Source of the DNA: Calothrix sp. PCC 7103 | GTDB taxonomy: Bacteria; Cyanobacteriota; Cyanobacteriia; Cyanobacteriales; Nostocaceae | Direction of reading: 5' to 3' | NCBI RefSeq assembly: GCF_000331305.1 | Contig: NZ_KB217478.1 | Coordinates: 5,615,595-5,679,594, forward strand | DNA: 64,000 bases | Shown: in pieces, positions 1-64,000 of the stretch | Numbering within the stretch: position 1 is the first letter of the stretch | Layout: the number at the start of each line of letters is the position of its first letter | Translations under genes and position numbers: made by a program | Notes under the pieces: model-generated | What the model was told of the DNA's origin: nothing | Seen by the model: the letters and a program-made list of their open reading frames with translations, nothing else | The model's database searches: none

Positions 1-1
1 G

Positions 2-1339
2 GCGCCTGTAGTTTCATTTCTAACTTATGCTGATGTCGGTGGTGTCGATGAACCAAATGGACAAACTGGTGTAGCACACTTTTTAGAACACTTGGCATTT
101 AAAGGCACAACACGTATTGGTACAATCGACTACAAAGCCGAAAAACCGCTACTTGATAAATTAGAACAGCTAGACTCACAAATCCGTGCGGCAAAAGCTG
201 CGAAAAAAACGGATGAGGTGGAAAAACTACAAGCACAGTTCAACTCTGTAGAGTCACAAGCAGTTAAACTCGTTAAGCAAAACGAATTAGGGCAAATAGT
301 TGAACAAGCAGGTGGAGTTGGTTTAAATGCCAATACCTCTACCGAAGCAACTCGTTATTTATACAGCTTTCCTGCAAATAAATTAGAGTTGTGGATGTCG
401 TTAGAGTCAGAAAGATTTTTAGAACCTGTACTCGGTCGCGAATTTTACAAGGAGAAACAGGTAATTTTAGAAGAACGTCGGTTACGGGTAGAGAATTCAC
501 CTATCGGGTTAATGATAGAGAAATTCGTTGACGCAGCGTATAAGGTTCATCCTTATCGGCGCCCTGTAATTGGTTATGACGAAGATATTCGCAATTTAAC
601 ACCTGCTAATATTAGAGATTTCTTTGCAACATATTATGTGCCAAGTAATTTGACAATAGCTGTGGTTGGTGATGTTAACCCAGCACAGGTAAAACAACTT
701 GCACAAATTTACTTTGGACGCTATAAGTCTAGCCCTAAACCAAAGTCTAAAATTGCTGCTGAACCGAAACAAAGCCAAACACGCGAAGTAACAGTCAATT
801 TCCCCTCACAACCTTGGTATTTAGAAGGATATCATCGTCCAGCTATTACGCACCCTGATGAAGCGGTATATAACATTATTGGCAGGTTGTTAAGTGATGG
901 ACGCACTTCAAGGTTGTATAAATCTTTGGTTGAGGAGAAAAGGTTAGCGCTTGCGGCACAAGGTTTTAGCGGTTTCCCTGGCGATAAATACCCAAATTTG
1001 ATGTTATTTTACGCGCTTACTGCTCCTGGACGTTCGGTTGATGAGGTTGCGACTTCGTTAAGGGCAGAAATTGAGCGTTTGAAAACTGAACCTGTAACTG
1101 AAGCTGAGTTAAAGCGGGTGAAAACTCAAGCGCGTGCTGAGTTGATAGAGGCGCTTGATTCTAATATGGGTATGGCGCAACAGTTGTTGGAGTATGAGGT
1201 CAAGACTGGTTCGTGGCGAAATTTGTTTAAACAGTTGGGACGGTTGGAAGCTGTAGGTGCTAGGGATGTGCAGAGAGTTGCGAGAGCTACTTTTACACCG
1301 CAGAACCGAACTATTGGTAAGTTGTTACCAAAAAGTTAG
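2..1339 (+). CDS. M16 family zinc metallopeptidase, catalytic subunit (5'-truncated by window edge)
   Basis: The frame is open from base 2, so the gene starts before the window. The zinc-binding inverted motif HFLEH (HxxEH) is encoded at 77-91, upstream of any usable start inside the window, and the third-ligand region (EERR) is near 470. A charged, probably coiled insert of about 50 residues follows the zinc motif, as I recall for some cyanobacterial members. M16 enzymes (pitrilysin/processing-peptidase family) degrade or process peptides in a clam-shell chamber, often as a heterodimer with an inactive partner. The next gene downstream is such a partner, so the two probably form one operon and one enzyme. 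A secretory signal, expected for this family, would lie outside the window. The family assignment is firm; the substrate is unknown. Confidence 0.93.
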   Translation, partial: APVVSFLTYADVGGVDEPNGQTGVAHFLEHLAFKGTTRIGTIDYKAEKPLLDKLEQLDSQIRAAKAAKKTDEVEKLQAQFNSVESQAVKLVKQNELGQIVEQAGGVGLNANTSTEATRYLYSFPANKLELWMSLESERFLEPVLGREFYKEKQVILEERRLRVENSPIGLMIEKFVDAAYKVHPYRRPVIGYDEDIRNLTPANIRDFFATYYVPSNLTIAVVGDVNPAQVKQLAQIYFGRYKSSPKPKSKIAAEPKQSQTREVTVNFPSQPWYLEGYHRPAITHPDEAVYNIIGRLLSDGRTSRLYKSLVEEKRLALAAQGFSGFPGDKYPNLMLFYALTAPGRSVDEVATSLRAEIERLKTEPVTEAELKRVKTQARAELIEALDSNMGMAQQLLEYEVKTGSWRNLFKQLGRLEAVGARDVQRVARATFTPQNRTIGKLLPKS

Positions 1340-1384
1340 TAGGAAGAAAACGAACCGCAAAGTACGCAAAGGACGCAAAGGAAG
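1340..1384 (+). repeat. ACGCAAAG-type short repeat between the two M16 genes
   Basis: The spacer contains the duplicated octamer ACGCAAAG (in GTACGCAAAGGACGCAAAGG), resembling a short repeat scattered through Nostocales intergenic regions. Its last bases, AAAGGA, sit 3-4 nt before the ATG at 1385, so the repeat appears to supply the Shine-Dalgarno sequence of the second M16 gene. That role is inferred from position only. Confidence 0.5.
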
Positions 1385-2857
1385 ATGAGGTTGAAGAAGA
1401 GTTTTGTTTATACGTTGGTTTTGACTTTTAGCTTTTTGCTTTTGACTTTTAATTATTCTTGGGCAGCGAGTGGAGAGGCGAAGCATTATACTGATTTGCA
1501 GTTACCACCGTTGCCGGAGGTGAAGTTACCAAAGTATGAGCGGTATGTTTTGAGTAATGGCATGGTTGTTTATTTGATGGAAGACCATGAGTTACCTTTA
1601 GTTAGTGGGACTGCGGCAATTAGAACTGGGGATAGGTTTGAACCAGCAGAAAAGGTTGGGTTAGCTCAATTTGTTGGCACTGTGATGCGAACAGGGGGGA
1701 CGAAAGAACATACTCCTGACCAGCTTAACGAACTACTCGAAGCGCGTGCTGCTCAGGTAGAAACGGGTATTGGTGAGAGTATGGGAACTGCTAATTTCCA
1801 AAGTTTGAGCGAAGATTTAGAATCTGTGTTTGGGTTATATGCTGAGGTGTTGCGAACTCCTGTTTTTGCTCCTGAAAAGTTAGAGTTAGCAAAAACTCAA
1901 GAAAGTGGTAGTATTTCTCGTCGTAATGATAGCCCAGATGAAATTGCCCAACGCGAGTTTAAGAAGATAGTTTACGGTAAAACTAGTCCTTACGCGCGCA
2001 TTACAGAGTTTACAACGCTGTCTAATATTACTCGTGATGATTTAGTAAAGTTTTATAACTCTTACTTTTATCCCAATAATATGATTTTGGGTATTGCTGG
2101 AGATTTTAATTCGCAAAAAATGAAATCGTTAATCCAAGCAAAATTTGGCGATTGGAAACCTAGCCCAACACCTATTAAACCTCAATTACCTGAAGTTAAC
2201 CAAGCAAGTACTGGTGGTGTATACTTTGTTAACCAGCCACAGTTAACACAAAGTAATGTTTTAATTGGCCATTTAGGTGGACAATTTAATAGTCCTGATT
2301 ATGCAGCATTAGATGTACTCAACGGAGTTTTAAATGGATTTGGTGGGCGCCTTTTTAACGAAGTACGTTCGCGCCAAGGTTTAGCATATTCTGTATACGG
2401 ATACTGGAATCCTAAATTTGATTTTCCGGGAATGTTTATCGCTGGAGGACAAACTCGTAGTGATGCAACAGTACAATTTGTCAAAGCTATCCAAGCAGAA
2501 ATAAAACGCTTACAAAGCGAACCAGTGACAGCGAACGAATTAGCATTTGCCAAAGATTCGACGCTCAACTCATTTGTATTTAACTTTCAAGACCCAGCGC
2601 AAACTCTATCGCGCTTAATTCGATACGAATACTACGGATATCCTGCCGACTTTCTATTTACTTACCGTAAACAAGTAGAAGCAACAACAATTGCGGATGT
2701 CCAAAAAGTCGCACAAAAATATCTCAAACCAGATAATTTAGTCACACTTGTAGTAGGAAACCAAACAGCAATTAACCCTCCACTATCACAATTAGCTACC
2801 AAAGTAACACCTATTGATGTAACAATACCTAGCCCAACAGCAAGAACACAAAGTTAG
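1385..2857 (+). CDS. M16 family peptidase-like protein, catalytically degenerate partner
   Basis: The 490-aa protein has an N-terminal signal peptide (KK followed by a hydrophobic stretch, likely cleaved after SWA near residue 28), so it is exported. Two M16 domains follow. At the place of the HxxEH zinc motif it reads QFVGT, so both histidines and the glutamate are lost. In characterised M16 heterodimers this pattern marks the non-catalytic, substrate-holding subunit. It follows the active subunit by 45 bp and is presumably co-transcribed with it. The start is supported by AAAGGA immediately upstream. It ends just before a strong hairpin at 2870-2910 that can terminate transcription. Confidence 0.9.
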   Translation: MRLKKSFVYTLVLTFSFLLLTFNYSWAASGEAKHYTDLQLPPLPEVKLPKYERYVLSNGMVVYLMEDHELPLVSGTAAIRTGDRFEPAEKVGLAQFVGTVMRTGGTKEHTPDQLNELLEARAAQVETGIGESMGTANFQSLSEDLESVFGLYAEVLRTPVFAPEKLELAKTQESGSISRRNDSPDEIAQREFKKIVYGKTSPYARITEFTTLSNITRDDLVKFYNSYFYPNNMILGIAGDFNSQKMKSLIQAKFGDWKPSPTPIKPQLPEVNQASTGGVYFVNQPQLTQSNVLIGHLGGQFNSPDYAALDVLNGVLNGFGGRLFNEVRSRQGLAYSVYGYWNPKFDFPGMFIAGGQTRSDATVQFVKAIQAEIKRLQSEPVTANELAFAKDSTLNSFVFNFQDPAQTLSRLIRYEYYGYPADFLFTYRKQVEATTIADVQKVAQKYLKPDNLVTLVVGNQTAINPPLSQLATKVTPIDVTIPSPTARTQS

Positions 2858-2869
2858 CAACAAATAGAC

Positions 2870-2910
2870 CGGATGTAACGGATGGTTTATCTGTTGATCC
2901 GTTACATCCG
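2870..2910. terminator. 14-bp perfect hairpin (CGGATGTAACGGAT arms) between convergent genes
   Basis: CGGATGTAACGGAT (2870-2883) is exactly complementary to 2897-2910 with a 13-nt loop. It lies between the convergent M16 and glycosyltransferase genes and extends into the end of the latter, encoding its last residues and stop. The same word recurs at 22640-22675 and in the element at 49775-49920, so it is a dispersed repeat doubling as a probable terminator. Confidence 0.6.
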
Positions 2911-4041
2911 TTTTGTCCGTTGCAAAATATCTCCAAACCACTGAAGAAATCTGGCGCCCAAAGCGTCGAGTGAAAATTCTGTCTCAGCTTGTTTTCTACA
3001 TTCATAACGGTCGATACTATCTAAACGTTTAACAGCGTCTATTAAACCTGTTACACTATCAGGCTCTACTAAAAAACCTGTTTTGCCATCTTTGACTATT
3101 TCCGCAGGGCCACCACGCGCGTAAGATATTACCGGAACACCACATGCAAGCGCTTCTATTGCTACATTACCAAACGCTTCTACCCACCTTGGCGCCATTA
3201 ATAAACCTTTGCACTCACGCACAAGAAGCTGCATTTTATCAGTTGATAGAAATCCTAAATACTCAATAGGCGCCCCTTGATAATCGTTTATAATTTTTTG
3301 CCAGTATGCTTCATCTTGAATTTTACCCATTATTTTTAACGGTATATTCGTCTGTGCTGCTACTGCTACCGCATCTTCTAAACCCTTTTCAGGTGAAATT
3401 CTTCCTAAAATTGCCAATTGTTCTTTGGGTTCGGCGCAAAATTGATATAGCGATAAATCAATACCACTGCTTAAGTAATATAACGGAGGAGTTAATGAAG
3501 GAAAAGTGGCGCCTTGCGAAGGAGTGTAAAATCCAATTGTGCCAGGATATAAGTTGGAGATTTGAGCAATAACTTTATCGAGAGCATTACTAAGCGAACC
3601 CATACTAACAAAGTGAGCTATCGGAGTTTGAAAAAACGGTGTGAGGTAAAATGGCAACCAATCGTAAGCAAAATTTACAATTAAGTCATACTCGTTTTGA
3701 ACTGAGCGTGCGTATTCCCACATATTCGCCAATAGCGAGTTATCAGGCATAGTTATAGGGGTATCACGTTCTTGAATTTGAGCAATAATCTGTAAATTGC
3801 CAGTAATTTCAACTATATTGAAAATATCTCGATTCCACAACGAACCAGAGGGAGCAACAATTTGCAGTGTATGACCTTGCTCTATAAAGTATTTAGCAAT
3901 GTTGTATAAACTTAGTTCAACACCTCCACCCAGTCCAGTTCCAAGTCCTCCGACTGGGGTTGAGACGAAAAGTAACTTCAAACGCTTGGGTAATGGTGAT
4001 ATATTCTGCATGGTACTTGAAACATCAAGGTAAAATTTCAT
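2902..4041 (-). CDS. GT4-family glycosyltransferase, UDP-glucose:tetrahydrobiopterin glucosyltransferase-like
   Basis: The protein is about 370 aa with two Rossmann-like halves. The N-terminus has the glycine-rich FVSTPVGGLGTGLGGGVEL segment (about residues 25-43), which I recognise from cyanobacterial tetrahydrobiopterin glucosyltransferases (BGluT). The C-terminal half has the GT4 nucleotide-sugar signature EAFGNVAIEALACG (E-x7-E type, about residues 285-298). It probably transfers glucose from UDP-glucose to a small soluble acceptor in the cytoplasm. The ATG at 4041 lacks a clear ribosome site; an internal ATG at 4011 is an alternative. The last codons and stop come from a dispersed repeat (2870-2910). 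The family is firm; the acceptor is inferred from similarity of one motif region. Confidence 0.75.
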   Translation of the reverse strand: MKFYLDVSSTMQNISPLPKRLKLLFVSTPVGGLGTGLGGGVELSLYNIAKYFIEQGHTLQIVAPSGSLWNRDIFNIVEITGNLQIIAQIQERDTPITMPDNSLLANMWEYARSVQNEYDLIVNFAYDWLPFYLTPFFQTPIAHFVSMGSLSNALDKVIAQISNLYPGTIGFYTPSQGATFPSLTPPLYYLSSGIDLSLYQFCAEPKEQLAILGRISPEKGLEDAVAVAAQTNIPLKIMGKIQDEAYWQKIINDYQGAPIEYLGFLSTDKMQLLVRECKGLLMAPRWVEAFGNVAIEALACGVPVISYARGGPAEIVKDGKTGFLVEPDSVTGLIDAVKRLDSIDRYECRKQAETEFSLDALGARFLQWFGDILQRTKRM

Positions 4042-4044
4042 TTT

Positions 4045-4506
4045 ATGACGAAACGATTCGGAATTAACTTGGTATGGGCGCCGTTGTTAGGGTTGTTATT
4101 CTCTACAAGCGCAAAAGCTGATTTTAAAGGTAGTCTTAATGTTGAAATCGACGGTTTGAGAAATAACGCAGGTCAAGTTTGTATCACTCTTTTTGGCAGC
4201 AGCAAAGGATTTCCAAGTGAGGGAAAAAAAGCTCTACAAGATAAATGCTTCAAAATTACAGAAATTCCCTTAAATATTAAATTTAACCAACTAAAAGCAG
4301 GTAGTTACGCTGTTGTTTTATTGCACGATGAAAATGGCACTAAAACTATGGAAATGGACAGCTTAGGAATGCCACGTGAAGGTTTTGGATTTTCTCAAAA
4401 CCCAGAAATTACAAATCGGGCGCCGAAATTTAGCGAATCAGCATTCTTTATTGCAGGTCCTGAAACTAATATCAAAATCAATATAAAATATATGTCAGGA
4501 TTTTAA
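4045..4506 (+). CDS. DUF2141 domain secreted protein
   Basis: The 153-aa product begins with a signal peptide (hydrophobic WAPLLGLLFSTS, likely cleavage after AKA near residue 25). The rest is a compact beta-rich domain with the DUF2141 pattern: an early cysteine pair around VCITLF and DKCFK, then YAVVLLHDENG, and MPREGFGFS near the end. DUF2141 proteins are exported proteins of unknown function. The gene is divergent from the glycosyltransferase, with at most about 35 bp between starts, so their promoters must overlap. A dispersed GTAGAGAC hairpin follows at 4523. Confidence 0.82.
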   Translation: MTKRFGINLVWAPLLGLLFSTSAKADFKGSLNVEIDGLRNNAGQVCITLFGSSKGFPSEGKKALQDKCFKITEIPLNIKFNQLKAGSYAVVLLHDENGTKTMEMDSLGMPREGFGFSQNPEITNRAPKFSESAFFIAGPETNIKINIKYMSGF

Positions 4507-4522
4507 TTTATTTCACAATTAC

Positions 4523-4550
4523 GTAGAGACGCGATTTAATCGCGTCTCTA
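4523..4550. repeat. GTAGAGAC short dispersed hairpin repeat, copy 1
   Basis: An interrupted palindrome with arms GTAGAGACGCGATT / AATCGCGTCTCTA. Nine intact or degenerate copies occur in this window (4523, 14965, 16901, 29945, 39583, 52036, 53955, 54935, 57812). It lies just after the DUF2141 stop and could form a terminator-like stem. Confidence 0.8.
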
Positions 4551-4583
4551 ACAACGAATTTATATGAAACGCTAATAATTCTG

Positions 4584-4904
4584 ATGAACATTAACTTAAG
4601 TAACCATCCAATCTGGCAAGAATTTACAGAAATACTTAATAAAATTGATTTAGATGCACTTGTTGCAAACCATCTGAAAGCTTGCAATTATAAAGTGATT
4701 GGATACCAAGATGAGAATGATTTTTATGAGGAAATTGAATTTATTACCCCAATTGAAGCAGAGTTTATCAGTGGTTCCTTAAATTCTTCAAACTCATTTG
4801 AGAATCGAACTGAAATAATGTCATCATTCGGCATCAATTCTACTCCACAGTTCGCTGATTGGTCTAGTTTGACCAGCTTTTGCTTGCTGAAATCCTCTTT
4901 TTAA
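4584..4904 (+). CDS. Short hypothetical protein, doubtful, 3' half antisense to the next gene
   Basis: A 106-codon frame. The first 80 codons encode an acidic, helical-looking sequence (IWQEFTEILNKIDLDALV, then EEIEFI) with plausible composition. The last 27 codons lie entirely on the complement of the better-supported small gene at 4824-5072 and look non-coding. I read this as a small gene whose true 3' end has been lost, or a chance frame. No family recognised. Confidence 0.35.
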   Translation: MNINLSNHPIWQEFTEILNKIDLDALVANHLKACNYKVIGYQDENDFYEEIEFITPIEAEFISGSLNSSNSFENRTEIMSSFGINSTPQFADWSSLTSFCLLKSSF

Positions 4905-5072
4905 AGAAGCTTTAACATCCTCTATAGGCGTATCATCGGGATCATTTTCTTCTTGTTCTGTAAACAATACTATAACTCGTACTCGATTCGAGTTATTTTC
5001 TGTTTGAATGGGTTCATCCAAAATTAGGTTTCCGTTTTGGTCAATGCTGGCATTTACTTCAACAGCTTTCAT
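4824..5072 (-). CDS. Small acidic conserved cyanobacterial protein (possible antitoxin-like)
   Basis: The 82-aa product begins MKAVEVNASIDQNGNLILDEP, followed by a beta strand (VRVIVLF), an acidic turn (EENDPDDTP) and an amphipathic helix ending in PISELW. This layout matches a very common cyanobacterial small-protein family that often sits directly upstream of a toxin-like or nuclease-like gene. Here no partner follows on the minus strand: the downstream stretch is the complement of the doubtful ORF at 4584. It may therefore be a solitary remnant of a two-gene module. The pairing is recalled, not shown here. Confidence 0.65.
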   Translation of the reverse strand: MKAVEVNASIDQNGNLILDEPIQTENNSNRVRVIVLFTEQEENDPDDTPIEDVKASLKRGFQQAKAGQTRPISELWSRIDAE

Positions 5073-5123
5073 ATAAAGTAGGCGCCTCTATTTTCCAATA
5101 TTTTAGCTTGTGAAAAGTTAAAA

Positions 5124-6359
5124 TTATTCTTCTGGCGAAGTATCTGGCGCCAGCGAGCGAATTCGATTCATTTGTGATAGTGCGTACTTTGCTGTTGCTT
5201 GTACATTCGCGTCGTTATCGTGGGTAGCGTGATATAACATTTGACTTATTTGTGTCATCATGTCGTACACGCGCGTTAAATCACGAATTGCGTTTTGTCG
5301 AACTTCTGGACTTTCATCTTGGAGTGACATTGCTAACGCGCGGTTCATTGGTTTAAGGGTACGAGTACCAATTTCAGATAAAGCTGCTAATATCAAGCTG
5401 CGCTGTTGCGAGTCAGCGTCTATCATTATATCTACGAGCGGTTGAATTGCGCGTGAGTCTCCTTGCTGTCCTAAATCCCAAATTGCTTTGCGCCGTTTGT
5501 TTGGGTCGGTACTACGAAGGTCTTTAACTAATTCGTCAACAATGTTAACTTTGGCAAGACGAGAAGTTGTTTCTGGCGCCAGTAATTCGCTTGAAGTTAC
5601 ATTTTTGTCATACAAATCGTTATGTAAACCATTTTGCGGTTCTGGCTCAACTGTTGACTCAATAACTGGCTCAAAATCTTGGATAATTGTTTGTTTTTGT
5701 GGTGGTAAAGCCATTACCTTGGGTTCTTGTGGCTCGATATGGCTTAAATCTTTGTATGTTGTCACTCCTTCACCATAGTCTGTACTTAAGACTTCTGAGT
5801 TTATAACTTTGAAACCACCTATATCTGGTTTTGGTGGGCTGAATTTTCGTAATAAGTAAGCAATGGCGCCAGTTGTTCCTACTAACCCCAATCCAACTAG
5901 TGCCCACCAAAATATACCTCTTCCACCCTCCGAAGGCGCCTTGGTAGTTGCAGTTGGACTAGCTGTTGGTGTCGGTTGCGTTTTCTGTAAAACGGCAGCA
6001 TCGAGTTTTGCACGAGTCGTGGCGCCGAAAATACCATCTGCTGTTAAATTATTGTCTGCTTGAAACCTTGATACTGCTATCCGCGTACTAACACCATAAT
6101 CGCCATCTATGTCATCAGTATATAACCCTAACTCTTTGAGTTTGGTTTGCAATGCTTTAACTTCCGCACCTGAATTACCAGGTCTTAATAAACGCTGGTT
6201 ACTTGTTTCAGCATTTGTGCTGCTTGTTGAATTCGTTGGTGTTGCTTGTGCTAATTTGACAGCATCAGGCAGCTTTTGATTTGATAGGGCAATTTGACTT
6301 GTGCTAAACCCAGCAAGCAAACAGCTAGTAATCAGTATGGAAGAACCGCATAGCCTCAT
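5124..6359 (-). CDS. Membrane protein: peptidoglycan-binding domain plus cytoplasmic HEAT repeats
   Basis: The 411-aa protein has a signal/anchor N-terminus, then a PG_binding_1 domain at about residues 55-115 (LLRPGNSGAEVKALQTKL, DGIFGATTRAKLD). A low-complexity Thr/Pro/Ala linker follows, then one membrane span at about 148-170 (WWALVGLGLVGTTGAIAYLL) with a basic RKF after it. A second linker leads to HEAT/PBS-type helical repeats at about 268-400 (NKRRKAIWDLGQQGDSRAIQPL). The predicted topology is peptidoglycan binding outside and protein-binding HEAT repeats inside. It may link the cell wall to a cytoplasmic partner. It stands alone, transcribed from the 200-bp region shared with nothing obvious. 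Confidence 0.85.
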   Translation of the reverse strand: MRLCGSSILITSCLLAGFSTSQIALSNQKLPDAVKLAQATPTNSTSSTNAETSNQRLLRPGNSGAEVKALQTKLKELGLYTDDIDGDYGVSTRIAVSRFQADNNLTADGIFGATTRAKLDAAVLQKTQPTPTASPTATTKAPSEGGRGIFWWALVGLGLVGTTGAIAYLLRKFSPPKPDIGGFKVINSEVLSTDYGEGVTTYKDLSHIEPQEPKVMALPPQKQTIIQDFEPVIESTVEPEPQNGLHNDLYDKNVTSSELLAPETTSRLAKVNIVDELVKDLRSTDPNKRRKAIWDLGQQGDSRAIQPLVDIMIDADSQQRSLILAALSEIGTRTLKPMNRALAMSLQDESPEVRQNAIRDLTRVYDMMTQISQMLYHATHDNDANVQATAKYALSQMNRIRSLAPDTSPEE

Positions 6360-6557
6360 ATCAGAAAGTTTGAGTCAGTACATGTATTGTAAATTACCGA
6401 TTAATACGATAACTTCATTTGTAAGTAAATGTTAACTTTTATCTTGACAGAAAAATTTTATTGGCGCCTTGAATCAAATAAATCATCAGATTTATGATTT
6501 CGGAACCTAAAATCGCCCGTGCGTAATTAAGATATCACCCCAACTCAGTAGCTACAC

Positions 6558-7610
6558 TCAAGAACGCATTGCTTCCGACTCTGTATGCTTTACAGGCACG
6601 GTTAAAGTAGTTTGTTGCGGTGCGCTTATTTCCTTAACGGGGATTTTTGTTTTGGTGAGCGCTAGGGTATCACGTTGGTTAATCAGGTAAATACTAATTA
6701 ACGTTAAACCGACACCTGTCCATTGTATAGAGTTTAAAACTTCTCCGAGCAATAAATTACCGAAACATAAGGCAAATACTGGCGTTAGAAAAGTTAACGA
6801 ACTCAAAGATGTCAAATTACCGCTTGAAGCAAAATAGAAAAACAAAGCGTATGCGATTGCACTTCCAAAAACTGTGGCGTAACTGAGCGCTATCCAATCA
6901 GAACTTACTAAGTTAGACCATTGGTGTGTTTCAGTAACCGCAGAAATTCCCCATAATGGCAAGCCACCTATAATCATATGCCATCCAGTTGCCATTACTG
7001 GGTCTGCATGTTTTGTGACGTACCTAATCAAAACTGTTCCCGCTGCCATTGATAAAGCAGCTAGCAGCATCAACCATTCTCCACTTTCAAACAGTGAGTA
7101 AGGTGATAGTAACAATGATGTCGGCTCAAAAGTAACGTCACTTGAAATTAAGCTCAGAATTAATTGCTCAGGTAAGCCTATAAAACTAATACCCGCAACA
7201 CCTAGACTTAAGCCCAACCATCCCCACAGTCCTATACGTTCTTTGAATAGCCATAGTGACATCAGCGCAACTGCCAAGGGTTGTGAGTCAATCATCACCG
7301 AACCTAAGCCAGCGCCTGTACGTACTAATCCTTGAGCGAGGAATCCTTGAAACATCGCTCCATCTATCAAGGCAAATAGCGTAATCCATAACCAGGCTTT
7401 TGTAGAGCGTGGTTGAGGTTTACCCATTAGGGTGCCTGCAATTAAAATCATTACACCTGCTGGTATTATTCGTACCCCAGCCATAAACATCGGCGTAGTA
7501 TGGTCAATTACACCTTTCATTGCCACCATAGCCGTTCCCCAGAGGAAAAACGGCGCAATTAAAAGTATTGGAGCTAGGGGAAGGCGTGATGCACGCTCGT
7601 TCAGTTGCAT
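6558..7610 (-). CDS. EamA/DMT-superfamily transporter
   Basis: The 350-aa polytopic protein has about ten hydrophobic segments in two homologous five-helix EamA halves. The first half starts ILLIAPFFLWGTAMVAMKGVI and the second LLAALSMAAGTVLIRYVTKH. Members of the drug/metabolite transporter superfamily export small metabolites such as amino acids across the inner membrane. A 40-residue hydrophilic tail (about 310-350) is predicted cytoplasmic. It reads away from the broken acyltransferase gene and has no partner that hints at its substrate. The ATG at 7610 precedes the first helix directly. Confidence 0.88.
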   Translation of the reverse strand: MQLNERASRLPLAPILLIAPFFLWGTAMVAMKGVIDHTTPMFMAGVRIIPAGVMILIAGTLMGKPQPRSTKAWLWITLFALIDGAMFQGFLAQGLVRTGAGLGSVMIDSQPLAVALMSLWLFKERIGLWGWLGLSLGVAGISFIGLPEQLILSLISSDVTFEPTSLLLSPYSLFESGEWLMLLAALSMAAGTVLIRYVTKHADPVMATGWHMIIGGLPLWGISAVTETHQWSNLVSSDWIALSYATVFGSAIAYALFFYFASSGNLTSLSSLTFLTPVFALCFGNLLLGEVLNSIQWTGVGLTLISIYLINQRDTLALTKTKIPVKEISAPQQTTLTVPVKHTESEAMRS

Positions 7611-7694
7611 GGGATTGGCAAAGCCTTTATTTTAACGACGCATAATGATTGCTTTACCTAATTTTACCTAAACATTGCGATTTGTGAAGAATTT

Positions 7695-7722
7695 GTACGT
7701 AGCACAGGCATCCTTGCCTGTG
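7695..7722. repeat. CACAGGCATCCTTGCCTGTG dispersed hairpin
   Basis: A short palindrome (CACAGGCA / TGCCTGTG) in the spacer before the acyltransferase remnant. Related hairpins occur at 9042, 33565 and 39335. Confidence 0.55.
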
Positions 7723-7779
7723 ATGTCTTGCCTCATTTCGGGAACTATATCTATCATGTGTGACTTTACCTAGAAATCA

Positions 7780-9043
7780 ATGAACATAGAAAGAGACAAC
7801 AGATTGGACGCATTAAAAGCAATAAGTATTATTTTTGTCTTAATTTGGCACTTACGCCCTATTAGCTTTTTTATCAATAACGATACGCATGTAATGATTG
7901 TGGTTATTGCTCGAATAGTTCGAGATTTGGAACTACAGATATCTTTATTAGCAGTTCCTCTATTTTTCCTGGTTTCCCTTTACTTATTTTTTATCAAAAA
8001 GCCAGATAAAAAATATCTAAATATTAGATTAATTAAGCTTTTTAAATTATTCACATTCTGGTCTACATTTCATAATATTTTTGTGTTTGCCATCACCAGA
8101 GAAGTTCCTGATTTTTCTTGGGATATTATTACAGGCTTAAAGCCCAGCTTACCCTTTGCTGGCGATTCTGTATTTTATTTTTTATTTTTTATTTAATTTA
8201 ATGGTATTAACTATAATTAGCTTTTTGTTTTTTCAAATTCATTCAAAAAAAATTATTAAATTATTATCGTCTGTAACTATTATATTTTATTTGTTGTACT
8301 TTGAGACTGTTAGTATAGCGAATTCTAGTATTCCCTATCATTGGCTATCAAATTTTATTGTTTATATCCCAATAGCTTTTTACGTTGCTAATTACTCACT
8401 CCCGGTTCGCTCATTTTTTTTTGGAGTTCGAGAAATTGCCGAAAAGCAGGCAATCTATGTGCCGTAATGGTTTTAGCGATTTCCCTAAATTTACCTTGAA
8501 CTACCACCCTGCTATAAAAACTCTATTTTTATGTGATTTCATCAAGTTAGGGTTAGAGTATATTTGAATCATAGGCTGGAACCCTTATTAAATCGTTCGG
8601 CTTTTTTCTAACTCAATTTCAAATGGGCGAACCGTGAGTACTCAGATAAAGTATTAAAATTTAGATTCTATTATTTAGTGGCATACATTTTATTTTCACT
8701 TCATGATATATATTTACGTAGCTATGGTTATAACCAAAGTATTTATGGAAGAATTTCGATAGTATGCGGCGCCTTAACTTTGTTCTGCTATGTTTACACT
8801 CTCAAAATTCCAGAAAATTGGTACGTACAAAAATTATCTCAATACTCACTGGGATTATTTGCAATACATAAATATTGGCAATCTTTGCTATTTTTCTTAG
8901 TTCAACATTATCAAATAAGTTTACTTCCAAGTCTAGTTCCTTTAAATATAATGTTTCCTTTAATGGGCGCCTTGGTTGTCTCGTTAACTATAGTATCTAT
9001 TTATTTGTTAAAGTCAACTAGTTTGAAGCAGTTTATAGGTTAG
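7780..9043 (+). pseudogene. Acyltransferase family 3 membrane protein, frameshifted and split by a MITE
   Basis: Three pieces make one acyltransferase-3 protein of about 338 aa. The N-terminal part (7780-8196) begins NRLDALKAISIIFVLIWHL, the family's first helix with the conserved Arg, Asp and His. The reading frame shifts by one base inside a T-rich run at about 8170-8196; one T fewer would join GDSVFYFLF to NLMVLTIISF. The middle part runs to 8398, where a 240-bp element (8399-8638) interrupts it. Removing the element and one TACTCA copy joins NYS to DKVLKF exactly in frame with the C-terminal part ending at 9043. The family O-acylates sugars or membrane glycans. The gene is AT-rich compared with its neighbours, suggesting acquisition. 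Confidence 0.85.
8393..8644. mobile_element. 240-bp MITE with terminal inverted repeats and 6-bp TACTCA target duplication
   Basis: The element spans 8399-8638. The left end CTCCCGGTTCGCTCATTT and the reverse complement of the right end CTCACGGTTCGCCCATTT match at 16 of 18 positions, and weaker similarity continues inward to GCCGAA on both sides. TACTCA occurs immediately outside both ends (8393-8398 and 8639-8644). There is no transposase frame inside, so it is non-autonomous. Conceptual excision restores the host acyltransferase frame, which fixes the boundaries. Confidence 0.88.
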
Positions 9044-9066
9044 CACAGGCATAGAAAGCCTGTGCT
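9042..9066. terminator. Bidirectional hairpin between convergent genes
   Basis: AGCACAGGC and GCCTGTGCT pair with a 7-nt loop directly after the acyltransferase stop and just before the end of the converging outer-membrane gene. Confidence 0.6.
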
Positions 9067-9070
9067 ACAG

Positions 9071-11365
9071 TTAAAACTGGATTGGTAGTAATACACCGAC
9101 ACCAAATGTAGTTTCGTTGTCAGCGCGAACTCTGAGACTATCAAAAGGATTGGAACCGAGGCGATTTGTGAAGTATGCTTCTAATTCTAGACCGTTGATG
9201 ATATTACCTAAAAGCGAAGATGGATTCCAACGTAAACCTACTGTCCAAGGAATAATTGATTCACGCTGGTTGCTAATAAAAGCGTTACCGTTATTTTTGA
9301 GATTTATACCAACTTCGGCAATTGCATTTAAGTCTTTTGATAAAGGAACGGAACCCCCAAAGTTAAATCCTGCCATTTCCCATCCATCACGCTGTATAAA
9401 ACCTAAAGTTGGGGTTAACCAAACTGCACTTCCTCCCTGAAATTGGTAGTGCATGGGAGCAGAGATACTATAAACAAATAACTCTCCTTCTCTTTCATTA
9501 CTGAAAGCAAATCCACCTTTCTTTAAACCTAACTGCTTAAATCGGTTACGATTATTATTTACAAAGTTTGTTAAAACGTTATTCGAGCGTGCCATTGTGC
9601 CTGCCAAACTTAATGTAAATGGGTTGCCTGACTCTTGATGCATAAGACGAACTTTTGTGCTAAAGCCAAATTGCGACTCATCGACAGTACCGGGAATACC
9701 ACTTAAAAAAGAACCAATTTCTAAATCATCTAACAACCCGTAACGAATGTTGGGTAAAAGTCCTTGCCCACCGACTTGAAAAGTTGTTAATAATTGATTT
9801 TTGCGAACTGTACCACCATCTAAAAATCCAAATCCTGCATATGAAGAAGGTGCTGGTTGCTGTGTGGCGCCAAAATGGTCAGGATAGCTACGGTTGGCAT
9901 TTGTAACCCCTGGTAAATAATTAACGCCAAGTCCTATAGCGGTATATTCTCTGTCAGCGATTAAAGATAAGGCGCCTGTGTTACCTAAACTATTAGAAAC
10001 AAATAAGTCTGTAGAAAGTCGAGGATTAATCACATACCTTAAACCTGCATTATAAGCAATAGTTTTCGTTGCTAATCCAGTGTCTCGGTTGATGGTGTTG
10101 TTTCCGGAAAATGGCACAAAAGCATCACCCCAAATTATGAAGCGATTACTCAATTTATAACTGATACCAGATGCCAAACCAAATGTAGTTCCAAAACCTG
10201 AGTTAGAATTAGGAAGTTTGTTTAAATATAAAGCATTATCTTCTGGTAAAAAAGCAACCTTGGGAGAAAGGGTAAATTGCCACTGGTCGTTTGGTGTGAT
10301 TGTATAAGGCAGTTCTAGAGAAAAAACTGTTTGTTTATTGAGTCCTGCGACAGAAAGACCAGCATTATCACTAAATCTATATGGACGACCTCCACCTGCT
10401 CTTGAAAGTGCAACTACACCACTAAGAGCTTGTGTACCCTTGTGATTCTGCCAAATTCGTTGTTTTGCTTGCAGCGTAGTTTCTTGAAAAAAGTTAGTAG
10501 TACTTTCTTAATTAATTCGTTGAACACTAAATTTACCCTGACGAACAGGTCCGGAATTATCAATTGTTTGTACATCTAGAGTCAATTCTAAATTATCGTT
10601 AACACCCCAGCTAACACCAATAGTTGGTTGGTCTGTCAAACCATCTTTAGCTGCACTTCCAGTTTGGATAAAGCGACGGTTGCGGATAGTTGTTAAAATT
10701 TCACTGCCTCGTAGGTGTTCTGCTGTTGTTAAAACGGGGCGCCGACTTGGTATAATCGCAAGCTGAGTATTTACAATTGGCGCCGAATCTACCATTGAAT
10801 TTACTATTTTGAGTAAATGATTAGACTCAGCCAGCAATGTAACTTTATAAAATTGGTTATCTTGCTGCCAAATAATTTGCGAATCTGGTAGTTCCCTTTG
10901 TCCTTGACCTTTGAATAAATATCCCTGAAGATTATTAGCTATAGTTATTGGTTTGGCAATATTTTGAAATTGTTTAAATTCTTGCAAAGCTTCATCCGAG
11001 CTTGTATTGGCTACACTGAAACTACCAATCAAGCAACTATACTGCTGCTGTTCACAATCATAAATATAAACGGTTGAACGAGATTGAGAAGTGCTAAATA
11101 CTTCAACCGTATAATTTTTTGTATTATTGCTTAGTAATGTCCCGGTTGGTAAACGCATTCTCAAACCAGACGGTAAATTCTGTTTTATTTTTTCAATATG
11201 AGTAGCAAAAATGTCGGGATTTGAAGAAGAATTAGATGTAAGATTAGAAACATTTACAGTAGACTTAGGGTCTACTTGATTCAGGTAAGAATTATTTTGA
11301 GTGTGGTTTATTTCTGGAGCAGCAAAAGCTAACAAACTATAGGCAGCCAAATTTAACATCGACAT
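9071..11365 (-). pseudogene. Large secreted/outer-membrane beta-barrel protein interrupted by one in-frame TAA
   Basis: Two open segments, 10508-11365 and 9071-10507, are in the same frame and separated only by a TAA stop (complement of 10508-10510). I translated codon by codon across the stop from QRIN through ESTTNFFQET to LASGISYK and found no other stop, so the full product would be 764 aa. The N-terminus looks like a signal peptide (LNLAAYSLLAFAA). Residues 60-220 form an unrecognised soluble domain. The C-terminal 450 or so residues have alternating hydrophobic strands and a terminal Phe (LLPIQF) typical of outer-membrane barrels. A one-base change of TAA to CAA, GAA or AAA would restore it. 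Function unknown. Confidence 0.78.
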
Positions 11366-11742
11366 TAAATTAACCTCGCGTTATCTTGAATATTGCTTTA
11401 ACAACGTAACCAGATAGAATGCGCGACAAAAGCATATATTCTCGCTTTTAATATCAAGCGAGATTGAATAAAAAGTATTTACAGCTACTTTGAAAAGTAT
11501 GTTGATATACTCAAATGCTATCGGTACACCCTTAATAACTTAGAGTCTACTATTATTTCCTGTAATGGATTAATTTAATATGTATCAATGCGTGAAAATA
11601 AGTCTTTAAATTTACTCAATTGGAAGAAAAATATATATTTAATCAAATGATAGTTAAATTAATTTTGTATCAATTTGAGCTTGATATTTTGTGGGATGGG
11701 CGGGCATTCCTGCCCCCTCCACAAGAGAAATTTACAAGAAGC
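11366..11742. other. Intergenic spacer, AT-rich, with one CCACAAG-type hairpin
   Basis: A 377-bp spacer downstream of the exopolyphosphatase and upstream of the outer-membrane gene. Its only recognisable element is a dispersed hairpin at about 11690-11725 (GGGCGGGCATTCCTGCCCCC followed by TCCACAAG). The short frames through it look non-coding. Confidence 0.6.
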
Positions 11743-13392
11743 TTAACTAACTGTAACTACAGTTGGTTCCAAAATGGCGGAAACTTTGAGATTAAACTCT
11801 TGCTCAAACACTTCTTTGTTGTAATCTAAGCTCCAAAGTTCGAGCGCACAATCATCGCTAGGGTTTGATGGATGAATTCTTAACTTAAAAAGCTTTTCTT
11901 GTTGGTTGTAGTCGCAATGAACGCGCGATACTGCACCAATTTGTCTGCGGTCAAGGGCAGTTGCTAGACGCAATATAGCACTTAACTGCAAAACCATTAA
12001 ACGATGCTCTTTATTTACCAAAATGCGGTAGTTTTCATGCTTTTTCTTTGGTGGAGATTTTCGGTGATAGCGCGCTATATTGGCGATAATTTCAATTTCA
12101 GTTTCGCTATAACCCAGTAATTCGCTGTTGCGAACTAAGTAGTAAGAGTGTTTATGGTGGGCAGAATGGCTAACGTAGTGACCACAATTATGCAAAATTG
12201 CTGCTGACCAAAGTAGCTGACGTGTTCCGTTATCCCAGTTGTGTAAAATAGCTTTTGTTTGGTCGAATATACTTGTCGCAAAGTTTGCTACACGCTCGCT
12301 ATGAGACAAATTAACGTGATACTTCTTGGCTGTTTTGAGGACGCTACGTTGACGTACCGAACCTTGGTAGCGCAAACGGTCTTCTATTAAACCGTGAGTC
12401 AGCATCCAGTCAACAATTACACCTTCACGCAAGGAACGTTCACAAACAGTAATGGCTTCACACCCTAGCAGTGTCATTGCTTCCTGCAAAATAACTGCTC
12501 CTGCGAGTATAACTTCTGAACGCTTTTCTGGCATTCCCGGAACTGTTGCCCGCTCGACGTTGCTCATAGTTTGTAAACGAGTTACTAACTCACGTAAGTC
12601 TCGCAATGGAAACTGATAACCGTTTAGCGTTGAAGGAATAAAACCTAAATGTTCGCGCGCATGAATTGCTGCTAGTGTCTCGATAGTTCCCGCTGTCCCT
12701 ACTAAACGTGGAGACTCACCTAGTCGTAAGTCTGCTCGTACTTCTTCTACCGAACGTTCGAGCATTCCTCTTGAATATGCTTGGAGGTAGTCAAACTCTG
12801 CTCTAGAAATTGGGTCAGTGGTAATTAGTTCACTTGTTAAACGCACGGCGCCTATTTTTGTACTAGTAAGAACTCGTTCTTCGTGGCTATCACCCAAAAT
12901 AATCTCGGTAGAACCGCCACCAATATCGATTATCATGTGGGGCTGGTTGTTAAATTCCATTCCCGACAGCACACCCAAATAAATTCGTCGCGCTTCTTCA
13001 GTACCGGATATTAAATCAACCTCTAATCCTAACTCAGTTTCGATTTGGTGTAAAAAATCTCTACCGTTAGGCGCCTCACGTACAGCAGAAGTCGCCACAG
13101 CTATAATAGTTTCGGCGTTGAAGGTTTTCGCGACATCCTGAAACCTCCGCAGTGCAGCAATTGCCCGCTTCATAACTTCAGGCTTTAAATTACCTGTCTC
13201 TAAATCTCGGTCACCAAGTCGAACTGTTTCTTTTTCTCTAGCAATAATGCTAAATGCTGGTAATGTCGGTTCAATCCGTACAATTACCATGTGCAATGAA
13301 TTTGTTCCCAAATCAATTGCAGCAATTATCCGTTGTAGGTCAGTTGTTGTTAATCCAACTGAAAAGCTAGCCGACGTAACTGTATCCACCAT
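11743..13392 (-). CDS. ppx: Exopolyphosphatase, Ppx/GppA family with C-terminal HD domain
   Basis: The 549-aa protein opens with an ASKHA ATPase-fold phosphate loop (AIDLGTNSLHMV, about residues 25-36). It contains the family segments AVATSAVREAPNG, GTEEARRIYLG and MIIDIGGGSTEIILG, followed by an HD-type helical domain with AAILHNCGHYVSHSAHHKHSYYL (about 390-412). The length matches long bacterial Ppx enzymes. It removes terminal phosphates from polyphosphate, or the 5'-phosphate of pppGpp, in the cytoplasm. It is divergent from the UbiA gene, an arrangement I recall in other Nostocales. No Pho-box-like repeat was seen in its 200-bp upstream region. Confidence 0.93.
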   Translation of the reverse strand: MVDTVTSASFSVGLTTTDLQRIIAAIDLGTNSLHMVIVRIEPTLPAFSIIAREKETVRLGDRDLETGNLKPEVMKRAIAALRRFQDVAKTFNAETIIAVATSAVREAPNGRDFLHQIETELGLEVDLISGTEEARRIYLGVLSGMEFNNQPHMIIDIGGGSTEIILGDSHEERVLTSTKIGAVRLTSELITTDPISRAEFDYLQAYSRGMLERSVEEVRADLRLGESPRLVGTAGTIETLAAIHAREHLGFIPSTLNGYQFPLRDLRELVTRLQTMSNVERATVPGMPEKRSEVILAGAVILQEAMTLLGCEAITVCERSLREGVIVDWMLTHGLIEDRLRYQGSVRQRSVLKTAKKYHVNLSHSERVANFATSIFDQTKAILHNWDNGTRQLLWSAAILHNCGHYVSHSAHHKHSYYLVRNSELLGYSETEIEIIANIARYHRKSPPKKKHENYRILVNKEHRLMVLQLSAILRLATALDRRQIGAVSRVHCDYNQQEKLFKLRIHPSNPSDDCALELWSLDYNKEVFEQEFNLKVSAILEPTVVTVS

Positions 13393-13591
13393 TTTTAGTT
13401 ATCTCTATGAACGAACCGCAAGCTTTAAACCAACAAAATATGACATCCACTTAGCTGCTTACCATCAACACAACAAATTAAATGTATTTAAAAGGTCATT
13501 GCTGATGAATCATCTTAATCAATAGCAAAAAAAGTTATCCTATAAATGTGAAGATGTATTAAATATTGTTTGCAAATCATTTTTCCTGTTC

Positions 13592-14473
13592 ATGCTAAAG
13601 TCGCTCGAAAACCACCAAAACACGGCTATTGCCGTAATTCAGCTTTTGAGGTGGCACAAGCCCGAAGGAAGATTAATCTTAATGATTCCTGCCTTATGGG
13701 CTGTATTCCTAGCAGCAGCGGGAAAACCTCCATTACCTTTAGTTGGCATCATTGTGCTTGGCACCCTTGCTACTAGTGCTGCTGGTTGTGTAATTAATGA
13801 TTTATGGGATAGAAACATTGACCCAGAAGTTGAGCGCACTAAAAACCGTCCTCTAGCTTCACGCGAACTTTCTGTAAAAGTTGGTATCGCTGTTGCTATT
13901 ATTTCTTTTGTTTGTGCGGCAGGTCTGGCTTTTTATCTTAACCCGCTCTCATTTTGGTTATGTGTTGCTGCTGTTCCAGTTATTGTTCTTTACCCAGGCG
14001 CCAAAAGAGTATTTCCCGTTCCACAATTGGTACTATCCATTGCTTGGGGTTTTGCCGTTCTAATTAGCTGGAGCGCTGTTACAAAAAATATAATGCAGCC
14101 GACTTGGTTATTATGGGGCGCCACTGTACTATGGACTTTAGGGTTCGATACTGTATACGCGATGAGCGATAGAGAAGACGATAAACGCATTGGCGTAAAT
14201 TCTAGCGCTTTGTTTTTCGGCGCCTATGCCCCCATTGCAATTGGTCTTTTTTACATTGGTACTGTTGCTCTGCTTGGCTGGTTAGGTTTTGCTATTCACC
14301 TTCATATTGCTTTCTGGTTAAGTATTGCACTTGCTGCACTAGGCTGGGCTTGGCAATTAATGCGTCTAAAAGATGACAGCCTCACTAGTATAGCATATGC
14401 TGAAATGTTTAAGCAAAATGTTTGGATAGGATTTATTTTGCTTGCAGGCATGATAGCTGGTAATTTGTTATGA
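13592..14473 (+). CDS. ubiA: 4-hydroxybenzoate polyprenyltransferase, UbiA family
   Basis: The 293-aa protein has about nine membrane helices and the two Asp-rich UbiA motifs: NDLWDRNIDPEVERTKNRPL (about residues 68-87) and YAMSDREDDKRIG (about 189-201). These bind the prenyl diphosphate through magnesium. In cyanobacteria this enzyme attaches a solanesyl-type chain to 4-hydroxybenzoate in plastoquinone synthesis. The ATG at 13592 begins just before the conserved LLRWHKPEGRLILMIPALWAV helix. The crr6-like gene follows 17 bp downstream and is probably co-transcribed, so both products would serve thylakoid electron transport. Confidence 0.92.
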   Translation: MLKSLENHQNTAIAVIQLLRWHKPEGRLILMIPALWAVFLAAAGKPPLPLVGIIVLGTLATSAAGCVINDLWDRNIDPEVERTKNRPLASRELSVKVGIAVAIISFVCAAGLAFYLNPLSFWLCVAAVPVIVLYPGAKRVFPVPQLVLSIAWGFAVLISWSAVTKNIMQPTWLLWGATVLWTLGFDTVYAMSDREDDKRIGVNSSALFFGAYAPIAIGLFYIGTVALLGWLGFAIHLHIAFWLSIALAALGWAWQLMRLKDDSLTSIAYAEMFKQNVWIGFILLAGMIAGNLL

Positions 14474-14490
14474 AGAACGTGAGAAGGTAA

Positions 14491-14961
14491 ATGTCAACTA
14501 CAATTAAAGTAAATATTGACCAAATTAATACTTTGGACATTTCACCTGCTGTTGAGGTGATAGAACAAATAAGTTTAGGAAACGCAATTCTGTCAAACGA
14601 GCAGCAGCTAATTTTCAATATTGACTATCCAAGGGAAGACGGAGACCCACGCGAACTTTCAGAAATACCCGAAATTCGTTTATGGTTTGTTCGTTTAGAT
14701 ACACGTTATCCGTGGCTACCATTTTTTCTAAATTGGCAAGAAAAAGAATTTACTCGCTATGCGGCAATGTTAGTACCGCACCAATTCACAAAAGAAGGAA
14801 TACAATACAACCCAGAAGCGCTAGAAATATTCTTGATGAGCAAGATTTTTATTTTAACCGACTGGCTAAAAAAACAAGAAATACCGCACCAATCTAGACT
14901 TAAAGCAATGGCGCAGTTATTAGGATATGACCTAGAAGATGGTCTATTTTCAATGTTTTAA
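14491..14961 (+). CDS. CRR6-family NdhI maturation factor (DUF1817)
   Basis: The 156-aa soluble protein carries the family's conserved stretches FNIDYPREDGDPRELSEIPE (about residues 47-66), IRLWFVRLDTRYPWLPF and GIQYNPEALEIF. In chloroplasts and cyanobacteria CRR6 assists assembly of the NdhI subunit into the NDH-1 complex. It follows ubiA by 17 bp with GAGAAGG upstream of the ATG. Length is normal. A degenerate GTAGAGA repeat lies just beyond the stop. Confidence 0.88.
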   Translation: MSTTIKVNIDQINTLDISPAVEVIEQISLGNAILSNEQQLIFNIDYPREDGDPRELSEIPEIRLWFVRLDTRYPWLPFFLNWQEKEFTRYAAMLVPHQFTKEGIQYNPEALEIFLMSKIFILTDWLKKQEIPHQSRLKAMAQLLGYDLEDGLFSMF

Positions 14962-14964
14962 TCG

Positions 14965-15018
14965 ATGTAGAGATGCGTTCACGTAGTGTCCCGCAGGGAA
15001 TAAATCGCGTCTCTACAT
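14965..15018. repeat. Degenerate GTAGAGA dispersed repeat with internal insert
   Basis: GTAGAGATGCG on the left pairs with CGCGTCTCTAC on the right; the centre holds a GTAGTGTCCCGCAGGGAATAA-like insert containing a small CCCGCAGGG stem. It may serve as a bidirectional terminator between the convergent genes. Confidence 0.6.
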
Positions 15019-15021
15019 TAT

Positions 15022-15774
15022 TTAATTTATGCGACTTAAGGCACTATTAAAAGCATATTCAACAGCTTTTGATTCGCTTGGTAATAAAGCTTGCCAAATA
15101 CGATAATCATTTAAATTTAAGATTAGATTGGCCATATCATCAATTTTAACATGTCTGAGAATTTCGTGCTGCATGTACTCAAATTCAACAGAGTTTCCAC
15201 CTGCTTCTAATATAGATGTAGCAGCTTGAATAAATTTTTTCATAACCGCTTGCATATATTTTTCACCTGCGGTTTCGGTGAAAATTGGTGAGCTATGAAA
15301 TACTTGATACTCTCTATATAATAAATTAGAAATTTTTCTACCTTCAGTATTATCCCAGCCTATGGGCAATTGAACATCAAGATATTTACCTTCTTGATAG
15401 CGATACTCAAGGTACTGATTGATGTTGATTGTTTCTTGAACGAGTTTATCACCTGCTAAAAGTTGATAGAGCGGCTTTAGACTTACGTCAATTCCAGAGT
15501 CTGGGAATACATTTTCTTGACCATCTGGACATTCATATAACATGTACGTCCATATTCCAGGATGCTCGACTTCCGATTTATCTGCCTGATAGAAGGTAAC
15601 TGTACCATCTTCTTCACAATAATAATAAGCGTTATGAATATCATTAAGGCTACATCTACGTAATTTAATCCACTCCGTGATTTTTTTGAATATGCCAGTG
15701 ATATGAAGTGGTTGGCTGTCAACTTGGATGTATCGTTTTCCGGTAATAACAAAGCTATGTAATTTAATCGCCAT
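15022..15774 (-). CDS. Hypothetical protein, unknown family
   Basis: The 250-aa soluble protein has no signal peptide or membrane segment. The N-terminal half is beta-rich and rich in Tyr and Trp (ITGKRYIQVDSQ, NAYYYCEEDGTVTFYQADK, PGIWTYMLYECPDG). The C-terminal half is helical (QAVMKKFIQAATSILEAGG, DMANLILNLNDYRIW). The start at 15774 is supported by AAGGGG about 8 nt upstream. It stands alone at the edge of a 1.5-kb ORF-poor stretch. I do not recognise the family and propose no function. Confidence 0.7.
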   Translation of the reverse strand: MAIKLHSFVITGKRYIQVDSQPLHITGIFKKITEWIKLRRCSLNDIHNAYYYCEEDGTVTFYQADKSEVEHPGIWTYMLYECPDGQENVFPDSGIDVSLKPLYQLLAGDKLVQETININQYLEYRYQEGKYLDVQLPIGWDNTEGRKISNLLYREYQVFHSSPIFTETAGEKYMQAVMKKFIQAATSILEAGGNSVEFEYMQHEILRHVKIDDMANLILNLNDYRIWQALLPSESKAVEYAFNSALSRIN

Positions 15775-17332
15775 TATATTGTCCCCTTGAGAATATCAAA
15801 TCTATCAGTAGACGCACGCCAATCACTTTTAATTTGGTCAATCAGCTATTCAACCCATACATCTCCTTTTAGGAGTATTCCAGATTATCTAATTATCTAT
15901 CTAAAGATAGATGTCATTTAGATTCAATTTTAGTAGTCTGTCAATTGTTAAATGGTATACTTGACAAACTAGGGTTGAGAATAGAACCACAATGTTAATT
16001 TAGATAACAATGTGTAGAGACTGACTTTGTATTCGTCTCTAATTTCAGTCCTATATAGTGTTCCCAAACAGTTGCCGAAACTAACAGATTAATTAAAAAA
16101 ATTTCTATTTTTTTGGCTGATGCAGATGGAACCCTTACGGTATAAGCTTTTTAAACTCAATACCAGTGCCATGTTTTACAATTACTACTTATGTAAGTAA
16201 GCTAAACAGGCGCCTTAATGCTATAAAGAGTTAATATACATGAACTCTCTAACAGGAAAGAAACCTATGAAGCTGATAACAACTTGATGCACTAACCTCA
16301 GAACCAAAACCTTCGTTGAAAGATTAATATATTACTTAGCTCTACTCTGGCTTGTACAGAGGGGTAAGACCACTCATTTTAATTTTTTAGGTATTATAAA
16401 TTACAATCATTACAAACTTTCGATTTGCTATTGTAAAGTTACGCAACGCACTTGATTATGAGCATTAGAATATATTATGCTCAGTCAATTACCATACATA
16501 AAAGTTACTTTACTCGCAATCGAAGAATATTTGATACCCATATATAACTCTGTCAAAAAATAAATATAAACATACAGTTTCTATCCCTGAAAGTTTCTTT
16601 AATTTGTCAAATCACCCTAAGAACTTATTCGAGGCACCAGCATCAAATACAACTCGATATTCAATCAAATCTCGCCAACTAAGCTTTAATTAACCGAATT
16701 GAAAAACGCACTGTTAACTTAGTTTGTAACTTGATTAAAGAAAATTCAAGTACTCACAATATACTTTTTATTCAATATCAACAAATATCAGTCTTTAGGT
16801 ATAGACTTATGTTTACTGAAGGAGTTGTAGTTAGCTTTATTTCTCTTCAAAAAACTAAATCATATCATGTCCGGTTGATTACCCATAATTACCACGTCAC
16901 GTAGAGACGCGATTAATCGCGTCTCTACAATGATTTTATTATGGTTACGCTCCCGGACATGATATCAAATATTAAATCCAAAAAAAAATATTAAGAGAAG
17001 CCCACAAAATAATTGATCCAATGTTGTCATGCGCTCGTGTAGCGTAAGCGTAACGTAAAGCGTAGCTTTTCCCGTAGGGTAGCATCTTAAAGCAGAACTT
17101 GTGTACTTAAAGAGATTCTTCACTAGCCTACGGCAAATCCTCCGGATTACGTTCAGAATGACCGAAAAGCATTTTTTTTCGTGGAGTTCTCTAAACTGTT
17201 TGCTTAACTACAATAACCCAGTTTCTGGTTTTTAAAGAGATAAATATTTTAAATGACTAGAGGTTGTAAAGAAAAATATTAAATAATGTAATTTGTATCA
17301 AGGCAGACTAGTTTGCCTGCCTATAGAACTAA
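15775..17332. other. 1.56-kb ORF-poor, AT-rich region with repeats
   Basis: No frame of convincing coding character in either strand. Contents I can support are a 104-bp inverted-repeat element at 16862-16965 and, near 17030-17085, GCGTAAGCGTAACG-type short repeats. One GGCGCC site lies at 16209. The composition suggests decayed DNA or untranslated leaders; no known RNA family was recognised. Confidence 0.55.
16862..16965 (+). mobile_element. 104-bp palindromic MITE-like element, copy A
   Basis: Ends ATATCATGTCCGG / CCGGACATGATAT form 13-bp perfect terminal inverted repeats, and a GTAGAGAC hairpin (16901-16928) sits at the centre. The reverse complement of 57775-57878 is identical over all 104 bases. 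It has no coding capacity. Confidence 0.85.
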
Positions 17333-18289
17333 TTAACCACCCCAGATTTTTTCTAAAACGGTTTGACTTGAAATATCCGCTATATTACCAGTGGGTGATT
17401 GAATGGCGAGGAATTTATCGTTTTTTGGTAACAGTTTGGTGCTGTTATTGGTGCCAAATAAGGCAACAGTGAAAGTTTGAACCGCGACGCTTAGGTGCAT
17501 TGGATAGCTAGAGTTACATACCATTAAGTTTGCGCCTGCAATCATGGCAGCTAGTTTACCAATATTGTCAGGGACAGTAACCTTGAAATTTGGCGCCGCC
17601 TCTTTCAGGGTACGTATCAACTCTTCGCTTTCTGAGGTCGCAACAGCAATTAATGGCATATCAGGTTGTTTGAGTTGCCAATTTTGAATTATTTGCAACC
17701 AATTTTTCACTGGGTAAATATTATTCAATCCAGTTTCAGACGAAGACTCGGAGGTACCGTATAACAGTACGTACCCAGTATCTTTAATACCAAGGCGTTT
17801 TTGTTCATTCGTTGCCCATTCAATATCTGGCTTTGGAACGTTGAGTGCTAATTCTGGGCAAGGTGATTTAATACCCAAGCCTTGAACAAGTTCATGATAT
17901 GTACTACTAAGGTACTGTTTAGCGTTCATAGGTATTTTATAAGTTAAAAACCCAGAACCTTTACTCTGGAAGCCAACGCGGGTAGGAATTCCGGTTAACC
18001 ATAGCATTAGACCAACAGCCCAGCTTTGTTCAAGGGTAATTGCAACATCGTACTCACGGTCACGAATTGTACCAACTAAGTTACCCCAGTCAGCTAAACT
18101 ATTACGGTCTTCAAAATCAAACGTTAACACTTCTGACACTGACTTACTTACCCGGTAAGCAGCCTTTGAACGGCTTGATGCAACGACATCGATTTGCGCG
18201 TCTGGATAATGGCGCCTAATTGTATCAATTGTCGGGAAAAAGAGAATTTGGTCTCCTATTCCACCTGAGACAAGGGCTACTACTCGCAT
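17333..18289 (-). CDS. Glycosyltransferase family 9 (heptosyltransferase-like) protein
   Basis: The 318-aa protein starts RVVALVSGGIGDQILFFPTI, the GT9 N-terminal loop, and has the C-terminal nucleotide-binding stretch ANLMVCNSSYPMHLSVAV (about residues 253-270) followed by ALFGTNN. GT9 enzymes of the ADP-heptose:LPS transferase fold act on the cytoplasmic face of the inner membrane. The cyanobacterial substrate is uncertain, since these LPS cores usually lack heptose. It is divergent from ispD, with about 125 bp between the starts. Confidence 0.88.
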   Translation of the reverse strand: MRVVALVSGGIGDQILFFPTIDTIRRHYPDAQIDVVASSRSKAAYRVSKSVSEVLTFDFEDRNSLADWGNLVGTIRDREYDVAITLEQSWAVGLMLWLTGIPTRVGFQSKGSGFLTYKIPMNAKQYLSSTYHELVQGLGIKSPCPELALNVPKPDIEWATNEQKRLGIKDTGYVLLYGTSESSSETGLNNIYPVKNWLQIIQNWQLKQPDMPLIAVATSESEELIRTLKEAAPNFKVTVPDNIGKLAAMIAGANLMVCNSSYPMHLSVAVQTFTVALFGTNNSTKLLPKNDKFLAIQSPTGNIADISSQTVLEKIWGG

Positions 18290-18414
18290 AATTATTATTT
18301 AGGCTCTTAGGGCTACTCGCTAATCATTCTATTAGTTGTTTGCTGCTAATGGTAACTTCCGCAGCGATTAGGCATTATATTGAGTATTCTTGTTTTATTT
18401 GGATTTTATCAACT

Positions 18415-19107
18415 ATGTATCTACTAATCCCTGCTGCGGGTATGGGTAAGCGGATGGGAAGCGACCGCAATAAACTTTTACTATCGCTTCTGGAGCGTCC
18501 TATTCTTGCTTGGACATTACTAGCGGCAGAAGCATCTGTGGAAATTAACTGGATTGGCATTATATCGCAGCCTACAGACTACGAAGCAATAAATACAATC
18601 CTGGAATCATTAAATTTGAGCAAATCAGTACAATTGATTCAAGGCGGCGCCACTCGTCAAGAATCTGTATACAATGGCTTAAAGGCTTTGCCACCAGAAG
18701 CACAACAAGTACTAATCCATGATGGTGCCAGATGTCTTGCGACTCCAGGTTTATTTGATAGATGTGCTTTTTCAGTACGTGAATGTGCTGGTTTAATCGC
18801 AGCAATAGCCGTAAAAGATACGATTAAAGTTGTTGATGAAAATGGGATAATTACTAGCACACCCGACCGTAAAAATTTATGGGCGGCGCAAACACCACAA
18901 GGGTTTGATGTTAAATTACTTCTTGAGTGTCATCAGTTGGGAGTTGAAAACGGCTGGGAAGTTACCGATGATGCGGCTTTATTCGAGAAATGCGGTTACA
19001 AAGTCAAAGTTGTAGCTGGGGAGGAAACCAATTTGAAAGTTACTACACCCCAAGACTTAGCCATCGCCGAATTTATACTAAACCAAAGAAAGATTAATCT
19101 TGGATAA
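18415..19107 (+). CDS. ispD: 2-C-methyl-D-erythritol 4-phosphate cytidylyltransferase
   Basis: The 230-aa enzyme of the MEP isoprenoid pathway joins CTP and MEP to give CDP-ME. The nucleotide-binding N-terminus LLIPAAGMGKRMGSDRNK begins right after the chosen ATG at 18415; an upstream ATG at 18340 would add 25 residues with no family counterpart. Other signatures are VLIHDGARC (about residue 100), AVKDTIK, AAQTPQGF and VTDDAALFE. Length is typical. scpB follows 70 bp downstream. The isoprenoid product would feed carotenoids, plastoquinone and chlorophyll side chains. Confidence 0.94.
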   Translation: MYLLIPAAGMGKRMGSDRNKLLLSLLERPILAWTLLAAEASVEINWIGIISQPTDYEAINTILESLNLSKSVQLIQGGATRQESVYNGLKALPPEAQQVLIHDGARCLATPGLFDRCAFSVRECAGLIAAIAVKDTIKVVDENGIITSTPDRKNLWAAQTPQGFDVKLLLECHQLGVENGWEVTDDAALFEKCGYKVKVVAGEETNLKVTTPQDLAIAEFILNQRKINLG

Positions 19108-19177
19108 ATACCCTTGACGCTACTAGTATATAATGGTACAATCCGTGCCACTCACTTGTTATTTGTCTTGGAAGCCA

Positions 19178-19711
19178 ATGAGTATAGCAGCGGCAAAAAT
19201 CGAAGCAATTCTCTATTTAAAGGGTAGACCCTTGTCTATTGGCGAAATAGCCGAATATGCAGCATGTGACAGAATGACGGCAGAAGAGGGAGTTATCGAG
19301 TTAATTGATGAATATGCCCGTCGAGATACTGCTTTAGAAGTAGTTGAAACTTCAGGTGGTTACTGTTTACAAGTGCGTTCAGATTATCAAGACCTAGTGC
19401 AAACGCTAATTCCTGTAGAGTTGGGTGTAGGCGCCCTAAGGACTCTAGCAGCGATTGCACTTCATAGTCCAATTAAACAAAGCGATTTAATCAACGTGCG
19501 TGGTTCTGGAGCATATCAACATGTTCAAGAATTAGTTGAGCAAGGCTTTATTCGTAAACGTCGTAATAGCGATTCTCGATCGTACTCGCTACAAACAACT
19601 GCAAAATTTAACCAGTACTTCCAAATCGACCAACTTCCGCAGCCTTTTGTAGCACGACAAGAAGAGCGTCAGTTAGAATTAGAACTCTTACCACAAGCAG
19701 AAGCAAGTTAA
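19178..19711 (+). CDS. scpB: Segregation and condensation protein B
   Basis: The 177-aa protein has the two winged-helix layout of ScpB: SIAAAKIEAILYLKGRPLSI at the start, LQVRSDYQDLVQTL in the middle, and a second wing with GSGAYQHVQELVEQGFIRKRR. ScpB pairs with ScpA as the kleisin complex of SMC in chromosome organisation. I chose the ATG at 19178 because the family begins at that helix; the frame can be extended to 19133. The C-terminal 25 residues are glutamine/glutamate rich. scpA is not in the window. Confidence 0.9.
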   Translation: MSIAAAKIEAILYLKGRPLSIGEIAEYAACDRMTAEEGVIELIDEYARRDTALEVVETSGGYCLQVRSDYQDLVQTLIPVELGVGALRTLAAIALHSPIKQSDLINVRGSGAYQHVQELVEQGFIRKRRNSDSRSYSLQTTAKFNQYFQIDQLPQPFVARQEERQLELELLPQAEAS

Positions 19712-19830
19712 TAACTGCACACGCTTAAGTAGGGACACTTTCAATAGTGCCTTTCACACCTTGGAATGTGGCTTACCCTTAATGCTATGGTTTAGAGTAG
19801 AATTAGCAACTCAGCTAAAAAAAATAGCCA

Positions 19831-20178
19831 ATGGTATTTGACCCTAACTTTTTAAATGACAACTTCGATGGCCGCACTTCGGAGCTTCCTTTTGAGAGCT
19901 TTGAGGAACATCCAAATCCGTTACTCAATTACCTCCAGCATCAATCGCCGGAAGTTCTAGCGCGCGTCGCCCAGTCTGTCAGTCCCGAAATTAAGCAAAT
20001 CATATCGCAAAACGTCCAAGGCTTAGTAGGGATGCTGCCTCCCGACAACTTCAACGTACAAATTACAACCGACCGCGACAATTTAGCCGGACTGTTGGCA
20101 TCGGCGATGATGACGGGATATTTTCTCCGCCAGATGGAACAGCGGATGCATTTAGACAATTTAAATAGCAGCCATTAA
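19831..20178 (+). CDS. DUF760 domain protein
   Basis: The 115-aa soluble protein has PLLNYLQHQSPEVLARVAQS (about residues 30-49), IISQNVQGLVGMLP and a final helix LAGLLASAMMTGYFLRQMEQR. This pattern matches DUF760, found in cyanobacteria and plastids; I know no established biochemical role. A near-palindromic CCATTAATT/AATTAATGG stem overlaps the stop and may end transcription before the converging protease gene. Confidence 0.88.
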   Translation: MVFDPNFLNDNFDGRTSELPFESFEEHPNPLLNYLQHQSPEVLARVAQSVSPEIKQIISQNVQGLVGMLPPDNFNVQITTDRDNLAGLLASAMMTGYFLRQMEQRMHLDNLNSSH

Positions 20179-20230
20179 TTCAAATTAATTAATGGCTTAT
20201 CTAAGCGCACTTAAAATTCCCCTTCCGCAA

Positions 20231-21451
20231 TTAGCGAAGCGGATAAGTTCCCGACTGGATTTTAAAAGCCTGAATTTTATCATTACGGTTGACTTCTATT
20301 TCTAGAATGTCGCCGACCGAGCTTGATTCTACGAGCTTTTGAACTTGAGCGGCTGTTCTTACGGATTTGCGATTAACCTTGACAATTAAATCGCCTACTT
20401 GAAGTCCGCCTTTCTGTGCTGGAGATTTTTCAGTAATTCCTTTAATCAGTATCCCCGTATCTCGCTTGATATTGAGGTTATTTTCTTGATTAATTTGCTG
20501 TTTTTTGTTTGGAGTTAAATCTACCATCTCAATTCCCAGAAAGGGATGCTCAACGCGCCCTTTCGTAAATAGTTCGCCAGCGATACGCGCAGCAGTTTCG
20601 ATGGGAATAGCAAAGCCCAAACCTTGTGCATCAGCGCGAATTGCTGTATTTACACCAATTACCTCACCAGTAGAATTGAGAAGTGGGCCACCTGAGTTAC
20701 CAGGGTTGATAGCAGCATCAGTTTGAATAAAACTGACTCGCTTTTCTGGCACACCAACTTGGGCGCTTGTACGGTCAGTTGCGCTAATAATACCAATAGT
20801 CACGGTATTATCTAAACCGAGTGGATTACCGATTGCAATTGCCCATTGTCCAGGAATTAAATTTTGTGAGTTACCTAGTTTTACCGTTGGTAGCTTAGAA
20901 CCTTCAATTTTGACGGCTGCAACATCCGTAACCGAATCAACTCCTACAACTTTTCCCTCAAAAGTCCGACCATCTTTAAGCGTCACCTGCACTGTGTCGG
21001 TATCAGCAACTACATGAGCATTTGTAAGTAATTGACCATCTTGACTCAAAATAAAACCAGAACCAGTACCTCGTTCAATTCTTTCTTGGGGTACTGGTTG
21101 CTCATTTTCACCAAAAAACCGTTTTAATATGGGATTTTTGAATGCGTCCGAAATGGGGTTTGCGACTTTGCGAGTGGCATTAATTCGTACAACTGATGGT
21201 CCTGTACGTTGAACCGCAGCAGAAATAAAATTGACATCTTGCTCTCCAACTGCCCCAATTACACCTCCTACTTTCGGAACCACAATTGTATCTGGGGTTG
21301 AGGTAACTGTAACATTTCTTAACTCTTGAAACTGGCGCCTTGCTTGTGGAGCAAGGAAAGAATTAGCAAACATTGCCGTACTACCACCGAACATTCCGCC
21401 GACCGTCACAAGAGAAAAATAAACAATTAGTTGTTTTAAGGATAATTTCAT
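20231..21451 (-). CDS. Deg/HtrA family serine endoprotease (HhoA/HhoB/HtrA type)
   Basis: The 406-aa protein has an N-terminal signal/anchor, a trypsin-like domain with catalytic His146 (NAHVVAD), Asp176 (VTDVAAVK) and Ser253 (GNSGGPL), and one PDZ domain at about residues 300-400 (GGLQVGDLIVKVNRK). Such proteases refold or degrade damaged envelope and thylakoid-lumen proteins. Cyanobacteria carry several paralogues, and I cannot tell which one this is. Monocistronic by spacing. All catalytic residues are intact. Confidence 0.94.
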   Translation of the reverse strand: MKLSLKQLIVYFSLVTVGGMFGGSTAMFANSFLAPQARRQFQELRNVTVTSTPDTIVVPKVGGVIGAVGEQDVNFISAAVQRTGPSVVRINATRKVANPISDAFKNPILKRFFGENEQPVPQERIERGTGSGFILSQDGQLLTNAHVVADTDTVQVTLKDGRTFEGKVVGVDSVTDVAAVKIEGSKLPTVKLGNSQNLIPGQWAIAIGNPLGLDNTVTIGIISATDRTSAQVGVPEKRVSFIQTDAAINPGNSGGPLLNSTGEVIGVNTAIRADAQGLGFAIPIETAARIAGELFTKGRVEHPFLGIEMVDLTPNKKQQINQENNLNIKRDTGILIKGITEKSPAQKGGLQVGDLIVKVNRKSVRTAAQVQKLVESSSVGDILEIEVNRNDKIQAFKIQSGTYPLR

Positions 21452-21745
21452 AGTAGTAACACGTAAGAGACAATAATTTTAAGAAGAAGGCTGCGAGCAA
21501 GTACTAATTTATAAGTTTAATCAAGCAAAAAGCTTGTTGTCAGATAGGAATTGAGGTATAACACGTGAAATACAAGGCTTTGAGGTTTTATTGATGCAAA
21601 AAGTGTCCACCCAGACTCGCATGGGACTAGTCATAGCCATGTATTCATTGGTTCTATGGCAATAACCGTATTATATGAAGGTACCGAATATCAAATCGCA
21701 ATCTAAAATCTAAAATAAAACCTAAAATTAATAAGACTGCTGCGC

Positions 21746-22633
21746 TTGGATTCATGCATGAAATCTCCTATCTACTTACCGATAATTTGTTACGTATTTA
21801 ACATATTTGCCGTATTACTAGCACTTCCATCAAATACGCTAGCTCAAAGTAGTAGCAGTTGTCCAAGAGCTGCATTATCGCGGTTTTTGCGACATACGGT
21901 ATCTAATGGTGAAACCCTTGAAACAATAGCCCAAACGTACAATCTTACGCCTAAATCAATTCTTACCATGAATCCGGGGTTGCAAAACCGTGCAATTAAA
22001 GCAGGTACTCAAATCTTGATACCTCCCTATAACGGTATCATCGTTGAAGTCCCGCGCGGAATGACCTGGCGTGATATCGCAAAGCAATATAAAATTCGTG
22101 CCGATGTGCTATATGAAATTAATGGTTGCCAATCCATACCCCAACTAGTATTCATTCCATCAAGGCGCCCTTCTAACCAATCTGACCAAATATCAACAGC
22201 CAATACAAATAATTCTACTTCCATACGCTTCGCTCTTTATCCGCTTGCTGCACTGGCAACAATAGCTTTACCCTACGGATGGCAAAATAATCCTAAAAAC
22301 GGCGAAGTCTTTTTTCACAGTGGAATAGACCTACTGGCGCCATTAGGAACCAAAGTACAAGCAACAGGAGACGGAACCGTAGCATTTGCGGGTACACAAG
22401 CTAGCTATGGAAACTTAGTAATAATCAACCACGGAAAAGGAATACAAACTCGTTACGCTCAATTAGAAACCATCAAAGTCACAGCAGGTCAAAAAGTTCA
22501 ACAAGGTGATATCCTTGGAACCGTCGGTACCACAGGAAAACCAACATCACCCCAACCTCATTTACACTTTGAAGTCCGTACCAGTTCTGATTTAGGTTGG
22601 AAAGCCCTAAACCCTCAAAACTATTTAAAATAA
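21746..22633 (+). CDS. LysM-domain M23 peptidoglycan endopeptidase
   Basis: The 295-aa protein has a signal peptide ending near the LAQ of NTLAQSSSS, two LysM-like domains (about residues 48-92, HTVSNGETLETIAQTYNL, and 95-140, VPRGMTWRDIAKQYKI), then a LytM/M23 domain. The zinc ligands are in HSGIDLLAP (about 191) and HLHFEVR (about 272), with GDGTVAFAG between. It should cleave peptide cross-bridges in the periplasmic cell wall, or act as an amidase activator if inactive, but the ligands look intact. The start at 21746 could move to the next Met (21758). Confidence 0.93.
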   Translation: MDSCMKSPIYLPIICYVFNIFAVLLALPSNTLAQSSSSCPRAALSRFLRHTVSNGETLETIAQTYNLTPKSILTMNPGLQNRAIKAGTQILIPPYNGIIVEVPRGMTWRDIAKQYKIRADVLYEINGCQSIPQLVFIPSRRPSNQSDQISTANTNNSTSIRFALYPLAALATIALPYGWQNNPKNGEVFFHSGIDLLAPLGTKVQATGDGTVAFAGTQASYGNLVIINHGKGIQTRYAQLETIKVTAGQKVQQGDILGTVGTTGKPTSPQPHLHFEVRTSSDLGWKALNPQNYLK

Positions 22634-22696
22634 AGCAACGTATGTAACGGATGTAAAAAATAACGCATCCGTTGCAAACTTTGCTGACAAATGAAA

Positions 22697-22969
22697 TTAA
22701 TTAAGTACGAATTGACTTAGGTATGAAATAGGTTCGTGAAGTAGGAGCATTAATTGTTGAGACGTTAGGTTAAGTTCGGCAAAAGTTTGTCCGGATGTGT
22801 CACTAAAATCGACTTCAAACACATCAGGCGCCACTATATCAGTAACAGTGCCGACTTGACCGCGATATATTCCATACTCAGGCAAATCTTCGACTAAAGC
22901 GACAATATCGAGTAGTCTAATGGACGCGTTCATTGTTCCAATGTTCATAATTTTCATTTTTTTGTTCAA
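22697..22969 (-). CDS. DUF4926 domain small protein
   Basis: The 90-aa product has the DUF4926 core IRLLDIVALVEDLPEYGIYRGQVGTVTDIV...FEVDFSD in separate short blocks, a small beta-barrel fold. Function unknown; such genes are common in cyanobacteria. Several in-frame Met codons precede the core, so the start is uncertain (the one before NASIRLLD gives 78 aa). It sits 23 bp upstream of nothing on its own strand except the histidine kinase gene further up, which reads toward it. Confidence 0.8.
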   Translation of the reverse strand: MNKKMKIMNIGTMNASIRLLDIVALVEDLPEYGIYRGQVGTVTDIVAPDVFEVDFSDTSGQTFAELNLTSQQLMLLLHEPISYLSQFVLN

Positions 22970-22992
22970 GTAAGAAGTTGAAGTAAATAAAT

Positions 22993-24723
22993 TTATCCTT
23001 CTGCCATAAGTGGTAAACTGACTGTGAAAGTGGAACCGTTACCAGGTTCACTTTTAAGCAGAATTTCACCACCCATCATTTGGCAAAAATGACGGCTAAT
23101 AGCTAACCCTAAACCAGTACCACCGTACTTTTTAGTAGTGGAAGCATCGCCCTGAGTAAATGGCTTAAATAATTGCTGCTGCTGATGGTACGTCATGCCA
23201 ATACCAGTATCGCTAACGGTAAAGATTATTTTTTCCTGTGGGTATTCGCCACCTCTATCTTCTTTTTCCGTGCGTACTCTCAAACATACTTCGCCATTCG
23301 TTGTAAATTTAGCAGCATTACTGAGCAAATTCAATAATACCTGACGGACGCGCGTTTGGTCAGCATACATTGTTCCAAGTTGCGGGTCGCAGTCTATCTC
23401 AAAAACATTACCATTTTTTTCGATTGATGGTTTGACTGTTAAAACAACATTATTTATTAACGTTGCAATTTCAAACGTTTCCGGATAAAGAGTCATTTTA
23501 CCCGCTTCAATCTTCGATAAGTCGAGAATGTCGTTAATTAGTTCTAGTAAGTGTCTACCTGCGGAATTAATAGTTTCTAGGTCAGTCGCAAAATCTCCTT
23601 CTAACCCCATGTCGGCAGCGTCGTCTTGTAGCAACTGACTCAAACCAATAACGGCATTGAGTGGGGTACGCAACTCGTGGCTAACGTTGGCAAGAAATTG
23701 ACTTTTTGTTTTGCTCGCTGCTTCGGCTTCTTCTTTTGCCTGCTGTAGTTCTTTAGTTCTTTCTGATACTCTTTCTATCAATCGATTAAGGGATTTTGCT
23801 AGTAACCCGATTTCATCTTCGGTTGTTACAGGCGCCCTTAAATCAAAGTTGGATTTTCTTGCGACCTGTTCGGCGACCTGCGTGACTATAATAACAGGCT
23901 CGGCGATATCACGTGAAGTTCTCCAAGCTACGATAGCAGCAACGGCAACCGAAGCTAACATACTCAAGATAGTAATTAAACGTTCATAATTTTTGGCATT
24001 TTCAACATCTTTATAACGTTTCTCGCTTTCAATTTGAGCAGCTTCAGTAGTTTCAAGTAACCTTTGTGATAGTTGGTCTAACTGTATAGCAGTTTCTTGA
24101 CGCATCACCGAAAGTAACTCGTTCGTAACCGTCGCAGCAGATTCTCCTTGGAGTGGTTGTTTTGCTTCTACATCTTGTAAAATTGACTCAACTTGCCCAA
24201 CGTAAGATTTTAAGTTATCAGCGTACTCACTTAAAAAAGTACGTAACGCTTTTGAACGCGAACTTGAAGAGCGCGACTTATCATCAAGGAAAGAGGCTAG
24301 TTTTTGCTCGGATTTTTGCGCTCTATTAAAATTATCTCGAAAGCTATTTTGCCCTTCGAGTAATTGCTGTTTATCTTGTACGACAGCAGGTAGCTTATAA
24401 CTAATAAGCAATGTCCGCATTGCCGCATCTTTATAACTAGCTAAAAGTTTAGACTGTTCACTAGCTTGCTTTAACTGTCCAATTTCGTGTCCTCGGTAAT
24501 AGTTAGCTGTAATAAATCCAGTTAAAGAACCCAAAAATCCAATGCCAATTGCCAGAAAATAACCGTAGCCGATTTTTTGGTGAATCCGCCATGAGCTAGC
24601 TTTGAGTTTCCCGCGTGTGGGAAATTCAATCGTTGGCAGTTCTTCGGTTGAGGGCTGATTTTGTGGCACTGTTTTTGTTTCGGAACGTTTATTGAAAGCG
24701 GTCGGCTGAAGCTTCGTTCGCAT
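22993..24723 (-). CDS. Membrane sensor histidine kinase with HAMP domain
   Basis: The 576-aa kinase has two membrane helices (about residues 50-72 and 248-268) flanking a helical extracytoplasmic sensor of about 170 residues. HAMP follows (about 269-322, ending [13 protein letters not shown]), then a coiled linker, HisKA with [13 protein letters not shown] (phospho-His near residue 350) and HATPase ([16 protein letters not shown]). There is no receiver domain, and no response regulator is adjacent, so it is an orphan kinase. GGAGG just upstream of the ATG supports the start. The first 40 residues are a hydrophilic cytoplasmic extension. Confidence 0.93.
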
Positions 24724-25087
24724 CCCTCAATCCTCCCTTGCCCTCCCGCATTGGACATTTATATATAAGCGTAAATTTGCTGCTTTGTGTGGATTTATTA
24801 TATTGATACTTATTAATTTAAATTAGAAAGCAAATAATGCCAAAATTTCTTATTTTTGGTCAAAAATAAGTATTAATGACTAATTACATACTTTCAACAC
24901 AAATGCACCTGCGCTTCATCCATGATTCTCAAATCAACAAAGCAAATATTATGATATCAAAAGAATTTAGTTTTCTCAAAGAAACCAAGAAACCCGGTTT
25001 CTGATACATAAAAGGGTATGCAGGAGTTGCTGCATACCCTTTTGTTGCCATCAAATTACAGCAAGCTGAATGGGCAACATCAAAGCT
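24724..25087. other. Intergenic region: kinase upstream DNA, GAAACCCGGTTTC repeat, metK terminator
   Basis: The kinase-proximal part is very AT-rich. A GAAACCCGGTTTC palindrome lies at about 24988-25001; near copies occur at 40083, 40147 and 57762. The metK terminator is at 25011-25043. Confidence 0.6.
25011..25043 (-). terminator. metK rho-independent terminator
   Basis: AAAGGGTATGCA and TGCATACCCTTT form a 12-bp stem with an 8-nt loop, 45 bp after the metK stop, with T/A tracts on both sides. Confidence 0.8.
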
Positions 25088-26350
25088 TTACACAAATGCT
25101 GTTAATTGCAAGTTGATAGCTGCGGCTTTGAGTATTTCGGCTTTGTCGGTTTTTTCCCAAGGTAAATCTAAATCGTCTCGACCAAAGTGACCGTAAGCCG
25201 CGACGTCCTGATAAAAACGTCCGCCTCGTTCGTTTGGCAAGTTTTTGAGATTTAGGGTGTGAATAATTCCTGCTGGGCGCAATTCAAAGTTCTGCTTGAT
25301 GATTTCTAGCAGGATTTCGTCGCTAACTTTGCCTGTGCCGAAGGTTTCAACAAAAATACTTGTTGGTCTTGCTACACCGATGGCATAGCTCAACTGTACT
25401 TCGCATTTTTCTGCCAAACCAGCAGCGACAATATTTTTAGCGACATAGCGACAAGCATATGCTGCACTGCGGTCTACTTTTGTGGGGTCTTTTCCTGAGA
25501 AGGCGCCACCACCATGTCGAGAGTAACCACCGTAGGTGTCAACAATAATTTTGCGTCCGGTCAAACCAGCATCACCTTGTGGTCCACCAACTACAAATTT
25601 ACCAGTGGGGTTGACTAAAAAGCGTGTTTCTGAGTCTGGCTTAATTTCTAAATCGCCAAACACAGGTTCAACGACGGCGCCCCATAAGTCTTCTTTAATT
25701 TTGGCTTGAACAGCTAGTTCCGAGGTGATATCGCCAATTACAGCATCGTGCTGAGTTGAAATTAGAATTGTGTCAATGCCAACTGGGCGCCCGTTTTCGT
25801 AAATAACAGTAACTTGGGTTTTACCATCTGGACGAAGGTAAGGGAGTAGTTTTGTTTTACGAACAACAGCTAAACGACGCGCGATACGGTGAGAAAGTGA
25901 GATTGGCAAAGGCATGAATTCTGGAGTTTCGTTACATGCGAAACCGAACATAATACCTTGGTCGCCGGCGCCAACCTTATCAAAAAGTTCATCGCTGCTT
26001 TGTTCGCGAGTTTCTTGAGCAGTGTTTACACCTTGAGCAATGTCAGGTGACTGTTCATCTAACGCCACTAAAACCGAGCAACTTGTAGCAGAAAAGCCAT
26101 TATCAGCATCGTTGTAGCCAATTTCAGCGATTTTCTGACGCACTAATTTAACGTAGTTGACGTTAGCTTTAGTTGTGATTTCACCTGTAATCACTACCAT
26201 ACCAGTATTGACGACAACCTCAGCAGCTACACGGCTTTGCGAGTCTTGTGCAAGCAGTGCATCCAAAATAGTATCTGAGATTTGGTCGCAAACCTTATCT
26301 GGGTGCCCTTCGGTTACAGACTCAGAGGTGAATAAATTTCTACGTGACAA
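25088..26350 (-). CDS. metK: S-adenosylmethionine synthetase
   Basis: The 420-aa enzyme makes SAM from methionine and ATP. It shows the N-terminal [19 protein letters not shown], the ATP motif [10 protein letters not shown] (about residues 127-136) and the glycine-rich phosphate loop [16 protein letters not shown] (about 277-292). The length is typical. The start is a TTG (complement of 26348-26350) with GGAGG nine bases upstream, and no suitable ATG exists in frame. It has its own terminator and lies downstream of the prk terminator, so it is probably monocistronic. No SAM riboswitch structure was recognised in the upstream 250 bp. Confidence 0.97.
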
Positions 26351-26574
26351 ATGAACATTCCTCCAAAATAGGTTTATACTAAGCTGCCATATTCAGTCTA
26401 TATATAGAAACTTTATTTAGCCGCTTTAATCAGCAATCATAACAACATTTCTACTTTGACAACGAGCGAGTTTTGTTATCTTCATCAAAATCAAGTGTTT
26501 TCACGGAATAAATTTAATCAATTTATAACTTTTGGCAGATACAAATTTAATTAGATAATGATTTTACGTAAAAA

Positions 26575-26596
26575 AAGGGCACCCGTCGGTGCCCTT
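26575..26596 (-). terminator. prk rho-independent terminator
   Basis: GGGCACC and GGTGCCC form a GC-rich stem with a CGTC loop. Read on the minus strand it is followed by a run of seven U, about 30 nt beyond the prk stop. Confidence 0.9.
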
Positions 26597-26625
26597 AATT
26601 TTGTATTTATTTTTTATGTATTTAG

Positions 26626-27630
26626 CTACACATTAACGGCTAATTTTGCTTCTTTTGCAGTTAAGCGTTCGTAAGCGGCACGCATTTTCAAGCCAGTCAG
26701 AACTTGGAACAAACCAGTGCCATTGTTGGAGCCAGGATATTCACGGTGCTGAACCAATAAGTGGGTCATTTCACCCTCATACTTGGTTGAAGTCTTACTT
26801 AGGTGAGTTTCAATATAAATCACTTCGTCGAGATTATCGAACTGACCATCAACTTCTAAAACAGAGACATAGCGACCGTAGTATACATCCGAACCATAGT
26901 ACAATTGCATACCTGGGTAAGAACAAGTCAACTTGCGTCCACAAGGAGTCCAGGTAATAGTTGAGCCTTCATCGAATAGATACACTGGCTCAAATCCTTC
27001 CTTACCTTCGCGTTGTAGCATTCGCACACGCAGAACTTTACGCTCTTCGTCGTTTTTAATTAAGTTGGTGGGCAATACTTGAAGAACTACATCCGCGAAT
27101 TCGCGTTGAGGTTCGATATATTTTTGGAAATCTGGTCTACGCGAGTTGATGGCTTGTAAAACATCTTCGTAGCTATGACCACGTTCAGCCATATCGCGCT
27201 GAACTTTCCAAGCAATTTTAACTTCATCGCTTATATCAAAATAAACGCTGAAGTCAATTAGTCCGCGTACCCGCTCATCATATAAAGGATGTAAACCTTC
27301 AACCACAATAATGTGATTTGGCTCAATTTTTTCCGGCGGGTCAATCATGCCGGTTTCGTGGTTGTAGATAGGCTTCATAATTTCCTGACCATCTTTGAGC
27401 GTTTTGATTTGCTCATACATCAGGTCAAAATTATTTGCTCGTGGGTCAAGTGCTGTTATTCCTGTTTCTTTGCGTTGTTTACGGTCGAGACAATGATAGT
27501 CATCTAAACAAATAACAGTCATTAATTCTTCACCGAACAAATCTGTTAGGCGACGCAAAAACGTAGACTTACCACACCCAGAGTCTCCAGCAACTCCAAT
27601 CAGCACCACACGTTCCGGCTTACTTGTCAT
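26626..27630 (-). CDS. prk: Phosphoribulokinase
   Basis: The 334-aa Calvin-cycle enzyme phosphorylates ribulose-5-phosphate to RuBP. The P-loop GDSGCGKST starts at residue 15. Cys19 and Cys41 (in GCGKS and VICLDDYHC) are the redox pair by which thioredoxin and the GAPDH-CP12 complex inactivate the enzyme in the dark. Other signatures are HETGMIDPPE and VVEGLHPLYDERVR. The length matches cyanobacterial PRK. GGAG lies upstream of the ATG. It is divergent from petH across a 1-kb region, which may hold light- or redox-responsive promoters for both. Confidence 0.97.
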   Translation of the reverse strand: MTSKPERVVLIGVAGDSGCGKSTFLRRLTDLFGEELMTVICLDDYHCLDRKQRKETGITALDPRANNFDLMYEQIKTLKDGQEIMKPIYNHETGMIDPPEKIEPNHIIVVEGLHPLYDERVRGLIDFSVYFDISDEVKIAWKVQRDMAERGHSYEDVLQAINSRRPDFQKYIEPQREFADVVLQVLPTNLIKNDEERKVLRVRMLQREGKEGFEPVYLFDEGSTITWTPCGRKLTCSYPGMQLYYGSDVYYGRYVSVLEVDGQFDNLDEVIYIETHLSKTSTKYEGEMTHLLVQHREYPGSNNGTGLFQVLTGLKMRAAYERLTAKEAKLAVNV

Positions 27631-29905
<2,275 letters not shown>

Positions 29906-29944
29906 TTAGTAGAAAGTGCTGAGTTTTGAGTGCTGAGTGCGCTC

Positions 29945-29992
29945 GTAGAGACGCGATTAATTGTGTACAGACGCGATTAATCACGTCTCTAC
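29945..29992. repeat. Compound GTAGAGAC dispersed repeat
   Basis: GTAGAGACGCGATTAATTG is followed by a second ACGCGATTAATCACGTCTCTAC, giving one and a half copies of the hairpin downstream of petH. It is flanked by heptamer-like GTGCTGAGT repeats at 29916-29940. Confidence 0.75.
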
Positions 29993-30148
29993 TGGTATGG
30001 TGGTCGTGTGCCACCCTATAATATCTTTTATTGTTAATAAAAATTATCGAGTTCTTTTTTCTGATTCTGATTGTTGACTTTATCAAAAACTCATCACTCA
30101 GCACCAGCGCACTCATTACTCATCACTTTATTCTGGGGTGTTTTATTT

Positions 30149-31444
30149 GTGGGTATAAAATTAGGAATATTAGGATTAGGTACAGTTGGAACTGGAACTG
30201 TACAACTACTTCAAGATAATGTCGGGCGCCATTCGCTGTTACAGTTAGTTGAAATTCATCGAGTTGGTGTAAAGTCTCTCGATAAACCTCGTGATGTCAC
30301 GTTACCTAAATCAGTAATAACTACAGATTTAGAATCAATTGTCAATGACCCAGAAATAGATATTGTCGTTGAACTAATTGGTGGATTAGAGCCTGCACGC
30401 GAGTTAATATTGAAAGCAATTCAAAACGGTAAGCACGTAGTCACAGCAAACAAAGCTGTAATATCAAGATTCGGCGCCGAAATTTTTACTTTGGCAAACC
30501 GTCAAGGTGTATACGTCATGCTCGAAGCTGCGGTTGGTGGTGGTATTCCAGTTATACAACCGTTGAAACAATCTTTAAGTGTTAACCGAATTCATACAGT
30601 TACAGGTATTGTCAACGGTACTACTAACTATATATTGACGCGGATGCAGACCGAAGGCAGCAGCTTTGACGCAGTTTTAGCAGATGCCCAAAAATTAGGT
30701 TATGCCGAAGCAGACCCTACTGCCGACGTTGATGGATGGGATGCTGCTGATAAAATTTCTATATTGGCATCATTAGCTTTCGGTGGACGCATCAACCGCG
30801 AAGAAGTAAGCTGTGAAGGTATTCGACAAATTAGTAAAACAGATATTACTTACGCCAACAATTTAGGCTTTGTAATAAAATTACTCGCTATCGCTAAAAA
30901 AGTTTCTCCCACGGATTGTACGTTATCTGTTCGCGTTCACCCCACACTCGTCCCAAAAACTCACCCGCTCGCTAATATCAACGGTGTGTATAACGCAATA
31001 CTTATAGAAGGCGAACCTTTAGGACAAGTAATGTTTTTTGGTCCCGGTGCAGGTGCAGGCGCCACAGCTAGCGCAGTATCATCAGATATTCTAAATTTAG
31101 TAGCGCGGTTACAAAAAGGAGAAATTTCGTCGCCATTAGACCCACTTTTAGGTTGTTCGCATCAAGATTACTGTACAATCGCCTCTCAAAGCGAACTAAC
31201 AGCAAGATTTTATACAAGATTCTTAACTAAAGACCAACCAGGAGTAATAGGCAAACTCGGAACCAGCTTCGGAAAACACGGTGTCAGCTTAGAATCTATA
31301 GTACAAACAGGATTTCAAGATAAACTAGCCGAAATCGTCGTAGTAACGCACGATGTCAAAGAAGGAGACTTCAAGCAAGCGGTAGAAGAAATACGTACAT
31401 TCGAGGCAATAGACAGTATCCCCAGCAGCGTGCGAGTACTGTAA
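30149..31444 (+). CDS. hom: Homoserine dehydrogenase
   Basis: The 431-aa enzyme reduces aspartate semialdehyde to homoserine for Thr, Met and Ile synthesis. The Rossmann loop GLGTVGTGTV follows the chosen GTG start at 30149. The catalytic core has TGIVNGTTNYILTRM and YAEADPTADVDGWDAADK; a C-terminal ACT domain (from about residue 350, DQPGVIGKLG) suggests feedback control by threonine. The frame can be extended to 30071, but the extra 26 codons are made of CTCATCACTCAGCA-like heptamer repeat sequence and are unlikely to be translated. Confidence 0.94.
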   Translation: MGIKLGILGLGTVGTGTVQLLQDNVGRHSLLQLVEIHRVGVKSLDKPRDVTLPKSVITTDLESIVNDPEIDIVVELIGGLEPARELILKAIQNGKHVVTANKAVISRFGAEIFTLANRQGVYVMLEAAVGGGIPVIQPLKQSLSVNRIHTVTGIVNGTTNYILTRMQTEGSSFDAVLADAQKLGYAEADPTADVDGWDAADKISILASLAFGGRINREEVSCEGIRQISKTDITYANNLGFVIKLLAIAKKVSPTDCTLSVRVHPTLVPKTHPLANINGVYNAILIEGEPLGQVMFFGPGAGAGATASAVSSDILNLVARLQKGEISSPLDPLLGCSHQDYCTIASQSELTARFYTRFLTKDQPGVIGKLGTSFGKHGVSLESIVQTGFQDKLAEIVVVTHDVKEGDFKQAVEEIRTFEAIDSIPSSVRVL

Positions 31445-31649
31445 TAAGCACTTCAGTGCTTAAATTAAAAATAATTCCCCCAATTGTTACATTTGCCCAG
31501 CAACCTTGTACGCTGTAATTAATATTTGCTCTGTAGCACCAATACTTTACTTCGTGGCTATGTTCGTGTAACTATTTTCTAGTTACATACAGATTTTTAT
31601 ACACAGTACCTATTTACAGCACCCAAAACTAAGCACCTTCTTTGGTAAT

Positions 31650-32684
31650 ATGACAAATTTACCTCCTAGTGGTCCTAGGTCGCCTCAACGAAGTCCCCTT
31701 GACTTTGATGAGTTTATTGGAATAATAGTTGCATTTACAACTATCGGTACCATTTTATTCTGGGCGTTTTCGCGTCGAGACACAGGTTGGAATTTGGGGT
31801 CATTACTTCCACCCCAACCAACTCCAGGTGTACAAGTTTCACCAGGCGCCTCTAATAATGTAATACCTAGATTACAAAATTCAGACGGCAAAGTAACACT
31901 ACCTGTCATTCCACCAGTTGGCACCAACCCAGATTCAAATATTTTACCTCCAGTAAATAACGAGCAAAATCTTGAACCCAACGTTGGAGTGGTGCCTCCT
32001 ATAATACCTGGTGTAGTAGTACCAGTACCCAACATTAACCCGGCGCCTCAAATTACCACTCCAGTAACGAGTTTACCTGTAACACCACCACCAAGAGCAT
32101 TTACAGATGTGCCCGATAACTTCTGGGCTAGACGCTTTATTGATGTATTGTCGTCGCGTAAAATTATTGAGGGATTTAAAGATTATTCGTTCCGTCCAGA
32201 CCAACCAATTACACGCGCTGAATTTGCTGCTATTGTAGAACGCGCTTTTAATAAAGACATTAGACAAACAAAGCTCGCGTTTACCGACGTTACGGGGAAT
32301 TACTGGGCAAGTGGTGCAATAAATGATGCCATAGCCACAGGTTTTTTGAAAGGATATCCTGATAAAACCTTTAAACCTGAACAAAAAATTCCTCGCGTTC
32401 AAGTACTGGTTGCACTCGTTAGCGGTTTAAACCTTAAAACACCTGCGACGCCAGATAAAGTAGTTAGTATCTACTCTGATGCCAAGGACATTCCCAAATA
32501 TGCCATTGATAGAGTCGCAACAGCAACCACAGAAGGACTGGTAGTCAACTACCCCGACCGAAATGCTTTTGCACCAAACCGAGAAGCAACGCGCGCAGAA
32601 GTCGCAGCAATGATTCATCAAGCATTAGTACGAGAAGGCAGATTACCAGCTATCAAGTCCGAAAATATTGTTCAAGTCAAATAA
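31650..32684 (+). CDS. S-layer-homology (SLH) domain membrane protein
   Basis: The 344-aa protein has one N-terminal membrane helix (about residues 24-43, IIVAFTTIGTILFWAF), a Pro/Val/Thr-rich linker (about 50-145), then three SLH domains (about 150-205, 212-266, 272-332; for example FTDVPDNFWARRFIDVL and ITRAEFAAIVERAF). SLH domains bind pyruvylated wall polymer or peptidoglycan. It is thus anchored in the inner membrane with wall-binding domains outside. It converges on the CAAD gene across a GGTGGC/GCCACC stem at about 32690-32706. Confidence 0.9.
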   Translation: MTNLPPSGPRSPQRSPLDFDEFIGIIVAFTTIGTILFWAFSRRDTGWNLGSLLPPQPTPGVQVSPGASNNVIPRLQNSDGKVTLPVIPPVGTNPDSNILPPVNNEQNLEPNVGVVPPIIPGVVVPVPNINPAPQITTPVTSLPVTPPPRAFTDVPDNFWARRFIDVLSSRKIIEGFKDYSFRPDQPITRAEFAAIVERAFNKDIRQTKLAFTDVTGNYWASGAINDAIATGFLKGYPDKTFKPEQKIPRVQVLVALVSGLNLKTPATPDKVVSIYSDAKDIPKYAIDRVATATTEGLVVNYPDRNAFAPNREATRAEVAAMIHQALVREGRLPAIKSENIVQVK

Positions 32685-32719
32685 ATGTAGGGTGGCCGAA
32701 GCCACCTTACCACCACTAC

Positions 32720-33151
32720 CTAGTTGGCAACTTCTTTACCAACAACTTGCTTTTTAATGGTTGTGATTTCAGAAGTTAACTCTTGACGACTCGAAGCCTT
32801 GAGTAAATAACGGTAGACAAACCAAGCTGAGTAGCCAATTCCAATTAGCTCAAAAGTGGGCGCCACTAAAGGAATATCATTTAATGCATCTAATACAGCA
32901 AGTACTACCTTTAAAGTCACAATGGCAGCAACAATCAAGCCCAAGACGGTTAAAGGCTGTTTATATTTGTTAAAAATTGTTCCAGCATATTCGGGAAGGG
33001 TTGCTAGAAAGCTAGAAATCTGCTCTCCATACTTGAGCCATTCGTCCTGTGACGGTGAGGGCTGGATTTTGGTAATCGTTCCTGTTTGGTTATTTAATTC
33101 TTGCATATTAGTTTCTGGAGATTGAGTTTCCATGATTTCCGGTTCTTGCAT
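32720..33151 (-). CDS. CAAD-domain thylakoid curvature-type protein
   Basis: The 143-aa product has an acidic/amphipathic N-terminus, two membrane helices (about residues 66-88, LTVLGLIVAAIVTLKVVLAVLD, and 97-120, APTFELIGIGYSAWFVYRYLL) and a C-terminal amphipathic helix. This is the CAAD layout of CURT1-like proteins that bend thylakoid membranes at grana margins or cyanobacterial biogenic zones. I chose the ATG at 33151 because GGGAG lies eight bases before it; the frame continues to 33187 without one. Confidence 0.88.
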   Translation of the reverse strand: MQEPEIMETQSPETNMQELNNQTGTITKIQPSPSQDEWLKYGEQISSFLATLPEYAGTIFNKYKQPLTVLGLIVAAIVTLKVVLAVLDALNDIPLVAPTFELIGIGYSAWFVYRYLLKASSRQELTSEITTIKKQVVGKEVAN

Positions 33152-33187
33152 TGTGTAGCTCCCATTAATGATGACACGTCTAATCAC

Positions 33188-33789
33188 AATAATTTCCTCT
33201 AAACTACTACATAATCACCCGATACAACAGAGGATATGCAGTAAGGTAGAAGTCAGTCTTACCCTTTGGAGATACAATACGCAACTGCAAGTTCGTTATT
33301 TGTAATCTCAAATTTCCTTGTTCGTATTGATTTTAAGCTGTGTCAGTACCAATATCACAAAACAAGGCGAGAAAACTTGTTCACTTTTCTTTTATACAAG
33401 TCATCATGCCGCTTTTGTTCGACATTAAGCTATATTAAGACAGTTTTAATAATTTAAATCCTTGCGCCAGTATATTTACCTAAGCAAATAAGTATTTGTT
33501 TCTATAATTACCATTTATTAAACATTGGCTTTTTGTAGCCAGCATTACAATTTCTCTTGTGGAACAGGCATCCCTGCCTGTTCAAAGTCTGTTCTAAAAG
33601 CTTCTTTGTTTGTTCTAAGAGGCGGGCAAAGATGCCCACCCCACAAGAGTATTTCTAATCATGCTGCATTGGTTTTTCTTTTTTGGGAGGATTTCTCAGG
33701 CACTTTCACTTCACTGCTTGGGGCAAATAAAAACGACCGCGCGATTCTAAAAAGAATTTTGCGGCCGCCCACAAAAAAATGAGACTACT
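33188..33789. other. Intergenic region with a composite CTTGTGG hairpin element
   Basis: The region is AT-rich and non-coding. At 33554-33649 CTCTTGTGG and CCACAAGAG face each other and enclose two smaller hairpins (AACAGGCATCCCTGCCTGTT and GGGCAAAGATGCCC). A near-palindromic GCGGCCGC-containing segment lies at 33762, shortly before the next gene. Confidence 0.6.
33554..33649. repeat. 96-bp CTCTTGTGG...CCACAAGAG element with two nested hairpins
   Basis: Perfect 9-bp ends with two internal stems. Related elements occur at 58698-58762 and, as halves, at about 11690 and 35910. Confidence 0.7.
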
Positions 33790-34899
33790 ATGATTACACA
33801 AATGAACAGTTTAAACACCGGTATTGAACTCGATGATTTAGCTTCTTGGCACGCACACGTAAATAGTGCGATTGGAGCGGCAAATAATATAGGCGCCATT
33901 TTTGGAGCAACAGCACGTATAATTTACTACGCATTTTGGCTAGCGAACCAAAAAGCAATTCTTACCAGAAAAGAATTTAAGAAAATTTTAAGCGTATTAG
34001 GCTGGTCAGGAGAGGAAAAAATTTATTTAAAAATTGCCTGTGCGTTTGCTGCGTATGAGCCGCACGAACTCGCGCAAATCGAACCAAGAACTATTTTTCT
34101 GCTAGCTGGAAACCTAAAAAGATACCAGTGTGTAATAGATCAATTTCATACACTTACTGCGATTACTCAAGACGGTGTGCGTGATTTAATTGCATCAACA
34201 CGTCAGGCACAAAAGAGCAAACCTCAGCCTCAACCTCAACCGCAACCGCAACCGCAACCTAGTGTCTGGCATTATGCTGCTGATGGCGGACGAGTGTGCC
34301 AAATAATGATTTATGACGAAAAAACAGGTGTGATGATAGAAAACATGGCAAAATCTGAGGGAAGAACCTTTCAATATGTTGTTACCAATAGTATTGAACT
34401 TCGACAAGCCTATATTGATGGGCGCCTGATATGGGCTAGCGATGTACAACAAGATGCAACACCTATAAATTGGGATCAGGAAGAATACGAAGTTGAAGGC
34501 GCCTGGACTTTTGAAGTCAATGAAAAAGATGATGATATAGAAGATGTTGTAGAATCCCCTGTGACACCAGCAGTTTCTAATGATTCAGAGAAACAAGGTA
34601 TTGATTTATTGATTGAAGTATTACAAACGGCGCCTTCTTGGCAAGAAGTTAGCGTAGCGTTAAAAGATTATGAAGAGTTTAAGCAACAAGCTTGGGAAGC
34701 ACTAACACCTGTAGAAAGGCGCCGGGTAGTTTCAATTACACCAATTGAAGTGAAAAAGTTGTCTCAAGCTAAAAGAAATGGAAAAATAATTGATTTTTGC
34801 GAGATACGTCAGGATGTGTATAAAGTTCAGTATTCAGAATATATATTCGGAGAGATAATTTACAAAGATAAATTAAATAATTTTTTGGCGCGGTTATGA
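33790..34899 (+). CDS. Hypothetical protein with Pro-Gln repeat linker
   Basis: The 369-aa soluble protein has three parts. An N-terminal helical domain (about residues 1-137) contains a DnaJ-like or TPR-like region with LTRKEFKKILSVLGWSGEEKIYLKIA. A (QP)n linker follows at about 147-157, then a mixed alpha/beta domain (SVWHYAADGGRVCQIMIYDEKTG), an acidic stretch (EKDDDIEDVVE), and a helical C-terminus. Four GGCGCC sites fall inside the gene. No family recognised. The gene stands alone; a CAATAGGGGCA/TGCCCCTGTT hairpin follows it. The ATG at 33790 is the first in frame. Confidence 0.75.
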   Translation: MITQMNSLNTGIELDDLASWHAHVNSAIGAANNIGAIFGATARIIYYAFWLANQKAILTRKEFKKILSVLGWSGEEKIYLKIACAFAAYEPHELAQIEPRTIFLLAGNLKRYQCVIDQFHTLTAITQDGVRDLIASTRQAQKSKPQPQPQPQPQPQPSVWHYAADGGRVCQIMIYDEKTGVMIENMAKSEGRTFQYVVTNSIELRQAYIDGRLIWASDVQQDATPINWDQEEYEVEGAWTFEVNEKDDDIEDVVESPVTPAVSNDSEKQGIDLLIEVLQTAPSWQEVSVALKDYEEFKQQAWEALTPVERRRVVSITPIEVKKLSQAKRNGKIIDFCEIRQDVYKVQYSEYIFGEIIYKDKLNNFLARL

Positions 34900-34910
34900 T
34901 ATATACAAAC

Positions 34911-34941
34911 AATAGGGGCAGTTTATAACAATGCCCCTGTT
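34911..34941. terminator. Hairpin between convergent genes
   Basis: AATAGGGGCA (34911-34920) pairs with TGCCCCTGTT (34932-34941), loop of 11 nt, between the stops of the unknown gene and the PRC-barrel gene. Confidence 0.65.
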
Positions 34942-34975
34942 ATGCGCGTCCATTTGAGGCGCCTCTGAAAGATTA

Positions 34976-35806
34976 CTACATATCGGTCTTTTTGTCGTTG
35001 ATATTTAAATCACCTTGAGTATCAATGTCTAATTCTTCGCGACGAATTATTTCTTTGGCTTCAAAGTTTTCTTGCTCAACTATTTTTTTGATTCGCACTT
35101 CTTCGCGTACATATGCTTCTTTACGAATTGCTGGTGTTTCTTCGTAAACTTCAATCCGCGCCATTTCTCCTTCTTGGAAGTTTATTATTGTAGAATCTAC
35201 TATTGCTTCGCTAGATGGTGTTGAAACTCTTTCAATTACTACTCGCTCTTTTTCTAGGGGGACTGTAACTGTTGCGGTTTCTGTTTCGATATGTTTGCCA
35301 AGAGTGACTTCTCCAGCTTTGACACGATTTTTATTGGCAATTAATCGTTCTTCGTATAATTTGAATGTCTGATTATCGCGTGCGTTCAAATCGTACAAGT
35401 TAGAGTCTTGTTGATAATTGTAAGTGTCACGATTGTATGTTGTATTCTGCGTGGTTGGACGATACGCTTGTCGTACTCCTTCTTCGTAGTCGTAATCAAC
35501 TACCATGCTGTCTTTATATTCTGGTAGATGTTCGACTTGTTCTTTACTCAGCCCATCGACATAGACGCGCGATTCGTTATAGGCAATTCGAGATAGTCCA
35601 ATTGGTAATAAAATACTTTTATTTGTTGAGCCATGCATTGTATTAATAACTAAATAGCGGAACTTTCCTTCGTCATCAACTAATGCATCATCAACTGAAC
35701 CAATGTGAGTACCGCCTTCGGTATACAGTTCTAAGCCTTTAACGTCATCACCACCAAATGTTTCTTTATAACTCGGGTCGAAGCTAGCAAGTTTATGGAG
35801 AGGCAT
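34976..35806 (-). CDS. PRC-barrel and DUF2382 domain stress-type protein
   Basis: The 276-aa protein has an N-terminal PRC-barrel (about residues 15-80, VKGLELYTEGGTHIGSVDDALVDD) and a C-terminal DUF2382 domain (about 150-265, with LYEERLIANKNRVKAGEVTLGKHI and EREEVRIKKI-type repeats rich in Glu, Arg and Val). Such proteins are common in cyanobacteria and have been linked to stress tolerance; the mechanism is unknown. It is cytoplasmic, with no signal peptide. The linker (95-150) is rich in Tyr, Asn and Gln. Confidence 0.87.
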   Translation of the reverse strand: MPLHKLASFDPSYKETFGGDDVKGLELYTEGGTHIGSVDDALVDDEGKFRYLVINTMHGSTNKSILLPIGLSRIAYNESRVYVDGLSKEQVEHLPEYKDSMVVDYDYEEGVRQAYRPTTQNTTYNRDTYNYQQDSNLYDLNARDNQTFKLYEERLIANKNRVKAGEVTLGKHIETETATVTVPLEKERVVIERVSTPSSEAIVDSTIINFQEGEMARIEVYEETPAIRKEAYVREEVRIKKIVEQENFEAKEIIRREELDIDTQGDLNINDKKTDM

Positions 35807-35906
35807 ATTTTTAGCTACAATTATTTTTAAAGTTCGTTGTTATGAGCTTAAATTTTTATTTATGCCGTTACATCTTGCTCGCGACTGAATTGAAGGTAGT
35901 ATCTTT

Positions 35907-36000
35907 TGGCATGGGCGGGCAGGGATGCCCGCTCCACAAGACAAGATTAAGAAAAGATTAAGACAAGACAAGATAAGAGAAGAAAAGAAAAGATGAGTAG
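35907..36000. repeat. GGGCGGGCAGGGATGCCCGC half-element and purine-rich simple repeat
   Basis: A dispersed hairpin ending CTCCACAAG (to 35940) is followed by about 55 bp of AAGA/AAGACAAG-type simple sequence up to the WD40 stop. Confidence 0.55.
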
Positions 36001-37083
36001 CTATATTGGTTGTAGGTTGATTAGGAATTGGGAGTTATAGGCGCCTCCACCATGTCCGATGGCGATGTTTTTACCGTCTGGGCTAAAGCGAACGCTGCTA
36101 GGATATATACGGTCTAAATTTTGGTTATTGGCAGCAGGGACAAGAGTTTTTACAAGTTTCCCTGAAGCTACATTCCATAATCGTACTGATGCATCTAAGG
36201 AAGTTGTAGCTACGGTTGTACCGTCGGGACTAATGGCAATTGCTTTAATTCCTTCGGCTGATGGTGCTTTTATAGTATTGATTAACTCACCGTTTGAGAC
36301 GTTCCATGTTTTGATGGCGGTTTCATCACCACTAACTATAGTTTGTTCATCAGGTGTAAAATTTACAAAACTAACGGCATTAGTATTTGCTGTAATACTA
36401 CGAATTAGTTTTCTGGTGCGTAAATCCCATACTTTAATAGATGTATCGGTATTCTGAAGGAGCGAACCACCTCCACTTACTAGGGTGTTACCGTCTGGAC
36501 TAATTGCAATTGCTCGCACCCAGGCGCCATGTCCCGTTAACGTATTAATTAGTTGACCTGTATTTAAATTCCACAGTTTGATGGTTTTGTCATAACTTCC
36601 ACTAACGAGAGTTTGCCCATCAGGACTTATACTCAAAGAAGTAATACCTTGTGTATGACCTGTTAAAGTGCGAATCACTTTACCTGTTTTTAGGTTCGTG
36701 ATGCGAATAGAAGTATCAGTATTGGGTTTTGCCGAACCACCCGCATTTGCTAAAGTTAGTCCGTCAGGTGTTAAAGCTACGGCATTTACACCATCTTTAT
36801 TACCGGGTAACGACCGTATTAACTTGCGCTTCGATAAATTCCATACTTGAATCGTTTCGTCCAAGCTACCACTAACTAAAGTTTTTCCATCTTTTGTGAA
36901 CGCTAAATCTGAGACATCCCATATATGTACTCGTAAGCTGTATGAATTGCTTAAAGCTATTTTTGATGTTGTAGGGGATGTAATTTTTTGGGCTTTTGAT
37001 ATCGTTGGCGCCAAGCTACAAGTTATCGCCAGAATCGAAACCATACTAATGGCTGTTTTGTCAAGTATTTTTTTTGCTATCAT
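36001..37083 (-). CDS. Secreted WD40-repeat protein
   Basis: The 360-aa protein starts with a signal peptide (MVSILAITCSLAPTISKA), so the propeller is predicted to be periplasmic or lumenal, unlike the usual cytoplasmic WD40 proteins. About seven blades follow, each with the SPDG-T-V-SG-S-D-TIKLWNL pattern (for example SPDGQTLVSGSYDKTIKLW near residues 150-168). WD40 propellers are protein-binding scaffolds. No partner is evident. Blade count is by eye. Confidence 0.87.
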   Translation of the reverse strand: MIAKKILDKTAISMVSILAITCSLAPTISKAQKITSPTTSKIALSNSYSLRVHIWDVSDLAFTKDGKTLVSGSLDETIQVWNLSKRKLIRSLPGNKDGVNAVALTPDGLTLANAGGSAKPNTDTSIRITNLKTGKVIRTLTGHTQGITSLSISPDGQTLVSGSYDKTIKLWNLNTGQLINTLTGHGAWVRAIAISPDGNTLVSGGGSLLQNTDTSIKVWDLRTRKLIRSITANTNAVSFVNFTPDEQTIVSGDETAIKTWNVSNGELINTIKAPSAEGIKAIAISPDGTTVATTSLDASVRLWNVASGKLVKTLVPAANNQNLDRIYPSSVRFSPDGKNIAIGHGGGAYNSQFLINLQPI

Positions 37084-37197
37084 GCAAACACAAATATAAA
37101 CTGTTTTTTACGTGTATTTATTTAGAATACATTTGTAGAGAGAAAAATTAAACTAATGTAAATTGAATTAATAAGTTTATTTAATATCTAAGAATTG

Positions 37198-37833
37198 ATG
37201 GTTGATAATTGGTTATCGATATTACGTAAGAATCGGGCATTTGCTGTAATTAGGGCGCCTAAACTTGAGATGGGACGGCAAATGGCGCTTGCCGTTGCAG
37301 CATCAGGAATGCGTTTAATTGAAATTACTTGGAATAGTGATTCAAGTGCAGATTTAATCACCAAACTGCGTTGTGAATTACCAGACTGTATTATTGGTAC
37401 AGGAACAGTACTCAATTTACAAGATTTGGAATCGGCGATTGATTGTGGAGCGCAATACATTTTTACTCCACACGTTGACCCTGAACTAATTCGTGCTGGT
37501 ATGGCTCAAAATATACCAGTCATTCCCGGCGCCCTGACTCCTACAGAAATTGTTACAGCTTGGAAAGCCGGTGCTCCAACGGTTAAAGTATTTCCTGTTC
37601 AATCACTCGGTGGTGCCGATTATATCCAAAGTTTACAAGGGCCTCTCAGACATATCCCCCTCATTCCGACGGGAGGTGTGACTATAGATAATGCATTACA
37701 GTTCTTTAAAGCAGGTGCCATTGCAGTCGGACTGAGTGGGGAACTATTTCCAAAAGCATTGGTAGAAGCAAATAATTGGGAACTCATTACTCAAAATGCA
37801 AAAAAACTTCTCCAAACCCTAGATGTTGGCTAA
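37198..37833 (+). CDS. eda: KDPG/KHG aldolase
   Basis: The 211-aa TIM-barrel class I aldolase has the catalytic Glu in LIEITWNS (about residue 44), the phosphate segment GTGTVLNLQDLESAIDCGAQ, and the Schiff-base Lys in APTVKVFP (about 129-136), followed by IPTGGV. It splits 2-keto-3-deoxy-6-phosphogluconate to pyruvate and glyceraldehyde-3-phosphate in the Entner-Doudoroff route and can also act on 4-hydroxy-2-oxoglutarate. Two adjacent ATGs (37195 is in frame as TTG/ATG-type, 37198) leave the exact start open. No edd-like dehydratase is adjacent. Confidence 0.92.
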   Translation: MVDNWLSILRKNRAFAVIRAPKLEMGRQMALAVAASGMRLIEITWNSDSSADLITKLRCELPDCIIGTGTVLNLQDLESAIDCGAQYIFTPHVDPELIRAGMAQNIPVIPGALTPTEIVTAWKAGAPTVKVFPVQSLGGADYIQSLQGPLRHIPLIPTGGVTIDNALQFFKAGAIAVGLSGELFPKALVEANNWELITQNAKKLLQTLDVG

Positions 37834-37934
37834 TTTTGTATGTTAAAAATGAAACTTACAATAATACTATGTAATTAGAGCTACCTCACACACCACGGCA
37901 ATATGCCGATATTTGCTGAAAAATCATTAACTGA

Positions 37935-38456
37935 ATGCAAATCATGAAAAATTGGATTCCTAACAATTGGGTGCGTCCCCTAACAGCAATATTTGTTGGT
38001 GCAGCAATAACTCTCGGTTCTCTGGGTGCAAGTTCTACAGAAGCTTTAGCGCAATCAAAGGGTTCTAGAATTCGTCAATCGATTCAAAGACTCAAACAGT
38101 CGGAGCGTCGTTGGATTCAGGTAGACTTATCTGAACAAAAATTAGTTGCTTGGCAAGGCAGAAGTGCTATTTATTCGATGCGGGTTTCTAGTGGTAAAAA
38201 AGATACACCTACACTAACTGGCGTTTTTAATATTCAAAGCAAACACCGCAAAGCGAGAATGCGTGGTGCAGACTATGACAGGCAAAATGTTCCTAGCGTT
38301 ATGTACTACGACGGTAGCTATGGTATTCACGGCGCCTATTGGCATAATAGCTTTGGCACCCCAGTTAGTCGGGGTTGTGTAAATTTGCGACCCAGACAAG
38401 CTAGAACTCTGTATAGTTGGGCATCGATTGGTACACCAGTAGTTGTACATCGTTAA
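37935..38456 (+). CDS. Exported L,D-transpeptidase (YkuD)
   Basis: The 173-aa protein has a signal peptide ending near TEALA (about residue 35), a short basic linker, and a YkuD catalytic domain. The domain has WIQVDLSEQKLVAWQG at its start, YGIHGAYWH and the catalytic SRGCVNLRP (Cys near residue 152). These enzymes make 3-3 cross-links in peptidoglycan or attach proteins to it. A rho-independent terminator follows at 38483. The start is the first ATG before the hydrophobic segment; a Met three codons later is an alternative. Confidence 0.93.
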   Translation: MQIMKNWIPNNWVRPLTAIFVGAAITLGSLGASSTEALAQSKGSRIRQSIQRLKQSERRWIQVDLSEQKLVAWQGRSAIYSMRVSSGKKDTPTLTGVFNIQSKHRKARMRGADYDRQNVPSVMYYDGSYGIHGAYWHNSFGTPVSRGCVNLRPRQARTLYSWASIGTPVVVHR

Positions 38457-38482
38457 GTTCCATCACTGTCAAAAATATATGT

Positions 38483-38524
38483 AAAGGGGAGAGAATACAA
38501 AAGAGAATTCTCAGTCCCCTTTTA
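38483..38524 (+). terminator. Rho-independent terminator of the L,D-transpeptidase gene
   Basis: AAAGGGGA-GAGAAT pairs with ATTCTC-TCCCCTTT (two mismatched bases) and is followed by TTTTATTT; it ends just before the hisA ribosome site. Confidence 0.8.
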
Positions 38525-38538
38525 TTTATAGGAACGCT

Positions 38539-39312
38539 ATGGAAGTTATTCCAGCAATTGATTTACTCGAAGCGCGTTGTGTACGACTTTATCAAGGAGA
38601 CTACGCGCAGTCGCAAGTTTTTAATGAAAACCCTGTTGAAGTTGCTCGCTTATGGGTTGCAGCTGGCGCCACTCGATTACATTTGGTTGACCTAGACGGT
38701 GCCAAACTTGGTAAACTAGTAAACCTCGAAGCAATACAAGCAATTACCCAAGCAGTCTCAATACCTGTAGAAGTTGGTGGAGGGTTACGCGACAGAGACA
38801 GCGTTAAACAACTTTTTGATGTAGGTGTACGCTACTGTATATTAGGTACCGTCGCAGTTGAAAAACCCGAATTAGTTCAAACGTTAGCACAAGAATATCC
38901 CGGTCAAATAATTGTTGGTATTGATGCTCGTAATGGTCTTGTCGCTACACGTGGTTGGCTGGAAACTTCAGAAATACAAGCAACCCAACTCGCAATAAAA
39001 ATGCAAGAATTAGGCGCCTCGGCTATTATATATACCGATATCCATCGTGATGGTACTATGCAAGGTCCTAACCTTGATGCACTTCGCGAACTTGCTAGTA
39101 AAATCTCAATTCCAATCATCGCTTCCGGTGGAGTTAGTTCTATCACCGATTTACTCAGCTTACTTGCTCTCGAACCCCAAGGTGTAACAGGTGCAATCGT
39201 TGGACGCGCTATTTACACAGGTGATGTTAACTTGCGTGAAGCCATAAAAGCAGTAGGCCCCGGACGCATTCAAGATATCCCTCCAAACCTAGACTTTTCT
39301 ACCTTCGCATAA
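38539..39312 (+). CDS. hisA: ProFAR isomerase of histidine biosynthesis
   Basis: The 257-aa TIM barrel isomerises ProFAR to PRFAR. The catalytic Asp8 is in [20 protein letters not shown], the second catalytic Asp in IVGIDARNG (about residue 130), and phosphate loops VEVGGGLRD and IIASGGVSS are intact. Length is standard. The ATG follows TATAGGAACGCT, a moderate ribosome site. The gene is not clustered with other his genes, which is usual in cyanobacteria. Confidence 0.96.
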
Positions 39313-39742
39313 TAAACACACAAAGACATGTGAAACAGGCATCCTGCCTGTTTTATAAAATTTTGTTTGAATATTTCCGGATTTAGAAATTCCGTCGGTG
39401 TATCTCATGTTATGGATAGTTACCAAGCCTCTGTGTTCCCTATTTGACTCCGAAGCGGATGCTATCTACTGATAGCAACGCTCTTTCAATTTGTAATTTC
39501 AATTTGTAATTTCAATATACAATTTCAATATCTTTTTCAATATCTTTATAAATAAACAAAAATTTAATGGGTTTCCTCTTTATAGAGACGCAGTGCGTCT
39601 CTATTTTTGTTTGTAATAACTCTAATATTTCAGCAACCCCTACATAGCAACTAATGTCAAAAAAAATATCTTTCATTTCCGGATTCAAGAAAACGACATA
39701 TGTAGTAATACCTGTAACCAACAACAACAAAGGTAAACTAAA
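39313..39742. other. Intergenic region with hairpins and a 13-bp tandem repeat
   Basis: Contains an ACAGGCATCCTGCCTGT hairpin (about 39334), five imperfect tandem copies of TTTCAATTTGTAA (39484-39550) and a short GTAGAGAC-type palindrome TAGAGACGCAGTGCGTCTCTA-like stem at 39583-39603. No coding frame. Confidence 0.65.
39484..39550. repeat. 13-bp tandem repeat TTTCAATTTGTAA, about 5 units
   Basis: Units degrade gradually from TTTCAATTTGTAA through TTTCAATATACAA to TTTCAATATCTTT. Confidence 0.75.
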
Positions 39743-39865
39743 ATGTCACGAAGAAGACCAACTCCACCCACAAAAGATAGACCATTTAAAACAGATAACG
39801 GGTTTACTGTAGATACAAATAAATCCAATGACAACAAGACCAAAACCAAAAAATCAACTCCATAA
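39743..39865 (+). CDS. Micro-protein of 40 aa, Lys/Pro/Thr-rich
   Basis: The frame ATG to TAA encodes MSRRRPTPPTKDRPFKTDNG, then FTVDTNKSND and a KTKTKKSTP tail. It is too short for standard gene callers. AAAGGTAA lies about 8 nt before the ATG. The composition (basic ends, PP near residue 8, a GFT motif in the middle, an Asn/Lys-rich tail ending KKxxP) closely parallels the second micro-protein at 39954, which argues that both are real and related. Predicted intrinsically disordered. Function unknown; it lies convergent to the coiled-coil gene pair. Confidence 0.55.
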   Translation: MSRRRPTPPTKDRPFKTDNGFTVDTNKSNDNKTKTKKSTP

Positions 39866-39953
39866 ATTCTTTATTTACTAATTTTTCGCTTTGTAAATAA
39901 ATACGAAAAATAAACATTATCAAATGTAAACACAAATTACCAAGGAGATTATC

Positions 39954-40079
39954 ATGACAAAACCTAAAAGACAAAATCCACCACCAGTAGGTCAACCAAT
40001 AATTCGCGAAGCAGGTTTTACACCAGGAAATAATTCATCCAAACAAAATAATAATAATACCAAAAAGAATAAGCCTTAA
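39954..40079 (+). CDS. Micro-protein of 41 aa, paralogue-like to 39743
   Basis: The frame encodes MTKPKRQNPPPVGQPIIREA, then GFTPGNNSSKQNNNN and a TKKNKP tail. A strong ribosome site (CAAGGAGATT, six bases before ATG) is the best sign that it is translated. It shares with the 39743 product the basic start, the PP pair at residues 9-10, a central GFT and an Asn/Lys tail ending in KxKP/KKSTP. Probably disordered, possibly nucleic-acid- or partner-binding. No family known to me. Confidence 0.62.
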   Translation: MTKPKRQNPPPVGQPIIREAGFTPGNNSSKQNNNNTKKNKP

Positions 40080-40195
40080 TAAACCGGGTTTCTACTCATT
40101 CATTGTCGCAGACAAATCGTTATTTTTATTACAATACTTCAACAAAGAAATCCGGTTTCTAGGATTTGGGTTCCGTCATATCGGAACCCAATATA
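40080..40195. terminator. CCGGTTTCT repeats and hairpin at 40167-40192 ending the coiled-coil gene
   Basis: TTGGGTTCCG and CGGAACCCAA form a perfect 10-bp stem (loop 6) right after the coiled-coil gene stop on the minus strand. AAACCGGGTTTCT and GAAATCCGGTTTCT copies flank it. Confidence 0.65.
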
Positions 40196-41302
40196 TTATT
40201 TAGCTTTCATTTGACTTTTGGCTTGTTCTAAAGCAATTTCTTTCATTGCTTGATAAGAGTTTAAACTCGAAGAACCTTCGATTGCCTTGACTGCCAAATC
40301 TTGAACTTGTTTTAATGCAGATTCAAGCTGTCTGGAAAGATTTTGAATGCGTGCGTCTTGGTTAGAAATAGTTTGCTCTAAAGATTGAAGTCTTTGTTCG
40401 TAGAAGCGCTTTTGTCCATCTACGTCTTTTGCTAACAAGTCAGATTTAATCTTTGCTTGGTAATATGCAATTCCTTTACCTTCTTCAGTTGCTTTCTTAA
40501 TAGCTGCTTCTTTTTCTTTTGGCAAAGCTTCGACTTTCGCTTTTAATTCTTCAAATTGTTGCTCATGCTCAGAAATACCTTTTTCGCGAGCTTCCCACTG
40601 TTTATTCGTTTCTTGCTGTAATTCTTCTAGCTGACTATATAAAGCTTTTCGCTGCTGTTCATACTCGTCTATTGCAATTTTGCGTTGAAGCTCTAAATCA
40701 TATTTATACCCAGATTCTTCACGCTGACGAACTCTAGAAAGATTATCATTACGTTCTTTGATTGCTAACTTGTGCGCTTCTTGTTCCTTTTGCCAAGAAC
40801 TCCGCATTTCCTGAATTTGCTGCAATAGCATTTCTGACTGCTTTAAATATTCTTCTTGGTAAGTTTTAGAATTATTTTCATAAGTTTCAATGAGAGTGTC
40901 CAGGGTATTCTCTTTTACTTCTAGCTTATGTAATTCTTTGAGTTGCTGTACTTCTTTTTCAACAGATTGCTTGACTTCTGCAAGCTTTAATGCTCTTGCT
41001 GTTAATAGTTCAGATAATTCGTTCGCAGCACTTCCAAACCCCATTTGAATTTTAATCAAGCTTTCAATTGTCGAGTTCATTTTTTGTTGAACGCTTGCTC
41101 CGGAATTCATAGTTGTTTTCTCTGCTACTACTGGTTTTTCTTTGACTGTGGTTTTAGGCGCCAATGCTGTACTATTATTGGAATTATTTTTGGCTGTTGC
41201 ATCAAGCTCTGTTTTCAATGCTGCCTTCTCTTTCGCTAACTCTTCGTATGCTTGGAGGATTTCAGCTTTAGTGTTTTTATCCGTTGGCTTTTTCGCTGGC
41301 AC
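40196..41302 (-). CDS. Coiled-coil-rich protein, ZacK-like candidate filament protein
   Basis: The 368-aa protein has a disordered N-terminus (residues 1-65, Lys/Thr/Asn-rich) and then nearly continuous heptad-containing helix to about residue 345, rich in Glu, Lys and Gln. It lacks Pro except in EALPKEKEAA and has no membrane segment. It shares with the next gene the segment RQREE.GYKYDLE/RQQETEDYQYKLE and the C-terminal QVQDLAVKA / QAQDLAMRA. Tandem coiled-coil genes beside a Sph-type two-component system recall Anabaena alr4504/alr4505 (ZicK/ZacK), whose products form heteropolymers that maintain filament shape. That identification rests on layout and memory, not on an alignment. Confidence 0.72.
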   Translation of the reverse strand: MPAKKPTDKNTKAEILQAYEELAKEKAALKTELDATAKNNSNNSTALAPKTTVKEKPVVAEKTTMNSGASVQQKMNSTIESLIKIQMGFGSAANELSELLTARALKLAEVKQSVEKEVQQLKELHKLEVKENTLDTLIETYENNSKTYQEEYLKQSEMLLQQIQEMRSSWQKEQEAHKLAIKERNDNLSRVRQREESGYKYDLELQRKIAIDEYEQQRKALYSQLEELQQETNKQWEAREKGISEHEQQFEELKAKVEALPKEKEAAIKKATEEGKGIAYYQAKIKSDLLAKDVDGQKRFYEQRLQSLEQTISNQDARIQNLSRQLESALKQVQDLAVKAIEGSSSLNSYQAMKEIALEQAKSQMKAK

Positions 41303-41415
41303 TGTTTTTTCTCCTTTTTTGTAATAAAGTACTTTAGTACTTTTCAGTTCTTTAGTACTTTTCAGCTTTTTAGTACTTTCCTAGTACTTTTAAGCACTGA
41401 AGTGCTTACAACCAA
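41303..41415. repeat. AGTACTTTTCAG short tandem repeats between the coiled-coil genes
   Basis: TTAGTACTTTTCAG and variants occur about four times at 41331-41397, ending in AAGCACTGAAGTGCTT, a perfect 16-base palindrome. It lies in the leader of the downstream coiled-coil gene and could modulate the ratio of the two products. Confidence 0.6.
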
Positions 41416-42381
41416 CTAACTAAACGCACGCATTGCTAAATCTTGTGCTTGTTTGAGCGTTGTTTGGAGTTGGGTAGAAATACTTTCGATTTGTTCGACT
41501 TGTTTTTGGATTGTTTCTTCGAGAGACTTTACCTTGAGTTCATAGCTTTGCTTCGTTCCTTCCCACTCTTTCTCAAGTAAGTCAGCTTCAACTTTGGCTT
41601 TTTGGCTTGTGTCTTTTATTGCTTCTTCACGCGCTTTCTTAACTGCTTCTTCTAATTGTGTTGGAAATGCGGTGACAATATTTTGATATTCACCCAACAA
41701 TGTTTGATTTGCTTTCAGGGTTTTTTCGCGTTCTGCCCAATTTTTTTCTCTTGTTGTGGCGCCTTCTTTCAGTTCGCGTTCTAAGTTACGCTTTTTAGCT
41801 TCGTATGCGTCGGTATTAATTTTACGAGTATTTTCGAGTTTATACTGATAGTCCTCAGTTTCTTGCTGACGCTGTTTGAAAAGCAGTTGATCATACACTT
41901 GTACGGCTTCATCGAACTCGGCTTGTTCCTTGAGCCAATCTTTACGTGCTTGTGCTGCTTCCTTTTCTAATGCTTCGCGCTTATTTTGGGTATCTTGTTC
42001 AAGAGTTTTCAATTTCTCTTGATGCTCCTGGGTCAAAATATCAACCGCGTCTGCAACAACTCTTACTTGTTGAATCTCTTGCAACAGAGTAGTTTCAATC
42101 TCTATACCTCGATTGAGTTCATCGAGCTTCGAGTTCTCTTTTGCTAACTTCTCAGATAAGCTATTGACAATGCCACCAAACTCTAGCTGTAAATCTGCCA
42201 AGCTTTTAACTATACTATCAACGGTATATGTAGAAGCGGCTTCAAGAATTTGTTTATTCTTAGCTTTCTCCGCAACTTCGAGCTTTGTAGCTATCTTCGA
42301 ATCAAGCTGCTTACGCTCTGCAATAATTTGCTCGAAAGCTTGCATTAACTGCCGTTTCGCGTCTTTATTCGCAACGTCCAT
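41416..42381 (-). CDS. Coiled-coil-rich protein, ZicK-like candidate filament protein
   Basis: The 321-aa protein is almost entirely predicted helical coiled coil (from KRQLMQAFEQIIAERKQLDS to the end), charged and without membrane spans. It is paralogous to the 40196 gene in its central KQRQQETEDYQYKLE block, the WAEREKTL/WEAREKGI block and the QDLAMRA C-terminus. It is upstream in the same direction with 113 bp between genes. Its 5' region is shared divergently with sphR and contains a perfect 12-bp dyad at 42555-42586. A cytoskeletal or polymer-forming role is inferred from the coiled coil and from recalled synteny. Confidence 0.72.
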   Translation of the reverse strand: MDVANKDAKRQLMQAFEQIIAERKQLDSKIATKLEVAEKAKNKQILEAASTYTVDSIVKSLADLQLEFGGIVNSLSEKLAKENSKLDELNRGIEIETTLLQEIQQVRVVADAVDILTQEHQEKLKTLEQDTQNKREALEKEAAQARKDWLKEQAEFDEAVQVYDQLLFKQRQQETEDYQYKLENTRKINTDAYEAKKRNLERELKEGATTREKNWAEREKTLKANQTLLGEYQNIVTAFPTQLEEAVKKAREEAIKDTSQKAKVEADLLEKEWEGTKQSYELKVKSLEETIQKQVEQIESISTQLQTTLKQAQDLAMRAFS

Positions 42382-42841
42382 ACAAACAAACTCCTAATAT
42401 ACAAAATATACGAAATTCAAAATTCTCGCAAACGCACAGCCATACCAAGGCATTACCCATGCAGACATTAGGCTAGCCTTGAAATGCTTATTTTTGGTAG
42501 GGTGAAAATGCTGAAAACGACTTCATTAAGCTCTTTGAAACATAGTTCTTTACAACTTAATTTAGTTCTATTGTACTAAATTAAGTATACAAAGGAAAAT
42601 ATGGCTTGTCAAGGGAGTGATGAAAAATAGAGATAAGGTTACGTTGCCGCTTATTATTGGTAATTTGACCACGAACGAGAACGAACTTCTCATGATTTCT
42701 ACTGAGTATGGTCTATAATTGGGTGGGTGTCTTTGTGTAAATTACTTTTTAAAAGTTTTAGTAATTACTCCAAACCATTTAGTACACATAAGCAATAATC
42801 AAGATTTCTGCAAGCGAAAACCTCATAAAGTGATATCATCA
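42382..42841. other. Divergent promoter region between coiled-coil genes and sphR
   Basis: A 460-bp spacer holding a perfect dyad at 42555-42586 and an AAAGGAAAAT stretch just after it. The sphR frame stays open upstream to 42719, but those codons resemble leader sequence. No other gene seen. Confidence 0.6.
42555..42586. promoter_or_regulatory. Perfect 12-bp inverted repeat, candidate operator
   Basis: ACTTAATTTAGT (42555-42566) and ACTAAATTAAGT (42575-42586) are exact complements across 8 bp. Each arm contains CTTAATTT, which fits the cyanobacterial Pho-box half-site YTTAAYYW, but in inverted rather than direct arrangement. The site lies midway between the divergent starts. Confidence 0.5.
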
Positions 42842-43594
42842 ATGTATACTAATGAACTAAGTAAGTATCCCTCGAATACGGAGTTCGTACAAACAAGCCG
42901 CATTTTAGTAGTAGAAGACGAAGAATTGATACGCGAAATGCTACTGATGGCTTTAGAGGGTGAAGGGTATGTGGTAGTAACGGCTTCAGATGGACGTTCG
43001 GCAGTTGATTATTTGAAGGGTAACGAATCGAATTCAAGTGAGAATAACTTTGATTTGGTGATTTTGGATTTAATGCTGCCGCAAATTAATGGTTTAGATA
43101 TTTGTCGATTTTTACGTCAACAAGGTAATCCTGTACCAATTTTAATGTTGAGTGCGAAGGGTAGCGAGACCGACCGTGTGTTAGGTTTAGAGGTTGGCGC
43201 CGATGATTACTTGACTAAACCGTTTAGTGTTCGAGAGTTAGTAGCACGTTGTCGGGCATTATTACGGCGCCAGCGGTTAAGTGCATTACCGCAATCTCCT
43301 GTTTTACAATATAAAGAAGTAACATTGTACCCCCAGGAATGTAGAGTATTGGTAAGGGGACAGCAAGTGAACTTATCACCAAAAGAATTTCGCTTGTTAG
43401 AAGTATTTATGAGCTATGCACGACGAGTTTGGTCGCGTGAACAGTTATTAGACCAAGTATGGGGTCCAGACTTTGTAGGTGATAGCAAAACAGTTGACGT
43501 ACATATACGCTGGTTGCGCGAAAAGCTGGAAAAAGACCCAAGTCACCCAGAGTACATTGTAACTGTACGTGGTTTTGGCTATCGATTTGGATAA
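42842..43594 (+). CDS. sphR: OmpR/PhoB-family response regulator, SphR-like
   Basis: The 250-aa protein has a receiver domain (acidic pocket VEDEE near residues 25-29, phospho-Asp in VILDLMLP near 78, Lys in YLTKPFS near 128) and a winged-helix DNA-binding domain (about 155-250, NLSPKEFRLLEVFM and VDVHIRWLREKLE). The following kinase and phoU identify it as the phosphate-limitation regulator (SphR/PhoB type). The ATG at 42842 starts 20 residues before the receiver domain; the longer frame to 42719 is unlikely. sphS starts 72 bp after the stop. Confidence 0.87.
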   Translation: MYTNELSKYPSNTEFVQTSRILVVEDEELIREMLLMALEGEGYVVVTASDGRSAVDYLKGNESNSSENNFDLVILDLMLPQINGLDICRFLRQQGNPVPILMLSAKGSETDRVLGLEVGADDYLTKPFSVRELVARCRALLRRQRLSALPQSPVLQYKEVTLYPQECRVLVRGQQVNLSPKEFRLLEVFMSYARRVWSREQLLDQVWGPDFVGDSKTVDVHIRWLREKLEKDPSHPEYIVTVRGFGYRFG

Positions 43595-43666
43595 TTAATT
43601 AAGTTTTATTTTCGTAAAATCAACTTAGTTGCTAGTTTATATAGATAAACTAGCAAGTGATAGGTA

Positions 43667-44980
43667 ATGGTGTTATTGAGTTTTTGTTTGGGTTTGGTGG
43701 TTGGTTTGAGTATTTGGGTGTGGCAGCAGTTTCAACTAAACGGCTACATATCTCAAGTGCTGCGACCCCTAACCGCTCAATCATCGAAAGTGGCGCTACC
43801 ATTAATTCCCCGGTTGCGTCATGAACTTGCATTGGTCAAATACCAAGGGTTACACCTACAGCAGCAATTACAAACTTATCAAGATTTGTTAGAGTTCGCA
43901 CCAATTGGTTATTTACAGCTAGATGACCAAAATCAACTGCTGTGGTGTAACGAACAAGCGCGCGAAATATTGTATTTACAGCGTTGGCAACCAGGACAAG
44001 TTAGGTTGTTGGTAGAACTGGTGCGTTCGTATGAACTGGATAGGTTAGTTGAAAGAACACGCGAACGTCAACAGTTACAAATTAAAGAGTGGGAGTATCA
44101 CCCCTCTTGTGACAATGCGGCGGCAATGTTAGATGTAAAGTCATTGGTTCTTCGTGCAACTGGATTGCCTTTACCCAAAGGTCAAGTTGGTGTGTTTTTA
44201 GAAAACCGTCAGCCGTTACTCGAAGTTAATCAGGTTAGAGACCGTGCATTTTCTGACTTAGCACATGAGCTAAGAACACCTTTAACATCAATTCGACTTG
44301 TAGTAGAAGCTTTACAAGACCGTTTAGATTCACCGTTAAAGCGCTGGGTTGACCGTTTGATGCTCGAAGTTGACCGCTTAATTAATTTGGTGCAAAGCTG
44401 GTTAGACTTAACCCAACTCGAAACCAATCCCACAATGCAGCTAACTCGACAAACCGTAGACCTACGCTCGCTAATAATTTCTGTTTGGGAAACACTTGAA
44501 CTCAGCGCACAACAGCGAGAGATGCATTTTATGTATTCTGGGCCTGACCATGTATGGGTTAGTGCTGACTCTTCAAGAATGTTTCAAGTATTTATTAATT
44601 TAATTGATAACTGCATTAAATATAATCCGCCTGGTGCTAAAATTCATGTTGATGTGAGAATTGACGCTCCCAATGAGCAATTTGAAGGTAAAATTGGTAA
44701 TTTTTTGCCAAGTGTGGAGATTAATATAGTTGATTCTGGATTTGGGTTTTCAGAAGAAGACTTACCCCACGTATTCGAGCGATTTTACCGAGGTGATACT
44801 GCCCGAACTCGCGCCACGGCATCAAAAGAAAGCATAACAACAATTGGTACTGGTCTTGGGTTAGCTATAGTTAAGCAAATTGTAATAGCACATAATGGCT
44901 CAATTAAAGCTATGAATCATCCGGAAACTGGAGGCGCCTGGATGCAAATAGTGTTACCAGGGATAATCGCAAAATTTTAA
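43667..44980 (+). CDS. sphS: Phosphate-sensing histidine kinase, SphS-like
   Basis: The 437-aa kinase has one N-terminal membrane segment (LLSFCLGLVVGLSIWVW), a PAS domain (about residues 80-180, LLEFAPIGYLQLDDQNQLLW), HisKA with DLAHELRTPLTSIR (phospho-His near 200) and HATPase ([47 protein letters not shown]). A single N-terminal anchor, a PAS domain and a PhoR-type core are the SphS/PhoR design, in which PhoU and the Pst transporter relay phosphate status. Located between sphR and phoU in one operon. Confidence 0.88.
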   Translation: MVLLSFCLGLVVGLSIWVWQQFQLNGYISQVLRPLTAQSSKVALPLIPRLRHELALVKYQGLHLQQQLQTYQDLLEFAPIGYLQLDDQNQLLWCNEQAREILYLQRWQPGQVRLLVELVRSYELDRLVERTRERQQLQIKEWEYHPSCDNAAAMLDVKSLVLRATGLPLPKGQVGVFLENRQPLLEVNQVRDRAFSDLAHELRTPLTSIRLVVEALQDRLDSPLKRWVDRLMLEVDRLINLVQSWLDLTQLETNPTMQLTRQTVDLRSLIISVWETLELSAQQREMHFMYSGPDHVWVSADSSRMFQVFINLIDNCIKYNPPGAKIHVDVRIDAPNEQFEGKIGNFLPSVEINIVDSGFGFSEEDLPHVFERFYRGDTARTRATASKESITTIGTGLGLAIVKQIVIAHNGSIKAMNHPETGGAWMQIVLPGIIAKF

Positions 44981-45030
44981 AGTTGATATTATTGTTAGAA
45001 TTATCTTCTCTATTTGAGAATTACCGAAGC

Positions 45031-45714
45031 GTGAAAGCTCCACTTTCTAATCACGGCAGTAACAGCAGTAACAATTCCGAATCTCAGCTAACGCGCGATA
45101 TCCGGCGCCTTGAGCGAGATGTACTGCGTATGGGCGCCTTAACAGAGAAATCTTTTCGTCTTAGTCATCAAGCATTGTTCGCTCGCGACCTTTCAGCAGC
45201 CGAAGAACTGCCTCAAATCGATAAAAGAATCGACAGTTTCTATCGGCAAATTGAGTTAGAGTGTACATTGATAATGACAAGTCTTGCACCTACCGATAGA
45301 GATTTAAGGTGTTTGAGTGCATTTATGCAGCTAGTGCGAGATTTAGAGCGAATTGGCGATTATGCTGAAGACTTGGGAGAAATAGCAGTCAAAATATTTC
45401 CTTATCCTCAGCATCGTTTACTTCCAGAAATTGCGATGATGTCGCACCATGCACAAGCAATGTTGGCAACTAGTTTAGTGGCACTCGCCGATTTAGATGA
45501 AGTTAATGCACGTAGTATTAAATATCTTGATGACACAGTTGATAACGCTTATGAACGAGTTTATAACGCTCTGGCTCAACAACGCGATATTAGCGGCGCC
45601 TTAGAACCATATTTACTTTTAGGATTAGCAATTCGTTGCTTAGAGAGAATGGCAGACCATGCCACCAATATCGGTCAACGGGTCGCGTATATAGTCACAG
45701 GTCAACGTTCTTAA
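45031..45714 (+). CDS. phoU: Phosphate-signalling protein PhoU (SphU)
   Basis: The 227-aa all-helical protein has two PhoU repeats with metal-binding E/DxxxD motifs (RDLERIGDYAEDLGEIA and IRCLERMADHATNIGQRV). PhoU represses the sensor kinase when phosphate is plentiful. The frame is open from a TTG at 44983, 2 bp after the sphS stop; I prefer the GTG at 45031, which gives the usual length with a disordered Ser/Asn-rich start, but either is possible. Translational coupling to sphS is likely. No pst genes are in the window. Confidence 0.9.
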   Translation: MKAPLSNHGSNSSNNSESQLTRDIRRLERDVLRMGALTEKSFRLSHQALFARDLSAAEELPQIDKRIDSFYRQIELECTLIMTSLAPTDRDLRCLSAFMQLVRDLERIGDYAEDLGEIAVKIFPYPQHRLLPEIAMMSHHAQAMLATSLVALADLDEVNARSIKYLDDTVDNAYERVYNALAQQRDISGALEPYLLLGLAIRCLERMADHATNIGQRVAYIVTGQRS

Positions 45715-47300
45715 TAATCTTGTTATATTTAGCTGCGTATCGTATTGATTTATTAATTTATAGACAAATTACTCCTTAAGATAGATATCGGAAACAGTAC
45801 TTAATAAGCTATATTTGAAAAAATATTGTAATCTAGCTACTTTTAATAGTTTATTATTTTAGATAGAGTAGTAAAGTAATTTGTTATACATGCTTTGAAA
45901 GTTTATAGATACTATAAATAAATATATATATTAGTTACCTAATCTTTATAAAAAAGCGTAGTATTGTGATTTTCGAGTTTGAGTATTTGAATACAGCACC
46001 AAAAGTTACTTCAAATGTGAAGTAAATCTTAAGATATACATGTATGTTTTAAGTCTAAATTGCAACGGACTTAAATTTTGAATTCTACAATCATTACAAA
46101 ACAAGACTTTGGAGTGTTAGGTACTTGCCAGTTAAATTTGTTACTTAAGTTAAATATCGGTTAAATGACATACATTTTATGTAAAGCTTACCTATTCTTA
46201 ATCTTGCCAGATTAAATTAGCAGAGGCACCAATAAAGTGTTTCTGATGGCACTCATCGGTCTGGTACAATTACGAAGAACAGATATTGCTAACACAATGT
46301 TCTTACTTCTTCCAAAAGTTACATAAATAACTTTAGCGCCGGACAAAATGTGAGTGGATATTGATCATATCAGATAGTATTGGTGGTAGGAAATTTTTAT
46401 AAAAACATCAGGGAAAAATCAAATACGCTGATTCTGTGGATATTAAATGCCTACACAAGCATTTCTTAACCAGAGTAGGTGCCATTAAATTCAAGATGCA
46501 AACCTTACAACTAAATAGTTTGTTGCCATAAATAAAACCAATGTATAAAAGGTGACAGACAATGGCGTAAAAAAGCACAATAATGCGATTGAACGTCAAG
46601 CTCGTTACAAAAGAAGATTCACAAAAATATGTGAATCGTATCTTGGAGCGAAATATTACAGGTTATTGATTTCTTGTAAATTGAGGCACATTGTATGTGG
46701 TGAGCAGTTAGAAAATTAATAGTCGCTGCCACTGGGTACAACTTGCAATGAGTCTAAGTGAAAGTTTTTTCCAACTTTAACTTTGGCTGCATTGCGACAA
46801 ATCATTACTGTGAAGCATAAACTGCGCCATTCGGTTGAATCTCAGCAAAGTAATTATTTGATAATAATTCTCAAGTAATTTAAAATACATCAGGAAGGAC
46901 AAGTAATTTCCTGAGTAGCTCTTGCAAATGCAGTTTAAAGTAACAGGCTTTGAAACGTTTAAAGAAAAGCAGGTGTGTATTGAAGTGTTGCCGAGATAAA
47001 GATATCAACAATCAATCAGTTGCAGTTGCAGTTGCTAAATCGTTATTACAACTTAGCTTAATAAATGTGACTGCTAGATGACTAAAAAGTTTTGGTTGAT
47101 ATATTTCATTTCTATCAGGGTATTAAAGTATAAGGCTTTAGGCATCTATCTTTGGGTATAACCGTGCATTCGCGCGCCAGCTAAATTGCTAGATGTTCCT
47201 AAATGAATTCTGCCATTAGTAGGTTATTTAGGGCAGATCGCCAGGATACCTTCGACAAAGTTTAAATCCACAAAACACATTTATTTACCTATCCCCAACT
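45715..47300. other. 1.59-kb ORF-poor region upstream of the Crp-like regulator
   Basis: No coding-quality frame on either strand, very AT-rich, and no GGCGCC site although they average one per 640 bp elsewhere. It does not contain the dispersed hairpins found in other spacers. It may be a long untranslated leader or a regulatory-RNA region for the regulator at 47301, or decayed DNA; no RNA family was recognised. Confidence 0.5.
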
Positions 47301-47942
47301 ATGATGTATTCCACAAGCCGCAACACAAATGGTATTCCACAGAATTCAGCTACCAATACCAATACCAGTACAAATACATCTGGTTTGCAACAACGGTTAT
47401 TTACTCGTCGCGAAACAATTCCTGCACGTAATGACGTGTTATGGAAAATCGAGCGTGGCGCCGTTCGGACTTTGACATGGAGTGAAGATGGAACGTTCAT
47501 CACTTTGGGATATTGGGGACCTGGAGATTTAATAGGCTACCCCTTGTCACGTGTAAAGCCTTACCAAATTGAATGTCTGACCAGCGTTGAAGTTAGCGTC
47601 GTTCCTCCTCAGTTGTGGCATCAAGACATTAACTCATTCTTGTCACACATTCAGCAAGCCGAAGAGTTGTTGAGCATAGTACACCGTAAACCTATTTCTC
47701 TACGCTTGTGGCAATTCTTAGTATGGTTGAGTGAGAAATTTGGTCGTGATGTTGAGCAAGGTAAATTAATTGACCTCAATGTTACTCACCAAGAAATGGC
47801 TGAAGTATTAAATACTACTAGAGTCACGGTAACTCGTTTGTTGCAACAGTTTGAAGAAGAGAACACAATGATTCGTCACAAGCGTCGGATTATCTTACGT
47901 ACACCAGCAAATAGCAACCAGAATACCATTCAGCGAAAATAA
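47301..47942 (+). CDS. Crp/Fnr-family transcription regulator
   Basis: The 213-aa protein has a low-complexity Asn/Thr-rich N-terminus (residues 1-27), a shortened cyclic-nucleotide-binding-type beta-barrel (GAVRTLTWSEDGTFITLGYWGPGDLIGYPLS) and a C-terminal HTH_Crp domain with helix THQEMAEVLNTTRVTVTRLLQQ (about residues 158-179). The cNMP phosphate-binding Arg/Glu cassette is not evident, and there are no Fnr-type cysteines, so the effector is unknown. It precedes two porin genes in the same direction and may regulate them. The long ORF-free upstream region is notable. Confidence 0.86.
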   Translation: MMYSTSRNTNGIPQNSATNTNTSTNTSGLQQRLFTRRETIPARNDVLWKIERGAVRTLTWSEDGTFITLGYWGPGDLIGYPLSRVKPYQIECLTSVEVSVVPPQLWHQDINSFLSHIQQAEELLSIVHRKPISLRLWQFLVWLSEKFGRDVEQGKLIDLNVTHQEMAEVLNTTRVTVTRLLQQFEEENTMIRHKRRIILRTPANSNQNTIQRK

Positions 47943-48063
47943 ATAAAACGTGCGGTGGCTGACAGAAATCAGCCATCGTCTCTTGCTACACTTCGTTTGG
48001 AAGTCATAAGTAAATTCTCGTAGAGGAAAAAGACTATGAGAAGCAGCTCAATGATCAAACCAC

Positions 48064-48078
48064 TAGGTGTGAGTGAGA
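48064..48078 (+). promoter_or_regulatory. Shared 15-nt translation leader TAGGTGTGAGTGAGA, porin 1
   Basis: The identical 15-mer lies 8 nt before the ATG of both porins (here and at 50264-50278). Its GTGAGTGAG core is at ribosome-site distance. Confidence 0.6.
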
Positions 48079-48086
48079 GAAAAATA

Positions 48087-49688
48087 ATGACAAAGCTATT
48101 CTGGAACGTTATCAAGTTGGCGCCAGTTTTAGTTGCTGCAACATTCATTGCTTCAAACAGCGCATTCGCAGTTGAAGCAAACGAAACATCAGTAGCTAAA
48201 CTAGCAGAATCGAACGACATCGGACAAGTAACTTCAGTATCACAGTTTTCTGATGTACAGCCTACCGATTGGGCTTTCCAAGCATTACAGTCTTTAGTAG
48301 AGCGTTACGGATGTATCGCAGGTTATCCCGGCGGTACATTTCGTGGCAACCGTGCAATGACTCGTTATGAGTTCGCGGCTGGTGTAAATGCGTGCTTAGA
48401 CCGTGTAAACGAATTGATTGCCACAGCCACCGCAGATTTAGTTAGAAAAGACGATTTAAGTGCATTACAGCGCTTACAAGAAGAGTTCGCTGATGAACTC
48501 GCAACCCTACGTGGTCGCGTTGATGAACTTGACGCACGCACCACTACCTTAGAAAAGAAACAGTTTTCCACCACCACCAAACTCAAGGGTGAAGCAATCT
48601 TTGTTGCATCCGACCTTTTTGGTGGCGAGAAGTTTGGTGGCGTGGATAGGAAAATTGGAGAAAATTCTAACACTACTTTCTCTAGCCGCGTTCGTCTAAC
48701 TTTGGAAAGCAGCTTCTCTGGTACAGATAAGTTGCAAATTCGTTTAAATTCTAGCAACATCGCTAGAAATGATGGTGCAGCAGCAGCAGGGGGCAGTGGC
48801 ACTTCAATGACCCGTCTAGGATTTGATGGCCCCACTAGTGGTAATGAGATTGTAATCGACAGAGCTAACTACAGCTTCAACTTGAGCGATAAATTAGCTG
48901 TTAAAGTTGATGCTATCGGCGCTAGATTATACGACAACACCAACTTCAACCCTGACTTCCAAAGCAGTGGTACTGGTGCTATCTCTCGTTACGGACGTTT
49001 CAGCCCTATCTATCGTGTTGGTGCTGGTGGTGCAGGTGTCACTGCAACCTTTAACCCCAAGGGCAAAATCAGCTTGACCGGAGCATATTTAAGCAATGAC
49101 AACGCTAACTCTGGTGCAGATCAGGGTGTGTTCAATGGTGATAATGCTGTATTTGGTCAGTTGGAAGTCAAACCCAGCGACAAATTAAAGTTAGGTTTGA
49201 CCTACGCTCGCACTTATTCTGATGCGACTGGAGGATTTGATAGTCTTGTAAGTGACACAGGCAGCAGAAACGCTAACAATCCCTTTGCAAGCAAGGCTAC
49301 TAACGCTAATCACTACGGTGTACAAGCCAGCTTCAACGTCACTGAGAAAGCAACTCTTAGTGGTTGGTACGGCTTTGCCAATGCTGAAGAAGCTGCTGGT
49401 ACAAAAAATGCTGATATCAGCTACTGGGCTGCTACCTTGGGCATCAAAGACTTTGGTCGTGAAGGTAACACCTTGGGTCTAATCTTTGGTCAGCCTCCTA
49501 AGCTAACCGGTGGTACAGGTGTAACAAAAGATGCTGACACCTCTTACCATTTGGAAGCTCTCTACAAAATGCAGTTGAACGATAGAATCCAGGTAACACC
49601 TGCTCTGTTGGTCATCTTCAACCCAGAGCACAACAACAATAACGACACCATCTATGTTGGTACTGTTCGTACCACTTTCTCTTTCTAA
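48087..49688 (+). CDS. Iron-uptake-type porin (SLH + OprB), paralogue 1
   Basis: The 533-aa outer-membrane protein has a signal peptide (cleaved after NSAFA), one SLH domain (about residues 48-105, FSDVQPTDWAFQALQSLVERYGC, MTRYEFAAG), a coiled segment (about 120-165) and a C-terminal beta-barrel ending in TFSF with a terminal Phe. Cyanobacterial SLH-OprB proteins are the major outer-membrane porins; some are annotated for inorganic-ion or iron uptake. The ATG at 48087 is chosen because it matches the paralogue's start and leader; upstream in-frame codons begin at 48036. A strong terminator follows. Confidence 0.92.
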   Translation: MTKLFWNVIKLAPVLVAATFIASNSAFAVEANETSVAKLAESNDIGQVTSVSQFSDVQPTDWAFQALQSLVERYGCIAGYPGGTFRGNRAMTRYEFAAGVNACLDRVNELIATATADLVRKDDLSALQRLQEEFADELATLRGRVDELDARTTTLEKKQFSTTTKLKGEAIFVASDLFGGEKFGGVDRKIGENSNTTFSSRVRLTLESSFSGTDKLQIRLNSSNIARNDGAAAAGGSGTSMTRLGFDGPTSGNEIVIDRANYSFNLSDKLAVKVDAIGARLYDNTNFNPDFQSSGTGAISRYGRFSPIYRVGAGGAGVTATFNPKGKISLTGAYLSNDNANSGADQGVFNGDNAVFGQLEVKPSDKLKLGLTYARTYSDATGGFDSLVSDTGSRNANNPFASKATNANHYGVQASFNVTEKATLSGWYGFANAEEAAGTKNADISYWAATLGIKDFGREGNTLGLIFGQPPKLTGGTGVTKDADTSYHLEALYKMQLNDRIQVTPALLVIFNPEHNNNNDTIYVGTVRTTFSF

Positions 49689-49746
49689 GATTTAATCAAT
49701 CTTAGTTGTCTAATTTCTCCAGTAATCTTCCAATAATTTAATCCCA

Positions 49747-49774
49747 CCCCCATTCTTATCCAGATGGGGGTTTT
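49747..49774 (+). terminator. Rho-independent terminator of porin 1
   Basis: CCCCCAT and ATGGGGG with a 10-nt loop, followed by TTTT. Confidence 0.85.
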
Positions 49775-49920
49775 CTGGCAACGGATGAGAGCGGATGTAA
49801 CGGATGATTTACTTGTTTATAGCACGAATACTAGCAGGCGCCGCGTCCGATGACTTTCAAGAAACTTCTGGCTATTTAAAATTCAGTTATCCGTTACATC
49901 CGTTTATCATCCGTTGCCAG
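49775..49920. mobile_element. 146-bp inverted-repeat element built from CGGATGTAACGGAT
   Basis: The left end CTGGCAACGGATGA...CGGATGTAACGGAT and the reverse complement of the right end match over about 34 positions with a small indel, enclosing about 75 bp. The same word forms the hairpin at 2870. It has no transposase and lies between the two porin genes; the frame starting at 49804 inside it looks spurious. Confidence 0.65.
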
Positions 49921-50071
49921 GAACAGGCGAATTTTGAACAAGAAAGATTAAGACGTTCTCAACAGCTTTTTTGTGCCCAAATTTTTCTAAAATTTTATGT
50001 AAAAAATGTTACATATAAAAATCTAGATTCCATAACACTTCCACAACTATAATAGTTACATTTTCAGCCTT

Positions 50072-50101
50072 CATAACCTTGTCTTAACCTAATGTTAGGT
50101 A
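50072..50101 (+). promoter_or_regulatory. Candidate Pho box upstream of porin 2
   Basis: CATAACCT, 3 bp, CTTAACCT form a direct pair fitting the cyanobacterial Pho-box spacing (YTTAAYYW repeated every 11 bp), 7 of 8 and 8 of 8 matches. A third position (GTTAGGTA) fits poorly. Located about 190 bp before the porin 2 ATG. Weak evidence. Confidence 0.35.
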
Positions 50102-50263
50102 AAATCATGCCTAGTCGTGAACTGTCTTGACAACGGTAAAATACGGCATTCCAGAAATTTGACGAATTGTCAAGAGTTTCATTTATAAATCCAATGCAAA
50201 TAATTTAAATTAAATCTTTGTAGAAATGAGAAAAAACTCCCAGACATATGTAAAATAATTACG

Positions 50264-50278
50264 TAGGTGTGAGTGAGA
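50264..50278 (+). promoter_or_regulatory. Shared 15-nt translation leader TAGGTGTGAGTGAGA, porin 2
   Basis: Same sequence and same 8-nt spacing to the ATG (50287) as in porin 1. Surrounding leader sequence is not conserved. Confidence 0.6.
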
Positions 50279-50286
50279 ATACAAAA

Positions 50287-52020
50287 ATGCATAAACTACT
50301 GTGGAACACGATTAAATTAAGCCCAGTTGTTGTAGCTGTGGCATTTGCCACTGCAAACAGCGCTTTAGCAGGCGAAATGAATGGTAACGTGCCTTCGGTT
50401 AGCGAAATGGCACAGGCGCAAAAGACCGACAATATAGGTCAAGTAACATCAGTATCACAATTTTCAGACGTACAACCTACTGACTGGGCATTCCAAGCAT
50501 TACAGTCGTTAGTAGAACGTTACGGTTGTATCGCAGGTTATCCCAACGGAACCTATCGTGGAAACCGCGCATTAACTCGTTATGAATTCGCAGCAGGTTT
50601 GAACGCTTGTTTAGACCGCGTAAACGAATTAATTGCAACTGCAACAGCTGACTTAGTTAGAAAAGAAGACTTAGCGACATTACAGCGCTTACAAGAAGAA
50701 TTTAGTGCAGAACTAGCAACCCTACGTGGTCGCGTTGACAACTTAGAAGCACGCACTGCTGAATTGGAAGCAAACCAGTTCTCTACCACAACCAAGTTAG
50801 TTGGGGAAGCAATCTTCAGTGTTTCTGATGCTTTTGGTGATGAACGAGCAATAGGTTCTCGTCAGTTAGTTACAAACCCTAATGCAACTAGAGCGCAATT
50901 AGGTGGAAGAGAATTAGATAGTAACACGGTATTCTCAGAACGGATTCGTTTGAGCTTACTCAGTAGCTTCAGTGGTAAAGACCAGTTGCAAATTCGTTTG
51001 CAAGCTGGAAATACCATTAATAATAGTGGTGTTACAGGTACAAACATGACCCGTTTGGCTTATGACGACAACACAGAGAACAATGTTCAAGTTGATAAAA
51101 TTAACTACGCTTTCAACCTGAGCGATGCTATTCGAATCAAAGTTGATGCGAGTAAAGGGGAGTTCTGGGAAAACATCCCTAACTTTAACCCAGACTTTGC
51201 TAGCTCCAGCCGTGGTTCAATCTCCCGCTACGGTCGTTTCAGCCCAATTTACCGTCAAGGTTCTGGTGGTGCCGGTGCTTCCATTACCTTTAACCCAAGT
51301 GGAGCAATCTCTGTATCTGGTGGTTATTTAGCTGGTGGAAGTCAAAATCGTGCTAACAGTCCTCTTGATAGAGAAGGTTTATTTGATGGTAACTATGCTG
51401 CACTTGCCCAAGTAGCTTTCCAACCTAGTAAACAGCTCAATATTGGTTTAACTTACGCGCATAGTTACCAAAATGCCCGAACAACTGTTGCAGGGGTAAC
51501 AAGCGGTGGTGGTGTTAACCTCTTTGAATCAATTGGTAGCGATTTGGTTAGTCAACCTTTTGGCAATATTGCGACTTCTTCAAATCATTACGGCGCCCAA
51601 GTTAACTTCCGTCTAAGTGACAAAATCGCAATTGGTGGATGGTACGGTTTGGCTGATATCTCAGGTGAAACAGGAGTAGATAACAATAGATTAGATGCAA
51701 CTGCTACATACTGGGCAGCAAACCTAGCACTTAGAGATTTTGGTAGCAAAGGTAGTTTACTAGGTGTTACTTTTGGTCAACCTCCTAAAATTACAGGTAG
51801 CAATTTTAGAGGAATAGATGCAACTGGTCGTTCAGGTAATGCAACTGGTATACGTCAAATAGATGCAGACACTTCTTACCACTTAGAGACTTTGTACAGA
51901 TTACAACTTAATGACAACGTTTCGGTTACTCCTGCGTTGTTGGTAATCTTCAACCCAGAGCATAACGAACGTAACGATACTGTTTACATCGGTACATTAC
52001 GTACAACCTTCACATTCTAA
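50287..52020 (+). CDS. Iron-uptake-type porin (SLH + OprB), paralogue 2
   Basis: The 577-aa outer-membrane protein is closely related to the preceding gene product: signal peptide (after NSALA), SLH domain (VQPTDWAFQALQSLVERYGC), coiled segment with LATLRGRVDNLEARTAELE, and an OprB-type barrel ending LRTTFTF. It differs by longer loops (for example about residues 395-415 and 515-530). A GTG at 50269 is also in frame, but I prefer the ATG at 50287, matched to the paralogue. It has its own 580-bp upstream region with a separate promoter, so the two porins can be regulated differently. Confidence 0.92.
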   Translation: MHKLLWNTIKLSPVVVAVAFATANSALAGEMNGNVPSVSEMAQAQKTDNIGQVTSVSQFSDVQPTDWAFQALQSLVERYGCIAGYPNGTYRGNRALTRYEFAAGLNACLDRVNELIATATADLVRKEDLATLQRLQEEFSAELATLRGRVDNLEARTAELEANQFSTTTKLVGEAIFSVSDAFGDERAIGSRQLVTNPNATRAQLGGRELDSNTVFSERIRLSLLSSFSGKDQLQIRLQAGNTINNSGVTGTNMTRLAYDDNTENNVQVDKINYAFNLSDAIRIKVDASKGEFWENIPNFNPDFASSSRGSISRYGRFSPIYRQGSGGAGASITFNPSGAISVSGGYLAGGSQNRANSPLDREGLFDGNYAALAQVAFQPSKQLNIGLTYAHSYQNARTTVAGVTSGGGVNLFESIGSDLVSQPFGNIATSSNHYGAQVNFRLSDKIAIGGWYGLADISGETGVDNNRLDATATYWAANLALRDFGSKGSLLGVTFGQPPKITGSNFRGIDATGRSGNATGIRQIDADTSYHLETLYRLQLNDNVSVTPALLVIFNPEHNERNDTVYIGTLRTTFTF

Positions 52021-52035
52021 TAATACGAACATGTT

Positions 52036-52063
52036 GTAGAGACGTGATTAATCACGTCTCTAC
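52036..52063. repeat. GTAGAGAC dispersed hairpin repeat (GTGATTAATCAC centre)
   Basis: A perfect 28-base palindrome with a G-to-T compensatory pair relative to the consensus, so base pairing is conserved although sequence is not. Confidence 0.8.
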
Positions 52064-52088
52064 GATTAATTTGATTAAATTGATTTTG

Positions 52089-52111
52089 GCTCACCCAATG
52101 GTGGGCTTTTT
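52089..52111 (+). terminator. Rho-independent terminator of porin 2
   Basis: GCTCACC and GGTGGGC (one G-U type pair) with a 4-nt loop, followed by TTTTT. Confidence 0.75.
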
Positions 52112-52154
52112 GTTTAGATTTTTTGTTTTGCTGGGTTACGTTCCAAAAGCCAAC

Positions 52155-52415
52155 CTACAATTCGTCCAAATCATCTGGTTTTTTTAAGTTGGTGGGTGGT
52201 CTATCATTACTCCAGGCCCACCAAACGGCGCCGCACTGGCAATGGTAAAATTCTTGCCATTTGCGTTTATAATTTTCGGTAGTTACAGGCGCCCGTCGGT
52301 TAATCCAAACTTGTGTTGCTTCCAAACTACTCGAATGGCACTTAGGACAACAGAAATCGTAGGCATGAATTGCCTCCGAAGTCCATTCAGGCGGTAAAAA
52401 TGCAAAAGCTTCCAT
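52155..52415 (-). CDS. Small zinc-ribbon-like cyanobacterial protein
   Basis: The 86-aa product has two cysteine pairs, CCPKC (about residues 22-26) and CQCG (about 60-63), separated by a charged region (VWINRRAPVTTENYKRKW), then AVWWAWS. This is a zinc-ribbon pattern, probably structural or nucleic-acid-binding; I recognise it only as a conserved cyanobacterial small protein. Six GATTT pentamers lie 20-50 bp upstream of its start and may affect its promoter. Confidence 0.72.
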   Translation of the reverse strand: MEAFAFLPPEWTSEAIHAYDFCCPKCHSSSLEATQVWINRRAPVTTENYKRKWQEFYHCQCGAVWWAWSNDRPPTNLKKPDDLDEL

Positions 52416-52434
52416 AGTATATTGAATTAGAATT

Positions 52435-52464
52435 GATTTGATTTGATTTGATTTGATTTGATTT
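52435..52464. repeat. Pentanucleotide tandem repeat (GATTT)6
   Basis: Six perfect GATTT units in the promoter region of the small zinc-ribbon gene, a slippage-prone tract. Confidence 0.85.
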
Positions 52465-52605
52465 GTATGTGTATAGGTTTGATTTTGAAGTTTTTTATGT
52501 GATATTTATTAATCAAGATTATTTGATTATGTAAAAAATATTACTGTAGTCCAATGATTCCACGCTCGTTGCTTGTTTTAGTAATCACAATTTTATATCA
52601 AAAAT

Positions 52606-53199
52606 ATGGAGCAGAACATTGAGATTCGCCGCTTGTTGGAAATAATGCCAGCATCAAGCAGGATGACAGTAAAAATAATCAGCAAGCCAGAGCAAGCTAA
52701 AGTAATAGATGTAGCTTTGCCATTGCCTTGGAATTCTGATAGACCTATATATATTAACTTTGATTTGTGGCGGCGATTAACTAAACCCCAACGCGACATA
52801 TTGTTACTGCGAACAGTAAGTTGGTTAACAGGAGTAAAATGGTTTAAGCCTGATATCTATCAAGGTGTAGCGGTTGCTGGGTTATTGGGTGGGTTCGTTG
52901 AACTAGCACAGCGAGATGTAGTAGGTATTATAGCTGCTGTGGGTTTAAGTTCAATGGCTGTGTTACGAATATGGCGCCTTAATAATAACCAAGACTCAGA
53001 AATAGGCGCCGACACTGCGGCAATAAAAATCGCACAACGTCGAGATTACACCGAAACCGAAGCCGCAGAACATCTTCTAACTGCCATAGAAACTGTAGCA
53101 AAAATTGAAGGGCGCCAAGGTTTAGATTTTATCGAATTAATTCGTACTCAGAACTTGCGCGCAACTGCTGGGTTATCTTCTATCGGTATTCCTAGGTAA
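52606..53199 (+). CDS. DUF3318 domain membrane protein
   Basis: The 197-aa protein begins with a conserved soluble part (LLEIMPASSRMTVKIISKPE, PIYINFDLWRRLTKPQRDIL), followed by two short hydrophobic segments (about residues 88-100 and 106-120, VVGIIAAVGLSSMAVLRIW) and a charged C-terminus ending LSSIGIPR. DUF3318 is found in cyanobacteria and has no established function. A decayed second copy lies at 53719-53834, on the far side of the HNH cassette. Three GGCGCC sites fall in the gene. Confidence 0.88.
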   Translation: MEQNIEIRRLLEIMPASSRMTVKIISKPEQAKVIDVALPLPWNSDRPIYINFDLWRRLTKPQRDILLLRTVSWLTGVKWFKPDIYQGVAVAGLLGGFVELAQRDVVGIIAAVGLSSMAVLRIWRLNNNQDSEIGADTAAIKIAQRRDYTETEAAEHLLTAIETVAKIEGRQGLDFIELIRTQNLRATAGLSSIGIPR

Positions 53200-53383
53200 G
53201 ATTGAAACGTTGGCAAGCCAGAGCTAAATTATTCAGTTCATCAGTTGAATTGGGAAGAGACTGAGGAGTGATATGGTCAATTTCAAATAAAGCAGCACCT
53301 GCTTCTTCTGATGAGTGGCAGTATTCACAAAGATACTTTGCTCTTTTTCGGACTAATTTTCTGGTTGTGTTATTAATGGTCAT
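53192..53383 (-). pseudogene. Truncated HNH endonuclease
   Basis: The 63-codon frame keeps the first zinc pair (CEYCHSS), the catalytic DH (FEIDHITPQS) and the N of LNNLALACQRF. The second zinc pair, normally CxxC, reads CQRF, and the protein stops four residues later because the stop is formed by sequence at the end of the DUF3318 gene. Full HNH proteins of this type continue with a further helix and second zinc ligand set. It overlaps the DUF3318 tail by 8 bp and the upstream gene by 4 bp (ATGA). Probably inactive. Confidence 0.75.
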
Positions 53384-53619
53384 GAATCAGCTATTATTTT
53401 AGCGTTAAGCAAAGTAAAAATTCTATCAAGCTCTAAAATTCCCGTTAATTCAGCTTCTTCTTCCGAGTTAAGCATACCAGCTTTCTTATTCGCATTGAGT
53501 TCTTCCAAGCGTGATTGTAATTCGTCGGTAAATTTGAACAACTTAAGATTTCTAACTTGACTAATTTTGATTCCTGACTCTACCCATGATGAGGGCTGAA
53601 CCATTACTTGAGTCATCAT
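53380..53619 (-). CDS. Small conserved protein paired with HNH endonuclease
   Basis: The 79-aa product has an early beta region (VMVQPSSWVESGIK) and a helical hairpin (FTDELQSRLEELNANKKAG, SEEEAELTGILELDRIFTLLNAKI). I recall this as a frequent upstream partner of small HNH nucleases in cyanobacteria. The 4-bp ATGA overlap with the HNH frame indicates coupled translation. An antitoxin- or inhibitor-like role is possible but not shown; the nuclease partner here is broken. Confidence 0.68.
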   Translation of the reverse strand: MMTQVMVQPSSWVESGIKISQVRNLKLFKFTDELQSRLEELNANKKAGMLNSEEEAELTGILELDRIFTLLNAKIIADS

Positions 53620-53718
53620 AGCAGTTTGCGTTTGTAATATAAAGGGTATTGTAGTATTGTAACAATGCCTGCCCTGCTGCCGAGTGAATTTGTAACTACT
53701 TTGAGTTAACTCATTGTG

Positions 53719-53834
53719 CTATATATATTAACTTTGATTTGTGGCACCATTAACTAAACCGCAGCGTGACATGTTGTTACTGTGAACGTTGAGTTGGTTG
53801 ACAGGACTATCTCCTGTAGGTGTTCCTAAGTAAG
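53719..53834 (+). pseudogene. Decayed, internally deleted copy of the DUF3318 gene
   Basis: 53719-53806 matches 52746-52833 (encoding YINFDLW...LTG) with about 12 differences, including in-frame stops and CGG to CAC changes. 53807-53834 then matches the last 28 bases of the intact gene (LSSIGIPR and stop). About 340 bp between these parts are missing. It is non-functional. Confidence 0.82.
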
Positions 53835-53923
53835 AGGTTGTTTGAAAAGTATCTGTAAATGTCATGCGCTCGGTACGTTAACGCAGTTTTCCCGCTTTCG
53901 CGCGCATCTTGTGTATATATAGC

Positions 53924-53983
53924 AATCCTAAATCATTTATAAAAATTACACATTGTAGAGACGCGATTTAATCGCGTCTCTAC
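53924..53983. repeat. TATAGCAATCCTAAATCAT half-element plus GTAGAGAC hairpin
   Basis: The left half of the same element type found complete at 54896-55001; the right half is replaced by the DUF4351 tandem unit. Confidence 0.6.
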
Positions 53984-54060
53984 TTCCATAACTTGCCTCC
54001 AATCTAAAAGGCGCCCATTTGTTATATTGTGAAGGCGCCAGCAACCAGGTGATATACAAT

Positions 54061-54357
54061 TTAAATGCGTGCGAGCCAGTTCTTTAAATCGGTAATTGAA
54101 TTAAAATCTAACAGTGCTTCCGCTAATTCTTCTAAACTGTGTCTAGAAAGACCTTGAATACGTTCCTGCTGACTTTGGCTTAAGTCCCCAAAAAGACGTT
54201 GAAGTAGGCGGAGAACAAACGATGCAGCTGCACTTTGCCTACCTAGTTCTATGCCTTCTTCCATACCTAGTTTAAAACCTTCTTCCCAACCTATTTTAAA
54301 ACCTATTTCTCTACCTATTTCTATACCTTTTTCCATCCAGCTAGTGACAATTTCCAT
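54061..54357 (-). pseudogene. C-terminal remnant of an Rpn/DUF4351-type protein, copy A
   Basis: The 98-codon frame has a Gly/Glu-repeat leader (IEIGREIGFKIGWEEGFKLG) and the DUF4351 tail (SFVLRLLQRLFGDLSQSQQE, ITDLKNWLARI). Full-length relatives are about 250-350 aa with an N-terminal PD-(D/E)XK nuclease (Rpn/transposase-associated) domain, which is missing here. An ATG and possible expression remain, so a short protein cannot be excluded. It repeats at 54430 with a period of about 368 bp. Confidence 0.68.
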
Positions 54358-54429
54358 AACTTGCCTCCAATGTAAAAGGCGCCCATTTGTTGTATTGTGG
54401 AGGCGCCAGCAACGCGCGTGATATAAAGT

Positions 54430-54660
54430 TTAAATACGTGCGAGCCAGGTTTTTAAATCGGTAATTGAATTAAAATCTAGCTGTGCTTCGATTAAATCTT
54501 CTAAACGTCTTGTGGAAAGAGCTTGAATACTTTCCTGCTGACTTTGACTTAAGTTGCCGAAACGACGTTGAAGCAGGCGTAGAGCTACTGATGCAGCTTG
54601 CTCTTGCTTGCCTAGTTCTTTACCTAGTTCCATACCTTCCTCTCTACCTTCCTCCCGACC
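54430..54660 (-). pseudogene. C-terminal remnant of an Rpn/DUF4351-type protein, copy B
   Basis: The same DUF4351 tail as copy A (LRLLQRRFGNLSQSQQESIQ, DLKTWLARI), about 80% identical in DNA. Upstream, EELGREEGREEG-like codons run into the terminal repeat of a 194-bp element at 54668, which cuts the gene off from its nuclease domain. The first Met in frame is at 54633. Confidence 0.7.
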
Positions 54661-54667
54661 TAGTTCC

Positions 54668-54861
54668 GGTTCTTTCGTACATAGCGTGCTAAATTTTAAT
54701 TAAAATCGATAATTATTCTTTATTATCAAGGCTTATAGGCACTTATAGTTGAAATTTTATTAATTTTATCGTCATCAAGAGAATAATGGCTGTAAGATAA
54801 GCATAGCAAGGGTTTTAAGCTAATTTATCAATAGATTTAGCACGCTAAGTACGGAAGAGCC
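54668..54861. mobile_element. 194-bp MITE-like element, ISL3-type ends
   Basis: The left end GGTTCTTTCGTACATAGCGT and the reverse complement of the right end GGCTCTTCCGTACTTAGCGT match at 16 of 20 positions and continue GCTAAAT inward. GGCTCTT-beginning ends are typical of ISL3-family elements. There is no transposase frame, and I found no convincing 8-bp target duplication (the flanks differ). Confidence 0.62.
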
Positions 54862-54895
54862 AAAATGTTATAGAGTCTTTATCCAAAACATCACT

Positions 54896-55001
54896 GATAT
54901 AGCAGTCCTAAATCATTCGTGAAAACCGTGCGTTGTAGAGACGCGATTAATCGCGTCTCTACGGGGATAAATTTTTACAATTCATATAGGAATGCTATAT
55001 C
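54896..55001. mobile_element. 106-bp palindromic element GATATAGCA...TGCTATATC with GTAGAGAC core
   Basis: The ends GATATAGCA / TGCTATATC and inner TCCTAAAT/ATATAGGA arms surround the GTAGAGAC hairpin (54935-54962). Same architecture as the 104-bp elements but with unrelated ends. Confidence 0.65.
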
Positions 55002-55390
55002 TGGAAAAAATAACTCGATAAAATCAAGGAAGAAATTCTGTATTAATTTTTTAAACAAACTATCGTGGTCAATCATGAAGTGATTTCACCTTTTTGTGCA
55101 ACCTGGATAGTATGAAATTATTAAACAGAAAATATTTAGATATATATTCTTTTATTAATTCTTAATAATCTGAGGTAGTGCTTTAATTAGCAATTGTAAT
55201 TATCTACAAATAATTACAATAAATGGTGCTGATAATATAAATTAATAAATTAATTGTGTGATTTAGGGGGCGGGTTTACAAAAATTGTTTTTTGTTTGAA
55301 GGTTGTGGCTAACCCAGTAATAGATGTTGTAGGTAAAATAAATTCCCCTACACATGCTACAGGAGCAAGGGTGGGGAGACTATATATTTT
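55002..55390. other. Intergenic DNA, nothing recognised
   Basis: AT-rich, without GGCGCC, repeats or a credible gene. The plus-strand frame at 55254-55481 overlaps the Uma2 3' end and looks non-coding. Confidence 0.5.
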
Positions 55391-55975
55391 TCATGCGGAC
55401 AAAATTTGTTGTGCCGTCAAATTAAAACTAGAAAGAGTAGAAGAAATAATTTTGGCGCTGAGAGTGAACTCACTAACTTGATAATCATTATTAACTAAGG
55501 TCAAAATTAATACTTTCTGCTGTTTTAAATCTACTATCCAATATTCAGGAATAGCAAACTTTTTATACTCCAGCAGCTTAGTATCATAATCGGTTTTTTT
55601 AGAACCAGGACTAACTATTTCCACCACAAGCAAAGGTGGAGTTCTACAAACAGCAGCACGAGTTTTATCAGCTTTAATTACTGCCCACTGTGTATCAGTT
55701 AAGACAGTTAAATCAGGAGTACGAGAACGGTCTCTACCAGTTTTGGGATTAACACCAATGTATACCCCAACATCACGCTTTACTTTCCAAGGCTGCTGAG
55801 TCAGAGAAATTGCAGTTTCAATACCCTTTGATAATAAGTCTATTACATCAGAGTGGTCGCCTGTTTGTAGTGGAACCATTACTAATTCCCCATCAACAAG
55901 TTCATAACGGTTATCAGTTCCGTCATCGTAAGTCAAATACTCCTCGAAGCTTAACTGTAAAGGTGTTTTGGTCAT
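55391..55975 (-). CDS. Uma2-family putative endonuclease
   Basis: The 194-aa protein starts LQLSFEEYLTYDDGTDNRYELVDGEL, the Uma2 N-terminus, and has a PD-(D/E)XK-type core: PDLTVLTD, PPLLVVEIVSPGS (Glu), KTDYDTKLLEYKKFAIPEYWIVD. Uma2 (DUF820) genes are strongly expanded in cyanobacteria; their role is unknown, and a nuclease function is inferred from fold. The length is usual. A dozen-fold paralogy elsewhere in the genome is likely but cannot be seen here. Confidence 0.9.
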   Translation of the reverse strand: MTKTPLQLSFEEYLTYDDGTDNRYELVDGELVMVPLQTGDHSDVIDLLSKGIETAISLTQQPWKVKRDVGVYIGVNPKTGRDRSRTPDLTVLTDTQWAVIKADKTRAAVCRTPPLLVVEIVSPGSKKTDYDTKLLEYKKFAIPEYWIVDLKQQKVLILTLVNNDYQVSEFTLSAKIISSTLSSFNLTAQQILSA

Positions 55976-56017
55976 AATTATTTATATTTAATAACCAAGT
56001 AAGGGCATTTGTCCTTA

Positions 56018-57583
56018 CTACAAGCTTATATTAAGATGACCGAATCCTCCACCTCCTGGTGTTTCGATGATGAATATGTCACCTGGTTGCATTTCTACTG
56101 TTCCGGTGCTGCCTAAACTTTCTTTGTTTCCGTTACTGCGTTGTATTGAGTTACGTCCTAGTTGTCCGTTTTCGGCGCCTTTTAAACCGAATGTGGGAAT
56201 TATTCTATGACTAGAAAGAATATTTGCTGTCATTGGTTCGAGAAATTTTATTTTACGAATTACTCCGTTTCCTCCTGAATGTTTGCCTTTGCCACCGCTA
56301 TCAGAACGTATACCAAAACTTTCTACCATAACTGGATATCTTGTTTCTAATACTTCTGGGTCGGTTAAGCGAGAGTTTGTCATGTGTGTGTGAACTGCGT
56401 CGGTTCCATCAAAGTCGGCGCCTGCTCCTGAACCGCCACAAATTGTTTCATAATATTGATAGCGCGCATTTCCGAAAGTAAAATTATTCATTGTTCCTTG
56501 AGAAGCTGCCATTACTCCTAATGCACCATACAAAGCATCAACTATAGTTTGGGAAGTTTCGACGTTACCCGCAACTACTGCTGCTGGATATACGGGGTTA
56601 AGCATTGACCCTTCAGGGATAATTATTTCTAAGGGGTTGAGACATCCAGCGTTGAGGGGAATGCTATCATCTACTAATGTTCTAAATACGTATAATACAG
56701 CAGCTTGAGTAACAGCTTTTGGAGCGTTAAAGTTTGTACTGAGTTGTTGAGATGTTCCGGTAAAATCTATTACAGCACTGCGATTTTGTTTATTAATGGT
56801 GACTGTAACTTTTATAACTGCATCCCCATCCATATGATAAGTAAAGGCGCCGTCTTTGAGAACATCTATCGCGCGTCTGACTGCTTCTTCTGCATTATTT
56901 TGCACAAATAGCATGTAAGCTTGAACTGTTTGCAAGCCATATTGAGACACCATTTTTTGCAGTTCTTGAACTCCACGTTCATTTGCAGCAATTTGTGCTT
57001 TTAGGTCTGCAATATTTTGGTCGGGATTACGTGCGGGGTAACGATGGTTTGCTAAAACTTCGCGTAGTTGTGCTTCTTGGAAATTTCCTTCTTCAACTAA
57101 GAGAAAATTATCAAATAATATTCCTTCTTCTTCAATTGTAGTACTATTAGGTGGCATCGAGCCGGGAGTTATGCCACCGATATCAGCTTGGTGTCCTCGC
57201 GATGCTACATAAAATATAGGAGAGGATAAATTGGCGCCGTCTAGATAAACAGGTGTAATTGCTGTAACATCAGGAAGGTGAGTTCCTCCGTTGTAGGGGT
57301 TATTAGATAAATATACATTCCCCGGTTTAATAGAATTTGCCTTATCGTTAATTAAACTGCGAACGCTTTCACTCATTGACCCTAAATGTACGGGTATATG
57401 AGGAGCATTTGCCACTAATAAACCGGAAGAATCAAATATTGCACAGGAAAAATCTAATCTTTCTTTGATGTTCACTGAGGTTGCTGTGTTTTGCAGCACT
57501 ATCCCCATTTGCTCGGCAATAAATTGATACAGATTTTTAAATATTTCTAAGCGTACTGGGTCAGGTTGTAATGTATTATTCAT
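56018..57583 (-). CDS. Hydantoinase B/oxoprolinase-family subunit
   Basis: The 521-aa protein shows HyuB/OplaH-B signatures: LDFSCAIFDSSGLLVANAPHIPVHLGSM (in two parts), GNVYLSNNPYNGGTHLPDVT, GGITPGSMPP and the C-terminal GDIFIIETPGGGGFG. The family forms ATP-dependent amidohydrolases with HyuA and opens hydantoin or 5-oxoproline rings. The A subunit gene is 1.2 kb upstream on the same strand, separated by two unrelated genes. Full length. By analogy 5-oxoproline is the likeliest substrate. Confidence 0.92.
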   Translation of the reverse strand: MNNTLQPDPVRLEIFKNLYQFIAEQMGIVLQNTATSVNIKERLDFSCAIFDSSGLLVANAPHIPVHLGSMSESVRSLINDKANSIKPGNVYLSNNPYNGGTHLPDVTAITPVYLDGANLSSPIFYVASRGHQADIGGITPGSMPPNSTTIEEEGILFDNFLLVEEGNFQEAQLREVLANHRYPARNPDQNIADLKAQIAANERGVQELQKMVSQYGLQTVQAYMLFVQNNAEEAVRRAIDVLKDGAFTYHMDGDAVIKVTVTINKQNRSAVIDFTGTSQQLSTNFNAPKAVTQAAVLYVFRTLVDDSIPLNAGCLNPLEIIIPEGSMLNPVYPAAVVAGNVETSQTIVDALYGALGVMAASQGTMNNFTFGNARYQYYETICGGSGAGADFDGTDAVHTHMTNSRLTDPEVLETRYPVMVESFGIRSDSGGKGKHSGGNGVIRKIKFLEPMTANILSSHRIIPTFGLKGAENGQLGRNSIQRSNGNKESLGSTGTVEMQPGDIFIIETPGGGGFGHLNISL

Positions 57584-57611
57584 TATAAACTCCTAAAGTG
57601 TTAATAAATCT

Positions 57612-57712
57612 TGATATTGTCATGTTGAACGCAGTGAAACATCTCTAAAATTTCCAAAAAAATTAAGATTTTGATATTGTCATGTTGAACGCAGTGAAAC
57701 ATCTCTAAAATT
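57612..57712. repeat. 42-bp direct repeat (two copies, 59-bp period)
   Basis: TTGATATTGTCATGTTGAAC continuing to CATCTCTAAAATT occurs twice without differences, separated by 17 bp. Confidence 0.85.
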
Positions 57713-57774
57713 ATCAACCAACAAAAATAAGAGGTTAAACACGATTATTCGTTGGCGCCGAGAAACCGGGTTTC

Positions 57775-57878
57775 ATATCATGTCCGGGAGCGTAACCATA
57801 ATAAAATCATTGTAGAGACGCGATTAATCGCGTCTCTACGTGACGTGGTAATTATGGGTAATCAACCGGACATGATAT
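57775..57878 (-). mobile_element. 104-bp palindromic MITE-like element, copy B
   Basis: The exact reverse complement of 16862-16965 over all 104 bases, including the outer 13-bp ends and the central GTAGAGAC hairpin (57812-57839). Flanking sequences are unrelated, so the boundaries are exact. Confidence 0.87.
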
Positions 57879-57885
57879 CAGGGGT

Positions 57886-58350
57886 TTATGTGAGAAATTT
57901 TTCCATTGCGTAGTTTATAAATGTTTGTCCTCTTGCTTCTACTTGTTGTTCTTTGATAATTGAGAAGCCCATGCGTAAGAAAAATTGTTTTGCTGTAATG
58001 CTTGCTTCGGTGTATAAGCGATTTATTCGTAGTTCATAGGCTTTTGTTTCTATGGCATTGTATATACTACTACCAACACCCATGCGCTGATAGTCTTTGT
58101 GACAGTAAAAACAATCTATATGACCGTTTGCCTCTAGTTCGCCAAACCCAGCAATTATTCCTTTATCATCAGCAACAAAAGTAAACTTTGATGAACAAGC
58201 TTTTACCCAGTCTCTAAAATGTATATTGTCCGGCGCCCATGCTTGTACTTGTTCAAGTGAATAATCACGAATATTTACTTCGCGAATTGTTTCATGAAAT
58301 AAACGCGCGATTTGTTCGGCATCATTTTCTTGAAATAATCGTATATCCAT
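57886..58350 (-). CDS. GNAT-family N-acetyltransferase
   Basis: The 154-aa protein has IRLFQENDAEQIARLFHETI at the start, the strand IIAGFGELEANGHIDCFYCHK and the acetyl-CoA loop DYQRMGVGSSIYNAIE (Q/RxxGxG/A), then FFLRMGFSIIKEQQV. The start is placed at 58350 because homologous sequence begins there; upstream codons to 58428 belong to another frame of the neighbouring broken gene. The acceptor is unknown. It overlaps the end of the restored upstream gene by 29 bp and interrupts the hyuA-hyuB pair. Confidence 0.87.
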   Translation of the reverse strand: MDIRLFQENDAEQIARLFHETIREVNIRDYSLEQVQAWAPDNIHFRDWVKACSSKFTFVADDKGIIAGFGELEANGHIDCFYCHKDYQRMGVGSSIYNAIETKAYELRINRLYTEASITAKQFFLRMGFSIIKEQQVEARGQTFINYAMEKFLT

Positions 58351-58646
58351 TTTCTCTTCCCCATTCAATCCATGCTTGAGCCATTTGGTCGAGTCTTCCA
58401 CGCTGTTCAACTTCAACAGGATTTGCACCTGTAATAGCAGTTAATGCCCAAAACCAATGGTCTCGGTTCACGTTCAAGCTCACGCATGATTAATGGTACA
58501 ACAGGTTGCCCCATCCCAATTATTCTTTGATACGCTGGATGCATTGACATTTTGGAGGTGACAGAAAGCATTCCTGTTTCTTGGCGCCATTGTTCTGCTA
58601 ATTCTAAAAAAGTAGTTTCTATTTCTGTAGTTTTATCAGGTAACAT
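58322..58646 (-). pseudogene. Small conserved cyanobacterial protein, one-base frameshift
   Basis: The first frame gives FLELAEQWRQETGMLSVTSK, IGMGQPVVPLIMRELEREPR, then goes out of frame. From about 58472 the other frame continues HWFWALTAITGANPVEVEQ, QMAQAWIEWGRENGY to a stop at 58322. Removing one C in the GAGACCATTGG region joins them. I recall this family as common in cyanobacteria, with unknown function, often beside toxin-antitoxin-like genes. Either a real mutation or a sequencing error. Confidence 0.78.
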
Positions 58647-58697
58647 AAAATTCCTACCTCAATGTAATTAAAAGATATCCAAAATCTCCACAATTCT

Positions 58698-58762
58698 CTT
58701 GTGGGGTGGGCATCCCTGCCCGCCCTACACATTTGGAACGGGCAAGGATGCCCATTCCACAA
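58698..58762. repeat. CTTGTGG...CCACAAG element with two hairpins
   Basis: CTTGTGG and CCACAAG ends enclose GGTGGGCATCCCTGCCCGCC and GGGCAAGGATGCCC stems, the same design as 33554-33649. Confidence 0.7.
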
Positions 58763-58811
58763 GATAATGCTCATTTCACTATTCCACTTTTACTATGTAG
58801 ACAAAATACTG

Positions 58812-60923
58812 TTAAATTAAACGCTCTAAAATTAAATGATTACGTTCTGTTAATTTTGCTTGCCAATTTGGTTCAACTACAATCGTGCTAATTTTCTCTA
58901 CGATAATCGCAGGCCCGTTTACATTGTCCCCTGGTTGTAAATGGTCGCGTCGATAAACTGGAGCATCATGCCATTTATCTAAGGCAAACATTTGTACAGT
59001 ATCTACACTTTGAGGCGCCTCCGAGTCAGAGCGAGTACGACTAATTAAAGGTTCTTCAGGAGTATCCATTTTTTGAATAACTTCCACACTGACCGACTCA
59101 ACAATTAAATTCTTGCCAGATTGAATAAAACCGTAGCGCGTTTTATGTTCAACCTCAAATTCTTCCTGCATAACTGTTACATCTAAATTAAAGTTAACAG
59201 TCAGTATTGAATTAGTGCCTTCATACTTCAAATTAACTTTTTGCACTACCTCTAGTTCCCTCCCCTCTTTTAGGGGAGGGTTAGAAAGGCGTAACTCACC
59301 CCTACATTGCTTCTCCAAACTCTCCATCAACACCTGTAACTCTTGAACCAACCCCTGACTTAAAATTTGTTCTACGGCGCCTTCACGAAGCGCACGCACA
59401 TCAGCAAGTCCCATTCCATAAGCTGAAAGTACTCCTGCATAAGGATGTAAAAATATCTTTGTCATCCCCAATGTATCAGCTATTAAACATGCTACCTGCG
59501 CTCCGGCGCCTCCAAAACAGCAAAGTACATACTGCGTTACATCATATCCACGTTGTAAACTAATCTTTTTAATAGCGGAAGCCATACTCTCTACAGCAAT
59601 GGCAATAAATCCAGCAGCTACTTGTTCAGGGGTACTATTATTTCCTGTCTTTGTTTTTATCTCTTGTGCTAGCTGTGTAAATTTCTCAATGACAATATTT
59701 TTATCTAAAGGTAAATTTCCATCTACTCCAAATACGGAAGGAAAATATTGCGGATGAATTTTGCCTAACATTACATTCGCGTCTGTTACAGAAGTAGGAC
59801 CACCGCGTCGATAACAAGCAGGTCCAGGATTTGAGCGAGCAGATTCTGGACCAACACGATAACTGGAACCATCGAAAAATAAGATTGAACCACCACCTGC
59901 TGCGATAGTATGAATATCTAATACAGGTACTCGCATTCTGGCGCCTGCTATTTCGTTTTCTAATTGTCGTTCATATTCTCCTTTAAAATGGGCAACATCA
60001 GTACTAGTACCTCCCATATCAAAGGTGATGACTTTAGAAAAACCTCCACGCTTGCTTGTTTGAACGGCGCCGACTATACCACCAGCAGGCCCACTTAATA
60101 TACTATCCTTACCTTGAAATTGTTCTGCGGCAACTAATCCCCCGTCAGATTTCATAAACATTAATCTAACTCCAGGTAGATGACTTGCGACTTGATTGAC
60201 ATAATGTCGCAAAATTGGAGTTAAATAAGCATCAACAACAGTTGTGTCTCCTCGACTAACTAGTTTCATCAAAGGACTTACTTGATGTGATATAGATATT
60301 TGTGTAAATCCAATATCTGAAGCTAATTGTGCAACTTGTTGTTCGTGTTGAGGATAACGGTAAGCGTGCATGAGTACTATTCCACAGCTACGAATGCCTG
60401 AATTATAAGCTGCTTGCAAGTCTTTTTTGACTGCTTCGATATTAACAGGCAAAAGTTCTTGACCTTGAGCATTGTAACGTTCGTCTACTTCGATAACCTG
60501 TTCGTAAAGCATCGTTGGTAAAACAATACGACGGGCAAAAATATCAGGACGGTTTTGATAGCCTATTCGTAAAGCATCTTTAAACCCTTTAGTAATAGCA
60601 AGAACAACGCGCGAACCGTTTCTTTCTAACAGTGCATTTGTTGCTACTGTTGTTCCCATTTTTACTACTTCTATTTGTTCGCAGGGGATAGGCGCCTCAC
60701 CAGAAAGCCCTATAATATCTCTTATTCCCTGAATTGCGGCATCCTCGTATAATTCAGGATTCTCGGAGAGAAGCTTATAAACGATTACCCACTGATTATT
60801 TTCTAATGACACAATTAAAAACCGCTCAGGATGATTTGAGAGGTTATCTATAATTTCTCTACTATCTGTAACAGCTACTAGGTCTGTAAATGTACCACCC
60901 CGGTCAGCAAAAACTTTTAACAT
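58812..60923 (-). CDS. Hydantoinase A/oxoprolinase-family subunit
   Basis: The 703-aa protein starts VFADRGGTFTDLVAV, the phosphate-binding loop of the ASKHA-like HyuA fold. It contains VKMGTTVATNALLERNG, GLVAAEQFQGKDSILSGPAGG, VITFDMGGTSTDVAHF and LCCFGGAGAQVACLIA. It supplies the ATP-binding half of a hydantoinase or 5-oxoprolinase with the 56018 product. The length is normal. Eight GGCGCC sites lie in it. A LSNPPLKEGRELE stretch (about residue 550) reads as a translated CCCTCCCCTCTTTTAGGGG repeat inserted in the gene. Confidence 0.92.
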   Translation of the reverse strand: MLKVFADRGGTFTDLVAVTDSREIIDNLSNHPERFLIVSLENNQWVIVYKLLSENPELYEDAAIQGIRDIIGLSGEAPIPCEQIEVVKMGTTVATNALLERNGSRVVLAITKGFKDALRIGYQNRPDIFARRIVLPTMLYEQVIEVDERYNAQGQELLPVNIEAVKKDLQAAYNSGIRSCGIVLMHAYRYPQHEQQVAQLASDIGFTQISISHQVSPLMKLVSRGDTTVVDAYLTPILRHYVNQVASHLPGVRLMFMKSDGGLVAAEQFQGKDSILSGPAGGIVGAVQTSKRGGFSKVITFDMGGTSTDVAHFKGEYERQLENEIAGARMRVPVLDIHTIAAGGGSILFFDGSSYRVGPESARSNPGPACYRRGGPTSVTDANVMLGKIHPQYFPSVFGVDGNLPLDKNIVIEKFTQLAQEIKTKTGNNSTPEQVAAGFIAIAVESMASAIKKISLQRGYDVTQYVLCCFGGAGAQVACLIADTLGMTKIFLHPYAGVLSAYGMGLADVRALREGAVEQILSQGLVQELQVLMESLEKQCRGELRLSNPPLKEGRELEVVQKVNLKYEGTNSILTVNFNLDVTVMQEEFEVEHKTRYGFIQSGKNLIVESVSVEVIQKMDTPEEPLISRTRSDSEAPQSVDTVQMFALDKWHDAPVYRRDHLQPGDNVNGPAIIVEKISTIVVEPNWQAKLTERNHLILERLI

Positions 60924-60949
60924 AACTATACACCCATCGCACTATAGAA

Positions 60950-61048
60950 CGGTTCTTACTCTGTGTCCTCTGCGTCTCTGTGGTGAAATTATGCATTTTG
61001 AAATAATTTTTTTACCAAAGAGGAACAGAGGACACAGAGAGAAAAGAT
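60950..61048. repeat. CTCTGTGTCCTCTG inverted repeat between genes
   Basis: TCTGTGTCCTCTG near 60960 and CAGAGGACACAGA at 61026-61038 are inverted copies around a 60-bp centre, a repeat type widespread in Nostocales spacers. Confidence 0.65.
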
Positions 61049-62797
61049 TTACCTACACCGATAAACTTTGTACTCGTAACCGTTTACTGCTGGTAAGGGT
61101 TTACTATTAAGCGAACAAGTTTCTAGTTCTTCGGGGTCGTCGGCAAAAAAGTTGACCCTCCATAAATCAAATGGACGAGGTAGTGTTTTTACAGCTTTGC
61201 CTAACGCTTTTGATGAAGTGTCAGGATTATCATCTTGATGTGCTAGTAGAAATTTTGTATTAGTTAATTTCTGATTTTTTTTCAATTCCCTCGCGACACC
61301 CATCATTTCCCCTATATGTACATGGGTTTTTTGTGTGGTGGCAATCAATACTGGTTGACTAGATACTTTTTGAATGATACCCATGAATAAATCAGGACGA
61401 TAGTATTTTTGATAGCCTAAGTTATTAACAACTGTTATACCGCTCGCTAGTGACATCAGCCAAATTATTAACACGGCTTTTTTCCCTGATATCCGCCATT
61501 TAAACATTTTGACTGTTTCTAGGTGCCAGCAGATAGCTAAACTTGCTCCCACTAGTATTATTACTGCCGGAAAATAAATAAAGTTGTAGCGGGCACCACG
61601 TGTTAAATCAATACCTAAAAAGTAGGTAAAGATAGCAAATAACACAAGTGCGCTGATTATAAATCCAATTAAGACCTTTGTGATAAATCGGTTTTCTGGT
61701 TCATTAAGTCTAGCTTTTAAACCGCGAACTAATATTGGTGTTGCCCAAATAAATATTACTAGCATTACAACTCCCGAAGCAATAACCACAGCTAACCGTG
61801 GTGACTCAACGGGCAGTAGCGAAATCATTGTAATCCAAGCTGCTAAACCTTGAAAAATAGGACTCAACCAAGCAAGTCCAACTCTATCACCTTGAATCCA
61901 CTCGGTTAATTTGCCACCATAGCTATTCTGTAAAAATACGGGTATCCAGACGGTGCCTGCTATTGCTGTACCCGCTGCAACAGCGAATATACGGTACCAT
62001 ACGGTTGCTAATTCTTTATTTTTTATTTGTTTTACTAAAAAGAAAAGTAATACAATCGCCTCACAACAAAGAGTTAAAACAAAGAAATAATGTGTAGCTA
62101 TACCCAAAGCGTTAATAACAATCCATGTTAGTGCGACTTTGAGAGGTAATTGACTACGACTTTGAACATGGCGAACGGCACTGATAAAACAAGCAAGCGT
62201 TGCCATTACCCACAAAATAGGTAAAGTATAATGCCGTGTTTCTTGAGCCAAAAATATTGCGTAGGGTGAAGTCGCCATAAAAGCAGCAGCTAAATGACTG
62301 ACTAAGCGTGAACGATACAACTTAGAGCTTAGTACATAAATTGCTGGAACACTCATAGCACCAAATAGTGCAGCCAACGCACGGGCGGCCCAAACCGATA
62401 CCAATCCCGCATCTGTTGGAAATAGCCGCAGCCACAAATGCGTCAATATAAAATAAAGCGGCGGGTGATTACTTTCTGTAAATAAATGCTTCAAGACATC
62501 TTGTACACCAGCACCAGCACGCGGTTGCAGTGGCTGTAAAAGTGTATCAATACCAATAGGTTGGTCGAGCGGTACATTTAAGAAGCTATTACCAAGACTA
62601 AATACCAAAGTTGAAAACTCATCAGTCCAAGGTGGTTTAGCATCCAAATTAATGAAGCGTAAAATAGTACCAACAGCAAACCAAAATAAAAGTAGAAAGT
62701 GCTGAGTGCTGAGTGCTGAGTATTGAGTGCTGAGTATTGAGTGCTGAGTATTGAGTGAAGAGTGAGAGAAAAATTTTTTCAGCATAGACTTCAGCAT
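61049..62797 (-). CDS. GT39-type membrane glycosyltransferase
   Basis: The 582-aa polytopic protein has about 11-12 helices and a periplasmic N-terminal loop with the catalytic Asp-Glu (PPWTDEFSTL, about residue 58) and HPPLYFILTHLWLR, the pattern of GT39/ArnT and related GT-C enzymes using polyprenyl-phosphate sugars. A soluble C-terminal part (about 455-582) follows. Codons 10-33 are translated heptamer repeats (LSTQYSALSTQH), so the true start is uncertain. The donor is probably made by the GT2 enzyme encoded 90 bp upstream. Confidence 0.88.
   Translation of the reverse strand: MLKSMLKKFFSHSSLNTQHSILSTQYSALSTQHFLLLFWFAVGTILRFINLDAKPPWTDEFSTLVFSLGNSFLNVPLDQPIGIDTLLQPLQPRAGAGVQDVLKHLFTESNHPPLYFILTHLWLRLFPTDAGLVSVWAARALAALFGAMSVPAIYVLSSKLYRSRLVSHLAAAFMATSPYAIFLAQETRHYTLPILWVMATLACFISAVRHVQSRSQLPLKVALTWIVINALGIATHYFFVLTLCCEAIVLLFFLVKQIKNKELATVWYRIFAVAAGTAIAGTVWIPVFLQNSYGGKLTEWIQGDRVGLAWLSPIFQGLAAWITMISLLPVESPRLAVVIASGVVMLVIFIWATPILVRGLKARLNEPENRFITKVLIGFIISALVLFAIFTYFLGIDLTRGARYNFIYFPAVIILVGASLAICWHLETVKMFKWRISGKKAVLIIWLMSLASGITVVNNLGYQKYYRPDLFMGIIQKVSSQPVLIATTQKTHVHIGEMMGVARELKKNQKLTNTKFLLAHQDDNPDTSSKALGKAVKTLPRPFDLWRVNFFADDPEELETCSLNSKPLPAVNGYEYKVYRCR
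62699..62757. repeat. Heptameric STRR (GTGCTGA/GTATTGA)n inside the glycosyltransferase 5' end
   Basis: About eight tandem heptamers alternating GTGCTGA and GTATTGA. Because seven is not a multiple of three, the repeat is read in all three phases, giving the LSTQYSA pattern in the frame. Confidence 0.85.
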
Positions 62798-62885
62798 AGG
62801 GTAGAGAACAGCAAGGAGCAGTAAAAATAGAATAACTTAGACATCTAAATCAGTAATAAAGTGTGAAATCAGCACTCAGCACTTT

Positions 62886-64000
62886 TCACTTCTTCACATC
62901 AGTCACACGCCAACTGAGCTTGAGATTAACCCAAAAGTTCCACAAAACCACCACTGCTATCGCAATTAATTTTGCCAGATACTCGTTGACCTTCAAAACG
63001 TTATAGAGCAAGTTTACTATTAAAGCTTGTAAAATCACTCCAGCCAAACAAATAACGTTGAATTTTAAAAATCTTTTTAAACGGGCGCCTTTTCCAGTTT
63101 GCCAACGTGAGATATCGCGGAATGTCCAAATATCATTCCATAGGAAGTTATTAATGATTGCCATTTCCGCCGAAAGTATAGTGCTGCGTGTCAGTCCTAG
63201 CTGGAAAATTTGCCGCAGTATATAAAATACCGTCAAATCTACTCCTAAACCGCTAAAACCAACTACGCCAAACCGCAAAAATCGACCAATCGGAAAGTTA
63301 AAACGTTTATTTATGCGTCCCAATTGTCCTGTAGTTAGACGCAAGCGGATTAAATGGCGTAGGTAATCTATATACTGTTTCCATGTGACTTTGCTTTCAC
63401 CTTCGACACGCTCGTTAAAAACATATCCTACTTCAGCAATTTCCTGAATATCACCTCGTCCAATTATTTCCAACAGTATTTTGTAACCAACCGGATGAAG
63501 TGTAATTTCAGCTATACTATCTCTCCGCACCATAAAATAGCCGCTCATTGGGTCAGACACTCTACCTAAAACCCCTGGTAAAATAATCAAACCTAATACT
63601 TGGGCGCCTCGTGATAAAAATCTTCTGACTACACTCCAACTGCTTACCCCACCTCCATCTACATGACGACTACCAACCGCTAAGTCGGCGCCTTCTTCGA
63701 CAGCACGTAGCAATTGCAACATCACATGCGGTGGATGCTGTAAATCTCCGTCGATAACTCCCAAAATACGTCCCTTTGCCACTTGCCAACCGCGAATTAC
63801 CGCTTGTGATAGTCCTCGTTCTCCAACTCGACGCATTACCCGTAATTGGGGGTATGAAGCCATTAAAGAAGCGGCAACCTCCCAAGTACCGTCAGGACTA
63901 TCATCATCTACAACAACTAGCTCGTAATCTCCATATATCGACGAATCGAGTAACTTCGTCAACACCTGTATAACGTTTGTTATATTGTCGCGCTCGTTAT
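62886..64000 (-). CDS. Dolichyl/polyprenyl-phosphate sugar synthase (GT2) fused to GtrA domain (5'-truncated)
   Basis: The frame is open to the window edge, reading NERDNI just before it, so the start is outside. The GT2 domain has VVDDDSPDGTWEVA and GVIDGDLQHPP (DxD-like) and WKQYIDYLRHLIRLR. From about 230 residues in, a four-helix GtrA domain follows (FGVVGFSGLGVDLTVFYILR, VLWNFWVNLKLSW). The combination makes polyprenyl-phosphate mannose or glucose on the cytoplasmic face and may help flip it. The adjacent GT39-type enzyme would use the product. An operon is likely (88 bp spacing with heptamer repeats). Confidence 0.9.
   Translation of the reverse strand, partial: NERDNITNVIQVLTKLLDSSIYGDYELVVVDDDSPDGTWEVAASLMASYPQLRVMRRVGERGLSQAVIRGWQVAKGRILGVIDGDLQHPPHVMLQLLRAVEEGADLAVGSRHVDGGGVSSWSVVRRFLSRGAQVLGLIILPGVLGRVSDPMSGYFMVRRDSIAEITLHPVGYKILLEIIGRGDIQEIAEVGYVFNERVEGESKVTWKQYIDYLRHLIRLRLTTGQLGRINKRFNFPIGRFLRFGVVGFSGLGVDLTVFYILRQIFQLGLTRSTILSAEMAIINNFLWNDIWTFRDISRWQTGKGARLKRFLKFNVICLAGVILQALIVNLLYNVLKVNEYLAKLIAIAVVVLWNFWVNLKLSWRVTDVKK

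Follow-up and report, generated by a model that had tools for sequence, protein, structure and literature searches.

Genus-wide GGCGCC with low HIP1 in Calothrix and relatives, and a candidate orphan methyltransferase of BsaHI type

The stretch of DNA analysed here (the window, 64,000 bp) contains exactly 100 copies of the hexamer GGCGCC, whereas dinucleotide shuffles (n=100) yielded a mean of 5.25 and a maximum of 11; the original prediction had put the number at about 100 and far above expectation, and was accurate in both respects. The features of the window referred to in this study are the following:

1..64000, no strand: GGCGCC sites, 100 in all, the first at 1-6 and the last at 63687-63692
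30071..31444, + strand: homoserine dehydrogenase gene, anchor for fetching named relatives, with 3 GGCGCC (30225, 30473 and 31058)
45595..47462, no strand: GGCGCC-free stretch, 1,862 bp site to site, an ordinary gap
60691..63089, no strand: longest GGCGCC gap, 2,393 bp site to site, within the range of random spacing

Going by ORFs that were called mechanically with a 100-aa minimum, 83 sites are coding and 17 non-coding (non-coding density 0.68 of the coding one), which bears out the claim that the word populates both kinds of DNA; its occurrence on both strands, also put forward as evidence, carries no weight because a palindrome gives no strand information. Sites are spaced at random (CV of the gaps 0.98 versus a random median of 0.97), and for 100 points placed at random the longest gap has a median of 3,143 bp, above the one observed. 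The idea that GGCGCC-free stretches such as 45.6-47.4 kb mark acquired or decayed DNA is therefore not supported, since random spacing yields gaps of this kind. The classical cyanobacterial highly iterated palindrome HIP1 (GCGATCGC) is absent from the window, as had been seen by eye, but this absence by itself says little because only 0.29 copies are expected.

Across the whole genome (G000; 11,584,393 bp, 11.58 Mb, 12 contigs) we counted 17,704 GGCGCC (1,528/Mb, one per 654 bp), 8 copies of the reversed control CCGCGG and 163 HIP1 (14.07/Mb), while CAGGCGCC occurs 1852 times forward and 1816 times in reverse (mean 158/Mb). In a 382-kb genome sample outside the window, GGCGCC reached 662 copies versus 29.7 expected, the top ratio among the 64 palindromic hexamers, and GATC, the core of the different word HIP1, was strongly depleted (117 versus 902 expected). 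The excess anticipated from the window thus extends to the genome, and HIP1 is not abundant in the rest of the genome. The GGCGCC density lies within the range of about 500-2500/Mb for alternate HIPs, that is, GC-rich palindromes grossly over-represented in genomes with low or near-absent HIP1, and the genome is not of the classical HIP1 type, which combines frequent GCGATCGC with a DmtC-like methyltransferase.

GGCGCC as the alternate HIP of Calothrix PCC 7103 itself is already known from Elhai (2015; PMC4390886). The counts published there (HIP1 14/Mb, CAGGCGCC 159/Mb) agree with ours (14.07 and 158/Mb), and on these counts, together with the named relatives, the two are almost certainly one genome; the word, the low HIP1, the extreme shortage of GATC and the two GRCGYC-type methyltransferases reported for that strain are likewise found here. 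Elhai's material comprised one genome and 19 kb of Calothrix D253; the same paper proposes that G-m5C-directed mismatch repair generates HIPs. Classical HIP1 resembles GGCGCC as a GC-rich palindrome, found in coding as well as non-coding DNA about once per kb and linked in the same source to solitary methyltransferases. The rCCGGy HIP of Oscillatoria PCC 10802 and the GCsGC HIP of Cyanothece PCC 7822, compared by publication alone (PMC4390886), are also GC-rich replacements of HIP1 with a matching methyltransferase, and differ in word and organism.

Among 217 genomes of the family, all seven sampled members of the genus are rich in GGCGCC, with 7,475-20,380 copies or 1150-1711/Mb (1511-1711/Mb in six of the seven species), and the other 210 reach at most 111/Mb, densities that were computed with rounded genome sizes. 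HIP1 numbers 31-163 per genome in the seven, and mostly thousands in the 210 others, which include three with low HIP1 and without GGCGCC excess (G182, 30 copies; G194, 535; G191, 574). The genus takes in Dulcicalothrix desertica PCC 7102 (G060) and several strains labelled Calothrix, among them NIES-4105 (G062), the metagenome-assembled FI2-JRJ7 (G064) and PCC 7716 (G065). In six named relatives, the syntenic pieces of 21 kb contain 22-35 GGCGCC and zero HIP1; the corresponding piece of Calothrix NIES-4101, the next relative by protein identity, contains 0 GGCGCC and 9 HIP1. Elhai describes exceptional HIPs as sporadic and without persistence in clades (PMC4390886), a description rather than a class criterion, and one that does not fit this genus: unlike in the published one-genome case, the GGCGCC HIP spans 7/7 species. 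A search of the open PMC literature, a scope that excludes most subscription journals, returned no paper that describes this pattern for the genus.

A class-wide draw of 388 genomes gave further high GGCGCC counts, mostly alongside a high CCGCGG control. Three of these genomes were sampled; the rest, drawn mainly from family f16 (GGCGCC reaching 5,932 in 3.3 Mb beside 2,807 CCGCGG), were attributed to composition on the strength of the control count. Two of the three sampled were discarded because they have no excess and abundant HIP1, namely G562 (4 versus 3.8 expected in 19.8 kb) and G449 (11 versus 18.4 in 39.3 kb), while a GGCGCC cluster in G004 was rejected as DNA from the genus (GC up to 58%, 51 GATC in 20 kb, zero BLAST match to partial genus DNA).

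A separate observation concerns G436, a genome from another family of the order, of which 87 kb were read. There, CGGCGCCG occurs 95 times versus 3.9 expected, CAGCGCCG 57 versus 1.9 and CGGCGCTG 45 versus 2.0, whereas CAGCGCTG (1 versus 1.0) and HIP1 (2 versus 1.8) stay at expectation; CRGCGCYG would stand there in place of HIP1. RGCGCY is the HaeII word. No M5-like enzyme (see below) was found in the G436 pieces sampled. HIP1 occurs at ordinary levels in two congeners, G424 (20 in 24 kb) and G462 (7 in 12 kb), and a third, G282, has zero HIP1 in 36 kb and 500 GGCC versus 246 expected. The enrichment of three out of four instances of a degenerate palindrome recalls rCCGGy in Oscillatoria PCC 10802 (PMC4390886). 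We treat this possible HIP switch as a lead from small samples.

Profile searches returned 15 PF00145 matches in G000 and 74 in the six congeners, the latter compared as 30 loci plus 20 further stretches. Within the PF00145 set fetched, only two methyltransferases, M5 and M10, were found in all seven genomes, and we retained the former:

C7:8004469-8005407 of the genome, outside the window: candidate methyltransferase M5, PF00145 C5 family

As determinant, M10 was set aside since it also occurs in the HIP1 genomes G012 (72% identity) and G001 (67%). M3 and M7 are present in just five of the seven genomes, M4 is broken in G000, M11-like split matches appeared in five congeners with none listed in G061, and M1, M2, M8, M9 and M14 were not in all seven among the ORFs fetched (some weak matches lie outside that set). 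Among other enzyme types, Eco29kI-type enzymes cut CCGCGG and TdeIII-type enzymes cut GGNCC.

M5 matches PF00145 with 219.6 bits and bears the PCQ and ENV motifs, which identifies it as a C5 methyltransferase. Counted on the alignment, an R lies eleven residues upstream of its TL motif with G or A adjoining (RRG/RRA/RKA before ...PSPTI), and the TL-motif surroundings of GRCGYC methyltransferases have been described (PMC2413257). M5-like matches with E up to 1e-30, including distant and partial ones, exist in 65 of the 217 family genomes. In 16 of the 23 non-genus loci returned, the gene is adjoined by an ORF of one cluster, in some cases split; three ORFs tested from this cluster match RE_HindVP (PF09519) at ~1e-150, and the one printed bears the SPERRFD motif of the BsaHI/HgiDI/HindVP family, to which RE_HindVP-type endonucleases, with target GRCGYC, belong (PMC2413257). 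On account of this neighbour in other genera and of the TL-motif surroundings, we assign M5 to the methyltransferases of the BsaHI/HgiDI/HindV restriction-modification family (PMC2413257); from its sequence, it looks specific for GRCGYC rather than for GGCGCC. Among the GRCGYC words, only GGCGCC is enriched and the others are depleted (GACGTC 3 versus 36.3 expected, GACGCC 7 versus 32.3, GGCGTC 10 versus 32.0). The proposed search for an orphan C5 methyltransferase thus led to a solitary gene of BsaHI/HindV type. Of the original prediction that GGCGCC substitutes for HIP1 with a matching enzyme, the genome-wide swap (17,704 versus 163) and a methyltransferase expected to modify GGCGCC have stood, while specificity for GGCGCC only has not.

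BsaHI/HindV systems pair the methyltransferase with an endonuclease, whereas the genus has M5 without it: RE_HindVP was found in 0/7 genus genomes, with 43 of 217 family genomes (42 above cut-off) as positive control in the same search. The seven genus M5 genes form one clade (support 100/99), and copies of M6, the second GRCGYC-type methyltransferase, fall on other branches. Elhai lists two such enzymes (PMC4390886), but no M6-like copy was found in G060 and G063, so the second copy is not needed to keep the GGCGCC HIP. Nor was a match found in the genus to a further C5 methyltransferase, which we call DmtC-like by phyletic pattern alone and presume to be the CGATCG methyltransferase. It was scored in 0/7 genus versus 203/210 other genomes, with the 7 best candidates taken from each genus genome, which offered up to 26, and the ORFs fetched from the genus likewise yielded no match to it at 1e-60. 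The seven non-genus genomes without a DmtC-like gene keep 2,878-6,883 HIP1.

We related enzyme state to GGCGCC density in other genomes, 51 of which carry a near full-length M5 homolog with an identity of 55% or more, counting G105 and its in-frame stops; 24 of these have a near-full endonuclease and 14 none, and the remaining 13, whose endonuclease is broken or partial, were not used. Where the pair is complete (n=24), the median is 0.69 GGCGCC/Mb versus 5.09 in genomes with neither enzyme (n=150, excluding genomes with fragments only or with the endonuclease alone; P 4.5e-6, relatedness ignored). With the methyltransferase alone (n=14) the median is 11.85/Mb, not significantly different from neither (P 0.17, relatedness likewise ignored), and none of these 14 genomes has a GGCGCC HIP (at most 42.6/Mb). 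As pair genomes are GGCGCC-poor and orphan genomes are not, the M5-type pair is tied to GGCGCC avoidance, endonuclease loss lifts this avoidance, and an orphan enzyme alone makes no HIP. Nor is an orphan M5-type enzyme combined with DmtC loss sufficient, because in G079, where an M5 homolog was found but neither the endonuclease nor a DmtC-like match, HIP1 stands at 6,883 copies and GGCGCC at 144.

We propose, with moderate confidence, that GGCGCC is the HIP of this genus, whose ancestor would have lost HIP1 and the DmtC-like gene and fixed an orphan M5, after which a methylation-linked bias would have raised GGCGCC. HIP1 would have disappeared together with the DmtC-like, presumed CGATCG, methyltransferase, while M5, a probable GRCGYC C5 methyltransferase without restriction partner, would have been fixed and inherited vertically. 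The enzyme is expected to yield GG(m5C)GCC. M.BsaHI methylates the central C of GRCGYC (PMC2413257), a datum missing to Elhai, according to whom no GRCGYC-specific enzyme had a known methylated base (PMC4390886). The bias, for which G-m5C-directed mismatch repair is the published hypothesis (PMC4390886), may favour GGCGCC as the sole GRCGYC member with G-m5C on both strands, and could thereby reach about 1 site per 600 bp. What we infer here is that M5 is active and what exactly it recognises, in which order the events took place, and how the sites were created.

Site turnover was followed in 264 kb of G000 aligned to parts of G060, G064 and G065, with G062 as the one outgroup, a comparison of four ingroup species in a single region. 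Strict parsimony over the four lineages gave 56 GGCGCC losses versus 1 gain, and a looser count over 127 kb aligned four ways, which drops the requirement of identical ancestral states, 51 lineage-only absences versus 12 lineage-only presences; gains from one-base ancestors on recent branches, which the alternate-HIP model predicts to be favoured, were 0 versus 0.47 expected. These polarised counts take the place of a comparison in which GGCGCC appeared more conserved than flanking hexamers (NIES-4105: 187/236 versus 446/931), withdrawn as biased because sites had been selected for their presence in the reference, whereas changes in the flanks were counted on both branches. Such figures match at least as well as our explanation a reading with a common origin and a different present state: a single past episode in the ancestor of the genus would have created the sites, which would now undergo near-neutral decay, partly by deamination of a methylated central C, making the density a fossil rather than a maintained set point. 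Total changes at ancestral sites (57 versus 71.2 expected from background) indicate an overall protection that is weak, as decay would have it. However, non-central changes run at about half of the matched background (22 versus 40.8 expected, P 0.001), six of the seven species have similar densities, and G000 DNA of the same region that is unalignable to NIES-4105 still has 1.30 GGCGCC/kb versus 1.68 in aligned DNA. We regard this relic reading as less likely than our explanation but plausible; the data fit, without proving, sites that are partly protected and at present lost faster than made.

The changes at GGCGCC were further broken down by position against a matched background (same base, CG context and codon position). 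There were 34 central transitions versus 23.4 expected (P 0.02) and 1 central transversion versus 7.0. An uncontrolled central C-to-T excess (34 versus 12.2, four lineages summed) was dismissed as mostly due to codon position, 34 versus 23.4 being what remains, and no significant excess is left when third codon positions are taken by themselves (P 0.17 versus other CG). Only two one-base neighbours of GGCGCC are in excess in 446 kb, GGTGCC (65 versus 41.2) and GGCACC (60 versus 41.9), most others being scarce. This pattern fits, without proving it, a methylated central C. Selection for GGCGCC as a functional signal in DNA uptake, recombination, segregation or regulation, with methylation secondary, could account for the non-central bases changing at 0.54 of the matched background and for sites persisting throughout the genus, but it sits poorly with the random spacing in the window, with the symmetry of the sites and with losses far exceeding gains on recent branches, and we hold this weaker reading to be improbable. 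That the word is a by-product of base composition, codon usage or restriction-driven avoidance of other palindromes is hardly credible, and composition is excluded: many palindromes are almost missing from the genome (382-kb sample) and most one-base neighbours are scarce, but GGCGCC stands at 662 versus 29.7 expected, it spells 468 of 951 Gly-Ala codon pairs in mechanically called ORFs versus 21.9 predicted from codon usage, and named relatives of similar GC content have no GGCGCC excess.

Returning to an orphan M5 and a methylation-linked bias as the preferred explanation, the observations in its favour are the GGCGCC densities with low HIP1 across the genus, M5 as one clade in 7/7 genomes, the HindVP endonuclease and DmtC-like gene not found in any of the seven, the depletion of GGCGCC where the complete pair is present, and the excesses of central transitions and of the two one-base neighbours. 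Counted against it are the orphan genomes without the HIP, G079, the genomes that keep HIP1 without a DmtC-like gene, the low HIP1 of G182, G191 and G194, the presence of M10 in 7/7 as well, and recent branches nearly without gains, on which the site-creating process is not observed at work. More tentatively, HIP identity may be a switchable heritable trait set by a solitary methyltransferase that places m5C in a GC step; the genus would have switched once from HIP1 to GGCGCC and kept the new word through speciation, with slow erosion now by deamination at the methylated base, and the switch might recur in another family of the order.

What the present data add to the published case is that the GGCGCC HIP persists across a clade, that the BsaHI-type enzymes of the genus form an orphan clade, and that recent branches show a net loss of sites. 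Persistence throughout the genus corrects the published view (PMC4390886) that exceptional HIPs do not persist. The genus includes the culture-collection strains PCC 7102, PCC 7716 and, almost certainly, PCC 7103. The reason why most cyanobacteria carry thousands of HIP1 copies is, to our knowledge, a long-open question, for which a genus with a stable swap of HIP1 for another word offers a clean comparison. With a single small gene as the candidate and a named base predicted to be methylated, the idea that a methyltransferase sets the HIP word becomes directly testable.

Across samples from the window's genus, where GGCGCC replaces HIP1 as the highly iterated palindrome (HIP), CGCGCG also occurs in excess (L191-L210, L176-L185, L271-L290, L309-L318, L256-L260, L301-L308), with 142 copies against 26 expected in the Calothrix sp. 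PCC 7103 sample (G000), 252 against 29 in that of G062 and 127 against 15 in that of G063. GCGCGC is likewise in excess in several of the samples showing this CGCGCG surplus.

Outside the genus, a different alternate HIP, CRGCGCYG, appears to be present in G436 (L241-L245, L322), one species of a genus from another family of the order. Among the congener pieces read (L319-L321, L323-L325), those of G424 and G462 have HIP1, while 36 kb of a further congener, G282, contain no HIP1 and reveal an excess centred on GGCC instead. The 10.7-Mb genome of G194, a member of the window's family, carries only weak HIP1 (535 copies genome-wide) although a DmtC-like gene, encoding a presumed CGATCG methyltransferase, is present; a search of 80 kb (L187-L190) uncovered no dominant palindrome. 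In G004, 11 of the 12 genomic GGCGCC sites fall inside a single 3,521-aa ORF within a GC-rich stretch (L186, C4:76000-95999), for which no relationship was found to the compared DNA of the window's genus, covering part of those genomes.

The window itself harbors an interspersed palindrome, AGAGACGCGATTAATCGCGTCTCT, in five copies, three exact and two with 2 mismatches, and a short tandem heptamer array, partly shared by a second stretch:

16903-16926, palindrome copy
29915-29938, stretch partly sharing the heptamer array
29967-29990, palindrome copy
52038-52061, palindrome copy
54937-54960, palindrome copy
57814-57837, palindrome copy
62698-62764, heptamer array (unit AGTGCTG/AGTATTG), at the start of the minus-strand ORF 61049-62797

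Elsewhere in G000, an in-frame stop interrupts the C5 methyltransferase gene M4 (L004, C7:7848143-7849318), the reading frame of which is open in the congeners G060, G061, and G062. A 382-kb sample of this genome (L191-L210) is almost devoid of many palindromic hexamers: ACGCGT, CCATGG, CGTACG, GTCGAC, GTGCAC, and TGCGCA have zero occurrences, and TTCGAA and GCATGC occur once each (124 and 80 expected, respectively). CCGCGG, the reversed control word for GGCGCC, numbers eight in the whole genome, and its scarcity may be due to the Eco29kI-type endonuclease that adjoins another C5 methyltransferase at L011.
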